A DNA stretch of 64,000 bases from Lachnospiraceae bacterium (GTDB taxonomy: Bacteria; Bacillota; Clostridia; Lachnospirales; Lachnospiraceae): contig JAGBEO010000028.1 in assembly GCA_017936885.1 (NCBI GenBank), forward strand, positions 1 through 64,000, in the 5' to 3' direction. The notes under the pieces were generated by a model. The model made no database searches, had not been told where the DNA came from, and saw only the letters and a program-made list of their open reading frames with translations. The position numbers and the translations under genes are program-made. Numbering within the stretch: position 1 is the stretch's first letter; the number at the start of each line of letters is the position of its first letter. Positions 1 to 64,000 of the stretch are shown here, in pieces.

Positions 1-72
1 AATATGCACGTGCCCATGCTTGATGCAATCCAGACAGCATCAAGGAGAGTATTTGCAAAAGCATTATTGTAA
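1..72 (+). CDS. 3' end of an unidentified gene
   Basis: The first 72 bases read as one open frame of 23 codons ending in TAA at 70-72. The residues (NMHVPMLDAIQTASRRVF and onward) look like a helical C-terminus. The gene starts before the window, and too little remains to name a family. The next gene, recJ, follows after about 250 bases. Confidence 0.4.
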   Translation, partial: NMHVPMLDAIQTASRRVFAKALL

Positions 73-326
73 AAAATAAAACAAAAAAGGCATCCTGGAA
101 AAACTGATGAGTAAGTTGCCAATAAAGTGTTGACACAAACGATTACGGAAGAAGTACTATAAATTACCCTCTAAAAGTGTTAAACTATAACAGGTACGGT
201 AGTAAAACGGCTGTTTGGGATAACGCTGACAGAGGGTATTTATTTTATGTAATAGAAAACAGATTTATGCAATTATGCATAACATGCACTAAAGTCTGCA
301 GGCTGATAGAAAGGCATGGTTATTTT

Positions 327-2225
327 ATGGCAAAATGGATGGTATCTGCCAAAAAGGCAGATTTTAACAGAATAGCACAGCAGTTTGGGATCGACCCTGT
401 GATTGCAAGAATTATCCGTAACAGAGACCTTGTTACAGAGGAAGAGATTAACCGTTTTCTCAACGGAACGCTGGACGATCTGCATTCCCCTTATCTGTTA
501 AAAGATGCAGAGAAAGTGGCAGACATTCTGCATGAGAAGATCGCAGAGCAGAAAAAGATCCGCATTATCGGTGATTACGATATTGACGGAGTCTGCTCCA
601 CCTACATATTGACGGCAGGGCTAAGAGCCTGCGGGGCAGTAACGGATGCGGCGATTCCCCATAGAATTTTAGACGGCTACGGATTGAATGACAGGTTGAT
701 TCTGGATGCTTATGAAGCAGGAATTGATACGATTGTAACCTGTGACAACGGCATAGCGGCTGCCTCCCAGATTTCGTATGCCAAATCCCTTGGCATGACG
801 GTAGTTGTGACAGACCATCATGAGGTACCCTATGAAGTGCAGCCTGACGGCAGCAGACGGGAATGCCTGCCTGAGGCGGATGCGGTGGTAGACCCCAAGC
901 AGCAGGCGTGCGGATATCCTTTTGACGGAATCTGCGGTGCTGTGGTCGCCTATAAGCTGGTACAGGTTTTATTAGCGAAAGGACTGGTAGAGCATAGGGG
1001 CACATATACAGAGAAGATTGACATGGATGTATTTCCTTTACCGTTAGAAACAACAATGTCGACAGTGGGCAAAGATGTACCCCGGTCACCCCGGCGAAGT
1101 ACGGAACCCGTCCTAAAAGAAGCACAGAAGCTTCAGCGGGAGCTGCTTGCCTTTGCTGCTTTTGCCACGATCGGCGATGTAATGGAACTGGTGGATGAGA
1201 ACCGTGTGATTGTAAAATACGGACTTAGGATCATCGAACGATCTGAGAATTACGGCTTGCAGGCGCTGATGTCTGTCAACGGACTGCAGAATAAACTGCT
1301 GTCTGTCTATCATATCGGTTTCGTGCTTGGACCCTGTCTGAATGCTACGGGCAGGCTAGATACTGCGGCAAGGGCATTGCAGATGTTTCTGACGGAGGAT
1401 AAGGCTGAGGCGGTGACCATAGCGGGAGAACTGAAAGAACTCAATGACAGCCGCAAGGGCATGACCTTGCAGGGAACAGAGCAGGCTATTGATCTGATAG
1501 AGCAGACCGGATTAAAAGAAGATAAAGTGTTAGTGGTATATCTGCCGGAGTGCCATGAAAGTCTGGCGGGGATTATTGCGGGCAGAATCAGGGAACGCTA
1601 TCAAAAGCCTGTGTTTGTGCTGACCAAATCGGAAGATGGAGTGAAAGGTTCCGGGCGATCTATTGACGCTTACCATATGTATGATAAGATGAGTGAGTGT
1701 AAAGAGTTATATACTAAATACGGTGGACACAAGCTGGCAGCGGGGGTGTCCATGCCGGAAGAAAATGTGGAGAAATTCAGAGACTATCTGAATACCCACT
1801 GCGAATTATCGCCGGAAGATTTCGAAGAGAAGATACTAATCGATGTCCCCATGCCCATGTCCTATGTGACCCCGGCTTTTGTGCGGCAGTTATCAGTGCT
1901 GGAGCCCTTTGGAAACGGTAATCCGAAACCTGTGTTTGCCCAGAAAAATCTAAAGATATGTAAAGGCAGAATCTTAGGGAAAAACAGTAATGTAGGGAAA
2001 TATCTGGTGAAAGATGAAACCGACAGGCAGTATGATATGGTATATTTTGGAAATATGGAGTTGTGGCATGATTTCCTGACAGAGCATTTCGGTGAGGATG
2101 AGAGACGCAGGCTGTACCTGACAGGCAGTGACAGGATACGAATCAGCGTGATATATTATCCTGATATCAATGTATACCAGGGTAAAGAAAGCTTACAGAT
2201 GGTCATGAAGGATTATAGCATATGA
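327..2225 (+). CDS. recJ: Single-stranded-DNA-specific exonuclease RecJ
   Basis: RecJ is a cytoplasmic 5'-3' single-strand exonuclease of the DHH phosphoesterase family, used in recombination and repair. The 632-residue product shows DYDIDG near residues 83-88, CDNG near 139-142, the DHH triad at 163-165, and a DHHA1 region with GGHKLAAG. An extra stretch of about 45 residues (roughly 221-268), rich in charged residues and proline, lies between the motifs and the LLAFAAFATIGD block. The frame is open back to 177, but those 50 codons resemble nothing in the family. The ATG at 327 has AAAGG about 12 bases upstream and gives the usual N-terminus, so it is preferred. Confidence 0.9.
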   Translation: MAKWMVSAKKADFNRIAQQFGIDPVIARIIRNRDLVTEEEINRFLNGTLDDLHSPYLLKDAEKVADILHEKIAEQKKIRIIGDYDIDGVCSTYILTAGLRACGAVTDAAIPHRILDGYGLNDRLILDAYEAGIDTIVTCDNGIAAASQISYAKSLGMTVVVTDHHEVPYEVQPDGSRRECLPEADAVVDPKQQACGYPFDGICGAVVAYKLVQVLLAKGLVEHRGTYTEKIDMDVFPLPLETTMSTVGKDVPRSPRRSTEPVLKEAQKLQRELLAFAAFATIGDVMELVDENRVIVKYGLRIIERSENYGLQALMSVNGLQNKLLSVYHIGFVLGPCLNATGRLDTAARALQMFLTEDKAEAVTIAGELKELNDSRKGMTLQGTEQAIDLIEQTGLKEDKVLVVYLPECHESLAGIIAGRIRERYQKPVFVLTKSEDGVKGSGRSIDAYHMYDKMSECKELYTKYGGHKLAAGVSMPEENVEKFRDYLNTHCELSPEDFEEKILIDVPMPMSYVTPAFVRQLSVLEPFGNGNPKPVFAQKNLKICKGRILGKNSNVGKYLVKDETDRQYDMVYFGNMELWHDFLTEHFGEDERRRLYLTGSDRIRISVIYYPDINVYQGKESLQMVMKDYSI

Positions 2226-2272
2226 AGAGTTTCACAATCACTTAATAAGTAAGAACGTACAGGGAGGAAATT

Positions 2273-3223
2273 ATGAAGAAAATACTTACAGTGACATTAA
2301 ATCCGGCAGTGGATAAGACATACACCACTCATAATATGATTGTGGGGCATGTAAACCGTATGCGCACGACAGAGAATATTGCCGGAGGCAAAGGAGTCAA
2401 TGTCACAAAGATCCTCAGACAGTATGGCTGCGAGGTTGCCGCTACGGGATTTTTAGGCGGATACAGCGGTAGGTTTATAGCGGAAGAACTGGAAAGAAAA
2501 GGGGCAGAGTGTCGTTTCGTACAAACTGCGGAAGAAACAAGAAGTAATATGAACATTATCGCCGATGACGGTTATGTGACAGAAATTTTAGAGCCGGGGC
2601 CGAAGATTACGGAAGAAGAGCTGGTAAGATTTATGGAACAGTATGAGAAACTGTTAGATGAATGTGGTCTGGTGATTCTGTCAGGCTCTGTGGCAAGGGG
2701 AATTCAGCCGGATATCTATGCGGAACTGATCAGGCTTGCCGCTGTTAAGCAGGTACCTGTTTATTTGGATTCCAGCGGTGAGAGCTTAAAGCTTGGCATA
2801 CGGACAGAGTCTGGGGCGAAGCCTGATCTGATCAAGCCCAACTGGAAGGAACTGGAATATATTATGGGACACAGGATCAGAGGCAGAGAAGAGATCATAG
2901 AGGCGGCAGGTTTTCTGCACAGGGAAGGTATCTTACGGGTGATCGTCTCTATGGGAAGCAAAGGATTGATCAGCGTGACCGGAGACGGTGTTTACTTTGC
3001 TAAAGCAGAGGGCATCCGTGCAGTGAATACGGTAGGCTGCGGAGACAGTGTGGTTGCTTCCTATGCCATAGCGGCAGTAAAAGGAGAGAGTGAAGAACAG
3101 GCGATTCGACGCGCCTGTGCGGTTTCCGCAGCGAATGCGACCACGATAGAGAGTGCCAGCATTCCGCTGGAAACAGCAGAAGCATTGTGGAATAAGATTA
3201 TAGTAGAAAAGATTTCCGGATAA
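2273..3223 (+). CDS. PfkB-family hexose kinase, 1-phosphofructokinase-like
   Basis: This is a 316-residue ribokinase-fold sugar kinase. It opens with KKILTVTLNPAVD, typical of 1-phosphofructokinase and tagatose-6-phosphate kinase, has the IAGGKGVNVT signature near residue 38, and a C-terminal GCGDSVVASYA block where the family usually has GAGDS; its Asp near 255 is the expected catalytic base. It probably phosphorylates fructose-1-phosphate or a related sugar phosphate. No phosphotransferase or fru regulator lies beside it, so the substrate is not settled. AGGGAGG precedes the ATG, and an intrinsic terminator follows directly, so it may be the last gene of a unit with recJ. Confidence 0.8.
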   Translation: MKKILTVTLNPAVDKTYTTHNMIVGHVNRMRTTENIAGGKGVNVTKILRQYGCEVAATGFLGGYSGRFIAEELERKGAECRFVQTAEETRSNMNIIADDGYVTEILEPGPKITEEELVRFMEQYEKLLDECGLVILSGSVARGIQPDIYAELIRLAAVKQVPVYLDSSGESLKLGIRTESGAKPDLIKPNWKELEYIMGHRIRGREEIIEAAGFLHREGILRVIVSMGSKGLISVTGDGVYFAKAEGIRAVNTVGCGDSVVASYAIAAVKGESEEQAIRRACAVSAANATTIESASIPLETAEALWNKIIVEKISG

Positions 3224-3224
3224 A

Positions 3225-3260
3225 CGAAAAAGCCCGGGGCATTCCCGAGCTTTTTCGCAT
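3225..3260 (+). terminator. Intrinsic terminator after the PfkB kinase
   Basis: A 14-bp stem (3225-3238 with 3244-3257, one mismatch) has a five-base loop. An A run precedes it and a T run follows it, so it could work in both directions. Confidence 0.8.
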
Positions 3261-3438
3261 TTTCTTATGAGGGGGGAGATAGTGAGTTCTTCAACTATCT
3301 TGGTTATTATCATAAAGGTTAATTGTGTCCAAAATGTGTTTAGATTGTTATAAAAAAATAAAAATACATTAAGAAATTTTAAAGAGAATATGAAATAAAA
3401 AGGAACTGGGAAAAATAGGACGCAAATATCGGCACAAG

Positions 3439-3467
3439 TTGAAAAACGGCGGTTTTCATGCTATCTT
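3439..3467 (+). promoter_or_regulatory. SigA-type promoter for murE
   Basis: TTGAAA (3439-3444), a 17-base spacer and TATCTT (3462-3467) lie about 90 bases upstream of murE. The rest of the 3261-3555 gap is A+T rich, and I see no gene or other structure in it. Confidence 0.6.
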
Positions 3468-3555
3468 AATAAGAGGATTTATAACTGCTGTGAACTAAAA
3501 TATAGTATGAATGCTTTTGAAGCATTATGAGTATTTGACAAAAAGGAGAGAGAAT

Positions 3556-5028
3556 ATGGTAGCGTTAAAAGAGTTACTTGCTAAGGTGGAATATGAATGC
3601 ATCCGGGGCAGTCTGGATCGGGAAGTAACAGATATCATATATGATTCCAGAAAAGTGACGGCGGGCAGTATGTTTGTCTGTATCACAGGAGCACTGGCGG
3701 ACGGACATAAGTTTGCGAAAAATGCGGTGGAGGCAGGAGCCGGAGTACTGCTTGTGGAGAAAGAGGTGGAACTGCCGGAAGATGCGGAAGTAACCGTGAT
3801 TAAAGTGCCGGATACCCATTATGCCATGGCGTTTGTGTCAGCGGCTTTCTTCGGCTATCCCGCTGAGCAGATGAAGATCATCGGCATTACGGGAACCAAG
3901 GGCAAGACCACCACGACGTATCTGGTGAAGTCTATTTTGGAGCAGGCGGGCAGAAAGGTCGGACTGATCGGCACCATAGAGATTATTATAGGAGATACCC
4001 ATATCCATGCGGATCATACCACACCGGAATCCTATCTGATTCAGAAATATTTCCGGGATATGGCGGATGCGGGATGCGATACCGTGGTGATGGAAGTGTC
4101 CTCACAGGGACTGATGCTGCACAGGACACAGGGATTTGTGTTTGATTTCGGTATCTTTACGAATTTGGAGCCGGATCATATCGGGCCTGCAGAACATAAG
4201 GATTTCGATGATTATCTGCACTGCAAGGGGCTGTTGTTTAAACAGTGTAAGGTGGGAATCGTAAACCATGATGATGCACACTGGGAAGCAGTGACCCAGG
4301 GACATACCTGCAGCCTTGAGACCTACGGAATCGATACAGAGGCAGACCTTCGGGCAGAAAATATTACATTCTTAAAAGAAGCCGGAACGCTTGGTATGGC
4401 ATTTGATGTGACGGGGCTGATGAATTTCCCCGTAAAGATTGCCACACCCGGTAAGTTCAGTGTATACAATGCACTGACGGCAATCGCTATTTGCAGACAT
4501 TTCGGCGTAAAGGAAGAAAATGTGAAGAAGGCGCTTTTGAATGCGAAAGTAAAAGGCAGAATAGAGCCGGTTAAAGTATCTGACGAGTTCACGCTGCTGA
4601 TTGATTATGCGCATAATGCGATGGCGCTTAAGAGCCTTCTGTCTACCCTTAGAGAATATGAGCCTCACCGTCTGGTATGTCTGTTTGGCTGCGGCGGCAA
4701 CCGGGCGAAATCCAGAAGATATGAGATGGGAGAAGTCAGCGGAAAGATGGCGGATCTGACGATTATTACATCGGATAATCCGCGTACGGAAGAGCCGCAG
4801 GCGATTATTGATGATATTAAGATCGGTATGGGGAAAACAGACGGCAAGTATGTGGAGATTTGTGACCGCAAGGAGGCCATCGCCTATGCCATTGCACATG
4901 GAGAGCCGGGGGACATTATCGTTCTCGCCGGAAAGGGTCACGAGGATTATCAGGAGATTAACGGTGTAAAGTATCCGATGGATGAAAGAGATTTGATTCG
5001 GGATATATTAGCAGAGAGGATGCAGTAA
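3556..5028 (+). CDS. murE: UDP-MurNAc-tripeptide synthetase MurE
   Basis: MurE is the cytoplasmic ATP-dependent ligase that adds the third residue to UDP-MurNAc-L-Ala-D-Glu. The 490-residue protein has the Mur ligase P-loop GTKGKTTTT at about 113-121 and the motif DNPR near 406-409, which in characterised MurE enzymes reads meso-diaminopimelate rather than lysine. An AAAGGAGAG site sits just before the ATG at 3556; the 15 upstream in-frame codons are unlikely to be translated. Unlike in Bacillus, the gene is not beside mraY in the division cluster but leads a run with priA, def and fmt. Confidence 0.95.
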   Translation: MVALKELLAKVEYECIRGSLDREVTDIIYDSRKVTAGSMFVCITGALADGHKFAKNAVEAGAGVLLVEKEVELPEDAEVTVIKVPDTHYAMAFVSAAFFGYPAEQMKIIGITGTKGKTTTTYLVKSILEQAGRKVGLIGTIEIIIGDTHIHADHTTPESYLIQKYFRDMADAGCDTVVMEVSSQGLMLHRTQGFVFDFGIFTNLEPDHIGPAEHKDFDDYLHCKGLLFKQCKVGIVNHDDAHWEAVTQGHTCSLETYGIDTEADLRAENITFLKEAGTLGMAFDVTGLMNFPVKIATPGKFSVYNALTAIAICRHFGVKEENVKKALLNAKVKGRIEPVKVSDEFTLLIDYAHNAMALKSLLSTLREYEPHRLVCLFGCGGNRAKSRRYEMGEVSGKMADLTIITSDNPRTEEPQAIIDDIKIGMGKTDGKYVEICDRKEAIAYAIAHGEPGDIIVLAGKGHEDYQEINGVKYPMDERDLIRDILAERMQ

Positions 5029-5071
5029 CACAGCAATCGACTAATGTATCGTTAGCAAGAAAGGAGACGGC

Positions 5072-7432
5072 ATGGCGGCACGGTATGCGGATGTGATCAT
5101 TGATATATCCCATGAAAAAGTAGACAGACCTTTTCAGTATAAGATTCCGCAGCAACTGGCTGATGCCGTATATCCCGGCGTGCGGGTTCATGTGCCTTTC
5201 GGAAAAGGGAATCAGGATAAGACCGGATATGTGGTGGATCTTTCGGATGAGACGGCGTATCCGGAAGAGAAGCTTAAAACGATTACATCGGTGGATGAAA
5301 AGGGGATCTCGGCAGAAAGCAGCCAGATACAGATTGCTTACTGGCTGAAACGGCAGTACGGTTCCACTATGATTACAGCGCTCAAAACGGTGCTTCCCGT
5401 GAAGCAGAAGCTGAAGCAGCAGGAGAAAAAGAAGGTTACCGTATTGATCGACTGTAAGGAACTGCCCGGGGTGATCAAACAGTGTGAACATAAGCATCAG
5501 ACAGCCAGAGTCAGAGTGCTGCGGGCGCTTATGGAGGATACTGTCCTTCCGTATGATCTGGTCAGACAGAAATTAAACGTAACGGCAGCAACTCTCCAGT
5601 CCATGGAAAAGCAGGGATATTTGAAAATAGAGTCGCAAGCCTATTACCGCAATCCGGTCAGGCATATGGAGATGGAGGATAAACGGGTTCCTTTAAGTGA
5701 TATTCAGCAGCATATCATTGAGGATGTGATGCGGGAGTATCGGGCAGGCAGGCCCGGCACTTATCTGGTGCACGGTGTTACCGGAAGCGGTAAAACCGAA
5801 GTATATCTGGGTATCATAGAACAGATGGTTTCCATGGGGAAACAGGCAATCGTGCTGATCCCTGAGATCGCACTTACTTATCAGACCTTGTTGCGCTTTT
5901 ATAAAAGGTTCGGCGATCGGGTATCGGTGATGAATTCGACTCTTTCCATGGGAGAGAAATATGACCAGATTGAGCGTGCCAAGGCGGGGCTGATCGATGT
6001 GATTATCGGCCCCAGGTCTGCCTTGTTTACTCCTTTTCCCAATCTGGGAGTCATCATTGTGGATGAAGAGCATGAAAGCAGTTATAAAAGCGAATCCATG
6101 CCCAAGTATCATGCCAGAGAGACGGCAATACAGATTGCCTCCATGCATGGGGCAAGTGTGGTGCTCGGATCGGCAACCCCGTCCTTAGAAGCTTATTTTC
6201 GGGCCAAGCAGGGAGAATATAAACTATATCAGATGACGAGCCGCCATGGCACAAGCACGCTGCCGGGCGTATATACCATAGATTTGCGGGAAGAATTAAA
6301 GCAGGGCAACCGCTCCGTCTTTAGCCGCAAACTACAGGAGCTGATGCAGCAGAGACTGCAGAAGAAGGAGCAGACGATTCTGTTTCTAAACCGCAGAGGG
6401 TATGCGGGATTTATCTCCTGCAGGGCATGCGGACATGTGATGAAATGTCCCCATTGTGATGTTTCTCTTTCCGAACACCGCAACGGTATGTTAGTATGTC
6501 ATTACTGCGGTTATGAGGAAGTCAGGAAAACAAAGTGCCCTGTCTGCGGGTCCAAGTATTTAATGGGCTTTAAGGCAGGGACAGAGCAGATAGAAGAAGC
6601 TATTCATAAGGAATTTCCGGGGGCAAGAGTGCTGCGTATGGATGCGGACACTACCCGTACGAAGGAGAGCTATGAGAAGATTTTATCTGCTTTTGCGGAT
6701 GAGAAAGCGGACATTCTGGTGGGAACCCAGATGATCGTGAAAGGGCATGATTTTCCCAATGTAACGCTGGTAGGCGTGCTGGCGGCGGATTTATCCCTGA
6801 ATCAGAATGATTACCGGGCCGGTGAGAGAACCTTCCAGCTTCTGACCCAGGCGGCAGGACGGGCCGGAAGAGGGGCCAAGCCGGGGGAAGTGGTGATTCA
6901 GACCTATCAGCCGGAGCATTACAGTATCGTACATGCGGCGAAACAGGATTATGAAGGCTTCTATGAGGAAGAAATGGCGTACCGTGATTTTATGCAGTAT
7001 CCGCCTGTGGCGCATCTGTTGGCTGTACTGATTACATCAAAAGACCAGGAGCAGGGGGCGGCACTGTGCGAGAGAATGACTAAATTGGTCAAAATGATGA
7101 ATGTTCCGAAGAAGGCTGAATGTGTTAATAGCACGGAAAATATAAATAGCAAAAAGGATACAAATATTGCAGATAGTATAAATATTATAGAACATATAAG
7201 TGCTGCGAATAGTTCCGGTCAAGTAGATGATCTGGCAAATCTTCACGTGATCGGACCTGCGGAAGCCACCATAGGAAAAATTAACGATTTATACAGGCAT
7301 GTGTTTTACGTAAGGCACCCCGGCTATCAGGTGTTAGTGGAAGTTAAGGACTTGTTGGAGAAATTTTGTAAAGAACAGGAACTTAAGAATCAAACGGTGC
7401 AATATGACTTTGATCCGATGAATATATATTAA
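5072..7432 (+). CDS. priA: Primosomal protein N' (PriA helicase)
   Basis: PriA is a 3'-5' superfamily 2 helicase that restarts stalled replication forks. The 786-residue product has Walker A GVTGSGKT near 236-243, the DEEH box near 330, and a run of zinc-binding Cys pairs between about 450 and 493 (CRACGHVMKCPHC, then CHYC and CPVC). Near residues 680-720 it carries an Asn/Ser/Ile-rich stretch (NSTENINSKKDTNI and onward) encoded by markedly A+T-rich DNA, looking like a late insertion in a surface loop that keeps frame. It follows murE by 43 bases and precedes def by 24. Confidence 0.93.
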   Translation: MAARYADVIIDISHEKVDRPFQYKIPQQLADAVYPGVRVHVPFGKGNQDKTGYVVDLSDETAYPEEKLKTITSVDEKGISAESSQIQIAYWLKRQYGSTMITALKTVLPVKQKLKQQEKKKVTVLIDCKELPGVIKQCEHKHQTARVRVLRALMEDTVLPYDLVRQKLNVTAATLQSMEKQGYLKIESQAYYRNPVRHMEMEDKRVPLSDIQQHIIEDVMREYRAGRPGTYLVHGVTGSGKTEVYLGIIEQMVSMGKQAIVLIPEIALTYQTLLRFYKRFGDRVSVMNSTLSMGEKYDQIERAKAGLIDVIIGPRSALFTPFPNLGVIIVDEEHESSYKSESMPKYHARETAIQIASMHGASVVLGSATPSLEAYFRAKQGEYKLYQMTSRHGTSTLPGVYTIDLREELKQGNRSVFSRKLQELMQQRLQKKEQTILFLNRRGYAGFISCRACGHVMKCPHCDVSLSEHRNGMLVCHYCGYEEVRKTKCPVCGSKYLMGFKAGTEQIEEAIHKEFPGARVLRMDADTTRTKESYEKILSAFADEKADILVGTQMIVKGHDFPNVTLVGVLAADLSLNQNDYRAGERTFQLLTQAAGRAGRGAKPGEVVIQTYQPEHYSIVHAAKQDYEGFYEEEMAYRDFMQYPPVAHLLAVLITSKDQEQGAALCERMTKLVKMMNVPKKAECVNSTENINSKKDTNIADSINIIEHISAANSSGQVDDLANLHVIGPAEATIGKINDLYRHVFYVRHPGYQVLVEVKDLLEKFCKEQELKNQTVQYDFDPMNIY

Positions 7433-7456
7433 GGAACAGGAAGAGAGGATAAAAAA

Positions 7457-7939
7457 ATGGCAATCAGAAAAATCAGGGAGATCGGAGATCCAGTATTAAC
7501 TAAGAAATGTAAGGAAGTGACAGAAGTCACACCCAGAATACAGGAACTGATCGATGACATGTATGAGACATTATATGAGGCAAACGGCGTAGGTCTTGCC
7601 GCACCCCAGGTGGGTATCCTGAAAAGGATCGTGGTAATAGATGTCACAGGAGAAGATCCGATTCTACTGATCAATCCTAAGATCATCGAAACCAGCGGCG
7701 AACAGGAAGGCTATGAAGGGTGCTTAAGCGTACCGGGCAAAACCGGACACGTGACAAGACCCAATTATGTGAAGGCGATAGCTTATGATGAAAACATGGA
7801 GCCTTTTGAAATAGAAGGAACGGAGCTGCTTGCCAGAGCGATCTGTCATGAACTGGATCATTTGGACGGACACCTTTATGTGGAGAAGGTGGAAGGCCCG
7901 CTGATGAATACGGAAGATCTGCAGGATGAGGATGAATAA
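7457..7939 (+). CDS. def: Peptide deformylase
   Basis: Def removes the formyl group from the N-terminal methionine of new proteins, using a metal held by one Cys and two His. All three motifs are present in this 160-residue protein: GVGLAAPQVG at 44-53, EGCLS at 87-91 (Cys89) and HELDH at 131-135. Its end overlaps the region just before fmt, the enzyme that makes formyl-Met-tRNA, so the two are almost certainly cotranscribed and translationally linked. Confidence 0.95.
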   Translation: MAIRKIREIGDPVLTKKCKEVTEVTPRIQELIDDMYETLYEANGVGLAAPQVGILKRIVVIDVTGEDPILLINPKIIETSGEQEGYEGCLSVPGKTGHVTRPNYVKAIAYDENMEPFEIEGTELLARAICHELDHLDGHLYVEKVEGPLMNTEDLQDEDE

Positions 7940-7964
7940 GTCCCGCGGAGGAATGGAGAATAAT

Positions 7965-8918
7965 ATGAGAATTGTATTTATGGGAACACCTGACTTTGCG
8001 GTAGGAGCATTGCAGGCGATGATAGAAGCCGGCCATCAGGTAGTGGCGGTTGTGACACAGCCAGATAAGCCCAAGGGGCGGGGAAAAGAGATGCAGATGA
8101 CGCCGGTCAAGGTGTGTGCAATCGACCACGACATTCCGGTGTTTCAGCCTGTGAAGGTGAAGGAACAGGAGGCAGTGGAAATATTGCGCAGCTATAAGGC
8201 GGATATCTTCGTGGTAGCTGCCTTTGGACAGATCCTTTCGGAAGAGATATTGAATATGCCCAAGTACGGCTGCGTGAATATTCACGCCTCTCTGCTTCCG
8301 AAATACAGAGGAGCAGGGCCTATTCAATGGGCGATTATCAACGGAGAGAAGAAGACCGGGGTTACTATCATGCAGATGGATAAAGGATTAGATACCGGAG
8401 ATATGCTCTTCAAGACAGAAGTGGAGATCGATGACAGGGAAACCGGAGACAGTCTGCATGATAAGCTTGCAGAAGCGGGAGCCAAACTGATTGTGGAAGC
8501 TCTGCCGAAGATCGAAGCGGGGGATATCACTCCGGTGAAACAGAAAGATGAGGAATCCTGCTACGCTAAGATGCTGCAGAAATCCATGGGCAGAATCGAC
8601 TGGCAGCAGAGTGCTGTTAAACTCGACTGCCTGATCAGAGGCTTGATTTCATGGCCGGGGGCATCAACTGTTTACCATGGCAAGAATTTAAAGATCTGGG
8701 AAGAAGAGGTGGCAGATGAAAAGACTGCCTGTGTACAGATCGCAGATGCACAGCCGGGGACGGTAGTCGGTGTAGAGAAGGATGCGGTCTATGTACAGAC
8801 CGGGGACGGTGTGCTTAAGCTTTTGTCGGTTCAGTTGGAAGGGAAAAAGCGCATGGCGGTCAGGGATTTTCTGCTGGGATATCAGATGAAAGCAGGAGAA
8901 CAGTTGGGTGTATGCTGA
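7965..8918 (+). CDS. fmt: Methionyl-tRNA formyltransferase
   Basis: Fmt transfers a formyl group from 10-formyl-tetrahydrofolate to Met-tRNAi. The 317-residue protein begins MRIVFMGTPDFAV and has the HASLLPKYRGAGPIQWAI core near residue 105, followed by the small C-terminal tRNA-binding domain. Earlier in-frame starts exist at 7926 and 7953, but GGAGGAATGGAG at 7947-7958 is correctly placed only for the ATG at 7965. That start lies 26 bases after the def stop. Confidence 0.95.
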   Translation: MRIVFMGTPDFAVGALQAMIEAGHQVVAVVTQPDKPKGRGKEMQMTPVKVCAIDHDIPVFQPVKVKEQEAVEILRSYKADIFVVAAFGQILSEEILNMPKYGCVNIHASLLPKYRGAGPIQWAIINGEKKTGVTIMQMDKGLDTGDMLFKTEVEIDDRETGDSLHDKLAEAGAKLIVEALPKIEAGDITPVKQKDEESCYAKMLQKSMGRIDWQQSAVKLDCLIRGLISWPGASTVYHGKNLKIWEEEVADEKTACVQIADAQPGTVVGVEKDAVYVQTGDGVLKLLSVQLEGKKRMAVRDFLLGYQMKAGEQLGVC

Positions 8919-9044
8919 ATTTCGCCAAGTATCAACGTCTTCCAAGGGGTTGAATAGGTTTACAGTTTGCACAATTAAAGTTACGATGTGAAAAGTTTTT
9001 TCAAATGCCTGAAAGAACTGTATATTAAGAAAGGATGATGGGAA

Positions 9045-9755
9045 ATGGGACATTACGGATACTATGGTTTTTATTTTGATCCGACTTACTGGCTGGTGTT
9101 ACTCGGTGCGATTTTATGTCTCTATGCACAGGCAAGAGTAAGCTCTACTTATAGTAAGTATGCTAAAGTCAGAAGCAGGAGCGGTATGACCGGTGCACAG
9201 GCGGCACAGCGGATTCTGGATTTATCCGGGATCTATGACGTGCGGATTGAACGTGTGGGCGGACAGTTGACGGATCACTATGATCCTTCGAATAAAGTGC
9301 TTCGTCTTTCAGATTCGGTGTATGGTTCCTATTCCATTGCCGCGATCGGCGTGGCAGCCCATGAATGCGGTCATGCGGTGCAGCATAATAAAGGGTATGC
9401 ACCGCTTAAGCTCAGATCCACACTGGTTCCGGTTGCAAATATTGGTTCCAGGGCGGGAATCCCTATTATTATATTGGGGGCGCTTCTTGGCATGAATCAG
9501 GTGTTGATCCAGATCGGCATCTGGGTGTTTGCGCTGGCTGTTCTTTTTCAGGTAGTGACGCTTCCTGTGGAATTTAACGCATCAAGCCGTGCCCTTGCCA
9601 TGCTCGGCAATTACGGAATGATGGAGCGGGATGAGGTGAACGGCTGCCGTAAAGTGTTGAAGGCAGCGGCACTGACCTATGTGGCGGCAGCGGCGTCTGC
9701 TATTTTGCAGCTTTTAAGGCTGGTACTCCTGTTTGGAAGAAGAGACCGGGATTAG
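9045..9755 (+). CDS. Membrane zinc metallopeptidase, YugP type
   Basis: This 236-residue membrane protein belongs to the neutral zinc metallopeptidase family of Bacillus YugP. It has an N-terminal membrane segment (about 13-30), the zinc motif HECGH at 106-110, and further hydrophobic stretches around 137-185 and at the C-terminus. Its substrates are not known from the sequence. It sits between fmt and rsmB as in many Firmicutes. The start at 9045 has AAAGGATG upstream at a workable distance. Confidence 0.85.
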   Translation: MGHYGYYGFYFDPTYWLVLLGAILCLYAQARVSSTYSKYAKVRSRSGMTGAQAAQRILDLSGIYDVRIERVGGQLTDHYDPSNKVLRLSDSVYGSYSIAAIGVAAHECGHAVQHNKGYAPLKLRSTLVPVANIGSRAGIPIIILGALLGMNQVLIQIGIWVFALAVLFQVVTLPVEFNASSRALAMLGNYGMMERDEVNGCRKVLKAAALTYVAAAASAILQLLRLVLLFGRRDRD

Positions 9756-9883
9756 CGGCAGACATGCGAAACAGCAGGAATTAAGAATAGAACAGGTGTA
9801 TAGCTGCAATATAGAGCAAAACAGGAAAGAAGCAAGATAACTGGCAAAGTGAGAAATAGAATAAGTCACAGAGGAAGCGCATC

Positions 9884-11227
9884 GTGAATAGCAGGGAAAT
9901 TGTTCTGGATATTTTACTGGAACTGTCTAAAGGAAATGAATACAGTAATATTTTGATTGCTGCCGTGTTGGAGAAATACGACTATTTGGACAGCAGGGAG
10001 AAAGCTTTTATCAAAAGAGTCAGCGAGGGAACCATTGAACGCAGGATACAGATTGATTATGTATTGGATCGGTATTCCAAAGTACCTGTGAGAAAGATGA
10101 AACCGTTGATCCGGGAACTGCTGCGTCTGAGTACCTACCAGCTTCTGTTCATGGAACATGTACCGGATGCGGCAGTCTGTAATGAGGCAGTCAAGCTTGC
10201 GAAGAAACGAAAGTTCCAGTCCTTGCAGGGCTATGTGAATGGTGTGCTTCGAAGTATCGCCAGAGGAAAGGCGCAAATTAAATACCCGGACAAGCAAAAC
10301 GCACGGACAGAGTATCTGTCGGTTTGCTATTCCATGCCTGTATGGCTGGTTGAACATTATACGATAGCCTACGGAGAAGATGTCTGTGAGAAAATTCTGC
10401 AGGCATATCTGCAAAGGCAGCCTGTCAGCATCCGGCTGGATGAGCGGATGACCCAAGAGGAACAGGAAACGCTTTTGTCCCAATGGAAGCACAACGGTGT
10501 AGAGGCGGCAAGACATTCTTATCTGCCCTATGCGGTTACGGTACAGAAGACGGACGGCATCCGCAGTCTGGAAGGTTATGAAAGCGGCAGTTTTGCGGTG
10601 CAGGATGTGAGTTCTATGCTGGTAGTGGAAGTGGCGGGAATCAAAGCCGGCGACACGGTCATTGATGTGTGTGCCGCGCCCGGCGGCAAGGCGCTTCATG
10701 CGGCGGCCAAGCTTAACGGGACAGGACAGGTGATTGCCTGTGATGTGACAGAATATAAGACGGATAAGATAGAGGAAAACAGGCAGCGGCTGCAGCTTCC
10801 CAATGTGTCTGTGAGGGTGCAGGATGCCCGCAAGGCAGATCAATCCCTGGTGGACAAGGCTGATGTGCTGATCGCTGATGTCCCTTGTTCGGGGCTTGGG
10901 GTGATCGGTAAGAAACAGGATATCAAATACCGGGTAACGCAGGAGTCTCTGAACGAAATCGTGCAGCTACAGAAAGAGATTCTGCAAAATGTAACCGGAT
11001 ATGTGAAGCCGGGAGGCATTATGATGTACAGCACGTGCACCATGAACCCGGCAGAAAATGAAAAGATGGTGCAGTGGATCTGTAGTGAGCTGGGTTTCAA
11101 ACCGGAGAGCATGGCGCCGTATATGCCGAGAGCACTTCAAAAAGAGGCGGAAAAGGGATATATACAGTTGTTGCCCGGTATACATGAAACAGACGGATTT
11201 TTCCTGGCAAGACTCAGGAGAAAGTGA
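9884..11227 (+). CDS. rsmB: 16S rRNA m5C967 methyltransferase RsmB
   Basis: This 447-residue SAM-dependent RNA methyltransferase has an N-terminal NusB-like RNA-binding domain (about 1-140) and a C-terminal Rossmann methyltransferase domain. The SAM site CAAPGGKALHAAAKL lies near 262, the motif DVPCSGLGVIGKK near 335, and the YSTCTMNPAENE segment holds the catalytic Cys. The start is GTG with AGGAAGC just upstream. Its stop lies 9 bases before rlmN, so the two rRNA-modifying enzymes form one unit. Confidence 0.93.
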   Translation: MNSREIVLDILLELSKGNEYSNILIAAVLEKYDYLDSREKAFIKRVSEGTIERRIQIDYVLDRYSKVPVRKMKPLIRELLRLSTYQLLFMEHVPDAAVCNEAVKLAKKRKFQSLQGYVNGVLRSIARGKAQIKYPDKQNARTEYLSVCYSMPVWLVEHYTIAYGEDVCEKILQAYLQRQPVSIRLDERMTQEEQETLLSQWKHNGVEAARHSYLPYAVTVQKTDGIRSLEGYESGSFAVQDVSSMLVVEVAGIKAGDTVIDVCAAPGGKALHAAAKLNGTGQVIACDVTEYKTDKIEENRQRLQLPNVSVRVQDARKADQSLVDKADVLIADVPCSGLGVIGKKQDIKYRVTQESLNEIVQLQKEILQNVTGYVKPGGIMMYSTCTMNPAENEKMVQWICSELGFKPESMAPYMPRALQKEAEKGYIQLLPGIHETDGFFLARLRRK

Positions 11228-11236
11228 CAGAGTGAA

Positions 11237-12370
11237 ATGAAACCAAGTGAATTAGAACAGAGTAAAACAGCAACAAAAGTAATAAAACAGAATGAAACCG
11301 CGTTTGGGGAGACCGTCTATCATACAGACTTGAAATCCCTGACTCTTGCACAACTGCAAACTGCGATGGCAGAGATGGGAGAGAAGCCTTTCCGTGCCAA
11401 ACAGCTATATGAGTGGATGCATAAGAAGCTGGCAAGAGATTATGAAGATATGAAGAATATTCCTGCAAGCCTCAAAGAAAAATGCAGGGAACGCTATACA
11501 TATACGTCACTTCATATGCTGCAGGTGCAGGAGTCTGCAATTGACGGCACGAAGAAGTATCTGTTTGAACTGGCGGACGGCAATGTGGTGGAGAGTGTTT
11601 GGATGAAATACAAACACGGCAATTCCGTATGCATTTCTTCCCAGGTAGGGTGCCGTATGGGATGCCGTTTCTGTGCATCCACATTGGACGGGCTGGAGCG
11701 TAATCTGCTCCCGTCAGAGATGCTTGACCAGATCTATGCCATTACTTTAGAAACCGGAGAAAGAGTGTCTAATGTGGTGGTCATGGGAACCGGAGAGCCT
11801 ATGGATAATTATGATCATTTATTGCAGTTTATCGAACTTTTGACAGATGAAAACGGGCTGCATATCAGTCAGCGCAATGTGACAGTGTCTACCTGCGGCA
11901 TTGTACCTAAAATGCGGGAACTGGCAGATCAAAAGCTGCAGATTACATTGGCGTTGTCCCTTCATGCGACAACAGACGAGAAGCGAAAGAAGCTTATGCC
12001 CATTGCCAATCGTTATTCTTTGGATGAACTGATGAAGACCTGTGCCTATTATTTTGAACAGACCGGCAGGAGGCTTACCTTTGAGTACAGTCTGGTGCGC
12101 GGTGTGAATGATACGAAAGAGGATGCAGAAGAGTTGTCGGCGCTCATTAAACACTTGAACTGCCATGTGAACCTCATTCCTGTAAATCCTATCAAAGAAC
12201 GTGACTTTGTGCAGTCGGAGCGTTCTGCCGTGGAGGCTTTTAAGAACAGACTGGAACAGAGGGGAATCAATGCCACTGTCAGGCGGGAAATGGGCAGAGA
12301 TATAGACGGAGCCTGCGGACAGCTTCGCAGAAGACATATCGAAACAGCAGAAAAGCAGGATAAATCATAG
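11237..12370 (+). CDS. rlmN: 23S rRNA/tRNA adenine C2 methyltransferase RlmN
   Basis: RlmN is a radical-SAM enzyme that methylates A2503 of 23S rRNA and A37 of some tRNAs. The 377-residue protein has the cluster motif CRMGCRFC near 137-144, the MGTGEPMDNYD glycine-rich segment, and a C-terminal DGACGQL whose Cys is the second catalytic Cys of the family. The first 30 residues are extra and polar. The motifs fit RlmN rather than the resistance enzyme Cfr, and the place among translation genes agrees. Confidence 0.93.
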   Translation: MKPSELEQSKTATKVIKQNETAFGETVYHTDLKSLTLAQLQTAMAEMGEKPFRAKQLYEWMHKKLARDYEDMKNIPASLKEKCRERYTYTSLHMLQVQESAIDGTKKYLFELADGNVVESVWMKYKHGNSVCISSQVGCRMGCRFCASTLDGLERNLLPSEMLDQIYAITLETGERVSNVVVMGTGEPMDNYDHLLQFIELLTDENGLHISQRNVTVSTCGIVPKMRELADQKLQITLALSLHATTDEKRKKLMPIANRYSLDELMKTCAYYFEQTGRRLTFEYSLVRGVNDTKEDAEELSALIKHLNCHVNLIPVNPIKERDFVQSERSAVEAFKNRLEQRGINATVRREMGRDIDGACGQLRRRHIETAEKQDKS

Positions 12371-12480
12371 AAAAGAGCGGCGGATATTCTCTAATCTTGA
12401 ATTTGGGATTTCCCTGTGTTATGATTGAGACTGATGTGGTAAATACTAGAAGCAAAAGAAAACATTAGGAGGAACTTACA

Positions 12481-13218
12481 GTGCTTAAGTCCTATGCAAT
12501 AACAGATATCGGACAAAAAAGACAACTGAATCAGGACTTTATCTATCTGTCTGAGACTCCTATCGGCAATCTGCCCAATGTATTTATTGTGGCAGACGGC
12601 ATGGGGGGACACAATGCGGGTGATTATGCATCCCGTTATGCAGTGGAGACTGTAGTAGAGGAAATCGGTGCTTCGTTTGAGAAAAATCCTGTCAGGATTA
12701 TGGGCAGGGCGATTGATAAGGCAAATGAACTGATCCGAAAGAGAGCACAGGAGGATCTGTCACTTAACGGCATGGGAACCACGATGGTTATTGCTACCTG
12801 TATGGGAAGATATCTGGAGGTTGCCAATGTGGGAGACAGCAGACTCTATGTGGTGAATCAGGGTCAGATAGAGCAGATTACACAGGATCATTCTCTGGTG
12901 GAGGAGATGGTCCGTATGGGTGGTATTGACAGAGAGTCGGCGAGGAATCATCCGGATAAAAATATCATTACCCGGGCGATTGGCGCGCGAGATTATGTGG
13001 AAGCAGATTTCTTTAATCTGGAATTACAGATGGGGGACATGGTTTTACTTTGTTCCGATGGTTTGACTAACATGATAGATGACGGGATGATTCACCGGAT
13101 TATGACTAACGGTGAGAGCCTTAAGAACAGGGTAGAAGAATTGGTAGCGAGGGCTAATCAAAACGGCGGTAAGGATAACATATCAGTGATTGTGATCGAA
13201 CCGCTTGCGGACGAGTAG
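12481..13218 (+). CDS. prpC: PP2C-type Ser/Thr phosphatase (PrpC/Stp)
   Basis: This 245-residue metal-dependent PP2C phosphatase reverses phosphorylation by the PASTA kinase encoded next. Metal-binding acids sit in DGMGGHNAGD near 39-48, SDGLTNM near 186 and GGKDNISVIV near 227. The start is GTG at 12481 behind a clear AGGAGGAAC site. The phosphatase-kinase pair followed by rsgA is a conserved Firmicutes order. Confidence 0.93.
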   Translation: MLKSYAITDIGQKRQLNQDFIYLSETPIGNLPNVFIVADGMGGHNAGDYASRYAVETVVEEIGASFEKNPVRIMGRAIDKANELIRKRAQEDLSLNGMGTTMVIATCMGRYLEVANVGDSRLYVVNQGQIEQITQDHSLVEEMVRMGGIDRESARNHPDKNIITRAIGARDYVEADFFNLELQMGDMVLLCSDGLTNMIDDGMIHRIMTNGESLKNRVEELVARANQNGGKDNISVIVIEPLADE

Positions 13219-13273
13219 ATTGAGAAAATCATACTTCAAATTCACAGATTGAGAGAGAGGCATGGTTATTGAC

Positions 13274-15397
13274 ATGATTAAGATAGGAATGATGATCGGA
13301 GACAGGTATGAGATCTTGGAAAAGATCGGTACCGGCGGAATGTCAGATGTATATAAAGCCAAAGATCATAAGTTAAATCGTTTTGTTGCGGTCAAGGTAC
13401 TGAAACAGGAATTCAGCGAGAATGCAAATTTTGTATCGAAATTCCGGGTTGAGGCACAGGCGGCAGCAGGGCTTATGCATCCCAATATCGTTAATGTGTA
13501 TGACGTTGGAGAAGAAAGTGGTATCTACTACATTGTTATGGAGTTAGTAGAGGGTATCACGTTAAAGAAATATATAGAGAAGAAGGCAAGACTTTCCGTA
13601 AAGGAAGCTATCAGTATTGCGATTCAGGTGTCTATGGGAATTGAGGCGGCGCATAATAATCATATTATTCACCGCGACATCAAACCCCAGAATATTATTA
13701 TCTCTAAAGAAGGCAAGGTAAAGGTGACGGATTTCGGCATCGCCAAGGCGGCCACCAGTAATACCATTACTTCCAATGTTATGGGGTCTGTCCATTATAC
13801 ATCACCGGAGCAGGCAAGAGGCGGATACAGTGATGAGAAAAGTGATATCTATTCACTGGGTATTACCATGTTTGAAATGCTCACGGGCAGAGTGCCTTTT
13901 AACGGAGAGACAACGGTTGCGATTGCCATCAAGCATATACAGGAGGAATTACCTTCTCCCAGAGAGTATGTGCCGGAAATCCCGATCAGCGTAGAGCAGA
14001 TCGTGTGCAAATGCTGCCAGAAGAGTCCCGACAGAAGATACCAGTCCATGGCAGAACTGATCGTAGACTTAAAACAGTCCCTCATTAATCCGGACGAAGA
14101 CTTTGTGAAAGTGATTGATCCCGATGAAGAAGCTTCTACCAGAATGATCACAGATAAAGATATGGCACAGATTAAGCGCCAGTCCGAGAGAAGAGATTCT
14201 ATGGATGAAGCAATGCGTTTAAAGAAAAATAACGTACGCACATACGCGGATGAGGATGAAGACGAAGAAGATGACGAGGATGAAGATTGGGATATAGACG
14301 AGGATGATGAAGATTACGATCCCAAGATGGAGAAGATTACTACGATCCTTGCCGTTGTAGCAGCATTGTTGATCGGCTGTATCGTGATTTTCCTGATCGG
14401 AAGAACTTTCGGTATTTTCAGCTTTGGTTCTACAGGCTCGGATGAGCAGGCAACACATGGAGAAACAGAACAGGTGGAGATGATCCGGGTTGTAGGAATG
14501 AATGTGGATGAGGCTAAGAGAGCCTTGCTGGAATTAGGACTGACACCGGAGATTCAATACGAAGTAAACAGTGCATATGCAGTGGGAACCGTACTGCGTG
14601 CCAGCGTACAGGACGGTTTGATGGTAGATAAGAATACGAACATTGTTTTGACGGTGGCGGAAAGCTCAGAGGGTATAACAGTTCCGTCAGTGACCGGTAA
14701 ATCCCAGTCGGAAGCAACCTCTATTCTGGAAAAAGCAGGATTTGTGGTCAATGTGACAGAGAGTTATGATTCTACGGTGGAGAGCGGATACGTTATTTCA
14801 CAGTCACCGGAGGAAGCTACTACAGCGCCGGAAGGATCTTCTATTACAATACGCGTCAGTCAGGGAACGGAAGAGAACAAGGTAAGGGTACCGGAAGTTA
14901 TCGGTCTGATAGAAATGGATGCTGTGGCAAGTTTGACGGAGAGCGGCTTGACAGTTGGTACTGTTACATCGGTAAGTAACGAAGACCCGAATCTGACGGA
15001 TAAAGTGTGCTACCAGAGTTATTCGGTAGGGTCTTATGTCAATAAAGGGACAGCGATTGATCTAAAGATCAGTACAGGACCGTCTCAGGTGACTTACCGC
15101 TATTCCGAGGGAATTACGGCACCCACAGAGGATGCGGATTATCGAAGCGGTATGGCTGTCACGGTTACGGTGACTACTGCAGATGGCACACAGTTGCTTA
15201 GTACCCAGACCTCTTCTTTTCCGGTAGCCGTTAATTATACGGGAATTAAGTCAGCAACGGGTATGATTACTTTTACCTTTACTGTACAGACAGAAGAAAC
15301 CACGACAACAGACCCGGATACAGGGGAAACTGTTACCACACCCGGTTCCTCTCAAGAGAAGACGGTAACGAGAGAGATAAGTTTTATACAGGAATAA
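13274..15397 (+). CDS. prkC: PASTA-domain Ser/Thr protein kinase (PrkC/Stk)
   Basis: This membrane kinase senses muropeptides or lipid II outside the cell and phosphorylates growth and division proteins inside. The kinase domain has VAVKVLK, HRDIKPQNI and DFGIAKA. An intensely acidic linker (about 320-350, mostly Asp/Glu) precedes one membrane segment near 355-382. Three PASTA repeats follow (the first degenerate) and then an extra beta-rich C-terminal part ending in a Thr-rich tail. An ATG at 13262 is in frame, but the purine-rich ribosome site ends one base before it; the ATG at 13274 is better spaced. Confidence 0.92.
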   Translation: MIKIGMMIGDRYEILEKIGTGGMSDVYKAKDHKLNRFVAVKVLKQEFSENANFVSKFRVEAQAAAGLMHPNIVNVYDVGEESGIYYIVMELVEGITLKKYIEKKARLSVKEAISIAIQVSMGIEAAHNNHIIHRDIKPQNIIISKEGKVKVTDFGIAKAATSNTITSNVMGSVHYTSPEQARGGYSDEKSDIYSLGITMFEMLTGRVPFNGETTVAIAIKHIQEELPSPREYVPEIPISVEQIVCKCCQKSPDRRYQSMAELIVDLKQSLINPDEDFVKVIDPDEEASTRMITDKDMAQIKRQSERRDSMDEAMRLKKNNVRTYADEDEDEEDDEDEDWDIDEDDEDYDPKMEKITTILAVVAALLIGCIVIFLIGRTFGIFSFGSTGSDEQATHGETEQVEMIRVVGMNVDEAKRALLELGLTPEIQYEVNSAYAVGTVLRASVQDGLMVDKNTNIVLTVAESSEGITVPSVTGKSQSEATSILEKAGFVVNVTESYDSTVESGYVISQSPEEATTAPEGSSITIRVSQGTEENKVRVPEVIGLIEMDAVASLTESGLTVGTVTSVSNEDPNLTDKVCYQSYSVGSYVNKGTAIDLKISTGPSQVTYRYSEGITAPTEDADYRSGMAVTVTVTTADGTQLLSTQTSSFPVAVNYTGIKSATGMITFTFTVQTEETTTTDPDTGETVTTPGSSQEKTVTREISFIQE

Positions 15398-15479
15398 GGT
15401 ATAAAATCACATTAATATGCTGATTTATTGATTGAAGTTGTGATGCTTACAGCCTTAAAAGATGGGTTTGGAAAAGTGT

Positions 15480-16358
15480 ATGCAAGGTAAGATTATCAAA
15501 GGAATCGCCGGATTTTATTACGTCTATGTGGAAGGGCATGGCGTGTACGAGTGTAAGGCGAAGGGAATATTCAGAAAAGATCATGTAAAGCCGTTAGTAG
15601 GGGACGACGTGATTGTGGATATATTGGATGAGGAGCAGATGTTAGGCAATATTCGGGAAATACTGCCGCGAAGGAGTGCACTGATCAGACCGGCGGTTGC
15701 CAATGTGGATCAGGCGCTGGTCATATTCGCCATCGTGAAGCCGAATCCTAATTTTAATCTGTTAGACAGATTCCTGATCCGTATGGAACGGCAGAATCTG
15801 CCGACGATTATCTGTTTTAATAAGCAGGATATTGCGACCAGACAGGAGAAAGAAGCGCTGAGGGAAGCCTATGAGACCTGCGGTTATCAGGTGTGTTTCG
15901 TCAGTGCGTTAGAGAATGAGGGATTAGGGCAAATCAAAGCGCTGCTTGCGGGTAAGACCACCACGGTGGCGGGACCAAGCGGTGTCGGCAAATCCTCCCT
16001 GATCAATCAGCTTGCGCAGAAAGTCCATATGGAAACTGGCGCCATCAGCGAGAAGATAGAGCGGGGAAAGCATACTACCAGACATTCGGAGATTATCGCT
16101 CTGGGTGAGGAAACTTTTATTGTGGATACACCCGGATTCACTTCCCTGGACATCTCGGAGATTACGAAGGAAGAGCTGGGAAACTATTATCCGGAATTCG
16201 TACAATACGAGCCTTATTGTAAATTCAGCGGCTGCGCCCATATCAGTGAACCTTCCTGCGGTGTGAAAAATGCCGTGGAAGAAGGGAAGATCAGCCGGGT
16301 ACGGTATGAGAATTACAAGGTGCTGTATCAGGAACTGAAAGAAATCAAACGATATTAG
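15480..16358 (+). CDS. rsgA: Ribosome small-subunit GTPase RsgA
   Basis: RsgA is a circularly permuted GTPase that aids late 30S maturation. The order of motifs is permuted as expected: an N-terminal OB fold, FNKQD near 121, then the P-loop GPSGVGKSS near 165 and DTPGF near 218, then a C-terminal zinc knuckle (C-FSGC-H-C). About 292 residues. The ATG at 15462 is in frame but poorly placed; the one at 15480 has GGAAAAG eight bases upstream and gives the usual MQGKIIKG start. Confidence 0.93.
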   Translation: MQGKIIKGIAGFYYVYVEGHGVYECKAKGIFRKDHVKPLVGDDVIVDILDEEQMLGNIREILPRRSALIRPAVANVDQALVIFAIVKPNPNFNLLDRFLIRMERQNLPTIICFNKQDIATRQEKEALREAYETCGYQVCFVSALENEGLGQIKALLAGKTTTVAGPSGVGKSSLINQLAQKVHMETGAISEKIERGKHTTRHSEIIALGEETFIVDTPGFTSLDISEITKEELGNYYPEFVQYEPYCKFSGCAHISEPSCGVKNAVEEGKISRVRYENYKVLYQELKEIKRY

Positions 16359-16364
16359 ATTTTG

Positions 16365-16397
16365 GAAAAGGACATTATTCAGATGTCCTTTTCTTGC
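16365..16397 (+). terminator. Intrinsic terminator after rsgA
   Basis: An 11-bp perfect stem (16365-16375 with 16383-16393) has a seven-base loop and a short T-rich tail. It closes the phosphatase-kinase-rsgA unit. Confidence 0.8.
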
Positions 16398-16609
16398 ATT
16401 CCGGCGTATATTACTATATAATCTAGTTAGCATAGACTAACTGTTTGCATTCAATAAGATGTAGTGAACTTGTGATTTGTGAACTGTTGATATGATGTAT
16501 CCGGTTGCTATGACCAAAGCGCAAAAGAAATGCCAGCCCGGATCAGACGTGAAAACGGCTGTAAAACGGCAGCAGACATACTGGAAAAGAATTTCGGAGG
16601 AAGCAAAAT

Positions 16610-17515
16610 ATGAGCATACTTTACAGCATATTAAAACCGGTGGTCAGAAAATTAGTTAAAAACGGGACTCATATGGAAGAGAACTATGAAGATTTTGTAC
16701 GCACTTCTTATCAAATTCAGGCGAAGTTTAAGTTTAAGCTTCCTCACAGGAAAGGCTATGAATTCAGGGATGAGATCATTGACGGCTGTCATTGTATTGT
16801 GGGACACAAAACCGGTTCGAATACCAAAAGAGCCCTGGTTTATCTGGTAGGAGGCGGAGAGAGAAGATATCAGCTTTCGGGAGTCAAGACAATGATAAGA
16901 TACATCAATGAGACGGATCGTGATCTGTGGATTCCCTTGTATCCTCTTTATCCGGATTATGATTTTCAGGATGAAGTGAAGATGATCTGCGATACTCATG
17001 CGAGAATGTTAAAAGTTTATGCTGCTGGGGAGATTGCATGGCTTGGCTTTTCTGCCGGAGCGGATTTGATCATGTCTGCGGGACGTTATATTATCAAGAC
17101 AGGAAACAGGCTTCCCATGCCGGGGCTGATGATTCCGGTTTCCTGCTGTAATCTCGATATCTCAGAGGAAAGCTATGGGCGGATGAAAGAAATTGAAAAG
17201 CGCGATATTATGATGTACGCCCGTTTCATGAAAATTTTCCCGGATTTCTATAATCATGATAACAAGCCTCCCAGATATTTATTAGGCTGCGCGGCAACGG
17301 ATGATTATACCGGCTTTCCCAGAATTATTATGTATTTTGGCGGAGATGAAATATTCGCCGCAGAGGCGCCGGAATATGAGAAGGCATTTATCCGGTGCGG
17401 CGTGAGGGATTATACGATCCATGTGGAACCGGGACTGTTCCATGCATATCCCATGTTTACTTTTTTGAAGGAAGGAAAAAAGGGAGAGGACGAGATTATC
17501 GGTTATCTGCAATAG
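16610..17515 (+). CDS. Alpha/beta hydrolase, esterase/lipase-like
   Basis: A 301-residue cytoplasmic alpha/beta hydrolase of the esterase/deacetylase type. The nucleophile elbow GFSAGAD (GxSxG) lies near residue 146; a later GGDE segment near 247 and GLFHAYPMF near 281 supply a plausible Asp and His, completing the triad. VYLVGGGERR near 75 stands where such enzymes have the HGGG oxyanion motif. No signal peptide is seen. AGGAAGC precedes the ATG. Substrate and pathway cannot be told from the neighbours. Confidence 0.75.
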   Translation: MSILYSILKPVVRKLVKNGTHMEENYEDFVRTSYQIQAKFKFKLPHRKGYEFRDEIIDGCHCIVGHKTGSNTKRALVYLVGGGERRYQLSGVKTMIRYINETDRDLWIPLYPLYPDYDFQDEVKMICDTHARMLKVYAAGEIAWLGFSAGADLIMSAGRYIIKTGNRLPMPGLMIPVSCCNLDISEESYGRMKEIEKRDIMMYARFMKIFPDFYNHDNKPPRYLLGCAATDDYTGFPRIIMYFGGDEIFAAEAPEYEKAFIRCGVRDYTIHVEPGLFHAYPMFTFLKEGKKGEDEIIGYLQ

Positions 17516-17730
17516 GTTTTCCGTAGGGTTCGCTTCAAAAATCCAAGAATTTACTTTTATACCCCTTTATGCTATAGTTTTGTATGGTTTATATATTTTT
17601 TAACCACATCTAAAGATAGCAGAATATATAATAACTCCAAGGCTGCCTGAGCAATTTTGGCTGAGAAGAGTTTAACATCAGGAGTGATTCCACTGCATCT
17701 GATTTCATGGAGATTTAAGGGGAAAATAAT

Positions 17731-18192
17731 ATGGAAGTGAAAATAATAGCATATATACTGGTCGGAATTTTTCTGGGACCGGTAGTTTCGATTGCAATAA
17801 CGCCGATATTTTGTCTGCTAAGAAAGATTTTCTTTGTTCCATTTATACGAGAAAATCTGCGTAAGGAAGCAATAAGAAAAGGGCATGTTATTGAAGCATC
17901 ACTTCAGAAAAGTTACAATGCAGCGGAACCTGATACAGAATTTGGTAACGTAGGAACAATGGAAGATATAGGTGTATATCATTATCAATATAATGGAAAA
18001 ACGTATAAATATCGAGCGATTACATCAAAAGGATTATCGTCAAAGATTACGCTTTATTATATAAAGAATCCCAGGAGAGCAACTGTTGCGTGTGATTTGG
18101 GAAATTGGGAAACTCCGTGGTTTAGATTCTATTTAATCATATCTCTCGTAAGTGCGATTGCAATAGTAATAGTTGGAGTGACGATAGGGTGA
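17731..18192 (+). CDS. Small two-pass membrane protein of unknown function
   Basis: A 153-residue protein with one hydrophobic segment at each end (about 5-28 and 130-150) and a soluble middle of some 90 residues containing YQYNGKTYKYR and an IKNPRRATVA strand. The layout recalls DUF3592-type membrane proteins, but I cannot place it with confidence. AAGGGG lies before the ATG. Its DNA is more A+T rich than its neighbours, suggesting an accessory gene. The 215 bases upstream show no clear element. Confidence 0.6.
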   Translation: MEVKIIAYILVGIFLGPVVSIAITPIFCLLRKIFFVPFIRENLRKEAIRKGHVIEASLQKSYNAAEPDTEFGNVGTMEDIGVYHYQYNGKTYKYRAITSKGLSSKITLYYIKNPRRATVACDLGNWETPWFRFYLIISLVSAIAIVIVGVTIG

Positions 18193-18290
18193 AAATGTTA
18201 TGATCAGGGCAAATAAATCACGGAAGATAGATTAAGGAAAAACAATGAGCGTGGAGAAATAATGATTGTAACAAAAAATGAAAATAGGTA

Positions 18291-18319
18291 AGGACAAAGA
18301 AGCTGTAATGTGGTATACT
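18291..18319 (+). promoter_or_regulatory. Extended -10 promoter for ychF
   Basis: AGGACA (18291-18296), 17 bases, then TATACT (18314-18319) preceded by TGG, an extended -10. Transcription would start about 125 bases before ychF. Confidence 0.55.
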
Positions 18320-18348
18320 TCTAGCTGTATGCGATATTATGGCTTCTG

Positions 18349-18410
18349 CCTTTTTAACAAGCCCTGTAAGAAAATCGTAAAAAGGTACACCCGCCTTAAG
18401 GGTAGGTGTA
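18349..18410 (+). promoter_or_regulatory. Two-hairpin leader of ychF
   Basis: The ychF leader can form two adjacent hairpins: CCTTTTTA (18349-18356) with TAAAAAGG (18378-18385), and TACACC (18386-18391) with GGTGTA (18405-18410). No known riboswitch class is recognised. Confidence 0.3.
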
Positions 18411-18451
18411 AAAATTGTAAATAAAGGAAATTTTAGGAGGAATATTAAAAT

Positions 18452-19549
18452 ATGAAACTAGGAATCGTAGGACTTCCAAACGTAGGAAAAAGTACCCTTT
18501 TTAACTCTTTGACAAAGGCAGGCGCAGAATCCGCCAACTATCCCTTCTGCACGATCGATCCGAATATCGGTATCGTAGCAGTACCGGATGAACGTTTGAA
18601 ACTTTTAGGGGATATGTATCATTCCAAGAAAGTAACGCCTGCAACCATAGAATTTGTAGATATTGCAGGCCTTGTAAAAGGAGCATCCAAGGGTGAGGGA
18701 CTCGGTAACCAGTTCCTCAGCAATATCCGTGAGGTAGATGCCATCGTGCACGTAGTACGCTGCTTTGAGGATACGAACATTGTTCATGTAGACGGCTCTA
18801 TTGATCCGCTGCGTGATATTGAGACGATTAATCTGGAACTTATCTTTTCCGATATAGAGATTTTGGAGCGCAGAATTGCCAAAACTGCCAAGCTGGCCAA
18901 GATGGACAAGACAGCGGCCAAAGAGTATGCTTTGCTTGAGAAGATCAAGGCACATCTGGAAGAAGGAAAGCTGGCAAGGAGCTTTGAGACGGATGATGAG
19001 GATGAGCTTGCTTATCTGACTTCCTACAATCTGTTGACCTATAAGCCGGTCATCTTTGCTGCCAATGTGGCGGAGGATGATCTTGCAAGTGACGGCGCAG
19101 ACAATGAAGGTGTTGCTAAAGTAAAGGAATTTGCTGCCCAGAACGGCAGCGAGGTATTTGTGATCTGCGCCCAGATTGAGCAGGAGATCGCGGAGCTGGA
19201 TGAAGAAGAGACGGCTATGTTCTTAGAAGATCTGGGACTCTCCGAATCGGGCTTGCAGAAGTTGATCAAAGCCAGCTATTCCTTGCTTGGACTGATGAGT
19301 TTCCTGACAGCGGGAGAGGATGAGACAAGAGCATGGACTATTAAAATAGGTACGAAAGCGCCGCAGGCCGCTGGCAAGATACATACCGATTTTGAGAGGG
19401 GCTTTATCAAGGCAGAGGTTGTAAATTACAAGGATCTGTTAGAGCAGGGCTCTCTTGCGGCAGCCAGAGAAAAGGGGCTGGTAGGTATGGAAGGCAAGGA
19501 TTATGTCGTACAGGACGGAGATGTTATTTTGTTCCGGTTTAATGTGTAG
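18452..19549 (+). CDS. ychF: Ribosome-associated ATPase YchF (OLA1 family)
   Basis: YchF is a TRAFAC-class P-loop ATPase that binds ribosomes and is linked to stress responses. The 365-residue protein starts [15 protein letters not shown], has [10 protein letters not shown] near 68, and in place of the GTPase NKxD reads NVAED near 204, the change that makes this family use ATP. A C-terminal TGS-like domain follows. TTAGGAGGAA precedes the ATG, and lgt follows after about 25 bases, so the two are probably cotranscribed. Confidence 0.95.
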
Positions 19550-19573
19550 TAAAAGAAAGGTTTGGATGTTACA

Positions 19574-20524
19574 ATGCAGGATATCATGGATATCAAAGAT
19601 ATAGCATTCCCTAATCTGGGAATTTATCTTAGGAATGTACCGAAAAGTTTCAGTATCTTTGGCTTTGAGATTGCGCTGTATGGCGTGATTATCGGAATCG
19701 GCGTGCTTTGTGGTGTACTGCTGGCAGCACACGTGGCGAAGAAAGAGAAACTGGATGCGGATATTATTTGGGATTTTGCAATCTATGCCATCATATTTTC
19801 CATCATAGGCGCAAGAATATATTATGTGATCTTTTCATGGGATATGTATAAAGATAACCTGATCGGCATATTGAATCTCCGCAATGGCGGTCTGGCAATC
19901 TACGGTGGTGTAATCGCAGCATTTCTTACGCTGTGGGTATACTGTAAGGTTAAGAAACAGCGTTTTTTACAAATTGCGGATATCTGCGTACCGGGACTGG
20001 TATTAGGGCAGGTGATCGGCCGCTGGGGCAATTTCACGAACAGAGAGGTGTTCGGTGAGTATACGGATTCCCTGTTGGCAATGCGGTTACCGATTGATGC
20101 GGTCAGGAGCAGTGATATTTCGGAGAAAATTGCCGCAAATATTGTGGAGGGTACGAATTATATTCAGGTACATCCCACATATCTGTATGAGAGCTTGTGG
20201 AATTTGGCATTGCTGCTTCTTATGCTGTGTTACAGACAGCACAAGAAGTTTGAAGGAGAGCAATGGCTTCTGTATCTGGGAGGCTATGGACTTGGCAGGG
20301 CATGGATCGAAGGAATCCGTACGGATACATTATTCCTCCCTCACACAACGATTGCAGTGTCCCAGCTTCTGGCTGTGGTACTCTTTGTAGCGGCATTAGC
20401 CGCAGATGTGCTGATACGGCTTTATCTGAACAGGAAAGGGACGAAGACAGCTACGGTAACGATAGAGGCAGAAACGCAAAAGGAAGCAAAAGTCTCCGTG
20501 GAAGCCACAGACAAACAACAGTAA
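19574..20524 (+). CDS. lgt: Prolipoprotein diacylglyceryl transferase
   Basis: Lgt moves a diacylglyceryl group from phosphatidylglycerol to the lipobox Cys of prolipoproteins. About 316 residues with seven or so membrane segments, the signature GQVIGRWGNFTNREVFG near 140 and HPTYLYES near 197. Its likely clients include the lipoproteins at 30415 and 41829. The start is uncertain: a TTG at 19562 lies almost on the AGAAAGG site, while the ATG at 19574 is some 13 bases from it and is chosen. The last 35 residues are polar and Thr/Glu rich. Confidence 0.92.
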   Translation: MQDIMDIKDIAFPNLGIYLRNVPKSFSIFGFEIALYGVIIGIGVLCGVLLAAHVAKKEKLDADIIWDFAIYAIIFSIIGARIYYVIFSWDMYKDNLIGILNLRNGGLAIYGGVIAAFLTLWVYCKVKKQRFLQIADICVPGLVLGQVIGRWGNFTNREVFGEYTDSLLAMRLPIDAVRSSDISEKIAANIVEGTNYIQVHPTYLYESLWNLALLLLMLCYRQHKKFEGEQWLLYLGGYGLGRAWIEGIRTDTLFLPHTTIAVSQLLAVVLFVAALAADVLIRLYLNRKGTKTATVTIEAETQKEAKVSVEATDKQQ

Positions 20525-20629
20525 ATAGAGAAACCTGTAATCAATAAAAAGGAATAACTATAAACAATATAAATAGAAGAAAGAGCTTTAATATAGTATA
20601 GATATAAGTGAATGCAACAGAACGATATG

Positions 20630-20662
20630 AAAATCCCGTGCAGTGATTGTGCGGGATTTTTT
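20630..20662 (+). terminator. Intrinsic terminator after lgt
   Basis: AAAATCCCG (20630-20638) pairs with CGGGATTTT (20652-20660) and runs into T residues. A second small hairpin, ATGTGCA with TGCACAT, follows at about 20663-20681. The rest of the 355-base gap before mraZ holds the mraZ promoter and operator. Confidence 0.8.
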
Positions 20663-20686
20663 ATGTGCAGTGATTGCACATTTCCC

Positions 20687-20713
20687 TTGCATTATACTCT
20701 GTTTTGGTATAAA
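20687..20713 (+). promoter_or_regulatory. Promoter of the division cluster
   Basis: TTGCAT at 20687-20692 and TATAAA at 20708-20713 preceded by TGG (extended -10), spacer 15 bases. It lies just upstream of the MraZ repeats. Confidence 0.5.
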
Positions 20714-20722
20714 ATTGGATTA

Positions 20723-20762
20723 AAAGTGGTGGAAAGTGGCACGAAGTGGAACAAAGTGGTGA
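20723..20762 (+). promoter_or_regulatory. MraZ operator: four AAAGTGG repeats
   Basis: Four copies of A/G-AAGTGG start at 20723, 20733, 20743 and 20753, an exact 10-base period. Such 10-base-spaced repeats are the known binding site of MraZ, which controls its own operon. The position right after the promoter fits repression of the dcw cluster by the product of mraZ. Confidence 0.85.
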
Positions 20763-20879
20763 ATTTGAACCACATTCCGGCGGCCGTATATATTTCCGTG
20801 GCAGACCACTTATGTGTTATGAAGTGTATAGATAGTAGTAAATATCTGCTGACTAGCACTTGGGGCAGGGTGATTGAAT

Positions 20880-21311
20880 ATGTTTATGGGAGAATACAAT
20901 CACACAATCGATGCAAAAGGCAGGCTGATCGTTCCCTCTAAATTCAGGGAGACCCTGGGAGACACCTTTGTGGTGACGAAGGGGCTGGATGGCTGTCTGT
21001 TTGTATATGATAATGAAGAGTGGGGTATTTTCGAAGAAAAGTTAAAATCACTGCCTATTACGAATAAAGAGGCCAGACAGTTCGTGAGATTCTTTCTGGC
21101 GGGAGCAGCAGAGGTAGAAGTAGATAAACAGGGACGAATTTTGGTTCCGAATGTACTGAGAGAGTTTGCGGAGTTAAATAAAGACGTAGTGCTTATCGGC
21201 GTGGCCAGCCGTATAGAAATCTGGAGCAAGGAACGTTTCGACGGCATGGCGGCTTATGAGGACATGGATGAAATAGCAGAGCATATGGCAGAGCTTGGAT
21301 TGGGAATCTAG
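20880..21311 (+). CDS. mraZ: Transcriptional regulator MraZ
   Basis: MraZ is the DNA-binding first gene of the division cluster and an AbrB-like ring-forming regulator. The 143-residue protein has the two halves typical of the family: [20 protein letters not shown] near the N-terminus and [17 protein letters not shown] in the middle, each with the DxxGR/K core. The ATG at 20880 gives the standard start with AGGGTG upstream. The four operator repeats before it suggest autoregulation. Confidence 0.95.
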
Positions 21312-21374
21312 GAATGTGTGAAAACAGACTTTTGTTTCTTGGCGTAATGCTCTGAAATAGAGGAAATAAAAGAG

Positions 21375-22310
21375 ATGGAATTCAAACACACATCAGTTCT
21401 CTTAGAGGAAACAATTGATAATCTGCATATTAAGCCGGACGGTATTTATGTGGACGGTACGTTAGGCGGCGGCGGACATTCTTATCAAATCGCATCCCGG
21501 TTAAGCGGGCAGGGCAGACTGATAGGTATTGACCAGGACGGAGATGCCATCGAGGCAGCGGGTAAGAGACTGGAGCCGTTTGCAGACAGGATCACACTGA
21601 TACGCAATAATTACTGCAATGCGAAGGAAGCACTGGGACAGATCGGTATTGATAAAGTAGACGGTATTGTACTTGATTTAGGAGTTTCTTCTTTTCAGTT
21701 GGATAATATAGAGAGAGGATTTTCCTATAAATACGATACGGCATTGGATATGAGGATGGATAAGAGACAATCCTTAAGTGCCAGAGAGATCGTAAATGAC
21801 TATTCGGAGATGGAATTGTTCCGGGTCATTAAAGATTACGGAGAAGAACAATTTGCTAAAAATATTGCAAAGCATATTGTAAATGCCAGAAAAGGCAAGC
21901 CCATTGAGACGACGGGCGAGCTGAATGAAATCATCAAAGCAGCCATACCCGCCAAGATGCGGGCTACGGGAGGGCATCCTTCCAAGAGAACTTTTCAGGC
22001 AATCAGGATTGAGTGCAACAGGGAATTGGAAGTATTAAAGGATTCTTTGGATGATTTAATAGAAATGTTAAATCCGCAAGGCAGAATCTGTATTATTACA
22101 TTTCATTCCTTAGAGGACAGGCTTGTGAAATCAGCGTTTCGCAGGAATGAAAATCCATGCACTTGCCCGCCGGATTTTCCGGTATGTGTGTGTGGACAAG
22201 TATCGAAAGGTAAAGTAGTAACCAGGAAACCGATTTTACCCTCGCAGGAAGAACTTGCAGTGAATAAAAGATCTAAAAGCGCAAAACTGCGGGTATTTGA
22301 AAAAGTATAG
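21375..22310 (+). CDS. rsmH: 16S rRNA m4C1402 methyltransferase RsmH (MraW)
   Basis: RsmH methylates N4 of C1402 in 16S rRNA using SAM. The 311-residue protein has the SAM motif [10 protein letters not shown] near 28-37, [12 protein letters not shown] near 96 and the late [12 protein letters not shown] near 238, all family hallmarks. It is the second gene of the division cluster, 63 bases after mraZ. Confidence 0.96.
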
Positions 22311-22335
22311 CAACCCATAGGAAAGGTATTAAGAA

Positions 22336-22836
22336 ATGGCAACAACGCAAAGACGTGGACAAGCAAGAACGGCAAACAGAAACCGCACGGCAAACAGCCG
22401 CGGTCAGTACTATGTACAGGGTAATGTCGTTAGAAAATTAGATGTCACAAGAGAAATTCAAAGACAGCCGCAAAAGAAGGTCAGTAATACAACCCGTAAG
22501 AACAGAGAGAAGGCAAAACATATGAATGCCGGTTATGTGGTATTCTTATGTGCAGCGCTTGTTGCGACCGGACTGATTCTGATCAATTATATCGGTTTAC
22601 AGTCAGATATTACGAACAGTGTACAGCATATCTCAGCATTAGAGAGCCAGTTGAATGAGCTAAAGCTTAAAAATGATGAAGATTACAGCAGAATAACAAG
22701 CAGTGTGGATTTGGAAGAAATCAAGAGAATTGCCATTCAGGAGCTGGGAATGCAGTATGCGGAGGAAGGACAGATTGTTACTTTTGCCAGCGAAAACAGT
22801 GATTATGTGAAACAGATGGCAGATATTCCACAGTAG
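22336..22836 (+). CDS. ftsL: Cell-division protein FtsL-like
   Basis: A 166-residue bitopic protein: a basic, Arg/Gln-rich cytoplasmic head of some 60 residues, one membrane segment at about 65-86, then a coiled coil (SVQHISALESQLNELKLKND). This is the FtsL/DivIC plan. Sequence in this family is poorly conserved, so the name rests on position between rsmH and the class B PBP. FtsL works with DivIB and FtsW/PBP at the septum, and both partners are encoded further on. Confidence 0.85.
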   Translation: MATTQRRGQARTANRNRTANSRGQYYVQGNVVRKLDVTREIQRQPQKKVSNTTRKNREKAKHMNAGYVVFLCAALVATGLILINYIGLQSDITNSVQHISALESQLNELKLKNDEDYSRITSSVDLEEIKRIAIQELGMQYAEEGQIVTFASENSDYVKQMADIPQ

Positions 22837-22862
22837 AAGATTTGAAATAAGCAGGTGACTAT

Positions 22863-25133
22863 TTGAGTAATCAGAGCAGAAAAAATGCGGTAAATAAATT
22901 TACGATTAAAATGCAAAAAAAGCTGCTGCTATTATATTTGATCGTATTGGCAGCTTTCATAGGGTTAAGTGCCCGTTTGATCATGATCAACAGAGATAAC
23001 GGAGAAGAATATAAAAAACAGGTATTGTCGCAGCAGGAATATGATTCTACGACAATACCTTTTAAACGTGGAGCAATCGTTGACTCGAACGGAACGATTC
23101 TGGCAGTCAGTAATAAGGTATATAATGTTATTCTGGATACGAAGCTGCTGATGCAGAAAGAAGAGTATCTGGAGCCGACTTTAGATGCATTGAAAAAATG
23201 TTTTGGCATTGATACCAACACTGTAAGAGCCTATATTGCGGAGCATCCCACCTCTTCTTATTATGTGATGGCGAAGCGTGTGGAATATGATAAGATGAAC
23301 GCTTTTTTGGAGTTGCAGAAAGATACTGAAACAGGGGGGAATATCAAAGGGGTATGGTTTGAGGATGAGTATAAAAGAGAGTATCCTAATGGTTCCCTTG
23401 CCTGTGATGTGATCGGGTTTACGACCAATGATAACCAGGGTACTTATGGGCTGGAGGAATATTATAATGATGTTCTGTGCGGCACCAACGGCAGAGAGTA
23501 TGGATATCTGAATAATGACTCCAATCTGGAGAGAACTACGATTGCTGCGGTGGATGGCTATAATATTCAGACAACAATCGATGCAAATATCCAGAGTATT
23601 GTAGAGAAATATCTGAAAGAATTTAATGAAGAATATAAGGATAATTATCATCCCGGCAATGGTGCGGAGAATGTAGGCTGTATCATTATGGAAGTAAATA
23701 CAGGTAATATTCTGGCGATGGCAAGTTATCCGAATTATGATTTAAACGATACGAGAAACACTGCAAATCTGATCGGTATGCCACTTTTGGATGCGGACGG
23801 AAAGAAACAGAAGGGCGAATATGTAACACAGGAAGCCTTAGATGCCATGGATGATGAGACCATGTACCAGCATTTGAATGCTTTGTGGAAGAACTTCTGT
23901 ATTGTAGATGCTTATGAACCGGGATCAGTGGCGAAGCCTTTTACAGTGGCGGCAGCGATTGAAAGCGGATCGATTACCGGCAATGAGAGCTATAATTGTG
24001 AGGGCTACCTGGAAGTAGGGGATTATAAGATCAAATGCCATCAGACCTTCGGAGACGGTTACATTTCCGTACAGCAGGGTATCGAACGGTCCTGTAACGT
24101 AGTGTTGATGGATGTGGCATTTGCCACGGGTAAGGAAACCTTTGTCAAATATCAGCATTTATTTGGTTTTGGTTTGAAAACGAATATAGATTTGGCAGGA
24201 GAAGCGCGTACTGCCAGTATGGTATATAATGAGAATACAATCGGGCCCACAGAGCTTGCAACCAACTCTTTCGGACAAGGTTTTAATGCCACCATGATTC
24301 AGATGATTACAGGATTCTGTTCCCTGATCAATGGCGGTTATTATTACGAACCGCATATAGTAGGCAAGATTACAACGGCAGAAGGCGCTACCATAGACAA
24401 CATAGAACCCAGAGTACTCAAACAGACGGTTTCCCAGTCTACCAGTGAAACGATCAAGGAATTCTGTAACACGGTAGTAACGGGAGAGAAAGGTACCGGT
24501 AAGACGGCGAGACCGGCAGGCTACATGATCGGCGGCAAGACCGGTACGGCAGAGACACTGCCCCGTAAGAACGGCGAGTATGTGGTTTCCTTTATGGGTT
24601 ATGCTCCGGCGGACGATCCGCAGATTGCTATTTATGTGGTGGTGGACAGACCTAACGTACCATATCAGGATGATGCCAAGCATGCCACCAGAATTGTCAG
24701 AAAAGTGCTCACAGAAGTATTGCCGTATCTGAATATCTTCATGACGGAAGAATTAAGCGATACGGAGCGGGAAGAACTGGAAGCTTTGCAGATCCAGATC
24801 AGGACTCCGGCAGAAGATACACAAGGAGATGACGTGGAACTGGATGAAGAAGGCAATCCCATTGACCCTGATACGCAGGGAGATGCAGAAAACGGTGATG
24901 GTGATGGGAAAGAAGGCGAAGAGGGTACTGAACCTGAAAACAACGTCGATACGGAGATTTGGAAAACCTTCCCGATCGATCCGGAGAGCGGATATGCCAA
25001 AGACCCGAATACTGGATATCTGTATGATCCGAATACAGGCACCTTAGTCAGCGGAGGAAGCCTGTTGGGAGAGGAAGGCGAAGAAGAAAGCGAAGAAGAT
25101 CCTGCGGAAAATACAACGGAACAGGCAGAATAA
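22863..25133 (+). CDS. Class B penicillin-binding protein (FtsI/PbpB)
   Basis: Membrane-anchored transpeptidase, most likely the septal enzyme acting with FtsW. The 756-residue protein has a membrane segment near 20-42, the dimerisation domain, and all three active-site motifs: SVAK (Ser355), SCN (410-412) and KTG (559-561). The last 110 residues or so are strongly acidic and end with short repeats of the type DPNTGYLYDPNTG, unusual for the family; there are no PASTA domains. The start is TTG at 22863 with AGGTGACT just upstream. It lies 26 bases after ftsL. Confidence 0.9.
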   Translation: MSNQSRKNAVNKFTIKMQKKLLLLYLIVLAAFIGLSARLIMINRDNGEEYKKQVLSQQEYDSTTIPFKRGAIVDSNGTILAVSNKVYNVILDTKLLMQKEEYLEPTLDALKKCFGIDTNTVRAYIAEHPTSSYYVMAKRVEYDKMNAFLELQKDTETGGNIKGVWFEDEYKREYPNGSLACDVIGFTTNDNQGTYGLEEYYNDVLCGTNGREYGYLNNDSNLERTTIAAVDGYNIQTTIDANIQSIVEKYLKEFNEEYKDNYHPGNGAENVGCIIMEVNTGNILAMASYPNYDLNDTRNTANLIGMPLLDADGKKQKGEYVTQEALDAMDDETMYQHLNALWKNFCIVDAYEPGSVAKPFTVAAAIESGSITGNESYNCEGYLEVGDYKIKCHQTFGDGYISVQQGIERSCNVVLMDVAFATGKETFVKYQHLFGFGLKTNIDLAGEARTASMVYNENTIGPTELATNSFGQGFNATMIQMITGFCSLINGGYYYEPHIVGKITTAEGATIDNIEPRVLKQTVSQSTSETIKEFCNTVVTGEKGTGKTARPAGYMIGGKTGTAETLPRKNGEYVVSFMGYAPADDPQIAIYVVVDRPNVPYQDDAKHATRIVRKVLTEVLPYLNIFMTEELSDTEREELEALQIQIRTPAEDTQGDDVELDEEGNPIDPDTQGDAENGDGDGKEGEEGTEPENNVDTEIWKTFPIDPESGYAKDPNTGYLYDPNTGTLVSGGSLLGEEGEEESEEDPAENTTEQAE

Positions 25134-25145
25134 ATGTAATTAAGA

Positions 25146-25198
25146 ATAACCTCATAAAATCGGTAATAAATTATATTAATACCTTTTTATGAGGTTAT
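25146..25198 (+). promoter_or_regulatory. Hairpin covering the ribosome site of the interrupted PBP gene
   Basis: A 13-14 bp perfect stem (25146-25159 with 25185-25198) closes a 25-base A+T-rich loop. Its 3' strand contains GAGG at 25191-25194, the only good ribosome site for the ATG at 25203. It could act as a weak terminator between the two PBP genes or hide the ribosome site. Confidence 0.5.
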
Positions 25199-25202
25199 CT
25201 TT

Positions 25203-26300
25203 ATGAAAGAAGAGAAATCCTATTTACATAAAACATATCACAGAAATAAGACCGTGATTGTTTTTTTCTTATGCCTGGCAGCTTTTCTCGGATTGATTGC
25301 AAGACTCTCCTATCTGATGATTTTCCAGTCGGAATACTATACGCAGAAAGCCAAAGAACTGCATGAAAGGGAGCGGAGTATTAAGGCGGCAAGAGGGCGT
25401 ATTGTGGATGCTAACGGAAAGATACTGGCAGATAACAAGACGGTCTGCACGATTTCCGTAATTCATAATCAGATTACGGATGAGGAAGAGGTGATCTCCG
25501 TATTATGTAAGGAATTGGGGCTTTCCGATGAATATGTAAGGAAGAGAGTGGAGAAGTATTCTTCGATCGAGAAGATTAAGAGCAATGTGGATAAAAGTAT
25601 CGGGGATGCCATAAGAGTCTACGATCTGGACGGCGTGAAGGTGGATGAAGACTATAAACGGTATTATCCTTATGATTCTCTGGCATCTAAGGTGCTTGGT
25701 TTCACAGGCGGAGATAATCAGGGTATTATCGGATTGGAAGTAATCTATGAAGAGTATTTACAGGGAGAACCGGGAACGATTCTGACAGTGACCGATGCAA
25801 AGGGCGTGGAAGTAGCGGAAGCCGGAGAAGAGAGAGAAGAGCCGGTAAGCGGTCAGGATCTGTATATCAGTCTGGATATGAATATACAAAGCTATGCCAC
25901 CCAGCTTGCCTTACAGACTATGGAAACGAAGGAGGCAGAGAGTGTTTCCATCCTCGTGATGAATCCCCAGAACGGCGAGATTCTTGCGATGGTGAATGTA
26001 CCGGAATTTAACTTGAATGATCCCTATACGCTGCCGGAGGGGACTGACAGTGAGAGTATAAGTGAGGAAAAAAGGCAGGAACTGTTAAACGGTATGTGGC
26101 GTAACGGCTGTATCAATGATACTTACGAGCCGGGTTCTACTTTCAAGATCATCACCGCCGCTGCAGGGCTTGAGTCCGGCAGTGTAAAGACCACGGATAC
26201 TTTTAATTGTCCCGGATTTATCATGGTGGAGGATCGCAAAATACGATGCCATAAGGTAGGAGGACACGGAGCGGAAGACTTCGTGCAGGGTACGATGAAC
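25203..26300 (+). CDS. spoVD: SpoVD-like class B PBP, 5' part (codons 1-366), interrupted
   Basis: The N-terminal 366 codons of a second class B PBP in the place where Bacillus and Clostridium carry spoVD, the mother-cell transpeptidase for cortex synthesis. It has a basic head, one membrane segment near 17-39, the dimerisation domain, and the catalytic STFK (Ser312, Lys315). The gene is broken at TCCTGTAA (26301-26308). If read on, it runs 43 codons into the element, antisense to the histidine kinase, and stops at 26432. That product lacks the SxN and KTG motifs and cannot be an active transpeptidase. The rest lies at 50988-51641 in the matching frame. Whether it is truly SpoVD rather than another division PBP rests on position. 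Confidence 0.9.
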
Positions 26301-26308
26301 TCCTGTAA
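26301..26308 (+). other. attL core TCCTGTAA
   Basis: The left copy of the 8-bp core lies in frame as codons TCC TGT AAg. The bases on its left continue the PBP gene and those on its right belong to the element. The AA at 26307-26308 is the centre of the rebuilt attP palindrome, hence the probable crossover dinucleotide. Confidence 0.85.
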
Positions 26309-26309
26309 G

Positions 26310-26335
26310 CAGGAAGTTGTGAAACATAGAGTGTA
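26310..26335 (+). repeat. Left element arm of the attP inverted repeat
   Basis: CAGGAAGTTGTGAAACATAG and the six bases after it, read in reverse complement, match the other element end at 50970-50992 with a few mismatches and one single-base offset. In the closed circle these make an imperfect inverted repeat of about 50 bp centred on the AA dinucleotide, as expected of a large serine recombinase attP. Confidence 0.75.
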
Positions 26336-26341
26336 TCAAAG

Positions 26342-27655
26342 TCAGGCAGACAAGAAGACCGTGAATGTGCTTCCGCCGCCCGGTGTATCCGTAACCGTAA
26401 TATTGCCGCCGTGTGTTTTTACAATTTCATAAGCAATCGATAATCCCAACCCGAAGTGTCCCTTGGTGCTTCGGGATTTCTCTGCCCGGTAGAAACGGTC
26501 GAATACCTTTCTTTTATCCTCGTTGGAGATACCGATGCCGTTGTCCTGCACAGACAGGTAGAAGAAGTCCTTATCGTGAGCCTTTTTGTGAGAAAGGGAC
26601 AGGGTAATATGTCCATGCTCCGGCGTATAGCTGACGGCATTGTGGAGAAGAATAGAAAGAACCTGGCTGATGCGTTCCGGGTCTGCCGGACATAAAGGCA
26701 GCCCATCCTCCGGCAGACGGATGGAGAGCGTAATTGCCTTATCCCGTGCCAGGGGTTCAAAGGTTTCATAAGAATTCATGAGCAGCGTATCTAATTCGAT
26801 CGGTTTGACCTGAACGGAGAAACGCTGGTTGTCGGATTGGGACAAGGTCAGCATATCATTTACCAGAGCGGACACCCGAAGTCCTTCCTGACGGATTATT
26901 TTCAAGAAGCCCTCCTGCTTTTCGGCGGGGGCTGTTTTACAGCATTCTGCTGCGGATAAAATGACAGCAAGCGGTGTCCGCAGCTCGTGGGAAGCCGATG
27001 CCACAAACTGCACCTGTTTTTGCTGGTTTTCTATAATGGGTTTTAGAAGTCTTCCTGTGAAAATCCAGGAAAAAACAGTAAGGAGCAGAATGGCTGCGAT
27101 ATCGATCAGTATAAAACGCAGGCGCTGTTCCCTGATCTGGTGTTCCAGAGCTTTCATCGAGGAAAGGACGATAATTTCCAGTGAAGAAGAGGTTTTTCCC
27201 ATGCAGATGACGCTTGCAAAATATTTGGTATCCGTGGATAGGGAAGTAAATTCGTATTCAAAATGATAAGATACATAGGATGGACTTGTCTGTATGGAAG
27301 GGTCGATGGCAAACCTATTGTTATAGGTATCCAGACATTCTTCTAAAAGCAGCTTTTTGGAAGAAGTTTCGTCCGAATCATTCAGTTGGTTATACAGAAA
27401 AGGAACACCGTTATCCAGAACAAAAAAGAGATAATTGCCCTGTGCTTCCATCTTGGAAAGCCATTCCATGGAAATAACAGACTGCTGTTCTAAATTGGTG
27501 GTAATGGTATTCATGTCGTTTTTAAAGGATTGAAATTGGTTTCTGTAGAGCCCTTTTTCCGAAACATACAGGTAGCAAAGGGACATAATGATCATAATGA
27601 CGGTGGTGATTCCTGCACATAACAGGGTAAGCCGTATATGCACTTTTTTATACAT
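26342..27655 (-). CDS. Membrane sensor histidine kinase
   Basis: A 437-residue kinase: membrane segment near 8-30, an extracellular sensor of about 140 residues, a second membrane segment near 180-200, then HisKA with SHELRTPLAVILSA and HATPase with N, G1 (DNGIGIS), F and G2 (GLGLSIA) boxes. No HAMP is obvious. It follows its response regulator and is the leftmost gene of the element, its stop lying about 34 bases from the attL core. The signal is unknown. Confidence 0.9.
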   Translation of the reverse strand: MYKKVHIRLTLLCAGITTVIMIIMSLCYLYVSEKGLYRNQFQSFKNDMNTITTNLEQQSVISMEWLSKMEAQGNYLFFVLDNGVPFLYNQLNDSDETSSKKLLLEECLDTYNNRFAIDPSIQTSPSYVSYHFEYEFTSLSTDTKYFASVICMGKTSSSLEIIVLSSMKALEHQIREQRLRFILIDIAAILLLTVFSWIFTGRLLKPIIENQQKQVQFVASASHELRTPLAVILSAAECCKTAPAEKQEGFLKIIRQEGLRVSALVNDMLTLSQSDNQRFSVQVKPIELDTLLMNSYETFEPLARDKAITLSIRLPEDGLPLCPADPERISQVLSILLHNAVSYTPEHGHITLSLSHKKAHDKDFFYLSVQDNGIGISNEDKRKVFDRFYRAEKSRSTKGHFGLGLSIAYEIVKTHGGNITVTDTPGGGSTFTVFLSA

Positions 27656-27712
27656 AGGTTACTTCCTCTATTCAGTAAAGTCCTGCCCAATATACCGGCA
27701 CCGGACGATTCG

Positions 27713-28390
27713 TCAGTCTTTCTCCTGCAGGCAATAGCCAATGCCCCGAATTGTTTTAATCTGTAATCTGCTTCCTGTTATCTGCAGGCGTCTGCGCAGA
27801 AAGTGGATGTAGTTGTCCAGATTGCCTTCCTCTACATCGCTGTCCGGACCCCAGACTTTTAGAAGTAGTGTGTTTCTCTGTAAAGTCTGTCCCTTTGACC
27901 GTAAAAAAGTTTCAAGCAGGGCAGCTTCCCTTTTGGAGAGCGTGCATTTGCCTAAAGGACCTGTCAGAATGCTTTCCGATATCTGCCAGGAGACGTCGGC
28001 AACGGTCAGAATATCAGAATCAGTCAGGGTATGAGGTCTTCTCGTGACACAGCGGATTCTTGCAAGAAGCTCTTCAAAATCGAAGGGTTTTACGAGATAA
28101 TCGTCAGCACCCAGATCAAGGCCCGTTACCTTGTCGGATAATGTGCCCAGTGCCGTTATCAGTATGACAGGGGTAGAGATTCCTCTTTTCCTTAAGGAAG
28201 TCAGTACATCAGTGCCTTCCATATGAGGAAGCATTCTGTCTAACAGGATCATGTCATAAATATTCTGTTCCCCGTAAAATAGAGCTTCCTCGCCGTCTAA
28301 ACAAGAGTCTACACTAAAGCCTGCCCGTTCTAATTGATAGGTGAGAGTATTATTTAATTGTTTGTCGTCTTCTGCCAGTAAAATTCTCAT
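27713..28390 (-). CDS. OmpR-family response regulator
   Basis: A 225-residue regulator: receiver domain with acidic EDD near 7-9, phospho-acceptor Asp in LLDRMLP near 51, and the switch Lys in VKPFDF near 101, followed by a winged-helix DNA-binding domain (to RTIRGIGYCL). It is the first gene of a two-gene unit with the kinase at 26342, 57 bases apart. Its promoter must lie in 28391-28590, which is A+T rich. Confidence 0.92.
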   Translation of the reverse strand: MRILLAEDDKQLNNTLTYQLERAGFSVDSCLDGEEALFYGEQNIYDMILLDRMLPHMEGTDVLTSLRKRGISTPVILITALGTLSDKVTGLDLGADDYLVKPFDFEELLARIRCVTRRPHTLTDSDILTVADVSWQISESILTGPLGKCTLSKREAALLETFLRSKGQTLQRNTLLLKVWGPDSDVEEGNLDNYIHFLRRRLQITGSRLQIKTIRGIGYCLQEKD

Positions 28391-28590
28391 GGTTACCTCT
28401 GGTGCTGTGGTGATTTCATTTTATAATATTTTGTAACGCAGGTACATATTATACTATAGGGTAAAATGAACGTTAACCGGTATTGTACCAATTTTTTTTA
28501 ATTATAGCATAGTAATCTGTAAGGTTTCTCTAAATAATTTATTTTTTTAATGAAATGTAAAAGACTTTATGATTTTAAATTGCACAAATC

Positions 28591-28701
28591 TTGAAAACGT
28601 GATAATTTATAGGTATATAGATGTTGAAAACGTGAATATTTATAGATAAATATGGCTTGAAAACGTGATGATTTAACATAACAAGAACGTTGAAAACGTG
28701 A
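28591..28701 (+). repeat. Four direct repeats TTGAAAACGTGA, exact 33-bp period
   Basis: Identical 12-bp copies start at 28591, 28624, 28657 and 28690, so each centre-to-centre distance is 33 bp, about three helical turns. The bases after the core are partly alike in the first three (T/A-ATTTA). The array sits between the divergent response regulator and the AAA ATPase gene, and the last copy touches the start region of the latter. It may be an operator for a multimeric regulator. The upstream 28441-28590 shows only A+T-rich sequence. Confidence 0.8.
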
Positions 28702-28736
28702 TTTGCGTTAATGGCATGAAAGGTATGGTGGCAGGC

Positions 28737-30080
28737 GTGAAGCTGAAAAGAAAAATATATCAGACTCTTTTACAATGGAAGCGGACAAGCAATGGGGAAA
28801 CCGCGTTATTATTAGAAGGTGCAAGACGGGTAGGAAAGAGCTATATTGCACAGGATTTTGGCAGTACTGAATATAAATCCTGCCTTATAATTGATTTTTC
28901 GAATGTGTCCAAGCAAATTATAGAAGTTTTTGAAAGTGATACAACAGATTTTGATTTGTTTTTTAATAAATTATCTGTATTTTATGGTGTGAAATTATAT
29001 CAGAGGGATTCTTTGATTATTTTTGATGAGGTACAGATGTATCCGAGAGCAAGGCAGTTAATCAAACATCTTGTGGCAGATGGAAGATATGATTATTTGG
29101 AAACGGGTTTGCTGATTACATTAAAGCAGAATGTAGAGAGTATTGTTATTCCGTCTGAGGAAGAAACAGTTACTATGTATCCTTTGGATTTTGAAGAATT
29201 TTTATGGGCAATGGGGGATGAAACCACGGTTCCCTATATGCAAAGCTGCTTTGAGAATAAGAAGCCTATGGGGGAAGCACTGCATAGAAAGACAATGAAT
29301 TTATTCAGACAGTACATGTTAGTTGGTGGTATGCCACAGGCAGTTGCGGTTTACGCAGAGACGAAAGATTTTGAAAAAACAGATATGGTAAAGCGGAGGA
29401 TTCTTACTCTTTATCGCAATGATGTGACTAAGTTTGCCAAAGGGTATGAAAGTAAGGTAATGTCTATTTTTGACGGTATTCCATCACAGCTTTCTAAGCA
29501 TGAGAAAAATTATAGATTAGCATCCATTCAGAAGCAGGCACGATACCGGGAATACGAAGATGCATTTATATGGCTTGATGAAGCAATGATTATCAATACA
29601 TGTTTCAATTCTACAGATCCTAATATTGGCTTGGGACTTCATGCAGAGAGGATGACGCTTAAATGTTATATGGCAGATACCGGACTTTTATTCAGTCATG
29701 CATTTTCTGATAAAGAAATTACAAAGGAGGAAGTTTATAAAGCGATTTTGTTTGATCGAATTGAGTTGAATGAAGGTATGTTTATTGAGAACATTGTTGC
29801 ACAAATGCTTAAAAGCAGCGGATATAAATTATATTTCTATTCCAGAAGCGATAGGGAAAATTCCGATAACAGAATGGAGATTGACTTTTTGATCAGTAGG
29901 AACAGAAAAATCAGCCCGGTTGAGGTTAAGTCGGCATCCTATGGCAGCCATGTATCTTTAGACAAGTTTAAAAAGAAATTTTCTTCTAAAGTGGGGACAA
30001 GATATATAGTTTATACGAAAGACTTAAGAGTGGAAAATGATATTGTCTTTCTGCCCCTCTATATGGTGATGTTTTTATAA
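28737..30080 (+). CDS. AAA-family ATPase with C-terminal DUF4143
   Basis: About 447 residues: Walker A GARRVGKS near 27-34, Walker B LIIFDEVQ near 92-99, and a C-terminal DUF4143 region with the nuclease-like core EIDFLISRNRKISPVEVKS near 395. Proteins of this class are common in gut Clostridia and archaea and of unsettled role. The start is uncertain: the family usually opens K-L-K-R-K, which the GTG at 28737 provides; ATGs at 28716 and 28725 and a GTG at 28698 are in frame. It stands alone between the 33-bp repeats and a strong terminator. Confidence 0.75.
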   Translation: MKLKRKIYQTLLQWKRTSNGETALLLEGARRVGKSYIAQDFGSTEYKSCLIIDFSNVSKQIIEVFESDTTDFDLFFNKLSVFYGVKLYQRDSLIIFDEVQMYPRARQLIKHLVADGRYDYLETGLLITLKQNVESIVIPSEEETVTMYPLDFEEFLWAMGDETTVPYMQSCFENKKPMGEALHRKTMNLFRQYMLVGGMPQAVAVYAETKDFEKTDMVKRRILTLYRNDVTKFAKGYESKVMSIFDGIPSQLSKHEKNYRLASIQKQARYREYEDAFIWLDEAMIINTCFNSTDPNIGLGLHAERMTLKCYMADTGLLFSHAFSDKEITKEEVYKAILFDRIELNEGMFIENIVAQMLKSSGYKLYFYSRSDRENSDNRMEIDFLISRNRKISPVEVKSASYGSHVSLDKFKKKFSSKVGTRYIVYTKDLRVENDIVFLPLYMVMFL

Positions 30081-30124
30081 ATGAATACGGATGATCTGCT
30101 TAAGTTTGATGAGCAGATAGGCAT

Positions 30125-30161
30125 AAGGCAGCCGGAGAGTGGTTCTTCGGCTGCCTTTTTA
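30125..30161 (+). terminator. Intrinsic terminator after the AAA ATPase
   Basis: A perfect 10-bp stem, AAGGCAGCCG (30125-30134) with CGGCTGCCTT (30148-30157), and a T run. The remaining gap to 30414 shows only a possible TATAAA near 30320 that could serve the next gene. Confidence 0.85.
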
Positions 30162-30414
30162 AGATGAACCGATTGAAGTGCTCCTGACTCTTCATAAATG
30201 ATGCGTTGTAAAAGATATGTTCCGGTTTAGAGATAATTTAGAGATAAGTCTGATACGATTCATGTGTTAAGAGAATGAAGTTTCCCAGTCATTTTGGAGT
30301 AACAGTACGTTCTGTGAATATAAAATGGCTTTATGCAAATAGGACATTTTGCGGGGCGGAAATAAGATCATTGAAAATAAAAAGTTGGAAATAGGAAAGG
30401 GAGCAAAAGATAAG

Positions 30415-32964
30415 ATGAAAAAAGGATTTCAATTTCTAAGGCAGAAAAAGAGAACAAACAGAACATTGGCAACGCTGCTGACATTTTCCATGTTGACAGC
30501 GATGCTCGTCGGCTGCGGAGCACCTTCTGGGGAAGGGAACGGAATGAATACGCAGGAAGCTGGCGGTGTATCAGCAGAAGGGCAGGATACATCACAGGCA
30601 TTCGATAGTACGGCAATGGGACGATATGTGGAAGAAATCACAGATTTGTCAGACCGTATTTCCGGTTATGGTGATAGTCTTTACCGGCTGAATGACGGAA
30701 GCCTTGTGATTGCAGATAAATGGATGGGATTTCTAATTTCGAAGGATAATGGCGCTACATGGGAAGAAGATCCCAGAGACTGGCATACGGAAATGGTGGA
30801 AAATCAAACTTATATTATGAGTCTGGGAGTGGGGCCGGATAATACGGTGGGTGTGATCTACAATGATGATTCATATTCCGATACAGAGACAGAAAAGCAG
30901 GAAGAGAACACAGAAACAAAGGAAGAGAACACAGACTCACAGGAGGAAGCGGCAGAAGCAGATGACACTAAAGAAGCAGAAGACGAAATAAGTGATGATA
31001 AGGCAGAAGAAGAGGAAGCCGCAGAGAGTGAATATGAAGAACCCGAATTAAATCCCAAATGTCTGATTGTGAAAACGGACGGGACACAGATACCTGTAGA
31101 TATTCCGGTAACCGAAGAAGATTCTTATATATATAACGTTTATATATCAGATGACGGCAGAATTTTCGTAACGACTATGGGAAGCGGCAATATTTACGAA
31201 GTAAAAGAAGACGGGAGTAGTGAACTGTTCCTGACACTGGAGACAGATTCCCGCCCGGAGCTGATCCAGTTTCAGGATAATCTGATGATCATAGACGGAT
31301 ACGGCTGTAAGGGACCGCTATTTTATGATCTGGATCAGGAAGAATATATAGAGGATGAGGTGTTAGACCAGTTCGTAGACGAAAATTATAAAGACAGAAA
31401 CAGCGGAGGCAGTGATTCGTACAGTATGTATTTCTTCCCCGGAGAAGAGGATGTTCTCTATCTGGCAGGAGCAAAGGGGCTGTACCGTCATGTGATAGGA
31501 GGAAGCGTAATCGAACAGGTGATTGACGGAAGCCTTTGTACGTTTAACAATCCTGCCTACAGCATCTATGGAATGACTGTGCTTGATAATAACGAGTTTA
31601 TGGCTTTGTTCACGGGAAGTAAGCTGGTTCGTTTCGTCTATGATCCTGATATTCCCACTGTGCCGAATGAGAAACTGAAGGTTTACAGCTTGAAAGAAAA
31701 TGATACAATCCGGCAGGCAATTACCCTGTATCAGGCGGCTAATCCGGAAGTTTTTGTGGAATACGAGGTCGGTATGGGAGAAGACAGTTCCCTGACAAAG
31801 GATGATGCATTAAAAAGCCTGAATACGGAAATTATGGCGGGAGAGGGCCCGGATGTCCTGATTTTGGATGATATGCCCCTTGATTCTTATATTGAGAAAG
31901 GTCTGCTTCTTGATCTGAGTTCTGCCTTGAACAGTCTGGAGGGAGAAGAGGAATTATTTGCCAATATCGTAGATGCGATGAAAACAGATGATAAGGTATA
32001 TATGATGCCTTGTGAAATTCAGCTTCCGGTCATAGTGGCAGATCAGAAGTATATTTCTGCGGCAAAGAACTTAGAAGGCATCGCTGATGCGGTAGAAGAA
32101 CTGCGAAGTGATCATCCTGATAAGGATTTATTAGGATTGTGTACGGAAAGAAGTGTTATGCGGTTGTTTGCCATGACCTGTGTACCATCGTGGATAACGG
32201 AAAGCGGTGAAATCAATCGAGAAGCAATTACGGAATTCCTGACACAGACGAAGAGAATTTATGATGCACAGATGGACGGAATTCCCGATGCGAGTGTGGA
32301 TGATTTTAACGCAAGAAATGAATATTATTTGGAGGAAGACGGGCAAACATGGGAAGATTCGGATTATTTCAGAACTTCGGTAAATATCATTGACCTTATT
32401 GGCGGATTTTCCTATATGGAATGCGGGGCATTAAGTTATGCTTATGGTTATGCAAATGTGATTTCCGCAGATAAAGTGAAAAATTATGAAAACAGTGAAT
32501 GGATTCCAATGACCGGACAAAACAGCAACGTATTTTGTGCACAGACACTGCTTGGCATCAACGCTGCATCGAAGAATAGCGGGCGGGCGGAAGATTTCAT
32601 AAAGGTTTGCCTTGGCAAAGAAAATCAATCCAATCTGTTTAAAGGGTTTGCTGTAAATAAGGCAGCCTTTGCGCAAAGCTTCGTTGTAAAGGAAGAGGAT
32701 ATGAGTGAAGACGGTATTTATGGCACGCTGTGTATGGGCAATGATGACGGACTTTATATTGAATTACCTGTTTACTGGCCGACTGAGGAGCAGATTGAAG
32801 AACTGAGAAACTATTTGGAAACAGCGGATACGGTTTATATAAAGGATGACAGATTAGAAGAGGCTGTGTATGAAGAAGGTGTTTTCTATATGCAGGGGCA
32901 TCATAGTCTGGAAGAAGCAGTCAGTGCGATTGAGAAGAAGGTTTCTCTGTATATGGCCGAATAA
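30415..32964 (+). CDS. Lipoprotein: Asp-box/propeller-like domain fused to a sugar-binding domain
   Basis: An 849-residue secreted lipoprotein. The signal peptide ends in the lipobox MLVGC near residue 40. The N-terminal half has an Asp-box-like segment (SKDNGATWEED) and beta-rich repeats such as YLAGAKGLYRHV, split by a Glu/Asp/Ser/Thr-rich linker of some 50 residues. The C-terminal half (from about residue 430) resembles extracellular solute-binding proteins of sugar ABC importers. The two permease genes that follow make it the likely binding component. The ATG at 30415 is chosen because a signal peptide follows it. No catalytic residues are recognised in the propeller-like part. Confidence 0.75.
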   Translation: MKKGFQFLRQKKRTNRTLATLLTFSMLTAMLVGCGAPSGEGNGMNTQEAGGVSAEGQDTSQAFDSTAMGRYVEEITDLSDRISGYGDSLYRLNDGSLVIADKWMGFLISKDNGATWEEDPRDWHTEMVENQTYIMSLGVGPDNTVGVIYNDDSYSDTETEKQEENTETKEENTDSQEEAAEADDTKEAEDEISDDKAEEEEAAESEYEEPELNPKCLIVKTDGTQIPVDIPVTEEDSYIYNVYISDDGRIFVTTMGSGNIYEVKEDGSSELFLTLETDSRPELIQFQDNLMIIDGYGCKGPLFYDLDQEEYIEDEVLDQFVDENYKDRNSGGSDSYSMYFFPGEEDVLYLAGAKGLYRHVIGGSVIEQVIDGSLCTFNNPAYSIYGMTVLDNNEFMALFTGSKLVRFVYDPDIPTVPNEKLKVYSLKENDTIRQAITLYQAANPEVFVEYEVGMGEDSSLTKDDALKSLNTEIMAGEGPDVLILDDMPLDSYIEKGLLLDLSSALNSLEGEEELFANIVDAMKTDDKVYMMPCEIQLPVIVADQKYISAAKNLEGIADAVEELRSDHPDKDLLGLCTERSVMRLFAMTCVPSWITESGEINREAITEFLTQTKRIYDAQMDGIPDASVDDFNARNEYYLEEDGQTWEDSDYFRTSVNIIDLIGGFSYMECGALSYAYGYANVISADKVKNYENSEWIPMTGQNSNVFCAQTLLGINAASKNSGRAEDFIKVCLGKENQSNLFKGFAVNKAAFAQSFVVKEEDMSEDGIYGTLCMGNDDGLYIELPVYWPTEEQIEELRNYLETADTVYIKDDRLEEAVYEEGVFYMQGHHSLEEAVSAIEKKVSLYMAE

Positions 32965-32966
32965 AA

Positions 32967-33054
32967 GGGAATGAAGTTACACTAAGGCTGCAAAATACGC
33001 AGCCTAAGTGTAACTAAGTCATTCCCGGAAGAATGCCCTTAGGGGGCATTCTTC
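32967..33054 (+). repeat. Nested-hairpin repeat, copy 1
   Basis: Three bases after the lipoprotein stop, GGGAATGA (32967-32974) pairs with TCATTCCC (33019-33026). Inside is a 16-bp stem (32976-32991 with 32999-33014, one mismatch) with loop AAAATAC. A second perfect 11-bp hairpin follows (33028-33038 with 33044-33054). A copy with the same plan and loop but different, compensating stem bases occurs at 51634. Confidence 0.75.
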
Positions 33055-33124
33055 ACGTGGCGGATTGAGTAACTTGGTGACAGGACGGGTCGATAGGTGC
33101 GCGATGGGAAAATTTGGTGGCGTA

Positions 33125-34042
33125 ATGAGAGAGAAGAATATTTGGATGAAAGGGAATTGGAAAGGAATGCGGAAGAGACAGGGGACGAAGACGGGAAGGG
33201 CGTTTTTGGTGTTTATGATGCCTAGTTTTCTGGGGGTGTTGATTTTTGTTCTGCTTCCTTTTCTGGATGTAATTAAGCGGTCTTTTGCTACGGCAGTGAC
33301 GGGTCAGTTTAATGGAATTCAGAATTATAAGACCATATTTACCAATCAGGCATTTGTTCTGGCGGTGAAGAATACGTTTCGTTTCACAATCGTGTGTATT
33401 CCGTTATTGGTAGTGATAGGGCTTGTGATTGCGCTGCCGCTCAGCAAATTAAAAAGTGCCGGTACGGTAAAATCGCTGTATTTATTTCCTCTTGCCATGC
33501 CTACGGCAACGATTGTCATTGTATGGAAGATGTTTTTCTATAAACAGGGATTTTTAAATCTCTTCCTGACACGATTTGGCGAGTGGACCGGATTGTGGGG
33601 AGAAATACATAAGGATTATCTGGGAAGCAGTGCAGCTTTCTGGGTATTGGTGTTTAGTTACGTCTGGAAGAATACGGGTTATACGGTGGCTTTGTGGCTT
33701 GCGGGAATTTTGGGGATTCCGGGTGAACTGTTGGAAGCTGCTAAAGTTGACGGCGCTTCCGGCGGGCAGATCTTTTTTAAAATTGTGCTCCCGAATTTAA
33801 AGGGAAGCCTTTATACGATCGTGATCCTTTCCTTTCTGAACTCTTTTAAGATATACAGGGAGGCATATCTGGTGGCAGGAGCCTATCCGGAACAGGATAT
33901 TTATTTGTTACAGCATTTGTTTAATAACTGGTTTGTGAATCTTGATTTTGACAAGATGGCAGCAGCTGCTGTTTGTGTTGGAGGTTTCTTATTTATTGTT
34001 ATCATGCTGCTGCAGCATTTATGGGATAAGCAGGAAACGTAG
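33125..34042 (+). CDS. Sugar ABC transporter permease, MalF/UgpA type
   Basis: About 305 residues with six membrane segments and the permease EAA loop (ELLEAAKVDGASGGQIFFKI) that docks on the ATPase. It pairs with the next permease to make the channel for the substrate held by the upstream lipoprotein. The start is uncertain: the frame is open from 33065, but that stretch belongs to the hairpin repeat; ATGs at 33125, 33146 and 33167 are all possible, and the last has GGGAATTGGAAAGG in front. Confidence 0.85.
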   Translation: MREKNIWMKGNWKGMRKRQGTKTGRAFLVFMMPSFLGVLIFVLLPFLDVIKRSFATAVTGQFNGIQNYKTIFTNQAFVLAVKNTFRFTIVCIPLLVVIGLVIALPLSKLKSAGTVKSLYLFPLAMPTATIVIVWKMFFYKQGFLNLFLTRFGEWTGLWGEIHKDYLGSSAAFWVLVFSYVWKNTGYTVALWLAGILGIPGELLEAAKVDGASGGQIFFKIVLPNLKGSLYTIVILSFLNSFKIYREAYLVAGAYPEQDIYLLQHLFNNWFVNLDFDKMAAAAVCVGGFLFIVIMLLQHLWDKQET

Positions 34043-34044
34043 AA

Positions 34045-34977
34045 ATGGATGGAATAGTTGAAAACCGTAAGGACAGAGGAGCAGAAAAAAACATGATATG
34101 GAATGCTCAGATATGGAAAAATAAACATATAAAAAGTGCAAAACAGGGGCTCACTACATTTCTGCTCCTGTTGCCTGCCATATTTGTATGTCTGCCGATC
34201 ATACTGTTAGTGACAGGCTCCGTGATGGGTAACGGAGAATTGAAGCAGTATCTATCACCGATTTTTACAGAGGGAATGGAATACATCAGTTGGAAACTTG
34301 TACCGGATTATCCGACCTTTGAAAATTACGGGAAACTGCTTTTTATGACACCGCAGTTTTTTGTCTTGTTTTGGAATTCCATGAAATTAGTCGGGTGTAT
34401 TCTGATCGGACAACTTGCCGTGGGAGTGCCTGCGGCGTGGGCGTTTGCCGTGTACAAGGTCAGGGGAAGCAGAACCCTCTTTGTGCTTTATGTGGTGCTC
34501 ATGCTTTTACCTTTTCAGGTTACCATGCTGTCAAGCTATCTGGTGCTCAACAGGCTGGGGCTGCTGAATACCCATCAGGCAGTAATCTTACCGGCGGTAT
34601 TTTCCACCTTCCCTGTTTTCTTATCTTACGGCGGGTTTCGGTGCATTCCCATGCAGCTATTCGAGGCGGCAAGGATTGACGGGGCGGGAGAAGGCACCAT
34701 CTTCTTAAAGATAGGGCTGCCCCTTGGGAAGAGCGGATTGCTGTCTGCAATGGTCTTAGGGTTTCTGGAATATTGGAACATGATGGAACAGCCGATGGCT
34801 TTTCTGGAGGATAAAGCTTTGTGGCCCCTTTCCTTATATCTGCCGGAAATCACATGGGTGCAGGCGGGATATGCTTTCGGGGCTTCTATGATCACATTGA
34901 TTCCGGCAGTGTTTGTGTTTGTCTGGGGACAGGATTATCTGGAACAGGGAATTATTTATTCGGGTTTAAAGGAGTAG
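34045..34977 (+). CDS. Sugar ABC transporter permease, MalG/UgpE type
   Basis: A 310-residue inner-membrane partner of the preceding permease, starting two bases after its stop. It has about six membrane segments and the EAA loop LFEAARIDGAGEGTIFLKI. The C-terminus ends in the usual YLEQGIIYSGLKE. No ATPase gene is present in this locus, so a shared MsmK/MalK-like ATPase encoded elsewhere is presumed. Confidence 0.88.
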   Translation: MDGIVENRKDRGAEKNMIWNAQIWKNKHIKSAKQGLTTFLLLLPAIFVCLPIILLVTGSVMGNGELKQYLSPIFTEGMEYISWKLVPDYPTFENYGKLLFMTPQFFVLFWNSMKLVGCILIGQLAVGVPAAWAFAVYKVRGSRTLFVLYVVLMLLPFQVTMLSSYLVLNRLGLLNTHQAVILPAVFSTFPVFLSYGGFRCIPMQLFEAARIDGAGEGTIFLKIGLPLGKSGLLSAMVLGFLEYWNMMEQPMAFLEDKALWPLSLYLPEITWVQAGYAFGASMITLIPAVFVFVWGQDYLEQGIIYSGLKE

Positions 34978-34993
34978 GAAAGGGGAAAATACC

Positions 34994-36406
34994 ATGCAGC
35001 AGGAAAACCGGTTGGCGGAAATCAGAAAAAAGAAAATTATCATAGGCTTTTTCATATTTTTGGGCTTGATGTGGCTTTGTACCATCATATCCAAAAGTAT
35101 ATATGCATCCAAACTGCCCGTAGTTACCACCGCACAGACAGAGCAAAAGTATGTGGAACACCGGGTGGAAGTTGAGGGAATCGTAATTGCAGGAGATAAA
35201 AGCCCGATCACGGCTCTTGACGGGCTTCGGGTTGACAATCTGATGGTTCAGGTGGGTGACAGAGTAGCGGAGGGCGATGTGCTTTTTTCCATAGATATGG
35301 AGGATCTGGCTGATATCATGGAAGAAAAGCAGACCCAGATTTCCAAGCTGCAGGTTCAGATCAATACGATTCTATCCAATGAAGAGCTGGCAAAGCAGAA
35401 GAAAGCATTGGAGGAGGAGCGCGCCAGAGAAGATTATGACGAATTGGCAAGATACAAGGATACTTTGGTCGGCAGGGCGGCAGAGAAAGTGAGCCAGGCG
35501 GAGGAAGACATCGAAGAGGCGGCTGACGAGAGACGCTTAGCGCAGGAGAATGCCGCAGCAGGGTCGGGAGAAGAGAAGACAGAAGAAGAGCTGAAGCAGG
35601 AGGAAGAGCAGAGAGAAGCCGAAGACAAGCAGATGAAGGATGCTTTGCAGGCAGCCGCCTATGCGGAAGCCGATGCCAAATGGGAGAGAGACAATGCGAT
35701 CAAAGAAGCGGGGAGAAAGGTGGAAGATATTCTTCTGCCGGAAAGTGAAGATTCCACCTTGTCAGTGTATCAGCTAGAGTTTACCGATTTGCAGGAGGAA
35801 CTGTCACAGTATCAGGCGGTGAAGGACGCGGAAGGTCAGATCAGAGCCGGACAGGGCGGGCTGATTACGGATATTTATATTAGTGTCGGGGACAGGATTC
35901 CTACTTCGGCGGTTATGCTGATTGCTGATGAAGAAGTCCCCTGCCAGTTTAAAACAGTTTTGGATAAGGAACAGAAAAAGTATGTGGGATTGGAGGACGA
36001 GGTTTCCCTGAAACTGGACGGAGGCAGCAGAGAAATGGAACTTTCCGTAGATTACCTGTCAGAGAGCGAAACGATGCCGGGCAGTTATGAAATTTACATT
36101 AACCTTCCGGAAGGAAAAGGAACACCCGGCTTATCGGGCACAATGATCCATACGGAAACAGGAGAGAAATATGCCTGCTGTATTTCACCGCAAGCCATTC
36201 ACACGGAAGACAGCAGAAGTTATGTGTATGTGGTGAAAGAGCGGGAAGGAATTCTGGGGATGGAATATTATGTGGAAGAAGTAACTGTCAGGATTCTGGA
36301 TCAGAATGAGTCCTGGGCAGCCATAGAAGGCGCCTTGGATGGTGAGAGTCAGATCATTGTCTCTGCTACCAAAGAAGTACATAACGGAGATATCGTCAGG
36401 TATTAA
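34994..36406 (+). CDS. HlyD/RND adaptor-like membrane-anchored protein
   Basis: A 470-residue protein with an N-terminal membrane segment (about 14-35), a split lipoyl/barrel-sandwich region (DNLMVQVGDRVAEGDVLFSI near 80, and ITDIYISVGDRIPT near 290) on either side of a long Glu/Ala/Lys-rich coiled coil (about 105-235), then a beta-barrel domain. This is the plan of HlyD and MacA-type adaptor proteins that normally serve exporters. Here it follows two importer permeases by 17 bases, and no exporter ATPase or permease is encoded nearby. It might be a structural partner of the Asp-box lipoprotein. Confidence 0.7.
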   Translation: MQQENRLAEIRKKKIIIGFFIFLGLMWLCTIISKSIYASKLPVVTTAQTEQKYVEHRVEVEGIVIAGDKSPITALDGLRVDNLMVQVGDRVAEGDVLFSIDMEDLADIMEEKQTQISKLQVQINTILSNEELAKQKKALEEERAREDYDELARYKDTLVGRAAEKVSQAEEDIEEAADERRLAQENAAAGSGEEKTEEELKQEEEQREAEDKQMKDALQAAAYAEADAKWERDNAIKEAGRKVEDILLPESEDSTLSVYQLEFTDLQEELSQYQAVKDAEGQIRAGQGGLITDIYISVGDRIPTSAVMLIADEEVPCQFKTVLDKEQKKYVGLEDEVSLKLDGGSREMELSVDYLSESETMPGSYEIYINLPEGKGTPGLSGTMIHTETGEKYACCISPQAIHTEDSRSYVYVVKEREGILGMEYYVEEVTVRILDQNESWAAIEGALDGESQIIVSATKEVHNGDIVRY

Positions 36407-36445
36407 ATCACCTTAAACGATTTAGGAAAATAAGACACCAAAATG

Positions 36446-36490
36446 AAAAAATAGCGTATTGTTTATGAAAAATCAATATGCTATTTTTTT
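36446..36490 (+). terminator. Intrinsic terminator before the GH30 gene
   Basis: A 16-bp stem (36446-36461 with 36474-36489, one G-U pair) with A residues before and T residues after; likely bidirectional. It ends the lipoprotein-permease-adaptor unit. Confidence 0.8.
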
Positions 36491-36538
36491 AGTACCTAAG
36501 CGTTTGACTATAAAATGATACATGAAGGGAGATAAGCA

Positions 36539-37879
36539 ATGCAGAAAATCAGACTGATTGTCACAAACGATGCCAAGAAAGAATACTGGCAGGAATCTGA
36601 ATTGGTGAAAGAAGCAGTCAATTCAGAGATGGGAATCGTAAAGGTCTATGCTGATGAGAAGGAGCAGACCATTGACGGTTTCGGCGGGGCTTTTACGGAA
36701 GCCAGTGCACACAACTATCAGAAGCTTGACAAGGAGAAACAGCAGCAGTTGATAGAACAATATTACGGAGAGAGCGGTCTTCGCTATAATATGGGCCGTA
36801 TTCATATGAACAGTTGTGATTTTGCACTGGGTAATTATACTTATATTGAGGAGGGGGACGATACCCTTTCCACCTTTAATATTCAGCATGATTTTAAGGA
36901 AATCATCCCCATGATCAAGGATGCTATGGAGAAATGCGGCAATGAGATCAACTTCATGGCAGCGCCGTGGTCTCCGCCGGCCTTTATGAAGACCAATGGG
37001 GAGATGAATCACGGGGGTAAATTAAAGAAAGAGTATTATCAGGCATGGGCAGAGTATTTTGTGGCATTTATCAAAGCATATCAGGAAGCGGGTATTAAAA
37101 TCTCATATGTAACAATACAGAATGAGCCTGCTGCAACGCAGACCTGGGATTCCTGTGTTTATACGGCGGAAGAAGAAAAAGATTTCGCGAAAGATTATCT
37201 TGCCCCGGCATTAGAGAAAGCGGGACTCGAAGCGGTGGAAATTTATATTTGGGATCACAACAAAGAAGTGGTGATCGAACGTGTACAGCCTGCTTTTGCG
37301 GACAAAGAAGCAAGAGAAAAAATCACGGGAATTGCCGTTCACTGGTATACGGGAGATCATTTTGAAGCGATTGAATTACTTCGTAAAAAGTATCCTGAGA
37401 AAAAGATTTTCTTTACGGAAGGCTGCGTGGAATATTCCCGTTTTGCAGATTCCGGTGAAGTGCAGAAGGCGGAGATGTATGCGCATGATATGTTAGGTAA
37501 CCTGAAAGCAGGCATCAGCGGTTTTCTGGACTGGAACCTTCTGCTGGATGAAAAGGGCGGTCCGAATCATGTCGGTAATTTCTGTGCGGCGCCCATGATG
37601 CTGACAGTAGGAGAAGATGGTAAGATAGATTTTGAGAAACGTTTATCCTATTATTACATCGGACATTTTTCACGTTATATCAAACCGGGTGCGGTGAAGG
37701 TTGCAGCCACAAGATATACGGACAAGGTCGAGGTTGCGGCGTTCTTAAATCCCGATAATAGCAGAGCCATTGTATTATTAAATAAAACAGAAGAGGAAGT
37801 AAAACTTTTGTTAAATGATGCGGGTGAAGGAGTTCCGATTGCTTTAGATAGCCACTCTATTGCAACTGTAGTATACTAA
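36539..37879 (+). CDS. GH30-family glycosidase (glucosylceramidase-like)
   Basis: A 446-residue glycoside hydrolase of family 30. It shows [11 protein letters not shown] near 47, the acid/base Glu in VTIQNEPAA near 200, and the nucleophile Glu in [11 protein letters not shown] near 299, with a short C-terminal beta domain. There is no signal peptide, so it acts on sugars already taken up, probably beta-glucosides or related beta-linked disaccharides from one of the neighbouring importers. It follows a strong terminator and a GGGAGA ribosome site and is cotranscribable with the chemoreceptor downstream. Confidence 0.88.
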
Positions 37880-37935
37880 TATTATATAATTTTCTCACAG
37901 CAGAGAAGGAAAACAACAGAAATAGGGGGGATCCT

Positions 37936-39408
37936 GTGGAATTACAAATTTTAAAAAACGAAGAAAAAAGAATGAATTTTATCATGTTTCTGTTTCTGGC
38001 AATCATACCGGTAGTTGCAGTTGCGTATGTATTGCTGTTTAACGGAGGCACGGCAAAAGACAGCATTGCGCTTCTTATGGTGGTATGCGATTTATTAGTG
38101 AAAGCGTTTGAAAAGAAGCTTGGAAAGTGGGCGAAATATTTGTACATTTCCATTTTGCCGGTTATGGGAGCCGTTACTATTGTGTTGGGCAATCCTGCCG
38201 CTTTTGGTGCAATGGCAGAGGCTTATTTTCTGGTATTGTTCTTATCGGTTCCTTATTATGATTATTCCATGATAAAAGTATGTGCGGCAATCACTGTGGT
38301 ACCGAATGTCATTGCCATGATACTGTTTCCGAAGATGTATCTGGCGATGTATACGCTTTCTATCTGGATCTTTGTATGGATGGTATATGTGCTGGCAATT
38401 CTTGTTGCGGTATTGATTGTACAGAGAGCACGTTCTTTATTCTTGACAGTAGAAAGCAAGGAACGGGAAGTAGAAGAACTGCTTGAAAATGTCCGTGGGG
38501 CTTTTGAGGGAGTACAGCAATCCTCCGGAAAAATCTATGATGCATTACATGATTTTGAGCAGAGCGCCGCTGAAATAGCTGCCTCTACCGAAGAAATTTC
38601 CAGTAGCGCGAATTTACAGATCCAGCAGGTGCAGGGAAGTCTTGAAATATTTAATGATCTGAATAATAAGATTGAAAGCTCCGAAGAGCGGGTTGCCCAA
38701 ACCGTTGAGAATATTAAACAGCTCAAAGTAAAGAATGATGAAGGAATCACGGCGATAGAAGAACTTTCAAAGAAGTTTGATGAAAATATCAAATCTACAC
38801 AGGTGGCATCAGAGGGCGTGACGCTGCTGGCACAGAAATCCAGTTCCATCGGTGAGATCATAGAAAGCATCAGCCAGATTGCGAAGCAGACAAACCTGCT
38901 TGCCTTAAATGCGGCGATCGAGGCAGCCAGAGCCGGAGAGGCGGGAAGAGGCTTCGCAGTAGTAGCGGATGAGATCAATAATTTGTCGGGAGAATCTGCT
39001 ACAGCAACCCAGAAGATTGATGCGATTCTGCAGGACGTCATTTCTACTGTAGATGAGATAAACAAAGTGATTGATAACAATAATGTCATCGTACAGGAAT
39101 CAAACGAGAAACTGGACGATACGGTAAAGATTTTTGAAACCATGCTTCATTCTTCTGAGGAAGTTAATACGGTGATTGACCTGTTAAAAGAAGAACTGGC
39201 AAGTATTGTTGACATTAAGGAAAACTTACTGGAGGCAATGGAAAAGGTTGAGGATATTTCCCGCAAATCCGTACAGAATACGGAAGAAATCAATGCTTCT
39301 ACAGAGGGACAGGCAGCGGGGATCGATAATATTCTCAAATCTATGAAAAATGTACAAAGCGGCATGAATCAGCTTGCCATGGTATTGAATACCAATAAGG
39401 AAGCATAA
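37936..39408 (+). CDS. Methyl-accepting chemotaxis protein with multi-pass membrane sensor
   Basis: A 490-residue chemoreceptor. The first 175 residues form about five or six membrane segments with no large outer domain, then a cytoplasmic four-helix signalling domain with the hairpin tip [20 protein letters not shown] near 330. No HAMP is obvious. Such receptors sense membrane-linked or intracellular cues. The start is GTG after GGGGGGATCCT. No other che genes are in the window, so it depends on a chemotaxis system elsewhere. Confidence 0.88.
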
Positions 39409-39447
39409 AGGAAGATTCGGATTACTGATACATAAGCAGCATAAAGA

Positions 39448-39488
39448 AAAGCGGGGAAAGCATAAGATTGGCTTTCCCCGCTTTTTGT
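39448..39488 (+). terminator. Bidirectional terminator between two chemoreceptor genes
   Basis: A perfect 14-bp stem (39448-39461 with 39471-39484), with A residues before and T residues after, between converging genes. Confidence 0.85.
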
Positions 39489-39517
39489 TTATGGTTTGAA
39501 TGGAATCATGTAAGAAC

Positions 39518-41596
39518 TTAAATATGGAAAGAGGAAATCGCTTCTTCCAGTTCCCGCATATGATGATTCAGTTCTTCTTCGGACCTGCTTAACTCTTTGG
39601 AAGCTTCAATCTGTGTATCCAGGGAGACTTTGACAGCCTCGGCAGAAGCGATGGAGTATTTAGATAACTGCTGGATATTCTGCATGGAAGACAGCACCTG
39701 TTTCCGTTCCGTATCCATTTCTTTTGTACTGGCAGCTACAATGCTGATATTCTGTATGAACTGATCCACAAAGGAGCTGATCTGCTGGAATGCATGTTCC
39801 GTGTTAGTGACAGTCGTTTCCTGTTTGTTCACAATTTCCTCTGCCGTTTGTACCGCTTTCACCGTATCGGCGGTATAGGAACGGATTTCGTCTGTCTCTT
39901 TCATGATTTCGGAAGCGGTAGCGGCGGAATCCTCGGAGAGCTTTCGTATTTCCTCTGCGACAACGCTGAAACCGCGCCCGAATTCCCCGGCTCTTGCAGC
40001 CTCAATCGATGCATTTAAGGACAATAGATTCGTTTGTTTGGCAATCGAGGAAATGGCGTCTGCAAAGTTGGCGATATTTACCAGCTTGCTTTCTAATGCG
40101 CTGACCTGTCTTTTAACATCTGAAGTCGCCTCATAAGTATCTTTGGACTGTGAAGTCATAAGTGACATGGCATTGATGCTGTTACGAAGTACAGTCTGTG
40201 TATCACTTATTTGCTCTGCAATCTCGCTGGTATTCGCATCCACTAATTTAATCTTGCCGGATAGTTCCTCCATTTGTCTGCGGCAGAGATGGATTTCATC
40301 CGCTTCCTGACTGATGTTATCGTCAATACCGTTCATCTCGGCTGAGATTTTCTCAATCAAAGATGCCACACTGGCAGTTGCATTACTAACTGTCTGAGAA
40401 GAAGCGGCAAGCTGTGTAATGATTCCGTTAACGGATTCGATCAGCTTTCTGGTATGTAAGATCGTATGACTGATTGCGGTTTGGATCTTGCCGAATTCAT
40501 CATTTCGTTGTTTTTCTTCCTTTAAAATAAGATTTCCTTTGGAAACCTCGTCTAAACGGTTGACACTTTTGCTAATGTTTCTACCTATATTAAGGACAAT
40601 GTATGTACTGATTATGATCGCAACGATAGAAGAGAGGAGAACCATCACAATAGTAATCACTTTAATGTTATCGGCTTTGGCGGTAATCGTAGAACGCGGA
40701 ACCATAACCGCAAGGCGGCACCCGTTGGAGGAAATGTTTTCCGTCAGAAAATAATATTCTTTATTTTCATATTTTACATACTCCGCGGTCAGATTGTTAC
40801 TGCTATTTGCAGATCCGTCGGCAGAAGATAATGTCTGGTAAAAATCTGCATTCAGTAAATCGATGGAAGTATCGCCGGTCTGGATGATCCGGTTTTCCGG
40901 CGTAAGGAAGAAGACAGAGCTGTTCTCCCCGAAATCCATTTGTTCTAATAAATCAACTATGGCTTGCTTGCTGATATCAATTATGAGTACGCCGGGATTT
41001 GCTTTACTGCCTGCCATAATACTGCAATAGATAGCATAATCATCTTCTGTTGTATCCAGGTATTTATCAACAGTTGGGTGATAGCTGCCCCAATAGATAG
41101 AAGAGGAGGCAAACATATCTGCTTCCACTTCGGAAGATTTCAAAGCTTCTATAAAAGTAGCCTGCGTAGTACGGTTCTGTAAATTGACAGTTGTTACACA
41201 GTCACCGCTTCCGGCAGGCACCATGTGAATATTTTGGATAAAATCATCGGTGCCCTCTGCAACAATAAAAGTCTCAGAAGCGGAAGAAGCAAAGAAGGAG
41301 CGGTTTGCAGTGTTCTTATCATAGGAGCCTTTGATCAGCCCTGATATGTTGGTGTCTGCTGAAAGTGTCAATATATTGGTAGCAATAGGCTTGAAAGCCT
41401 GATCCAGACAGGAAATGGACATTTCCATTGCCGTCTTGGCAGAATTTTCGTAATTTTCTCTCATTCCTGTGGCAGCTTTGCTGTATCCTAATATGCCGAC
41501 AATGATAACGAAAATGATAGGAATGAGAAAGCCAATCACTAATTGGGCTTTGATAGAGATTCCTGCTTTTAAGGTTCCCGGTTTACTGATCTTCAT
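39518..41596 (-). CDS. Methyl-accepting chemotaxis protein with extracellular Cache-like domain
   Basis: About 692 residues: membrane segment near 17-38, an extracellular sensor of some 270 residues with the dCache look ([28 protein letters not shown]), a second membrane segment near 310-332, a HAMP region, and a signalling domain with [20 protein letters not shown]. dCache domains usually bind small metabolites. The frame is open to 41683, but the ATG at 41596 has AAAGGA at the right distance and opens MKISKPG. It diverges from the solute-binding gene at 41829. Confidence 0.87.
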
Positions 41597-41748
41597 AAAA
41601 TACATGTTCCTTTCTGCCGTTAGGCCAATAATCTTAATTATATAATTATTGTAAAAAAATAAGAAAAAGAAACAAGTGTCCATATTTTAAAAAAGGTCGA
41701 TTTTTTATCAATCTTAAAAAAATGACACCTTAATAAAATTTGGGCAAT

Positions 41749-41776
41749 TTAACAGCCGGTATCCGGTCACTATAAT
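41749..41776 (+). promoter_or_regulatory. SigA promoter of the second sugar importer
   Basis: TTAACA (41749-41754), 16 bases, then a perfect TATAAT (41771-41776), 53 bases before the solute-binding gene. Confidence 0.7.
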
Positions 41777-41828
41777 AAACTTATCAATACAAGTTCAGTA
41801 CATAAAGTACGAGGAAGGAGAATTTTTT

Positions 41829-43247
41829 ATGAAAAGGAAGAAACTGTTAACTGTATTACTGGCTGGTGCACTTACCTTATCCTGTATGGCATGCGGCGGC
41901 AGCGAGGGTACTACAAGCAATACCGATGGAGCAACGGATGGAACCGCCACAGAAGCGGCTGACGATACAGCAGCAGACAGCACGAGTGAAACCGGAGATA
42001 AGTTAGTAATCTGGACATTATCCAATGACTTAATTGATTTCGGTAAGAGATTTGAGGAGCAGACAGGCACACCGGTAGAGACAATCGTTATTGAGCCTGC
42101 TAACTATCCTACGAAAGTACAGACTGCTTTACTGGCAGGAGAGAAAGAGCCTGATATTATCGTTGGCGAGCCTAAGATGTTAGAGGATTTCTATGACGCA
42201 GGATTCTTTGCAGATTTGAATGAATTTGGCGCACAGGATTATGCAGACCAGATCGTTGATTATGTATGGGAAGTAGGTCAGGATGCTGACGGTATCCAGA
42301 GAGCAATTTCCTACCAGATTACACCGGCAGGTATCTATTATAGAAGAGATATCGCAAAGGAAGTATTCGGAACAGATGATCCGGAAGAAATCGGAAAGTT
42401 ATTTGCAGATTATCCGACTATTCTTAATACAGCACAGGAATTAAAGGCTGCCGGATACAGAATTTTCTCTTCTGACGCTGAGATGAATGTATTCTCCGGA
42501 GATTCCGCATGGGTTGTTGACGGTGTGTTAAATGTAGACCAGTCAAGAATCGATTATATGGATCTGTGTGTTCAGTTATATCAGGGAGACTTAACAGCAT
42601 ATGCGAACCAGTGGTCCACACCTTGGTATCAGGCTATGGCAGGTGAAGTTCCGATTCTGACAGCAGATATCCAGAACTATGCAGATGATTCCGTAAACGT
42701 ATGGGATGCTGAGCAGTTTGCAGAGGCAACACAGGGCATGGATACAACAGAGGTATTCGCATTCGGTCTTCCTTCTTGGGGCGTTTTAACCTTAAGAGAT
42801 AATGTGAAAGACACATCCGGTTTATGGGGTGTTTGTGCAGGTCCTGCTTACGGATTTGACGGTGGTACATACATTGGTATTTCTTCTAATTCCGAAAGAA
42901 AAGATACTGCATGGGAATTTGTTAAATTCTGTACCTTGAACGAAGAGACGGCTGATTGGTGGATTGAGTACTCTCAGGGTGACAGTGTTTCCTTAAAATC
43001 CGCACTTGAGAAACACAAAGATGATGCCAACGAAGTATACGGCGGTCAGAAACTTTATGAGTTCTGGTTAGGTCAGGCAGAAGGCATTGATACTTCTAAG
43101 GTAACAAGATACGATCAGGCAATCGGCGATGCATGGGGCAATGCAATCTCCGCAATTAAGACAGGCGAGAAGACAAAGGATGATGCGATCGCAGAGTTCT
43201 ATGATGTAATCGAGTCTACTTATCCTGATATTACAGTAAACAGATAA
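41829..43247 (+). CDS. Sugar ABC transporter substrate-binding lipoprotein
   Basis: A 472-residue extracellular solute-binding protein of family 1. The signal peptide ends in the lipobox LSCMAC, with an Ala/Thr/Asp-rich linker after it, then the two-lobed binding domain beginning LVIWTLSNDLIDFGKRFEEQ. A strong promoter and GAGGAAGGAG site fit the high expression typical of such genes. The partners are the permeases at 43373 and 44305. Confidence 0.92.
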   Translation: MKRKKLLTVLLAGALTLSCMACGGSEGTTSNTDGATDGTATEAADDTAADSTSETGDKLVIWTLSNDLIDFGKRFEEQTGTPVETIVIEPANYPTKVQTALLAGEKEPDIIVGEPKMLEDFYDAGFFADLNEFGAQDYADQIVDYVWEVGQDADGIQRAISYQITPAGIYYRRDIAKEVFGTDDPEEIGKLFADYPTILNTAQELKAAGYRIFSSDAEMNVFSGDSAWVVDGVLNVDQSRIDYMDLCVQLYQGDLTAYANQWSTPWYQAMAGEVPILTADIQNYADDSVNVWDAEQFAEATQGMDTTEVFAFGLPSWGVLTLRDNVKDTSGLWGVCAGPAYGFDGGTYIGISSNSERKDTAWEFVKFCTLNEETADWWIEYSQGDSVSLKSALEKHKDDANEVYGGQKLYEFWLGQAEGIDTSKVTRYDQAIGDAWGNAISAIKTGEKTKDDAIAEFYDVIESTYPDITVNR

Positions 43248-43274
43248 GAGCTCTCATAGAAATAATATAAATTC

Positions 43275-43328
43275 GTGAATCATACCATGGCGGCAGAGGT
43301 GCTAACAGCGTCTGCCGTCTGGGTTCAC
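43275..43328 (+). promoter_or_regulatory. Intergenic hairpin between binding protein and permeases
   Basis: GTGAA (43275-43279) pairs with TTCAC (43324-43328), and CGGCAGA (43291-43297) with TCTGCCG (43311-43317). There is no T run. Such hairpins often protect the upstream message, giving more binding protein than permease. Confidence 0.5.
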
Positions 43329-43372
43329 GATAAACAGTAAGTAGGAAGAGATAAGAAAGGTTATGGTTTCAT

Positions 43373-44299
43373 ATGGGGAAAAAGAGTAAAAACAATATAA
43401 AGAAATATAACCAGGCGGGATATTTGTTTGTTTTCCCATTTCTTGTTGTATTTTTGGTTTTCAGTGTATATCCGGTTCTTAGAACCTTATATTTGAGTTT
43501 TACCAATGCCAAGATTGCCGGTGTGGGCAAGATGGACTGGGTTTGGTTTGAAAATTATGTCAGAGTGATTAAAGATAAATTTTTCTGGCGTTCTTTATGG
43601 AACACCATAAGAATCTGGGTTGTTAATATTGTATTGCAGCTTGGTCTTGCATTCTTATTGACGATCGTATTCAGCGATATTAAATACAAGATGAAAGGTC
43701 TTGGCATTTTCAGGGTCATTTATTATCTCCCGAATCTGATTGCAGCCACTTCCATCGCATTCTTATTCAAGACATTGTTGGACTGGCGCTATGGTACTTT
43801 CAATCAGATTATCAACAGTATATACCATTTCTTCGGAGCCAATTACAATCCGATCGACTGGCTTGGCACAGCAACTTATGCAGGGCCGACGATTGCAATC
43901 ATTCAGACTTGGGTCTGGTTTGGAAACTCTTTCATTATGCTGATGGCGGGTGTACAGGGTATCTCAACGGATTATTTTGAGGCGGCAGCGATTGACGGCG
44001 CCGGAAGATGGACAGTATTTGGGAAAATCACATTACCATTGTTAAAACCGATCTTATTATATGTTGCGATCACATCCCTGATCGGTGGTTTACAGATGTT
44101 CGATCTGCCATTCCTGATGGCTGATAAAGCAAGTGCGGCTTATCCATCCGTACAGACGGCGGTAATGTATCTATATAAATTCGGATTTGAAACAGGAACG
44201 ACACAGACAGGATATGCTTCAGCGATTGCATATATCATCTTTATCATTATTCTTTCTGTCTCTATTGTTCAGTTCAAAGTATTTAATAAGGAGGATTAA
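43373..44299 (+). CDS. Sugar ABC transporter permease, MalF/UgpA type
   Basis: A 308-residue permease with six membrane segments and the EAA loop YFEAAAIDGAGRWTVFGKI near 203. It lies between the binding-protein gene and a second permease gene with the same strand and tight spacing, so the three form one importer. It differs clearly from the permease at 33125, so this is a separate system. Confidence 0.92.
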   Translation: MGKKSKNNIKKYNQAGYLFVFPFLVVFLVFSVYPVLRTLYLSFTNAKIAGVGKMDWVWFENYVRVIKDKFFWRSLWNTIRIWVVNIVLQLGLAFLLTIVFSDIKYKMKGLGIFRVIYYLPNLIAATSIAFLFKTLLDWRYGTFNQIINSIYHFFGANYNPIDWLGTATYAGPTIAIIQTWVWFGNSFIMLMAGVQGISTDYFEAAAIDGAGRWTVFGKITLPLLKPILLYVAITSLIGGLQMFDLPFLMADKASAAYPSVQTAVMYLYKFGFETGTTQTGYASAIAYIIFIIILSVSIVQFKVFNKED

Positions 44300-44304
44300 G
44301 GAAT

Positions 44305-45138
44305 ATGGGTACAGGTTTCAAAATCAAAAAAGCTATTTTATACATTCTCTTAATCCTTTTGGGAGCGGTGTGTTTGCTTCCGTTCCTCTTAATGTTGGTC
44401 AATGCAACAAGAAGCGGTGTAGAGATTGTAAATTCATTCACACTGATTCCCAGCACACATTTAAAAGAAAACTGGGATACTGTATTTAAATTTTTCAATC
44501 TTTTCCAGGGTATGTGGAACAGTATCAAAGTAGCAGTTCCGGCGACGCTTTTGACAGCATATTTCTCAGCGTTGACCGCTTATGGTCTGGCTATGTATGA
44601 GTTTAAGGGAAACAAGTTCATTTTTACTATGATTCTGGTATTTATGATGATTCCCGGACAGCTTGGTTTGATCGGTTTCTATAACCTGTGTACCAGACTG
44701 CACCTGGTAAACTCTTACATACCGTTGATTATCCCGGCGATCGCAGCGCCCGGAACCGTATTTTTCTTAAGACAGTATGTATTATCCGTTCTGCCGCCGT
44801 CATTAGTGGAAGCGGCAAGAATCGACGGGGCAAGTGAATTATATTCTTTCCACAGAATTGTACTTCCGATTATGTCCCCGGGTATTGCAACTATGGCGAT
44901 CATGGCATTTATCGGGAACTGGAATAACTACCTGCTGCCAATGATCATATTAAATAAAAACGAGAAATTTACTCTGCCGGTTATGATGGCAACATTAAAA
45001 GCATCTACAGATATTCAGTCTAACCAAGGTGCGATTTATCTGGCAGTAGCAATTTCCGTTATACCGATCCTGCTGGTGTTCTGTTTCTGCTCTAAATATA
45101 TTATCAGCAGCATTTCAGCCGGCAGTGTGAAAGAGTAG
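44305..45138 (+). CDS. Sugar ABC transporter permease, MalG/UgpE type
   Basis: A 277-residue partner permease starting five bases after the previous stop, with AAGGAGGA inside the end of that gene. It has about six membrane segments and the EAA loop LVEAARIDGASELYSFHRI. No ATPase gene follows; a terminator does. As for the first importer, a shared ATPase must come from elsewhere. Confidence 0.92.
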   Translation: MGTGFKIKKAILYILLILLGAVCLLPFLLMLVNATRSGVEIVNSFTLIPSTHLKENWDTVFKFFNLFQGMWNSIKVAVPATLLTAYFSALTAYGLAMYEFKGNKFIFTMILVFMMIPGQLGLIGFYNLCTRLHLVNSYIPLIIPAIAAPGTVFFLRQYVLSVLPPSLVEAARIDGASELYSFHRIVLPIMSPGIATMAIMAFIGNWNNYLLPMIILNKNEKFTLPVMMATLKASTDIQSNQGAIYLAVAISVIPILLVFCFCSKYIISSISAGSVKE

Positions 45139-45172
45139 CTAATAACCTTCTTTTTATTTCTTTTCCCTTGGG

Positions 45173-45211
45173 CAGATATGCAGGGGTAGCACCTTGCATA
45201 TCTGTTTTCCC
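45173..45211 (+). terminator. Terminator after the second importer
   Basis: A stem of 10 bp or more, CAGATATGCA (45173-45182) with TGCATATCTG (45195-45204), and a T-rich tail, placed 35 bases after the permease stop. Confidence 0.7.
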
Positions 45212-45228
45212 TTTGTTATAGTTAAAAT

Positions 45229-46722
45229 ATGTATAGTATATTGATTGTTGATGATGAGAAAAATTGCAGACAGATTTTGAAAAACATAATCCGCAAATCA
45301 GGCGTTCCCGTGGATATGATCGTAGAGTGCCGCGATGGAGCAGAAGCGCTGGAGGTCTTGGGAAGTCAGGGGATTGATGTGATGTTTACTGACATCTGTA
45401 TGCCGGGGATAGATGGGATTACACTTGTAAAAGAAATGCAGAAATATCCGCATAAGCCCATCACGGTTGCTGTCAGTGGTCATGATGATTTCGCTTATGC
45501 CGTGGAAATGATGCGGATGGGTGTGCGGGATTATGTCTTAAAGCCCGTTGACAGAGAACAGTTGGAGAAGCTTATCTGGAAATTTGAGGAAGAAATTCAG
45601 CAAAATCACATGCAAAACAAGACCAGAAAGCATATCGGTTATCAGCAGTTAAAATACCTGATGCAGAATGATAATATTTCCGAGAAAGAAATTGATATTA
45701 TTATCAAACAGTATCAGAACAGTGTTTTCCCGGAGTCGGGATATTATATTTGCTGTCTGGAGAAAAAAGAATATCAAAGTGCCGAGAACAATCATTTTAT
45801 TTATCTAAATGATGTGTGGGGCAATGATCTGTTTGTGATTGACAGCAGGGCATTGACACTGTTTTCCAAGAATGAATTACAGAGTGCTTATTTAGGATTT
45901 AGTGAAATACATTTTGGGTTGTCCGGTTTAAAACAGGCATATGAAGAGGCATTTCTTGCCAGAAGACAGGCATACCGTAAGATGGTGCACCGGGTATTTT
46001 ATAAGAAGAAAGAAGCTGTCTCATTTCTGGATGAGAAAGGAATAGAAATTCTCGTTTCTTCTCAGCCGATGGAAGGGGAACAGATGAAAAAGATTGCACA
46101 ACTGATCGGTACTGATAAGGGTACGGAAATTCGTCTGTTTATGAAAAATATGAAAAGGGATGTTTATAAGGGAAGCTGTTCGCTGGAGAGTTTTGAAAGC
46201 GGAATTACGACTCTGATACAAGATATCATGCATACTTATCAAAATCTTCTGAAAGAAGAGGATATGGATTTTAGCAGATTTCATAATATCTATCAGTATC
46301 CCTGTCTGGATGATTTTATGGAAGAGCTGACGGAATGGATTCTGGTGTTACAGGAGAAAATCCATACGCAATTCGATGATTATAAGAATAAACAGAAGAT
46401 TACGCAGGCAGTACGTTACATTGAAACCAATTATAACAAAGATCTGAATATGGCAGTCGTATCGAATTACGTCTCCATGAATTATTCTTTGTTTTCTTAT
46501 GAATTTAAGCAGTACACCGGGACGAACTTCGTATCCTATGTGAAAAAGCTGCGTATTGAGGAAGCCAAGAAGTTATTGACAGATACGGATTTGAGAATCA
46601 ATGAAATCAGCACAAAAGTAGGATATGACAATGAGAAGCACTTCATGAAAACCTTCAAAAGCGTCTGCGGTGTTTCTCCCAGTGAATATCGAAAAAATAC
46701 ACATTTTACAGCAGAAGCCTAA
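45229..46722 (+). CDS. Response regulator with AraC-type DNA-binding domain (YesN-like)
   Basis: A 497-residue regulator: N-terminal receiver with Asp in FTDICMPG near 55 and Lys in VLKPVDR near 104, a long middle region, and a C-terminal AraC helix-turn-helix pair (about 395-490, ending VSPSEYRKN). Regulators of this type usually answer to a YesM-like kinase and control sugar importers such as the one just upstream; no such kinase is encoded here. The ATG has no purine-rich ribosome site, and a TTAAAAT lies right before it. Confidence 0.88.
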   Translation: MYSILIVDDEKNCRQILKNIIRKSGVPVDMIVECRDGAEALEVLGSQGIDVMFTDICMPGIDGITLVKEMQKYPHKPITVAVSGHDDFAYAVEMMRMGVRDYVLKPVDREQLEKLIWKFEEEIQQNHMQNKTRKHIGYQQLKYLMQNDNISEKEIDIIIKQYQNSVFPESGYYICCLEKKEYQSAENNHFIYLNDVWGNDLFVIDSRALTLFSKNELQSAYLGFSEIHFGLSGLKQAYEEAFLARRQAYRKMVHRVFYKKKEAVSFLDEKGIEILVSSQPMEGEQMKKIAQLIGTDKGTEIRLFMKNMKRDVYKGSCSLESFESGITTLIQDIMHTYQNLLKEEDMDFSRFHNIYQYPCLDDFMEELTEWILVLQEKIHTQFDDYKNKQKITQAVRYIETNYNKDLNMAVVSNYVSMNYSLFSYEFKQYTGTNFVSYVKKLRIEEAKKLLTDTDLRINEISTKVGYDNEKHFMKTFKSVCGVSPSEYRKNTHFTAEA

Positions 46723-46750
46723 CAGAGATAGTTAGGCTTTTCTTTTTTTG
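46716..46750 (+). terminator. Terminator shared by two converging genes
   Basis: AGCCTAAC (46716-46723) pairs with GTTAGGCT (46731-46738), followed by a T run. The stem contains the stop codons of both the AraC regulator and the GGDEF gene. Confidence 0.8.
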
Positions 46751-48621
46751 TGAAGATACATTTCCTGATCGGCTTTTTTGAACAGTTCATGTAAATCGAG
46801 AGAAGGATTGATCTGCGCTAAAATAAAGCCGCTGCTGACAGAGAGCTGATATTTTTTGGTATGCAGCTTGTTGTAGTTTTCCAGATAGCGGTTGACCTGA
46901 TAAAGAAGTGCACGAGCCTCTTCTTCGGTATAATTTACGGCAAGCAGATAGAATTCGTCGCTGCCCAGGCGTGCGCAGATATCAGTTTCCCTGATAGCGC
47001 CTTCTAAGGCCTGACCAAGAATCTGAATGGCAAAATCACCTTCACTGTGTCCGTAAGTGTCATTGATTTCTTTCAGACCGTCTAAATCAAATGCAAAAGC
47101 AGCTATGGGCGTATTTGCATTCTTGTTTTTTTCCAGTAATTCTTCTGACAGCATGTTATATCCATGCCGGTTATATAATCCGGTCAGTTCATCTTTCATA
47201 TAGATTTCTTCCAGTCTGCTGACCAGCAGTCCGGTTCGTTTGTTTTCTGAAATATTGCGCAGCATACTGCTGACATTCATCAGCCAGGAGAAGAAATCCA
47301 GTTGATAGGACATCTGTGATCCCTGATATGCCATTGCCACATAACCGAATTCTTTTTCCCCAAAATAGAGAGGAGAAAAGATATAAGCAGAAGCATCCGT
47401 ATCAAACAGATAGTCCGGCAGTGTACTCTGTTTTGTAAAACTGCATTCATGCCGTCTTTTGCCGTTCTTGTATGCGAATTTGAGCAGCATGGTATCGGTA
47501 TCCGCATTATCCTCCTCTGAGGCAGTGATCGTGCGGATATGAGTAGAAACCGAATCCCAGTCAGGATATAGACAGAGATAAAGCTCTGCGCAGCAGCCGA
47601 TATGCGGGATAAACTGTTCCAGTAAATCCATACCTTTATTTAAGTCAACAACATTCTGCAAAGAAGAAGACATATGGATGTTATCCATGATGGCATTTTC
47701 CATCTGGGAAACCCTCTGGTTGACAGAATGCTGGAAATAAAAAGGATTTTTGGCATAGGTGCTGCGACAGCCGCAGGAACCGCCGATATGGGGAGCCGCT
47801 TTGATGACGGATATTTCCTCAGGCTGCTCTCCGCGGATCGCTATAAGAAGCTGCTCCACAGCCTTTATTCCTAATTCTTTAATCGGGAAAGTAACGGAAG
47901 TCAGGGAAGGATTCAGCGCCTGGCCTTCCTCCAGCATATCTGTTCCGGTGATCGCAATATCTTCGGGAACCTGATAGCCTCTGTTTAATAATTCCAGAAG
48001 CAGCGTTAATGCCATGCGGTCATTGTAGCAGACGATGGCATCCGGCTTTCCGGTACTTAAGAAATGGGTCAGAGCGGCGGCGATATCCGTTTCTTCGTAA
48101 GAACATTCGTAAAGATCCGTATCTGCAACAGGCAGATTATGAAGTGCCATAACCTGTGTGTAAGCCGCTTTTCTTTTTTGAGAGAAAAGAGGTTCCAATA
48201 TATTGCCGAGATAGCATATTCTTCTATAGTGATGGGTGCCGATCAGATGCTCTGTGATCTGTCCGGTGGCGCTGTCATTGTCCAGGGCAACAGAAGGCGC
48301 AAAAGTGTGATTCTGGTTGATGTCGACAATAGGACATGTACATTTGGACTGCAGGGTTTGGGCAATCCGCTCCCGCAGATCATCGGACAGATAAGTGCCC
48401 GATACGAAGATCACACCTGAGAAATCGTCAAAATTGGGAATCCTGAGAATGCTTCTCTCACCAATGCCGTAATCTCCGATGTTTTCACCGTCTGTTGAAG
48501 AAAAGACTTCTACAAAATAACCGAATTCGGCAGCTTTATCAATGATTCCCTGACAAATATTGCACTGGAATTCTCCGGAAATATGAGAAATGAAAACACC
48601 GATTTTTTTGGAATGGTACAT
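46732..48621 (-). CDS. LacI-type sugar-binding-like sensor fused to a GGDEF domain
   Basis: About 629 residues. The N-terminal 270 residues look like the periplasmic-binding-type effector domain of LacI regulators (KKIGVFISHISGEFQ, DNDSATGQITEHLIG, ITGTDMLEEGQALNPSLTSV) but without any helix-turn-helix. A middle region of some 190 residues follows, then a diguanylate cyclase domain whose signature reads GSDEF, a tolerated variant of GGDEF, near residue 567. It should make cyclic-di-GMP in response to a sugar-like ligand in the cytoplasm. No signal peptide or membrane segment is seen. The ATG at 48621 has GGAGGGAGGA upstream. Confidence 0.85.
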   Translation of the reverse strand: MYHSKKIGVFISHISGEFQCNICQGIIDKAAEFGYFVEVFSSTDGENIGDYGIGERSILRIPNFDDFSGVIFVSGTYLSDDLRERIAQTLQSKCTCPIVDINQNHTFAPSVALDNDSATGQITEHLIGTHHYRRICYLGNILEPLFSQKRKAAYTQVMALHNLPVADTDLYECSYEETDIAAALTHFLSTGKPDAIVCYNDRMALTLLLELLNRGYQVPEDIAITGTDMLEEGQALNPSLTSVTFPIKELGIKAVEQLLIAIRGEQPEEISVIKAAPHIGGSCGCRSTYAKNPFYFQHSVNQRVSQMENAIMDNIHMSSSLQNVVDLNKGMDLLEQFIPHIGCCAELYLCLYPDWDSVSTHIRTITASEEDNADTDTMLLKFAYKNGKRRHECSFTKQSTLPDYLFDTDASAYIFSPLYFGEKEFGYVAMAYQGSQMSYQLDFFSWLMNVSSMLRNISENKRTGLLVSRLEEIYMKDELTGLYNRHGYNMLSEELLEKNKNANTPIAAFAFDLDGLKEINDTYGHSEGDFAIQILGQALEGAIRETDICARLGSDEFYLLAVNYTEEEARALLYQVNRYLENYNKLHTKKYQLSVSSGFILAQINPSLDLHELFKKADQEMYLHKKRKA

Positions 48622-48807
48622 GAGAAGTCCTCCCTCCGCGTTTGTAATTTCAATCATATTGTAATAGAAGCAAAAGGGAAATGCAAGTGGGGCCAGAAAG
48701 GTTGGAAGCTATATGTCTGTTCATTGGCAGGTGTTATAAAAGAGAGTAATATTGGCGGTTTGGAAAGAATAAAATGGAGCAAGAATTGTACATGCAGGAA
48801 GATGACA

Positions 48808-48942
48808 ATGAAAGAGGCGGATACGGATGCTGCAAAAAGGCAATTGCTGCTTAATATTTCCGAAATTCTGGAACAAAAGGGGCTGATCAGTGCTGAAGAG
48901 AGAAAACGTATGAGGGATATTATTAACAGGCAGATAAAGTAA
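48808..48942 (+). CDS. 44-residue protein before the recombinase, candidate excision factor
   Basis: A very small charged helical protein: after MKEADTDAAKR comes LLLNISEILEQKGLISAEER and a basic tail ending INRQIK. An AGGAAG site lies eight bases before the ATG at 48808 (an ATG at 48802 is too close). It ends 65 bases before the recombinase gene on the same strand, so the two are probably cotranscribed. Small basic proteins encoded beside large serine recombinases are often their directionality factors; that role here is inference only. Confidence 0.55.
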   Translation: MKEADTDAAKRQLLLNISEILEQKGLISAEERKRMRDIINRQIK

Positions 48943-49007
48943 CATATGCCCGGCAATGACAAAAGACAGACAACAAGGACATAGAACAAAGACAGGGGAG
49001 ATATGGC

Positions 49008-50888
49008 ATGGCAGCAAAACAGCAATCATGCACGCCGATACCACGTGTCGGCATCTATAACCGATGCTCTACGGAGGAAGAAGCGCAGAAGAATGCGCTG
49101 GCGATTCAGGCGGAGGAAAGCAGGGAGATTGCCGCGACCAAAAAGAAATGGATCATAGCTGCACAGTATATCGAAAGCGAGTCCGGCACATCCGTCAAGA
49201 ACCGTACAGAATATCAGAGACTTCTGGAAGATATGGAAAAGGATATTTTCGATATCGTAATGATCAAATCCATAGACAGGCTTATGAGATCGGCAAAAGA
49301 CTGGTATCTGTTTCTTAATAAACTTACAGAGAACAATAAAAAATTGTATATTTATATCGATGACAAGTTTTATACGCCTGATGACAGCCTGATATCCGGC
49401 ATCAAAGCGATTCTTGCCGAGGAGTTCAGCCGGGAATTGTCCAAGAAGATTAAAAATTCCCACGGGCGCAGACAGGAGATGCACAGACAAAAGAAGCCTG
49501 CAGGATTAAATATCACAAGGCCGATGTTTGGATGGGATAAAATCGGAAAAGATGTATATCAGATTAATGAAGCCGAGGCGGAAGTATACAGGGCGGCTTT
49601 TGACATGGCCGGATCGGGCAAGGGCTTTTACACTATTGCAAATTATATGTATGATCAGGGAGTAAGAGGAAAGAACGGCAGCAGAATATCCAATGTGCAG
49701 TGGAGGAAGATGATCTATTCTCCCAGGGCACATGGGACAATGGTGATTCATACAAGAGAATATGATTTCGATACAAAGAAGTTTATGAAGCTTCCGCCGG
49801 AAGAATGGATTTATATTGAAAACGCATTGCCTGCCATTGTATCGGAAGAATATCAGGCAGAGGTGCTTTCGTCTATTGCCGACCGGAAAACAGACTCTAA
49901 ATTTGAAACGTACACAAGGGATATGTCCAAGGCAGGAAGGTATGATTTGTCCGGTAAACTGATTTGCTCCGAATGCGGCGCTGTTTATTACAGAACGTCT
50001 TTTCTGTCAGGGGACAGAAGGCTTGCCGAATGGAAATGTTCCACAGCGCTTAAGAACGGAAGAAAAGGCACCAATAAAGTGGGCTGCGATAACATTAATC
50101 TGATGGAAGAAGAAATTCTGAAGCTGATTGAGACAGCCTGCAGGAAACAGTATGAAAGCCTTTTCGGAGCGCAACAGAATATTATAGATGAGGCGCTTGC
50201 TGCTGTTAAAAAGGCAATCCGGGATGATACGGCAGAAAGAGAACTAATGAAGTATAGAAAAGAATATAATAAACTGGAACGAAAGAAGAGGGTTTTATTT
50301 GATAAACTCATGAATGAAACAATCAATGATCAGGAATTTATGCAGTATAATGCGGAACTGGACAGCCGGATGAAAGTTTTTTCCGATAAAATAAGTTTAC
50401 TGCAAAAAAATACGATAGAATCCGATTATGAAGAAAGACTGGCTGTTATGAAAGAGGTTTTGAACAAAGGCGAGGTAGTTAGTCAGGCAAAAATAAAAGA
50501 ACTTGTGACGAAGATTGATAGGATTCTTGTATATCCTGATCACAAAATTGAAATAATCTTTCATAGAACAAAACTTTTGGGACTGCTGAAACTATATGAC
50601 AGCAATATTGAAGACCGTCCGGAGGATGTACCCTGCCGAATTGTTACTGAGTATGTACATACAAATAGATCTTCGGAGAGGAGAAAGCAAATCAATCGAC
50701 AAATATTAAATATTTTTCGGGACAATCCATGTACGCGTGCCAAAGATCTGCCGGAAATGCTGGGGGTTGGATATTCTTATGTCAATACTTCAATAAAGGA
50801 ACTGAAAAAAGCCGGGAAACTGCGGTATGAAAAAAACGGAACCGCCCATGCAGGCATCTGGTATGTACAGGACAGTAATAAAGCTTGA
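49008..50888 (+). CDS. Large serine recombinase of the intervening element
   Basis: A 626-residue site-specific recombinase. The N-terminal resolvase-type catalytic domain has Ser21 in YNRCSTEEE, the Arg of IDRLMRS near 90, and the long helix of this class. The recombinase domain follows (RPMFGWDKIGK near 170), then a zinc ribbon (LICSECGAVYY with later Cys at about 345 and 363), a coiled coil (about 400-490) that controls direction, and a C-terminal winged-helix-like part. Length and order match integrases such as those of skin elements and Clostridium phages. GGGGAG precedes the ATG. It reads towards attR, whose core lies 100 bases after its stop. Confidence 0.93.
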   Translation: MAAKQQSCTPIPRVGIYNRCSTEEEAQKNALAIQAEESREIAATKKKWIIAAQYIESESGTSVKNRTEYQRLLEDMEKDIFDIVMIKSIDRLMRSAKDWYLFLNKLTENNKKLYIYIDDKFYTPDDSLISGIKAILAEEFSRELSKKIKNSHGRRQEMHRQKKPAGLNITRPMFGWDKIGKDVYQINEAEAEVYRAAFDMAGSGKGFYTIANYMYDQGVRGKNGSRISNVQWRKMIYSPRAHGTMVIHTREYDFDTKKFMKLPPEEWIYIENALPAIVSEEYQAEVLSSIADRKTDSKFETYTRDMSKAGRYDLSGKLICSECGAVYYRTSFLSGDRRLAEWKCSTALKNGRKGTNKVGCDNINLMEEEILKLIETACRKQYESLFGAQQNIIDEALAAVKKAIRDDTAERELMKYRKEYNKLERKKRVLFDKLMNETINDQEFMQYNAELDSRMKVFSDKISLLQKNTIESDYEERLAVMKEVLNKGEVVSQAKIKELVTKIDRILVYPDHKIEIIFHRTKLLGLLKLYDSNIEDRPEDVPCRIVTEYVHTNRSSERRKQINRQILNIFRDNPCTRAKDLPEMLGVGYSYVNTSIKELKKAGKLRYEKNGTAHAGIWYVQDSNKA

Positions 50889-50969
50889 AAATAGCAGTAT
50901 TGCTGAAATGATGAGACGTATGGAAAACAGTAAAATGGGAGACAACAGTAAAATCATGAAATTAGAATA

Positions 50970-50992
50970 TACTCTCTGTTTAGAAATTCCTG
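50970..50992 (+). repeat. Right element arm of the attP inverted repeat
   Basis: TACTCTCTGTTTAGAAATTC followed by CTG, matching the reverse complement of 26310-26335. In the excised circle the two arms flank the dinucleotide AA, giving the perfect core palindrome TTCCTGTAAGCAGGAA. Confidence 0.75.
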
Positions 50993-50995
50993 TAA
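50988..50995 (+). other. attR core TCCTGTAA
   Basis: The right copy of the 8-bp core. The bases after it (TCCGGTTTTT) continue the PBP gene in the same frame as the left half, with codons TCC TGT AAT rebuilding Ser-Cys-Asn. Confidence 0.85.
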
Positions 50996-51641
50996 TCCGG
51001 TTTTTATCACTGTGGGGCTTCGTATCGGTGTGGAGCGGTTTTATTCCTATTTCAGACAGTTTGGACTGCTTGATAAGACAGGGATTGATTTGCCGGGCGA
51101 GGCGGGAACCATTATGCACAAGGAGGAAAATATCGGGCCTGTGGAGCTGGCTACCATATCCTTCGGGCAATCCTTTCAGATTACACCAATTCAACTGGCG
51201 ACGACAGCTTCTTCCATTATCAATGGTGGGAGACGGGTGACGCCCCATTTCGGTGTAAAGGTGGCGGACAGTGACGGCTTAAACAGTCAGGTCTTTGAGT
51301 ATCCGGTAAGGGAGAATGTGGTTTCCGCAGAGACCTCTGAGACGATGCGCTATATTCTGGAACAGGTGGTAGCGGAAGGAAGTGGTAAGAACGGTGCCAT
51401 AGAGGGATACCGGATCGGCGGCAAGACTGCCACCAGCCAGACACTGCCTCGCGGAAGCGGTAAATATATCGCTTCATTTCTCGGTTTTGCCCCGGCGGAT
51501 GATCCGCAGGTACTTGCCATTGCCATTATCAATCATCCCCAGGGAACATACTATGGCGGACAGATTGCTGCACCCGTTGTGCGACAGCTTTTTGAGAATA
51601 TTCTTCCATATTTGGAGAAGATGGATTATAATAGGACATAA
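50988..51641 (+). CDS. spoVD: SpoVD-like class B PBP, 3' part (codons 367-583), interrupted
   Basis: The last 217 codons of the interrupted PBP. From the core the frame reads SCNPVFITVGLRIGVERF and on through ENIGPVELATISFGQSFQIT to the C-terminus. SCN is the second active-site motif. The third motif reads KTA (residues 512-514 of the joined protein) where the family has KTG. There are no PASTA domains. Alone this part has no start with a ribosome site (the GTG at 51012 lacks one) and no nucleophile Ser, so it is silent unless the element leaves. mraY follows after a repeat-rich gap. Confidence 0.9.
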   Translation, partial: SCNPVFITVGLRIGVERFYSYFRQFGLLDKTGIDLPGEAGTIMHKEENIGPVELATISFGQSFQITPIQLATTASSIINGGRRVTPHFGVKVADSDGLNSQVFEYPVRENVVSAETSETMRYILEQVVAEGSGKNGAIEGYRIGGKTATSQTLPRGSGKYIASFLGFAPADDPQVLAIAIINHPQGTYYGGQIAAPVVRQLFENILPYLEKMDYNRT

Positions 51642-51718
51642 AGATTTTCTAAAGCAGCAAAGTACGCTGCTTAAGAAAATCTAAGTTATGTCCGCAAGAA
51701 CAGCGGAGCTGTTCTTGC
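51634..51718 (+). repeat. Nested-hairpin repeat, copy 2
   Basis: GGACATAA (51634-51641, including the PBP stop codon) pairs with TTATGTCC (51686-51693). Inside is a 17-bp stem (51642-51658 with 51666-51682, one mismatch) and loop AAAGTAC. A perfect 11-bp hairpin follows (51694-51704 with 51708-51718). The order matches copy 1 at 32967, with stem bases changed on both sides. Confidence 0.75.
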
Positions 51719-51805
51719 CGCGGTTGAGTTAGGGAGGCAGAGGAGCTGTTCTTGCCGCGGTTGAGTTAGGGAGGTAGAGGAGCTGTTCTTGCCGCAGGTT
51801 GAGAA
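51705..51805 (+). repeat. 37-bp tandem repeat, about 2.7 copies
   Basis: Units begin GGAGCTGTTCTTGCCGC at 51705, 51742 and 51779; the last is partial and diverges after CCGC. The unit includes the 3' strand of the second hairpin of copy 2, so it arose by duplication of the end of that repeat. The 221-base gap before mraY is filled by these repeats plus a purine-rich lead. Confidence 0.85.
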
Positions 51806-51862
51806 TGGTGAGTACAGGAGAAATTGTGCTTGTGATGAAGTGTGAGTGGTGATGGAGGAAGT

Positions 51863-52819
51863 ATGAGTTCGACGATTTTATTATCTGTGATGATATCTTT
51901 TGCGATTAGTGTGATTTTGGGACCGGTGGTGATTCCGTTTCTGCGGCGGCTTAAAGTGGGGCAGACGGTCAGGGATGAGGGACCGGAAAGTCATCTTAAG
52001 AAAAACGGGACTCCTACAATGGGAGGTATCCTTATACTGTTTAGTGTGGTTGTGACTTCACTTCTTTTTGTGAAAGATTATCCGAAGATTATCCCTATCC
52101 TGTTTTTGACACTGGGATTTGGTCTGATCGGTTTTTTGGACGATTATATTAAAGTGGTGCTGAAACGGTCTATGGGGCTTCGGGCATGGCAGAAGTTTGT
52201 ATTGCAGATTGTAGTAACAGGTATTTTTGTTTTCTATTTGTTACAGTATACCGATGTATCTCTTGCCATGAAGGTTCCTTTTCTGGATGGAGTCTATCTG
52301 GATTTCGGATGGGCGAATATTCCGATCCTGTTCTTTGTGGTGATCGGTACTGTGAACGGTACGAATTTTACGGACGGATTAGACGGACTGGCAAGCTCGG
52401 TTACGGTTTTGGTAGCTACCTTTTTTACCGTTGTGGCAATCGGTACGAACAGTGGGATTGAGCCGATTACCTGTGCGGTGGTAGGCGCTTTGCTGGGATT
52501 TCTTCTGTTTAATGTGCATCCGGCGAGTGTGTTTATGGGTGATACCGGGTCGCTTGCATTGGGAGGATTTGTGGCGGCTGCGGCTTATATGATGCAGATG
52601 CCGTTGTTTATCGTGATTGTCGGTTTTATTTATCTGATAGAGGTTATTTCCGTTATCATGCAGGTTACTTATTTTAAGGCAACCGGTGGTAAGAGAATCT
52701 TTAAGATGGCGCCCATCCATCATCATTTTGAGTTGTGCGGTTGGTCTGAGACGAGAGTCGTAGCCGTATTCTCCATTGTGACAGCTTTGTTATGTCTGGT
52801 GGCACTTATGGGAGTCTAG
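51863..52819 (+). CDS. mraY: Phospho-MurNAc-pentapeptide transferase MraY
   Basis: MraY makes lipid I from UDP-MurNAc-pentapeptide and undecaprenyl phosphate in the membrane. About 318 residues with ten membrane segments and the conserved NGTPTMGG near 49, FLDDYIK near 92, NFTDGLDGLA near 167 and APIHHHFE near 289. The ATG at 51863 is preceded by GGAGGAAG; the GTG at 51842 is in frame but not needed. This gene resumes the division cluster after the interrupted PBP. Confidence 0.95.
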   Translation: MSSTILLSVMISFAISVILGPVVIPFLRRLKVGQTVRDEGPESHLKKNGTPTMGGILILFSVVVTSLLFVKDYPKIIPILFLTLGFGLIGFLDDYIKVVLKRSMGLRAWQKFVLQIVVTGIFVFYLLQYTDVSLAMKVPFLDGVYLDFGWANIPILFFVVIGTVNGTNFTDGLDGLASSVTVLVATFFTVVAIGTNSGIEPITCAVVGALLGFLLFNVHPASVFMGDTGSLALGGFVAAAAYMMQMPLFIVIVGFIYLIEVISVIMQVTYFKATGGKRIFKMAPIHHHFELCGWSETRVVAVFSIVTALLCLVALMGV

Positions 52820-52875
52820 GGAATGAAAATTTTGTACGGTGCAGATAAAATGACAGAACAGAAAGGCATATAAAA

Positions 52876-54237
52876 ATGAATTTACAAGGTAAGAAAGTAT
52901 TGGTAGTAGGTTCCGGTATCAGCGGTATCGGGGCGGTAGAAGCGTTAAACCATGTGGGCGCGGAAACGATCCTGTTTGATGCGAATGAGAAACTTACGGC
53001 TGGGGAAGTGGAAGCAAAGCTTCCGGCAGGCGTAACGGCGAAGATAGTGATTGGCAGTTTATCTGCCGGGGAGGAAGCTTCCGTGGAATTGGTGGTGCTT
53101 AGTCCCGGTGTGCCCACGGATACAGAATTCGTGGAAGGATTTCGCAGCAGAGGCGTTAAGATCTGGGGCGAGATTGAACTTGCCTATGAACTCGGCAAGG
53201 GTAAGGTGATCGGTATTACAGGTACGAACGGTAAGACTACGACTACCACCCTGGTGGGGGAAATCATGGCAGCCCATTGCAGTGATGTGGATGTGGTCGG
53301 CAATATCGGCAATCCTTATACACTGACTGCTTTGGATGCGGCGGATGATACTGTGACAGTGGCGGAAATCAGCAGTTTCCAGTTGGAGACAATCGAGCAG
53401 TTCAGACCGGATGTGTCAGCGATTTTAAATATTACACCGGATCATTTGAACAGACATCACACCATGGAAAATTATGCGGCAGCTAAGGAAGCAATTACCC
53501 GGAATCAGACGAAAGAACAGGTTTGTGTATTAAATTATGAGAATGAATATACCCGCGCTTTCGGTGATAGATGTCCTGCCCGTGTGGTATGGTTTTCTTC
53601 TGCACGGAAGCTGGAGGAAGGTTTCTATCAGGAAGGTGAGGAAATCTATCAGGCTTTGGACGGTAAGCTCACTCATATCATGAATATCCATGATATGAAT
53701 CTGGTAGGCACCTGCAATGTGGAGAATGTGATGGCGGCGATTGCCATTACGCAGGCAATGGGTGTGCCTATGGAGACGATTCTCTCCGTGGTGCGCCAGT
53801 TTAAGGCGGTAGAACATAGAATAGAGTTTGTAGCCACCAAGAGAGGCGTGGATTATTATAATGACTCCAAGGGAACCAATCCCGATGCGGCGATTCAGGG
53901 AATCAGAGCGATGAGCAAACCTACGATCCTGATCGGGGGCGGCTACGATAAGCAGAGTGAGTATGATGAGTGGATTGAAGCATTTGATGGTAAGGTGAAA
54001 TGTTTCGTGCTGATCGGACAGACAAGAGAGAAGATCGCGGAATGTGCCAGAAAGCATGGCATCGGCAATATTATTCTGGCAGATACCTTTGAGGAAGCTT
54101 TGGACATCTGTACAAAGAATGCGGTGAGCGGGGATGCCGTGTTGCTTTCTCCGGCATGTGCAAGCTGGGGCATGTTCCCGAATTATGAAGTAAGAGGCAA
54201 ACTGTTTAAAGAGTATGTAAATAAGCTGGAGGATTGA
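52876..54237 (+). CDS. murD: UDP-MurNAc-L-Ala:D-Glu ligase MurD
   Basis: The 453-residue cytoplasmic ligase adds D-glutamate to UDP-MurNAc-L-alanine. It has an N-terminal nucleotide fold (VLVVGSGISGIGAVEAL), the P-loop GITGTNGKTTTTT near 114, NITPDHLNRH near 190, and YNDSKGTNPDA near 331. It starts 56 bases after mraY and ends six bases before ftsW. Confidence 0.95.
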   Translation: MNLQGKKVLVVGSGISGIGAVEALNHVGAETILFDANEKLTAGEVEAKLPAGVTAKIVIGSLSAGEEASVELVVLSPGVPTDTEFVEGFRSRGVKIWGEIELAYELGKGKVIGITGTNGKTTTTTLVGEIMAAHCSDVDVVGNIGNPYTLTALDAADDTVTVAEISSFQLETIEQFRPDVSAILNITPDHLNRHHTMENYAAAKEAITRNQTKEQVCVLNYENEYTRAFGDRCPARVVWFSSARKLEEGFYQEGEEIYQALDGKLTHIMNIHDMNLVGTCNVENVMAAIAITQAMGVPMETILSVVRQFKAVEHRIEFVATKRGVDYYNDSKGTNPDAAIQGIRAMSKPTILIGGGYDKQSEYDEWIEAFDGKVKCFVLIGQTREKIAECARKHGIGNIILADTFEEALDICTKNAVSGDAVLLSPACASWGMFPNYEVRGKLFKEYVNKLED

Positions 54238-54243
54238 GATTAG

Positions 54244-55410
54244 GTGGCACAGAGAAATACTTCTCGCAGAAGACAACAGAATAGTGATAACTTTATGGAT
54301 TACAGTCTGCTGTTCATTGTGCTGTTTCTATTGGGATTCGGACTGATTATGGTGTATTCCACCAGTTCCTATGAGGCGAATCTGGATTTCGGAGATTCTA
54401 CCTATTATTTAAAGAAGCAGTTGTTTGCTACCATATTGGGCTTGATTGCTATGATCTTTGTGGCAAATATTCCCTATCATTTCTGGGAACGGTTCGCCGT
54501 GCTTGGCTATGTAGTGTCAGTGGTATTAATTTTGCTGATCATTCCCTTTGGACATGAAGCGAACGGCGCAAAGCGCTGGTTATACATAGGTCCTATTTCA
54601 CTGCAGCCGGCAGAGGTGGCGAAACTGTGTATGATTTTGTTCTTGGCGAGCATGATCTGCACAATGGGAAAACAGATACGGGGAAGGAAAGGGTTCTGGA
54701 TGGTATTATTGACACCGGCACCGATTGCCTTAATGATTTGGAAAATTACGGATAACATGAGTTCTGCGATTATCGTTATGGGCATTGCCGTGTTAATGTT
54801 ATTTGTGTCCTCTCCGGAGTATAAGCGGTTTATTCTGTTGGGATTATTGACAATAGCCGGTGCTGCGGCAGTGGTCTTTGCAATCGTGCAGATGGCAGCA
54901 AACGCAGCGGATACCCTGGACTTCCGCGGAGAGCGAATTTTGGCATGGCTTGACCCTTCTGCTTATGCCAGCGGCAAGGGCTTCCAGACTTTGCAGGCAC
55001 TCTACGCCATAGGGTCCGGCGGTGTGTTAGGCAAGGGCTTAGGACAGAGTATGCAGAAGTTAGGCTTCCTGCCGGAAGCACAGAATGATATGATTTTCTC
55101 TATTATTTGTGAGGAATTGGGATTGTTCGGCGGTATCGCCGTTATCATTATGTTTATCCTGTTAATCTGGCGGTTTATGATTATCGCCAACAATGCACCG
55201 GATTTGTTCGGAGCACTTCTCGTGGTAGGTGTACTAGGACATATTGCCATACAGGTTATCCTGAATATCGCGGTTGTTACCAATACGATTCCGAATACCG
55301 GAATTTCCCTGCCGTTTATCAGTTACGGCGGTTCTTCGGTTATGTTTCTTTTGATAGAGATCGGGCTTGTTTTAAGCGTGGCGAAAGGAATCCGGTTAAA
55401 AGATTTATAA
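54244..55410 (+). CDS. ftsW: Lipid II polymerase FtsW/SpoVE-type (SEDS family)
   Basis: A 388-residue SEDS glycosyltransferase with about ten membrane segments that works with a class B PBP. Signature parts: ANGAKRWLYIG near 98, LQPAEVAKL, and a C-terminal GISLPFISYGGSS near 358. The start is GTG at 54244 with GGAGGATT inside the end of murD. It may partner the septal PBP at 22863 in growth and, if the element leaves, the SpoVD-like PBP in the spore; the sequence does not tell FtsW from SpoVE. Confidence 0.93.
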   Translation: MAQRNTSRRRQQNSDNFMDYSLLFIVLFLLGFGLIMVYSTSSYEANLDFGDSTYYLKKQLFATILGLIAMIFVANIPYHFWERFAVLGYVVSVVLILLIIPFGHEANGAKRWLYIGPISLQPAEVAKLCMILFLASMICTMGKQIRGRKGFWMVLLTPAPIALMIWKITDNMSSAIIVMGIAVLMLFVSSPEYKRFILLGLLTIAGAAAVVFAIVQMAANAADTLDFRGERILAWLDPSAYASGKGFQTLQALYAIGSGGVLGKGLGQSMQKLGFLPEAQNDMIFSIICEELGLFGGIAVIIMFILLIWRFMIIANNAPDLFGALLVVGVLGHIAIQVILNIAVVTNTIPNTGISLPFISYGGSSVMFLLIEIGLVLSVAKGIRLKDL

Positions 55411-55480
55411 GGACAAGATAATTTTTGTTCTAAAAACCATATAGATAGAATAGGTCATATTTTAAATCTGAGGTAAGTAT

Positions 55481-56731
55481 ATGGACGCTATTCGTATCTA
55501 TGGTGGTAAATGTCTGGACGGACAGACTAGGATACAAGGGTCAAAAAACGCATCGCTGCCGGTTTTAGCGGCGACGCTTTTAATAAAAGGTACTTGTGAA
55601 ATAGAAAACTGTCCGGAAATCTCGGATGTATATCACATGCTGAGATTATTGGAAAGTCTGGGATGTAAAGTGACAAGAGAAGGGACGCTTGTACGGGTCA
55701 ACACGGAACAGGTGTCGGAGTGTGATATGCCGGCAGATTCCGTGGGCGTAATGCGTTCCTCCATTATGCTTTTAGGGGCGCTGCTTGCAAGGGTGGGAAG
55801 TGTGAAGATGGATTATCCGGGCGGCTGCGTGATCGGAGCAAGACCGATTAATCTGCATTTACAATCCCTGCGCAATATGGGAGTTGCGGTTGAAGAGGGA
55901 GAAGGCGGTTTTTCCGCCTGTGTGAACAGGTTAAAGGGGGCAAGCCACAGATTGCCCTTTATCAGTGTAGGTGTGACAGAAAACCTGATCTTGGCGGCGG
56001 TACTGGCAGAAGGAACCACTGTCATCGAGCCGGCAGCCGGTGAGCCGGAAATACAGACCTTGTGTGAGTTTTTGCAGCAGGCAGGGGCGAAGATTGAGGG
56101 GATCGGCTCTGACAGATTGACGATTCATGGCGTAGAAAGATTGTTTCCGGTTCGTTTTCGGATTCCGGCAGACCGGATCGTAGCGGGTACTTATTTGGCA
56201 GCCTGTATGTGTGCGGGAGGACGAGTGTTCTTACAAGATACGCCAAGGCATCACATGGAGAGCGTGCTTGCCTGTGCCGGACAGATGGGTGCAAAGCTTA
56301 AGTTCGAGCCGGACGGGATGTTGGTAACGTGCCGGACGAAACCGACAGGCTGTGAGAGTCTGGTTACCGGATGTTATCCGGCATTTCCCACAGATCTGCA
56401 ATCTCTCTTTATGGTGGTTATGTCGGTGTCCGGCAGACAGGGATGGATAGAAGAAACGGTGTTTGAGAACCGGTTTCGTATTGTGCCGGAGCTGCGTAAG
56501 ATGGGCGCAGATATTACGGTGTATAAGAACAGGGCATATGTAGGCGGCAGGGGCAGACTGCACGGTGCTGTTGTGCAGGCAGAAGAATTGCGCGGCGGAG
56601 CTGCACTGGTGGCAGCCTCTCTTGCAGCGGAAGGAACCAGCATTGTGACCAACCGCCATTATATTGACAGAGGCTATGAAGATATTGTGTTAAGTTTAAG
56701 AGAATTAGGTGCAGAGATTGAGCTGGCATAA
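55481..56731 (+). CDS. murA: UDP-GlcNAc 1-carboxyvinyltransferase MurA
   Basis: MurA joins enolpyruvate to UDP-GlcNAc, the first committed step of peptidoglycan synthesis and the fosfomycin target. The 416-residue protein has KNASLPVLAA near 22, the catalytic Cys116 in GGCVIGARP, and the two-lobed EPT fold. murG, often found between ftsW and this gene in relatives, is absent. Confidence 0.94.
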   Translation: MDAIRIYGGKCLDGQTRIQGSKNASLPVLAATLLIKGTCEIENCPEISDVYHMLRLLESLGCKVTREGTLVRVNTEQVSECDMPADSVGVMRSSIMLLGALLARVGSVKMDYPGGCVIGARPINLHLQSLRNMGVAVEEGEGGFSACVNRLKGASHRLPFISVGVTENLILAAVLAEGTTVIEPAAGEPEIQTLCEFLQQAGAKIEGIGSDRLTIHGVERLFPVRFRIPADRIVAGTYLAACMCAGGRVFLQDTPRHHMESVLACAGQMGAKLKFEPDGMLVTCRTKPTGCESLVTGCYPAFPTDLQSLFMVVMSVSGRQGWIEETVFENRFRIVPELRKMGADITVYKNRAYVGGRGRLHGAVVQAEELRGGAALVAASLAAEGTSIVTNRHYIDRGYEDIVLSLRELGAEIELA

Positions 56732-56762
56732 TTTCATATGCTGCTGTTAGGAATGCTGACGG

Positions 56763-56795
56763 ATGCCGGCTGAGAGAAACCGGCATAATGTTTTT
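56763..56795 (+). terminator. Possible weak terminator after murA
   Basis: ATGCCGG (56763-56769) pairs with CCGGCAT (56780-56786), followed by AATGTTTTT. The segment TGAGAGAAAC-C/T-GGCATA recurs 31 bases on at 56802, without the left stem arm. Confidence 0.4.
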
Positions 56796-56851
56796 GGTAA
56801 TTGAGAGAAACTGGCATATTGTCTCTTGAGCAGACAGTAAGAGGTTTATGA

Positions 56852-57703
56852 ATGAGCAGTAAGAGAGCAGTTAAGAAAGTAAAGAAGAAAAATCCGAATC
56901 TGAGACTGGTCAAAAACGAAACAACCCAATCGGAGAAGAACAGGCTTAAGCAAAAAGATAAGCATGAGAAGGTACGGTTTGGAAAATCCAAACGAATCCT
57001 GATCTTATCCATAACGCTTATTCTTCTCCTGACCGTCTTAGTCGGCGGTTATGCCTATATCATCACGGATTATACGGTTACGACAGTACATGTGGAGGGC
57101 AACATCCATTATACGAATGAAGAGATCATGGAGATGGTCATGGGCGGCAGATACGGCAATAATTCATTGTTTTTGTCATTAAAATACCGGGATAAGGGAG
57201 TGGATGACATTCCTTTTATCCAGACCATGGATGTGACCATTGAAGCCAAAGATACGATACGGATTACGGTATATGAGAAGGCGCTGGCAGGATATGTTTC
57301 TTATCTGGGACGGTATGTGTATTTCGATAAGGATGGAATCGTAGTGGAAACCTCTGAGGAAGAGACCCAGGGCATTCCGCAGGTAACAGGCCTTAAGTTT
57401 GATCATGTGATTCTCCATGAACCGCTTCCGGTGGAAAAGCCGGAGGTATTCGATGAAATCCTGAATATCACGCAGCAGTTGGGTAAATACGGTTTATCTG
57501 CGGACAAGATTTACTTTGATTCAGATTATCAGGTGACGCTTGTGTTCGGGGAAGCGAGAATCTCACTGGGGGATAGTAAGGATGTGGATGAAAAGATCAT
57601 GAAGCTGCAGTATATTCTGCCGGATCTGGCGGGTAAAAGCGGTACTTTAGATATGCGGGAATATAATGAAGATACGAGATCTTACAGTTTTGAACAGGAT
57701 TAA
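56852..57703 (+). CDS. divIB: Cell-division protein DivIB/FtsQ
   Basis: A 283-residue bitopic division protein: a very basic cytoplasmic head, one membrane segment at about 49-70, a POTRA domain starting TVTTVHVEGNIHYTNEEIM, and a beta domain. It forms the divisome core with FtsL and DivIC. The position between murA and ftsZ supports the name. Confidence 0.92.
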   Translation: MSSKRAVKKVKKKNPNLRLVKNETTQSEKNRLKQKDKHEKVRFGKSKRILILSITLILLLTVLVGGYAYIITDYTVTTVHVEGNIHYTNEEIMEMVMGGRYGNNSLFLSLKYRDKGVDDIPFIQTMDVTIEAKDTIRITVYEKALAGYVSYLGRYVYFDKDGIVVETSEEETQGIPQVTGLKFDHVILHEPLPVEKPEVFDEILNITQQLGKYGLSADKIYFDSDYQVTLVFGEARISLGDSKDVDEKIMKLQYILPDLAGKSGTLDMREYNEDTRSYSFEQD

Positions 57704-57737
57704 ATTAGGAAAATAAATACAAAATCAAAAAAATGGG

Positions 57738-57766
57738 TTGCGAATTTGGGAAAATAATTATATGAT
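57738..57766 (+). promoter_or_regulatory. SigA promoter for ftsZ
   Basis: TTGCGA (57738-57743), 17 bases, TATGAT (57761-57766), 41 bases before the start of ftsZ, giving it a transcript independent of the upstream cluster. Confidence 0.6.
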
Positions 57767-57807
57767 AATCAATATGAGTTTATGTAGGAATAGAAGGAGG
57801 AATCACC

Positions 57808-59034
57808 TTGCTGGAGATTAAGTCAAATGATGCTGAGTCTGCCGCTAAAATCATCGTAGTCGGTGTCGGTGGTGCAGGCAACAATGCTGTGAATAGAATG
57901 ATTGATGAAGAAATAGACGGAGTTGAATTTATCGGTATCAATACGGATAAACAGGCGTTACAGTTGTGTAAGGCGCCTACTTTGCTGCAGATCGGAGAGA
58001 AGTTGACAAAGGGACTGGGTGCAGGTGCCAAGCCGGAGATCGGTGAGAAAGCAGCGGAGGAAAGCTCGGAAGAAGTGGCGGCAGCCTTGAAGGGTGCGGA
58101 TATGGTATTTGTTACCTGTGGTATGGGTGGCGGCACCGGTACGGGAGCGGCACCTGTTGTAGCGAAACTCGCTAAAGATATGGGTATCCTGACGGTCGGT
58201 GTTGTGACGAAACCGTTTCGTTTTGAAGCTAAGGCGCGTATGACGAATGCTCTTGCCGGTATTGAGAAGATTAAAGATAATGTAGATACTTTGATTGTGA
58301 TTCCTAATGATAAATTATTAGAGATTGTTGACAGACGGACAACCATGCCGGATGCCTTGAAGAAGGCTGACGAGGTATTGCAGCAGGCAGTGCAGGGTAT
58401 TACAGACCTTATTAATGTTCCTTCGGTTATCAATCTGGACTTTGCGGATGTTCAGACCGTTATGAAGGACAAGGGTATTGCCCATATCGGTATCGGTTCG
58501 GGTAAGGGTGATGATAAGGCCAGCGAAGCAGTTAAGATGGCTGTGGAGAGTCCGCTTTTGGAGACTACTATTTCCGGAGCTACTCATGTTATCATCAATG
58601 TGTCCGGTGATATTTCCCTAGCAGATGCTTCCGATGCAGCAAGCTATGTACAGGATCTTACCGGTGATGATGTGAATATTATCTTTGGTGCAATGTATGA
58701 TGCAAGTATGACAGATACCTGTAACATTACGATTATTGCTACCGGCATTGAAGAGAAAGCGGCAAGACAGGGTGGTCTCGGCTTTAAGAGTGGATACATA
58801 ACACCTACTTCTTTACAGGGGAAATCCACGTTAGGAACAGCCGGTTCCGGTTTGGGTAGTTTTGCTACCGCGAATACAGGCTTGAAGCCGCCGGTTACGG
58901 CAATGCCTGCAGGAGGACATACTGCTGCACAGACACCGCTGAAACCGATTACTGGAATTAACAGAACGGCAGATATTAAGAGTTCGGTAGAAGAGAAATC
59001 ATTGAAGATTCCTGATTTCTTAAGAAGTAAATAA
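57808..59034 (+). CDS. ftsZ: Cell-division GTPase FtsZ
   Basis: The tubulin-like GTPase that forms the Z ring. The 408-residue protein has [15 protein letters not shown] near 17, the tubulin signature [10 protein letters not shown] near 112, the T7 loop [11 protein letters not shown] near 212, and the C-terminal peptide IPDFLRSK that binds FtsA or SepF. The start is TTG at 57808 behind AAGGAGGAATCACC. A terminator follows. Confidence 0.97.
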
Positions 59035-59093
59035 GCTATTTATCTGCGTCGTTTAGAGCGGCATGATAATAAGTTCCCAAATAGAAAGAATAG

Positions 59094-59122
59094 ACCACAG
59101 GAGCATATCCTGTGGTTTTTTG
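59094..59122 (+). terminator. Intrinsic terminator after ftsZ
   Basis: A perfect 9-bp stem, ACCACAGGA (59094-59102) with TCCTGTGGT (59108-59116), and a T run. It separates the division cluster from the sporulation operon. Confidence 0.88.
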
Positions 59123-59160
59123 TTGCTATCTGTCTTTAAAAATAGTGGAAAGGCTCCCTG

Positions 59161-59196
59161 ATTACGACAGAATATTTACCTGACCTTTTCTATAAT
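59161..59196 (+). promoter_or_regulatory. Spo0A-type promoter of spoIIGA-sigE
   Basis: ACGACA (59164-59169) and a perfect TATAAT (59191-59196) are 21 bases apart, too far for ordinary SigA use. On the other strand the -35 region reads TTCTGTCGTAAT, close to the Spo0A box TGTCGAA. The Bacillus spoIIG promoter has the same wide spacing and overlapping 0A box. Confidence 0.6.
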
Positions 59197-59220
59197 ATAA
59201 CAGAAGCACGGAGGTGAGTT

Positions 59221-60033
59221 GTGTATTACAAATTATATATTGACAGTATTTTTCTCCTGCAGATGACAAGTAATTTGTATTTGTTGTCTCTGGCGGGCCG
59301 GATTCTTGGATGTACTGCCACGCATAAAAGAATCTGGCTGGGGGCAATGGCAGGAGCGGGAATAAATTGTATGGCAATGATAATACCGGTCGGTACGATG
59401 GGAATCCGTTTGATGATGACTGCCATACCTGTCAGTATGGGCATGCTGCGTATTACTTACAGAGAGCATAGTGGAAAGAAGCTGATTCATAGTAGTCTTG
59501 TGATGGCTTGCTGTGGATTTTTTTTAGGAAGTATCATGATATGGCTTCTGAACCGTATCAGAATGATTTTAAAGGGAAGAAACAGTTTGTTTATAACAAT
59601 TGTGATAGGATATCTTGCATATGTTGTCCTTGACCGGGTGATCAGATGGATGCAGAGCAGGAGGGATAATTGCTTAAGAGAGGTGCGGATCTATGTGCCG
59701 GCATTAAAGCAGGAGATTCGGGTGAAAGCATTGGTGGACACGGGGAATCATCTGGTGGAACCGGTAAACGGAAAGCCCGTCAGTGTGGTCAGTGAGAAAC
59801 TGGCACAGAGTATGTCTTCCTGTTTTTGCCCGGAGAAATATCATGTCGTTCCCTATCAGAGTGTGGGTAAAGAAAGAGGGATTCTGCATGCCTATGAACT
59901 GCCCTGTATGATTATTGAGGATCATGGAAATCAAGTAAGTAAAGAGCATGTTATCGTTGCGATTTGTAATGCAGGAATACCAGAAGAAAGTATCTATCAG
60001 ATGATACTGCACCCCCGGTTATTAGAAAACTAG
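59221..60033 (+). CDS. spoIIGA: Pro-SigE processing protease SpoIIGA
   Basis: A membrane aspartic protease that cleaves pro-SigE in the mother cell after a signal from the forespore. The 270-residue protein has about five membrane segments in its first half and the catalytic Asp173 in [20 protein letters not shown]. The start is GTG with GGAGGTGAG. It lies 11 bases before sigE. Confidence 0.93.
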
Positions 60034-60044
60034 GAGGAAGTAAA

Positions 60045-60785
60045 ATGGTTTTAAAAGTGGCAATTCCCGGAAAGGTTCAGTTTAAAATGGTACATAAGGA
60101 TGCAAAATTTCTTATGACCGGTCAGGGAGATATACATTACATAGGAGGGGCGGAGGTACTGCCGCCGCCGCTTGAGAGTGAAAGGGAAAATGAAATTATC
60201 AGCGATCTTGGCACGGAGTATGCAGATGAGGCAAAATCCATACTGATAGAGCATAATTTAAGATTGGTTGTGTATATTGCTAAGAAGTTCGATAATACGG
60301 GAGTGGGGGTAGAAGACTTGATTTCTATCGGTACGATAGGGTTGATCAAATCCATTAACACCTTTAATCCTGAAAAAAATATTAAACTGGCAACATACGC
60401 ATCCCGCTGCATTGAGAACGAAATCTTAATGTACTTGAGAAGGAACAGTAAGCATAAAATGGAGGTGTCCATTGATGAGCCGCTTAACGTGGACTGGGAC
60501 GGCAATGAACTCCTCTTGTCTGATATTTTGGGGACAGATGAGGATGTTATTTATAAAGACCTTGAGAATGAGGTGGAACGCAAACTGCTGATCAAAGCGA
60601 TTGCCAAGTTGTCCGAGCGGGAGCAGACCATTATCAGGCTACGGTTCGGACTGGGGAATGTGGACGGAAAGGAATTGACCCAGAAAGAGGTAGCTGAAAT
60701 GTTAGGCATTTCACAATCCTATATTTCCAGATTGGAGAAAAAGATTATGCGCCGATTGAAAAAGGAGATGAGTAAAGAGAATTGA
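60045..60785 (+). CDS. sigE: Mother-cell sigma factor SigE (precursor)
   Basis: A 246-residue sigma-70 family factor with a pro-sequence of some 20-30 residues ([19 protein letters not shown]), then [14 protein letters not shown], region 2 with [19 protein letters not shown], and region 4 with [20 protein letters not shown]. SigE drives mother-cell genes, spoVD among them in Bacillus and Clostridium. The operon with spoIIGA is conserved. Confidence 0.96.
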
Positions 60786-60901
60786 TTTTTAAAATATATT
60801 GCCATATAATATAATTAATTAATCGTTTGGTTATGAGATGTATCATGAATATACGATTATGTAGAAATGTGGGACAGCAGTGATTCTATATGTGAGGGCG
60901 A

Positions 60902-62896
60902 ATGAAAAAAATAATTTTAATTGTCGATGATGACCGGTTAACATTATCAACAGCACAGAATTTATTGGGAGATAAGTATAAGGTTGTAGCTGTTAATTCA
61001 GCAAAGCTGGCATATAAGTACTTGGACAGACATGTGCCGGATTTGATTCTTCTGGACATTAATATGCCGGAGATCAGTGGTTTTGATTTTATGAAGACGC
61101 TGCAGGCAGATGTACACTGGCGTAAAATACCGGTTATCTTTCTGACGGCAGACCGCAGTTCGGAGACGGAAGTCGAATGCTTCCGTATGCGTGCATGTGA
61201 TTTTATCACGAAACCGTTTGAACCGCAGATTATGCTGAGCCGTATTAACAGTACACTGGAATTGGACGGATACCGTCGGGATTTGCAGCGCAGACTGGAT
61301 GAGAAGACCAAAGAGATGGAGCGCATTACGATTCAGGCGATTATGACAGTTGCCAATACGGTGGATGCGAAGGATGATTATACCAAGGGTCATTCCATGA
61401 GAGTAGCTGCCTATTCGGAAATATTAGCACAGAGGCTTGGATGGTCCGAGGAAGAGATACAGAATATATATTATGTGGCGATGCTGCATGATGTGGGCAA
61501 GATCGGTGTGCCTGATGCGGTATTGAATAAACCTTTCAGGCTGACGGATGTGGAATTCAGGCTGATTAAGGGGCATACGATCATGGGAGCGGAAATTCTT
61601 AAGGATTTCAAGATGTTCCCCAATGTGAATATAGGTGCCAAATATCATCATGAACGTTATGACGGAAAAGGATATCCGGAAGGACTTAAGGGAGAATCAA
61701 TTCCGCTGATTGCGAGAGTCATCGGGCTGGTGGATTCTTATGATGCCATGACCAGCAACCGTGTGTACAGAAGACGGCTTAAAGATGACTTCGTTATGGA
61801 GGAATTGAAGAAAGGCAGGGGAACCCAATGGGACCCTGAACTTGTGGATATTTTTATACAGTTAATCGAAGAGGGTGCCCTGGAACAGGCATGGATGCCT
61901 GAGGATGAATTAGCGTCGCCGATCTTTGGCAGTGAGAAGATCTACGGTACCGTTATGGGCAATGAGAGCGTTCTGGATGCATCTACGGATTATCTTACGG
62001 GCTTATTGAGTAAACGCAAAGGAGAACTTGAGATATCAGCCAGCCTTCGTATGAGAGGCGGCTGCCTGATGATTATTGATTTGGATCACTTTAAGCAGAT
62101 CAATGAAGAGCATGGGCATTTGGCAGGTGACTATGCACTGAAAATGACGGCTGATATTCTGCGCGAAGTGTGCGGTAAGGATACGGTATGCAGAACCGGC
62201 GGTGACGAGTTCCTTTATTACATAGAAGGTGTGAAGAGCAGAGAGGCTGCTGTGGAAAAAGTCAATGAGATATTAGATGCCTTTGCAAAGAAGCAGGAGG
62301 ATGAGGATCTCTTAAAAGAGACACAGTTGTCCATAGGTATCAGTATCTCAGGAGCGGACGGCAATGAGTACGAGGAATTATATCAGAAAGCGGATAAGGC
62401 ACTCTATCATGTGAAGCAGAATGAGAATGTCAGGTATGGATTCTATCAGAGTGCCGGCGTTGTACGTACACCGGAGCAGTCCAAGAACGATTTGGAGAAA
62501 GTGATTGACATTATTAAGAACAGACAGGCATATCAGGGTGCTTTCCAGATTGATTATGGCGAATTTGAACATGTTTATGACTTTGTTGCCCATTTCTCAC
62601 AGCGCAGTAATCAGGAGACACAGCTATTGTTGTTTACATTGTTTTCCTCAGACGGAAGCGAGATCAAACTGGAACGCATGGAGATTGCCATGCAGTGTAT
62701 GGAGCAGGCGATCTGTAAGTCCCTGCGCGGTGTGGATGTAGGTACCAGATACAGCAGTTCGCAGTTTTTGGTAGTGCTGATGGGGACGGAGAAAGAGAAT
62801 ATCCGTGTGGTAACGGATCGTATCGTGCAGAATTATTTTAAGTTATATGGGGATAAGGATATTACCCTTACCTACGATATTGCGGATTTTAATTAG
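60902..62896 (+). CDS. Receiver / HD-GYP / GGDEF signalling protein
   Basis: A 664-residue cytoplasmic protein: receiver domain (Asp in LLDINMPE near 50), HD-GYP phosphodiesterase domain with MLHDVGKIGVP near 196 and HHERYDGKGYPEG near 245, a GGDEF domain with an intact RTGGDEF near 435, and a further C-terminal region of about 150 residues. Carrying both c-di-GMP making and breaking domains, it may be a two-way switch controlled by phosphorylation. It lies between sigE and sigG, where Bacillus has nothing. No kinase is adjacent. Confidence 0.9.
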   Translation: MKKIILIVDDDRLTLSTAQNLLGDKYKVVAVNSAKLAYKYLDRHVPDLILLDINMPEISGFDFMKTLQADVHWRKIPVIFLTADRSSETEVECFRMRACDFITKPFEPQIMLSRINSTLELDGYRRDLQRRLDEKTKEMERITIQAIMTVANTVDAKDDYTKGHSMRVAAYSEILAQRLGWSEEEIQNIYYVAMLHDVGKIGVPDAVLNKPFRLTDVEFRLIKGHTIMGAEILKDFKMFPNVNIGAKYHHERYDGKGYPEGLKGESIPLIARVIGLVDSYDAMTSNRVYRRRLKDDFVMEELKKGRGTQWDPELVDIFIQLIEEGALEQAWMPEDELASPIFGSEKIYGTVMGNESVLDASTDYLTGLLSKRKGELEISASLRMRGGCLMIIDLDHFKQINEEHGHLAGDYALKMTADILREVCGKDTVCRTGGDEFLYYIEGVKSREAAVEKVNEILDAFAKKQEDEDLLKETQLSIGISISGADGNEYEELYQKADKALYHVKQNENVRYGFYQSAGVVRTPEQSKNDLEKVIDIIKNRQAYQGAFQIDYGEFEHVYDFVAHFSQRSNQETQLLLFTLFSSDGSEIKLERMEIAMQCMEQAICKSLRGVDVGTRYSSSQFLVVLMGTEKENIRVVTDRIVQNYFKLYGDKDITLTYDIADFN

Positions 62897-62901
62897 ATAC
62901 T

Positions 62902-62936
62902 AAGAACCGGGATGAAATTTTATCCCGGTTCTTTAT
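62902..62936 (+). terminator. Intrinsic terminator after the HD-GYP/GGDEF gene
   Basis: AAGAACCGGGAT (62902-62913) pairs with ATCCCGGTTCTT (62922-62933), a 12-bp perfect stem with eight-base loop, ending in T residues. Confidence 0.85.
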
Positions 62937-63015
62937 ACATAAAGAGCTGAATGAATTGTCTGACGGATTTGATTCGAAGGGAGATTACTGTCTAAATGCA
63001 GTAAATCCTTTCGGA

Positions 63016-63795
63016 TTATGCTGTCAGGTACATACGCATAGTTTTAAGCGCATTTTTTTCCAGACGGGAGACCTGTGCCTGTGAGATGCCGATTCTGTCA
63101 GCTACCTCCATCTGGGTTTTTCCCTCAAAAAAGCGAAGGGAAATGATCTCATTTTCCCGGGCGCTGAGCTTCTTCATTGCTTCGCTTAAGGAAATGTGTT
63201 CTACCCAGATTTCCTCCCGATTCTTCTTATCGCTGATTTGATCCATCACATAGAGTGTATCTCCGCCGTCTGTATAGACCGGTTCGTAAAGACTCATGGG
63301 ACTTTGGATGGCATCTAGGGCATAGACAATGTCTTCTTTGGATACACCGATTTCTTCTGCAATTTCGGTTACGGTGGGTTCTTTGGAATTTTTGCGGGTG
63401 AGCTGTTCCTTAGCGCTGATTGCTTTATAAGCGGTATCCTTTAAGGAACGTGAGACACGGATGCTGTTGGCATCCCGAAGGTAACGCCTGATTTCTCCCA
63501 CGATCATGGGTACGGCATAGGTGGAAAATTTTACATTTAGTGTGCTGTCAAAGTTATCAATTGCTTTAATGAGACCGATACAGCCGATCTGAAAGAGGTC
63601 GTCCACGTTTTCATTACTGGAATGAAAACGTTTGATAACACTTAATACAAGGCGGAGATTACCGTTGATATATTCTTTTCGGGCGGCGGCATCACCGTCA
63701 CTGATTCGCTTGAATAATTCTTCTTTTTCTGCATTTTTCAGAAGTGGCAGCTTAGAGGTATTCACACCACAGATTTCTACTTTACCCTGTATCAT
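63016..63795 (-). CDS. sigG: Late forespore sigma factor SigG
   Basis: A 259-residue sigma factor opening KVEICGVNTSKLPLLKN, the hallmark of SigG, with region 2 NVDDLFQIGCIGLIKAIDNF and region 4 TQMEVADRIGISQAQVSRLE. It controls late forespore genes. It faces away from sigE, whereas the two are in line in Bacillus. The start at 63795 has a purine-rich GAAAGGCTGG site upstream. Confidence 0.95.
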   Translation of the reverse strand: MIQGKVEICGVNTSKLPLLKNAEKEELFKRISDGDAAARKEYINGNLRLVLSVIKRFHSSNENVDDLFQIGCIGLIKAIDNFDSTLNVKFSTYAVPMIVGEIRRYLRDANSIRVSRSLKDTAYKAISAKEQLTRKNSKEPTVTEIAEEIGVSKEDIVYALDAIQSPMSLYEPVYTDGGDTLYVMDQISDKKNREEIWVEHISLSEAMKKLSARENEIISLRFFEGKTQMEVADRIGISQAQVSRLEKNALKTMRMYLTA

Positions 63796-63840
63796 AGATT
63801 TACCAGCCTTTCGTATTTTATAATAAATAACCTTTCTATC

Positions 63841-63869
63841 AAGGATGTACGATTGCGCCGGAATTATTC
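63841..63869 (-). promoter_or_regulatory. Possible SigF/SigG promoter of sigG
   Basis: On the - strand GAATA (63869-63865), 17 bases, then CATCCTT (63847-63841), about 46 bases before sigG. This resembles the forespore consensus GAATA-N-CATNNTA, with mismatches at the end of the -10. Confidence 0.35.
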
Positions 63870-63992
63870 ATAAAATAATAAGGAAAAAACTTTGGTTATT
63901 GTTTTACAAAATGAGAGTTTTTTGGTACATTAGTAGAGAAGTACATGCAGGAAAGAGAATACAATATAGAAACGTAACGAGGTGAGATACGT

Positions 63993-64000
63993 ATGATATG
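63993..64000 (+). CDS. Start of a further gene, cut by the window end
   Basis: CGAGGTGAG at about 63978-63986 is well placed before the ATG at 63993. Only two codons are visible, so no identity can be given. Confidence 0.35.

Follow-up and report, generated by a model that had tools for sequence, protein, structure and literature searches.

The locus considered here raises the question of how the gene for a sporulation-type penicillin-binding protein (PBP) can be cut within its own catalytic motif, and whether such a break is permanent or reversible. In the window, i.e., the whole 64,000-nucleotide stretch of Lachnospiraceae DNA analyzed, mraZ, rsmH, and an ftsL-like gene are followed by an intact FtsI-type class B PBP (22863..25133, + strand; PF00905/PF03717). 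The interrupted gene is its downstream neighbor, which encodes the second class B PBP in this division and cell-wall cluster. Its 5′ part (25203..26306, +) covers codons 1-368, through the Ser-Cys of the Ser-Cys-Asn (S-C-N) motif, with a reading frame that continues into the insert as far as 26432, and its 3′ part (50994..51641, +) runs from the Asn of that motif to the stop codon, after which the cluster resumes with mraY, murD, and ftsW/spoVE-type genes (51842..55410, +). The insert itself measures 24,687 bp (26307-50993). We propose, with a probability of roughly four in five, that it is a skin-type sporulation gene-intervening element in spoVD, whose class B PBP serves cortex synthesis, and that it would be excised in the sporulating mother cell.

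Taken in order, the two parts cover adjoining stretches of the PBP transpeptidase domain. Against the Pfam profile PF00905, the N part (25203-26300) aligns with positions 2-104 and the C part (50988-51641) with positions 102-299, and against the spoVD profile TIGR02214, queried with 25203-26432 and 51012-51641, they cover positions 3-347 and 352-558, respectively. An earlier sequence-only reading of the window had assigned both halves to a single class B PBP broken at the S-C-N motif; the adjoining stretches in both profiles bear this out, its coordinates and frame for the halves proved correct on recheck, and the comparison with relatives that it suggested turned up intact genes of about 590 codons. 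Its designation of the gene as sporulation-type also holds: the gene is spoVD-like, and its presence follows that of spoIVA in the order, with both present in 137 of 196 genomes, neither in 42, and only one in 17. Thus, the interrupted coding region is that of a sporulation gene, as judged by its co-occurrence with spoIVA. A non-sporulation role for it, or the production of its halves as separate polypeptides that assemble, is improbable in the extreme. The C half does contain an internal GTG (51012), as separate polypeptides might lead one to expect, but the 3′ part starts within the active-site motif; and a non-sporulation role is at odds with the genomes without this PBP: of the 12 such genomes that the order sample contains for the same family, 11 have no spoIVA match and one a weak match below the cut-off.

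The sequence-only reading had placed the junction at TCCTGTAA, an 8-bp repeat that is indeed present at both element ends in the window, but the crossover is better read as the 2-bp AA. In other species, the two ends have less sequence in common than the window's 8 bp, and an 8-bp crossover is ruled out by the genomes G010 and G012, whose ends do not share it. In the 25 loci that show both ends, attL and attR agree throughout in just one pair of adjacent bases, AA (the single bases -2 and +3 likewise agree). As the only such invariant pair, it is the most likely crossover point, which would lie within the Asn codon of S-C-N, at 26307..26308 in attL and 50994..50995 in attR. On paper, recombination between these short end repeats brings MNSCNPVF back in frame at 25/25 loci.

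Adjoining attR is the gene for a large serine recombinase of 626 amino acids (49008..50888, +), recognized by PF00239, PF07508, PF13408, and a recombinase alignment; it ends 99 bp before 50988, close to the 100 bp first estimated. Ahead of it lies a 46-aa small protein (48802..48942, +), a candidate directionality factor with relatives in the same position in 10/10 genus elements; the window's version has no Pfam match, and one relative shows a weak, sub-threshold match to DUF6870. The motif YNRCST is found in 31/31 recombinases. Two Roseburia records have a recombinase that is cut short, and two recombinases have a stop within the aligned stretch, at residue 7-8, ahead of the conserved start region, which, as read from the alignment, is not a break. 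Close carriers of this recombinase in phage or plasmid collections are ruled out, the top-ranked phage record being only 37.8% and the top-ranked plasmid record only 33.1% identical, and a viral scan likewise found no relative.

Within the genus, the gene is split at the same codon in 10/77 genomes, and a recombinase at least 64% identical occurs in precisely those 10. A scan of named genomes with the recombinase alignment as the query (a single-protein query gave no match) recovered 33 related loci, most of them titled Lachnospiraceae and nine repeating genus genomes; 27 of these records are titled as MAGs and six bear strain or isolate names. The recombinase precedes the spoVD 3′ half in 32 of the 33. 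Because 33 distinct loci from separate assemblies show this split, it is neither a chance occurrence nor an assembly artifact, and, to judge from these loci, the elements are a family across Lachnospiraceae, beyond the single case of the sequence-only reading.

Both halves of spoVD are under strong purifying selection while split, with dN/dS of 0.022-0.065 (10 pairs) for the N half and 0.000-0.073 (16 pairs) for the C half, similar to the 0.018-0.055 (7 pairs) and 0.011-0.063 (8 pairs) of intact genes. This similarity rules out decay of the halves, and their independent decay, which the sequence-only reading had named as contrary to its proposal, was not seen; the stop at residue 212-213 in six of 53 C parts is the natural end. 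The 10 split genus genomes each have a single spoVD match at E ≤ 1e-60, and thus no intact spare spoVD was seen in them at this threshold. With spoIVA present in nine of these 10 (the exception, G020, has spoIIIAA) and the recombinase itself under selection (dN/dS 0.07-0.18 in 13 of 16 pairs), a dead insertion that left spoVD permanently broken in hosts no longer sporulating is very improbable, even though the sporulation genes compared were limited to sigma factors, spoIVA, and, for part of the genus, spoIIIAA. In 74 of the 77 genus genomes, the sigK profile matches best to an open frame about 220 aa long, which falls below the family cut-off; no split sigK was seen, which is weak evidence since 0/77 genomes have a match over that cut-off.

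Another alternative, which we consider unlikely, is an ordinary integrative element with spoVD as its target, which, free of developmental control, is excised from any cell at a low rate, the selection on spoVD being maintained by element-free or excised sporulating cells. Conjugation-type genes do occur in two elements (ParA in both, a relaxase and a topoisomerase in that of G034, and a coupling protein in that of G010), the recombinase has moved between hosts in the case of G095/G096, and G034 is the lone split species amid intact ones in the tree. On account of this transfer and these conjugation-type genes, some family members may act as ordinary mobile DNA. However, if excised cells alone sporulated, every spore passage would purge the element, whereas the elements co-diverge with their hosts (recombinase and spoVD distances correlate with r = 0.81 over 25 taxa; 0/5000 permutations). 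Further, the elements of the window and of G073 have persisted past a divergence of dS >1, with 13 of the 15 cargo genes common to both at 60-95% identity, and the ORFs listed for four genus elements of just 3.5-3.8 kb, in a family that ranges from 3.5 to 24.7 kb, show no transfer genes.

Among the 17 ORFs of the window's element scanned with Pfam, there are no phage structural genes and no relaxase or transfer genes. The cargo comprises a sensor histidine kinase (26342..27655, -; PF00512, PF02518), 76% identical in the G073 element, and a response regulator (27713..28390, -; PF00072, PF00486); an AAA_14/DUF4143 ATPase (28698..30080, +), without a counterpart in the G073 element; a first ABC operon (30349..36406, +; PF13416, PF00528) with a solute-binding protein, two permeases, and a protein whose sole match (biotin/lipoyl) is sub-threshold; a GH30 glycoside hydrolase (36539..37879, +; PF02055, PF17189); two methyl-accepting chemotaxis proteins (37936-39408, +, and 39518-41683, -; PF00015); a second ABC operon with an AraC-type response regulator (41829..46722, +; PF13416, PF00528, PF00072, PF12833); and a sugar-binding-like sensor with a GGDEF domain (46732..48657, -; PF13377, PF00990).

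Reports on known skin elements place the B. subtilis recombinase (PMC517825) and the C. difficile directionality gene (PMC5025042) under sigma-E and SpoIIID. Sigma-E-like motifs precede both spoVD and the recombinase operon in the window, as putative promoters at 25146..25172 (+; ATA-N16-AATAAATT, a relaxed motif) and 48749..48775 (+; ATA-N16-AATAAAAT, in a block conserved in the genus). The relaxed motif occurs before spoVD in 46/47 evaluable upstream regions (shuffles, mean 0.34) and before the recombinase in 20/31 elements (shuffles, mean 0.56), being absent upstream of the other 11/31. It was found before spoIIIAA in 26/26 and spoIVA in 13/26 of the positive controls (for each gene, 26 of the 30 loci could be used), and in 0/31 and 0/53 of the coding controls; these counts come from related, non-independent sequences and a motif picked after viewing the recombinase upstream regions. 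The promoter claim depends on this relaxed form because the strict CATA form occurs in only 3/31 recombinase upstream regions and is absent from the window.

From these sequence features, we infer developmental excision, its timing, and the small protein's role; those points of the developmental switch proposed in the sequence-only reading that sequence can test were borne out. While cells grow, the element would sit within the Asn codon of S-C-N, in the active site, keeping spoVD off. Recombination of attL with attR at AA would release a circle that is lost together with the mother cell, in which the intact spoVD could then be read. With both halves so well preserved, the bacterium probably does reassemble the gene. 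The forespore would retain the element, which would therefore be inherited.

More broadly, we find it reasonably likely that a dedicated recombinase lineage derived from conjugative elements put cortex synthesis in many gut Lachnospiraceae under programmed mother-cell deletion at the catalytic codon of spoVD, and that the elements were later reduced to 3.5 kb or acquired operons for sugar uptake, which the mother cell would discard. Separately, in the same genus, a recombinase of another clade seems to split pdaB, and for this reason several spore-wall assembly genes may be under deletion control there. The gut commensals of this family are thought to pass between hosts as spores. The active site of a cortex-machinery enzyme would be a new target for gene rearrangement, across a large family of these commensals, and a single recombinase lineage shows tiny elements and conjugation-gene-bearing ones together. 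The named split strains, among them Parablautia intestinalis D8-82 and Lachnospiraceae bacterium 10-1 and 1xD42-87, offer a chance to test programmed deletion beyond the usual models, and genome annotation may label spoVD as broken, and the strain as asporogenous, in such genomes.

The literature consulted gives sigK, spsM, spoVFB, gerE, and yabG as rearranged sporulation genes, from Bacillus, Clostridium, and Clostridioides, with a sigK prophage listed for Alicyclobacillus too; spoVD was not found described there as a gene that such an element occupies naturally. The skin elements of Bacillus subtilis and Clostridioides difficile share with the present family a serine recombinase, a split sporulation gene, and in-frame restoration, but their host gene is that of a sigma factor, sigK, and skin is prophage-like, whereas the window's element has no phage genes among its 17 scanned ORFs. 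SPbeta in spsM, vfbin in spoVFB, and yin in yabG, the last reported from a single strain, are likewise recombinase-bearing elements that split sporulation genes, but they are phage or phage-like and occupy host genes other than spoVD (PMC10747680). ICEBs1 does reside within spoVD in laboratory B. subtilis, but this is described as a secondary site in lab strains from which excision is undetectable (PMC3715440). In Bacillus cereus ATCC10987, gerE contains the gin element, which resembles the spoVD elements in its non-phage origin and its sporulation host gene; however, it is reported as a 28.6-kb element with three recombinases (PMC5595907), whereas the spoVD elements have one recombinase, span 3.5-24.7 kb, and extend over several genera.

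The second class B PBP gene of the window's cell-wall cluster (gene order mraZ, rsmH, ftsL-like, FtsI-type PBP, split PBP, mraY, murD, ftsW/spoVE-type) is interrupted by an element of 24,687 bp. The PBP-frame ORF starting at 25203 reaches the element junction and continues to 26432, and 50988-51641 carries on the same frame. The N and C parts match consecutive stretches of the Pfam transpeptidase domain PF00905 (positions 2-104 and 102-299) and of the SpoVD model TIGR02214 (3-347 and 352-558), the TIGR02214 scores lying below the model cut-off, as expected for half proteins; this model also matches the intact FtsI-type neighbour, below cut-off. The split of spoVD is real, and these matches and the continued frame bear out the sequence-only reading of two halves of one PBP in one frame. 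The PBP KTG motif is KTA in 51 of 53 SpoVD C parts (51012-51641 and its relatives), split and intact alike, the pattern being unmatched in two; the FtsI-type neighbour keeps KTG.

The same split recurs in relatives. Ten of 77 genomes sampled from the genus (the window's own, G073, G034, G010, G020, G096, G095, G012, G005 and G019) encode a recombinase at least 64% identical, and in all ten the N half stops at the same codon and the C half opens a short frame just after the recombinase (in G034 the two element ends lie on different contigs). A single spoVD match at E <= 1e-60 turned up per split genome, and therefore no spare copy was seen in them. An uninterrupted gene in relatives, proposed earlier as a check, is indeed present: the halves are directly joined in 66 of the other 67 genomes (G036 has a frameshift elsewhere and G084 is joined at one of two places); among the 77, spoVD was not found in G026.

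Named genomes scanned with the alignment of the ten recombinases yielded 33 loci. Their titles give Lachnospiraceae or one of its genera, or nothing closer than Clostridia, Clostridium sp., Bacillota or bacterium; in all but one (L107) the recombinase precedes a spoVD C half starting at residue 1 to 3. Nine repeat genus genomes, so that with the window there are 33 distinct split loci. Metagenome assemblies make up 27 of the 33 records, and the strain- or isolate-titled ones are Parablautia intestinalis D8-82, Parablautia muri D42-62 and Lachnospiraceae bacterium 10-1, 1XD21-87, IMSAGC_005 and 1xD42-87. At L106 and L108, both from Roseburia MAGs, a recombinase of ~293 aa, its C-terminal half missing, leads directly into the 3' part of spoVD. 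As judged from its distribution, the recombinase lineage is tied to the spoVD site, because among 23 matches to its profile at E <= 1e-90 in a family sample of 397 genomes, the four with at least 51% identity precede a spoVD C half (G523 having the same match as Parablautia intestinalis, and G331 having the C half 1.2 kb from the recombinase), whereas the 19 with 31-38% identity do not.

The genus also carries more distant recombinases. Those of L060-L068 (group-3; e.g., G015:C68, G021:C54 and G085:C46) form another clade, 31-34% identical. In nine of nine loci, of which G063 and G064 are partial matches, they immediately precede the 3' part of a gene for a pdaB-like polysaccharide deacetylase; some have phage-like neighbours on reading. 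TIGR02764 is the best match, below cut-off, for two of these 3' parts. The pdaB-like gene is probably a second interrupted sporulation gene; a literature search on excision of a prophage from pdaB in sporulation brought up no paper. The recombinases of L057, L058 and L059 (G023, G091 and G032), 37-43% identical, share one interval away from spoVD, flanked by activase-like and AMP-ligase-like genes, names that come from reading translations only.

The 8-bp junction noticed from the sequence alone is present at both ends in the window (TCCTGTAA), but across 25 loci AA is the only adjacent pair always common to attL and attR, the element ends; single bases at -2 and +3 also agree. Serine-recombinase sites with a 2-bp crossover are expected to be palindromic around it, and the inferred circle junction of the G019 element, TTCCTGC-AA-GCAGGAA, is roughly so around AA. 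In every one of the 25 loci with both ends in view (two Roseburia records excluded), a crossover at AA produces an in-frame MNSCNPVFIT, and intact genes read TMNSCNPVF in 23 of 23 examined.

The window's element has a large serine recombinase of 626 aa at its right end and cargo comprising two ABC operons of sugar type together with two-component, chemotaxis, GH30 and GGDEF genes, with no phage structural genes among the 17 ORFs scanned. Cargo varies by lineage. G073 has counterparts of 13 of the 15 window cargo genes at 60-95% identity; the AAA_14/DUF4143 gene at 28698-30080 lacks one in that otherwise similar element, reflecting either a later insertion or a loss. Four Parablautia-type elements of ~5 kb share three genes (in Parablautia intestinalis an ABC ATPase, a permease and a substrate-binding protein), and two proteins with signal-like N-termini, on reading, occur in four genus elements of 3.5-3.8 kb and in G012 and G096. 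ParA is encoded in the G010 and G034 elements, with a type IV coupling protein in the former and a relaxase and topoisomerase in the latter; such content suggests that the elements may derive from conjugative ancestors turned resident. A small protein is encoded before the recombinase in ten of ten genus elements.

Independent decay of the halves, which would have counted against a functional split, is not what codon comparison of hand-picked pairs (16 split-split, nine intact) points to, as dN/dS is low in both halves of split genes: 0.022-0.065 for the N half (10 pairs with values) and 0.000-0.073 for the C half (16), against 0.018-0.055 (seven) and 0.011-0.063 (eight) in intact pairs, the others being saturated. 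Between the window's genome and G073, both split and with recombinases 75% identical, dS is 1.2-1.5 and the ratios 0.03. Such conservation would not be expected of a C half that never rejoins its N half. Recombinase dN/dS is 0.07-0.18 in 13 of 16 pairs (two saturated, one value implausible). Stops as breaks were considered and rejected, with 6/53 at the C part's natural end and 2/31 before the recombinase start.

Recombinase and spoVD distances are correlated over 25 taxa (Mantel r = 0.807, 0/5000 permutations). Movement is also seen: the recombinases of G095 and G096 are less diverged from each other than their hosts are, and in the tree G034 stands as the only split genome amid intact neighbours. 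Were the element lost at random, with only cells without it making spores, spores would be element-free and the element would vanish; instead, it has persisted with its hosts. For this reason we favour excision in the mother cell, the timing of which we infer, as in a skin-type element.

As a link to sporulation, the presence of spoIVA and of the second PBP was compared over 196 genomes of the order: spoIVA occurs in 147 (142 above cut-off), the PBP in 144 at E <= 1e-65, with both in 137, spoIVA only in 10, PBP only in seven and neither in 42. In the window's own family within this sample, 10 genomes have both genes and 12 lack the PBP; spoIVA is unmatched in 11 of these, and G159, with a match at E = 5e-4, is counted under spoIVA only in the tally. 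Within the genus, spoIVA is found in 71 of 77 genomes and in nine of the ten split ones. It is taken as a sigma-E gene. So is spoIIIAA, which is listed as one in PMC517825. Motifs of the ATA-N15/16-CATA type lie upstream of both genes in the genus (26 of 30 loci usable per gene). A relaxed form, ATA-N15/16-[CA]ATANANT, set after viewing the recombinase regions and then used unchanged on other genes, stands before the recombinase in 20 of 31 elements (mean in shuffles 0.56; 0/31 on the reverse strand), and the strict CATA form in three of 31 (mean in shuffles 0.17). The relaxed motif precedes 46 of 47 spoVD genes (leaving out one locus whose contig begins inside the gene), 26/26 spoIIIAA and 13/26 spoIVA, with coding controls at 0/31 and 0/53; these counts are not independent trials because the sequences are related. 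In the window, this sigma-E-like motif lies at 25146-25172 for spoVD and 48749-48775 for the recombinase. GGACA stands between the promoter boxes upstream of the L092, L093, L099 and L109 recombinases, and likewise in most aligned spoIIIAA promoters, which we take to resemble a SpoIIID site.

In the open-licence literature covered (PMC5595907, PMC10747680 and PMC3715440 among it), the host genes named for such elements are sigK, spsM, spoVFB, gerE and yabG; spoVD is not named there, except for a laboratory insertion of ICEBs1 with undetectable excision (PMC3715440). In B. subtilis, spoIVCA and the 5' sigK part are described as activated by SpoIIID (PMC517825). In C. difficile, the recombinase is described as vegetative, and CD1234, dependent on sigma-E and SpoIIID, as confining excision to the mother cell (PMC5025042). 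In the present elements, the small protein, 46 aa long in the window, is a candidate directionality factor; it appears to be transcribed from the same promoter as the recombinase.
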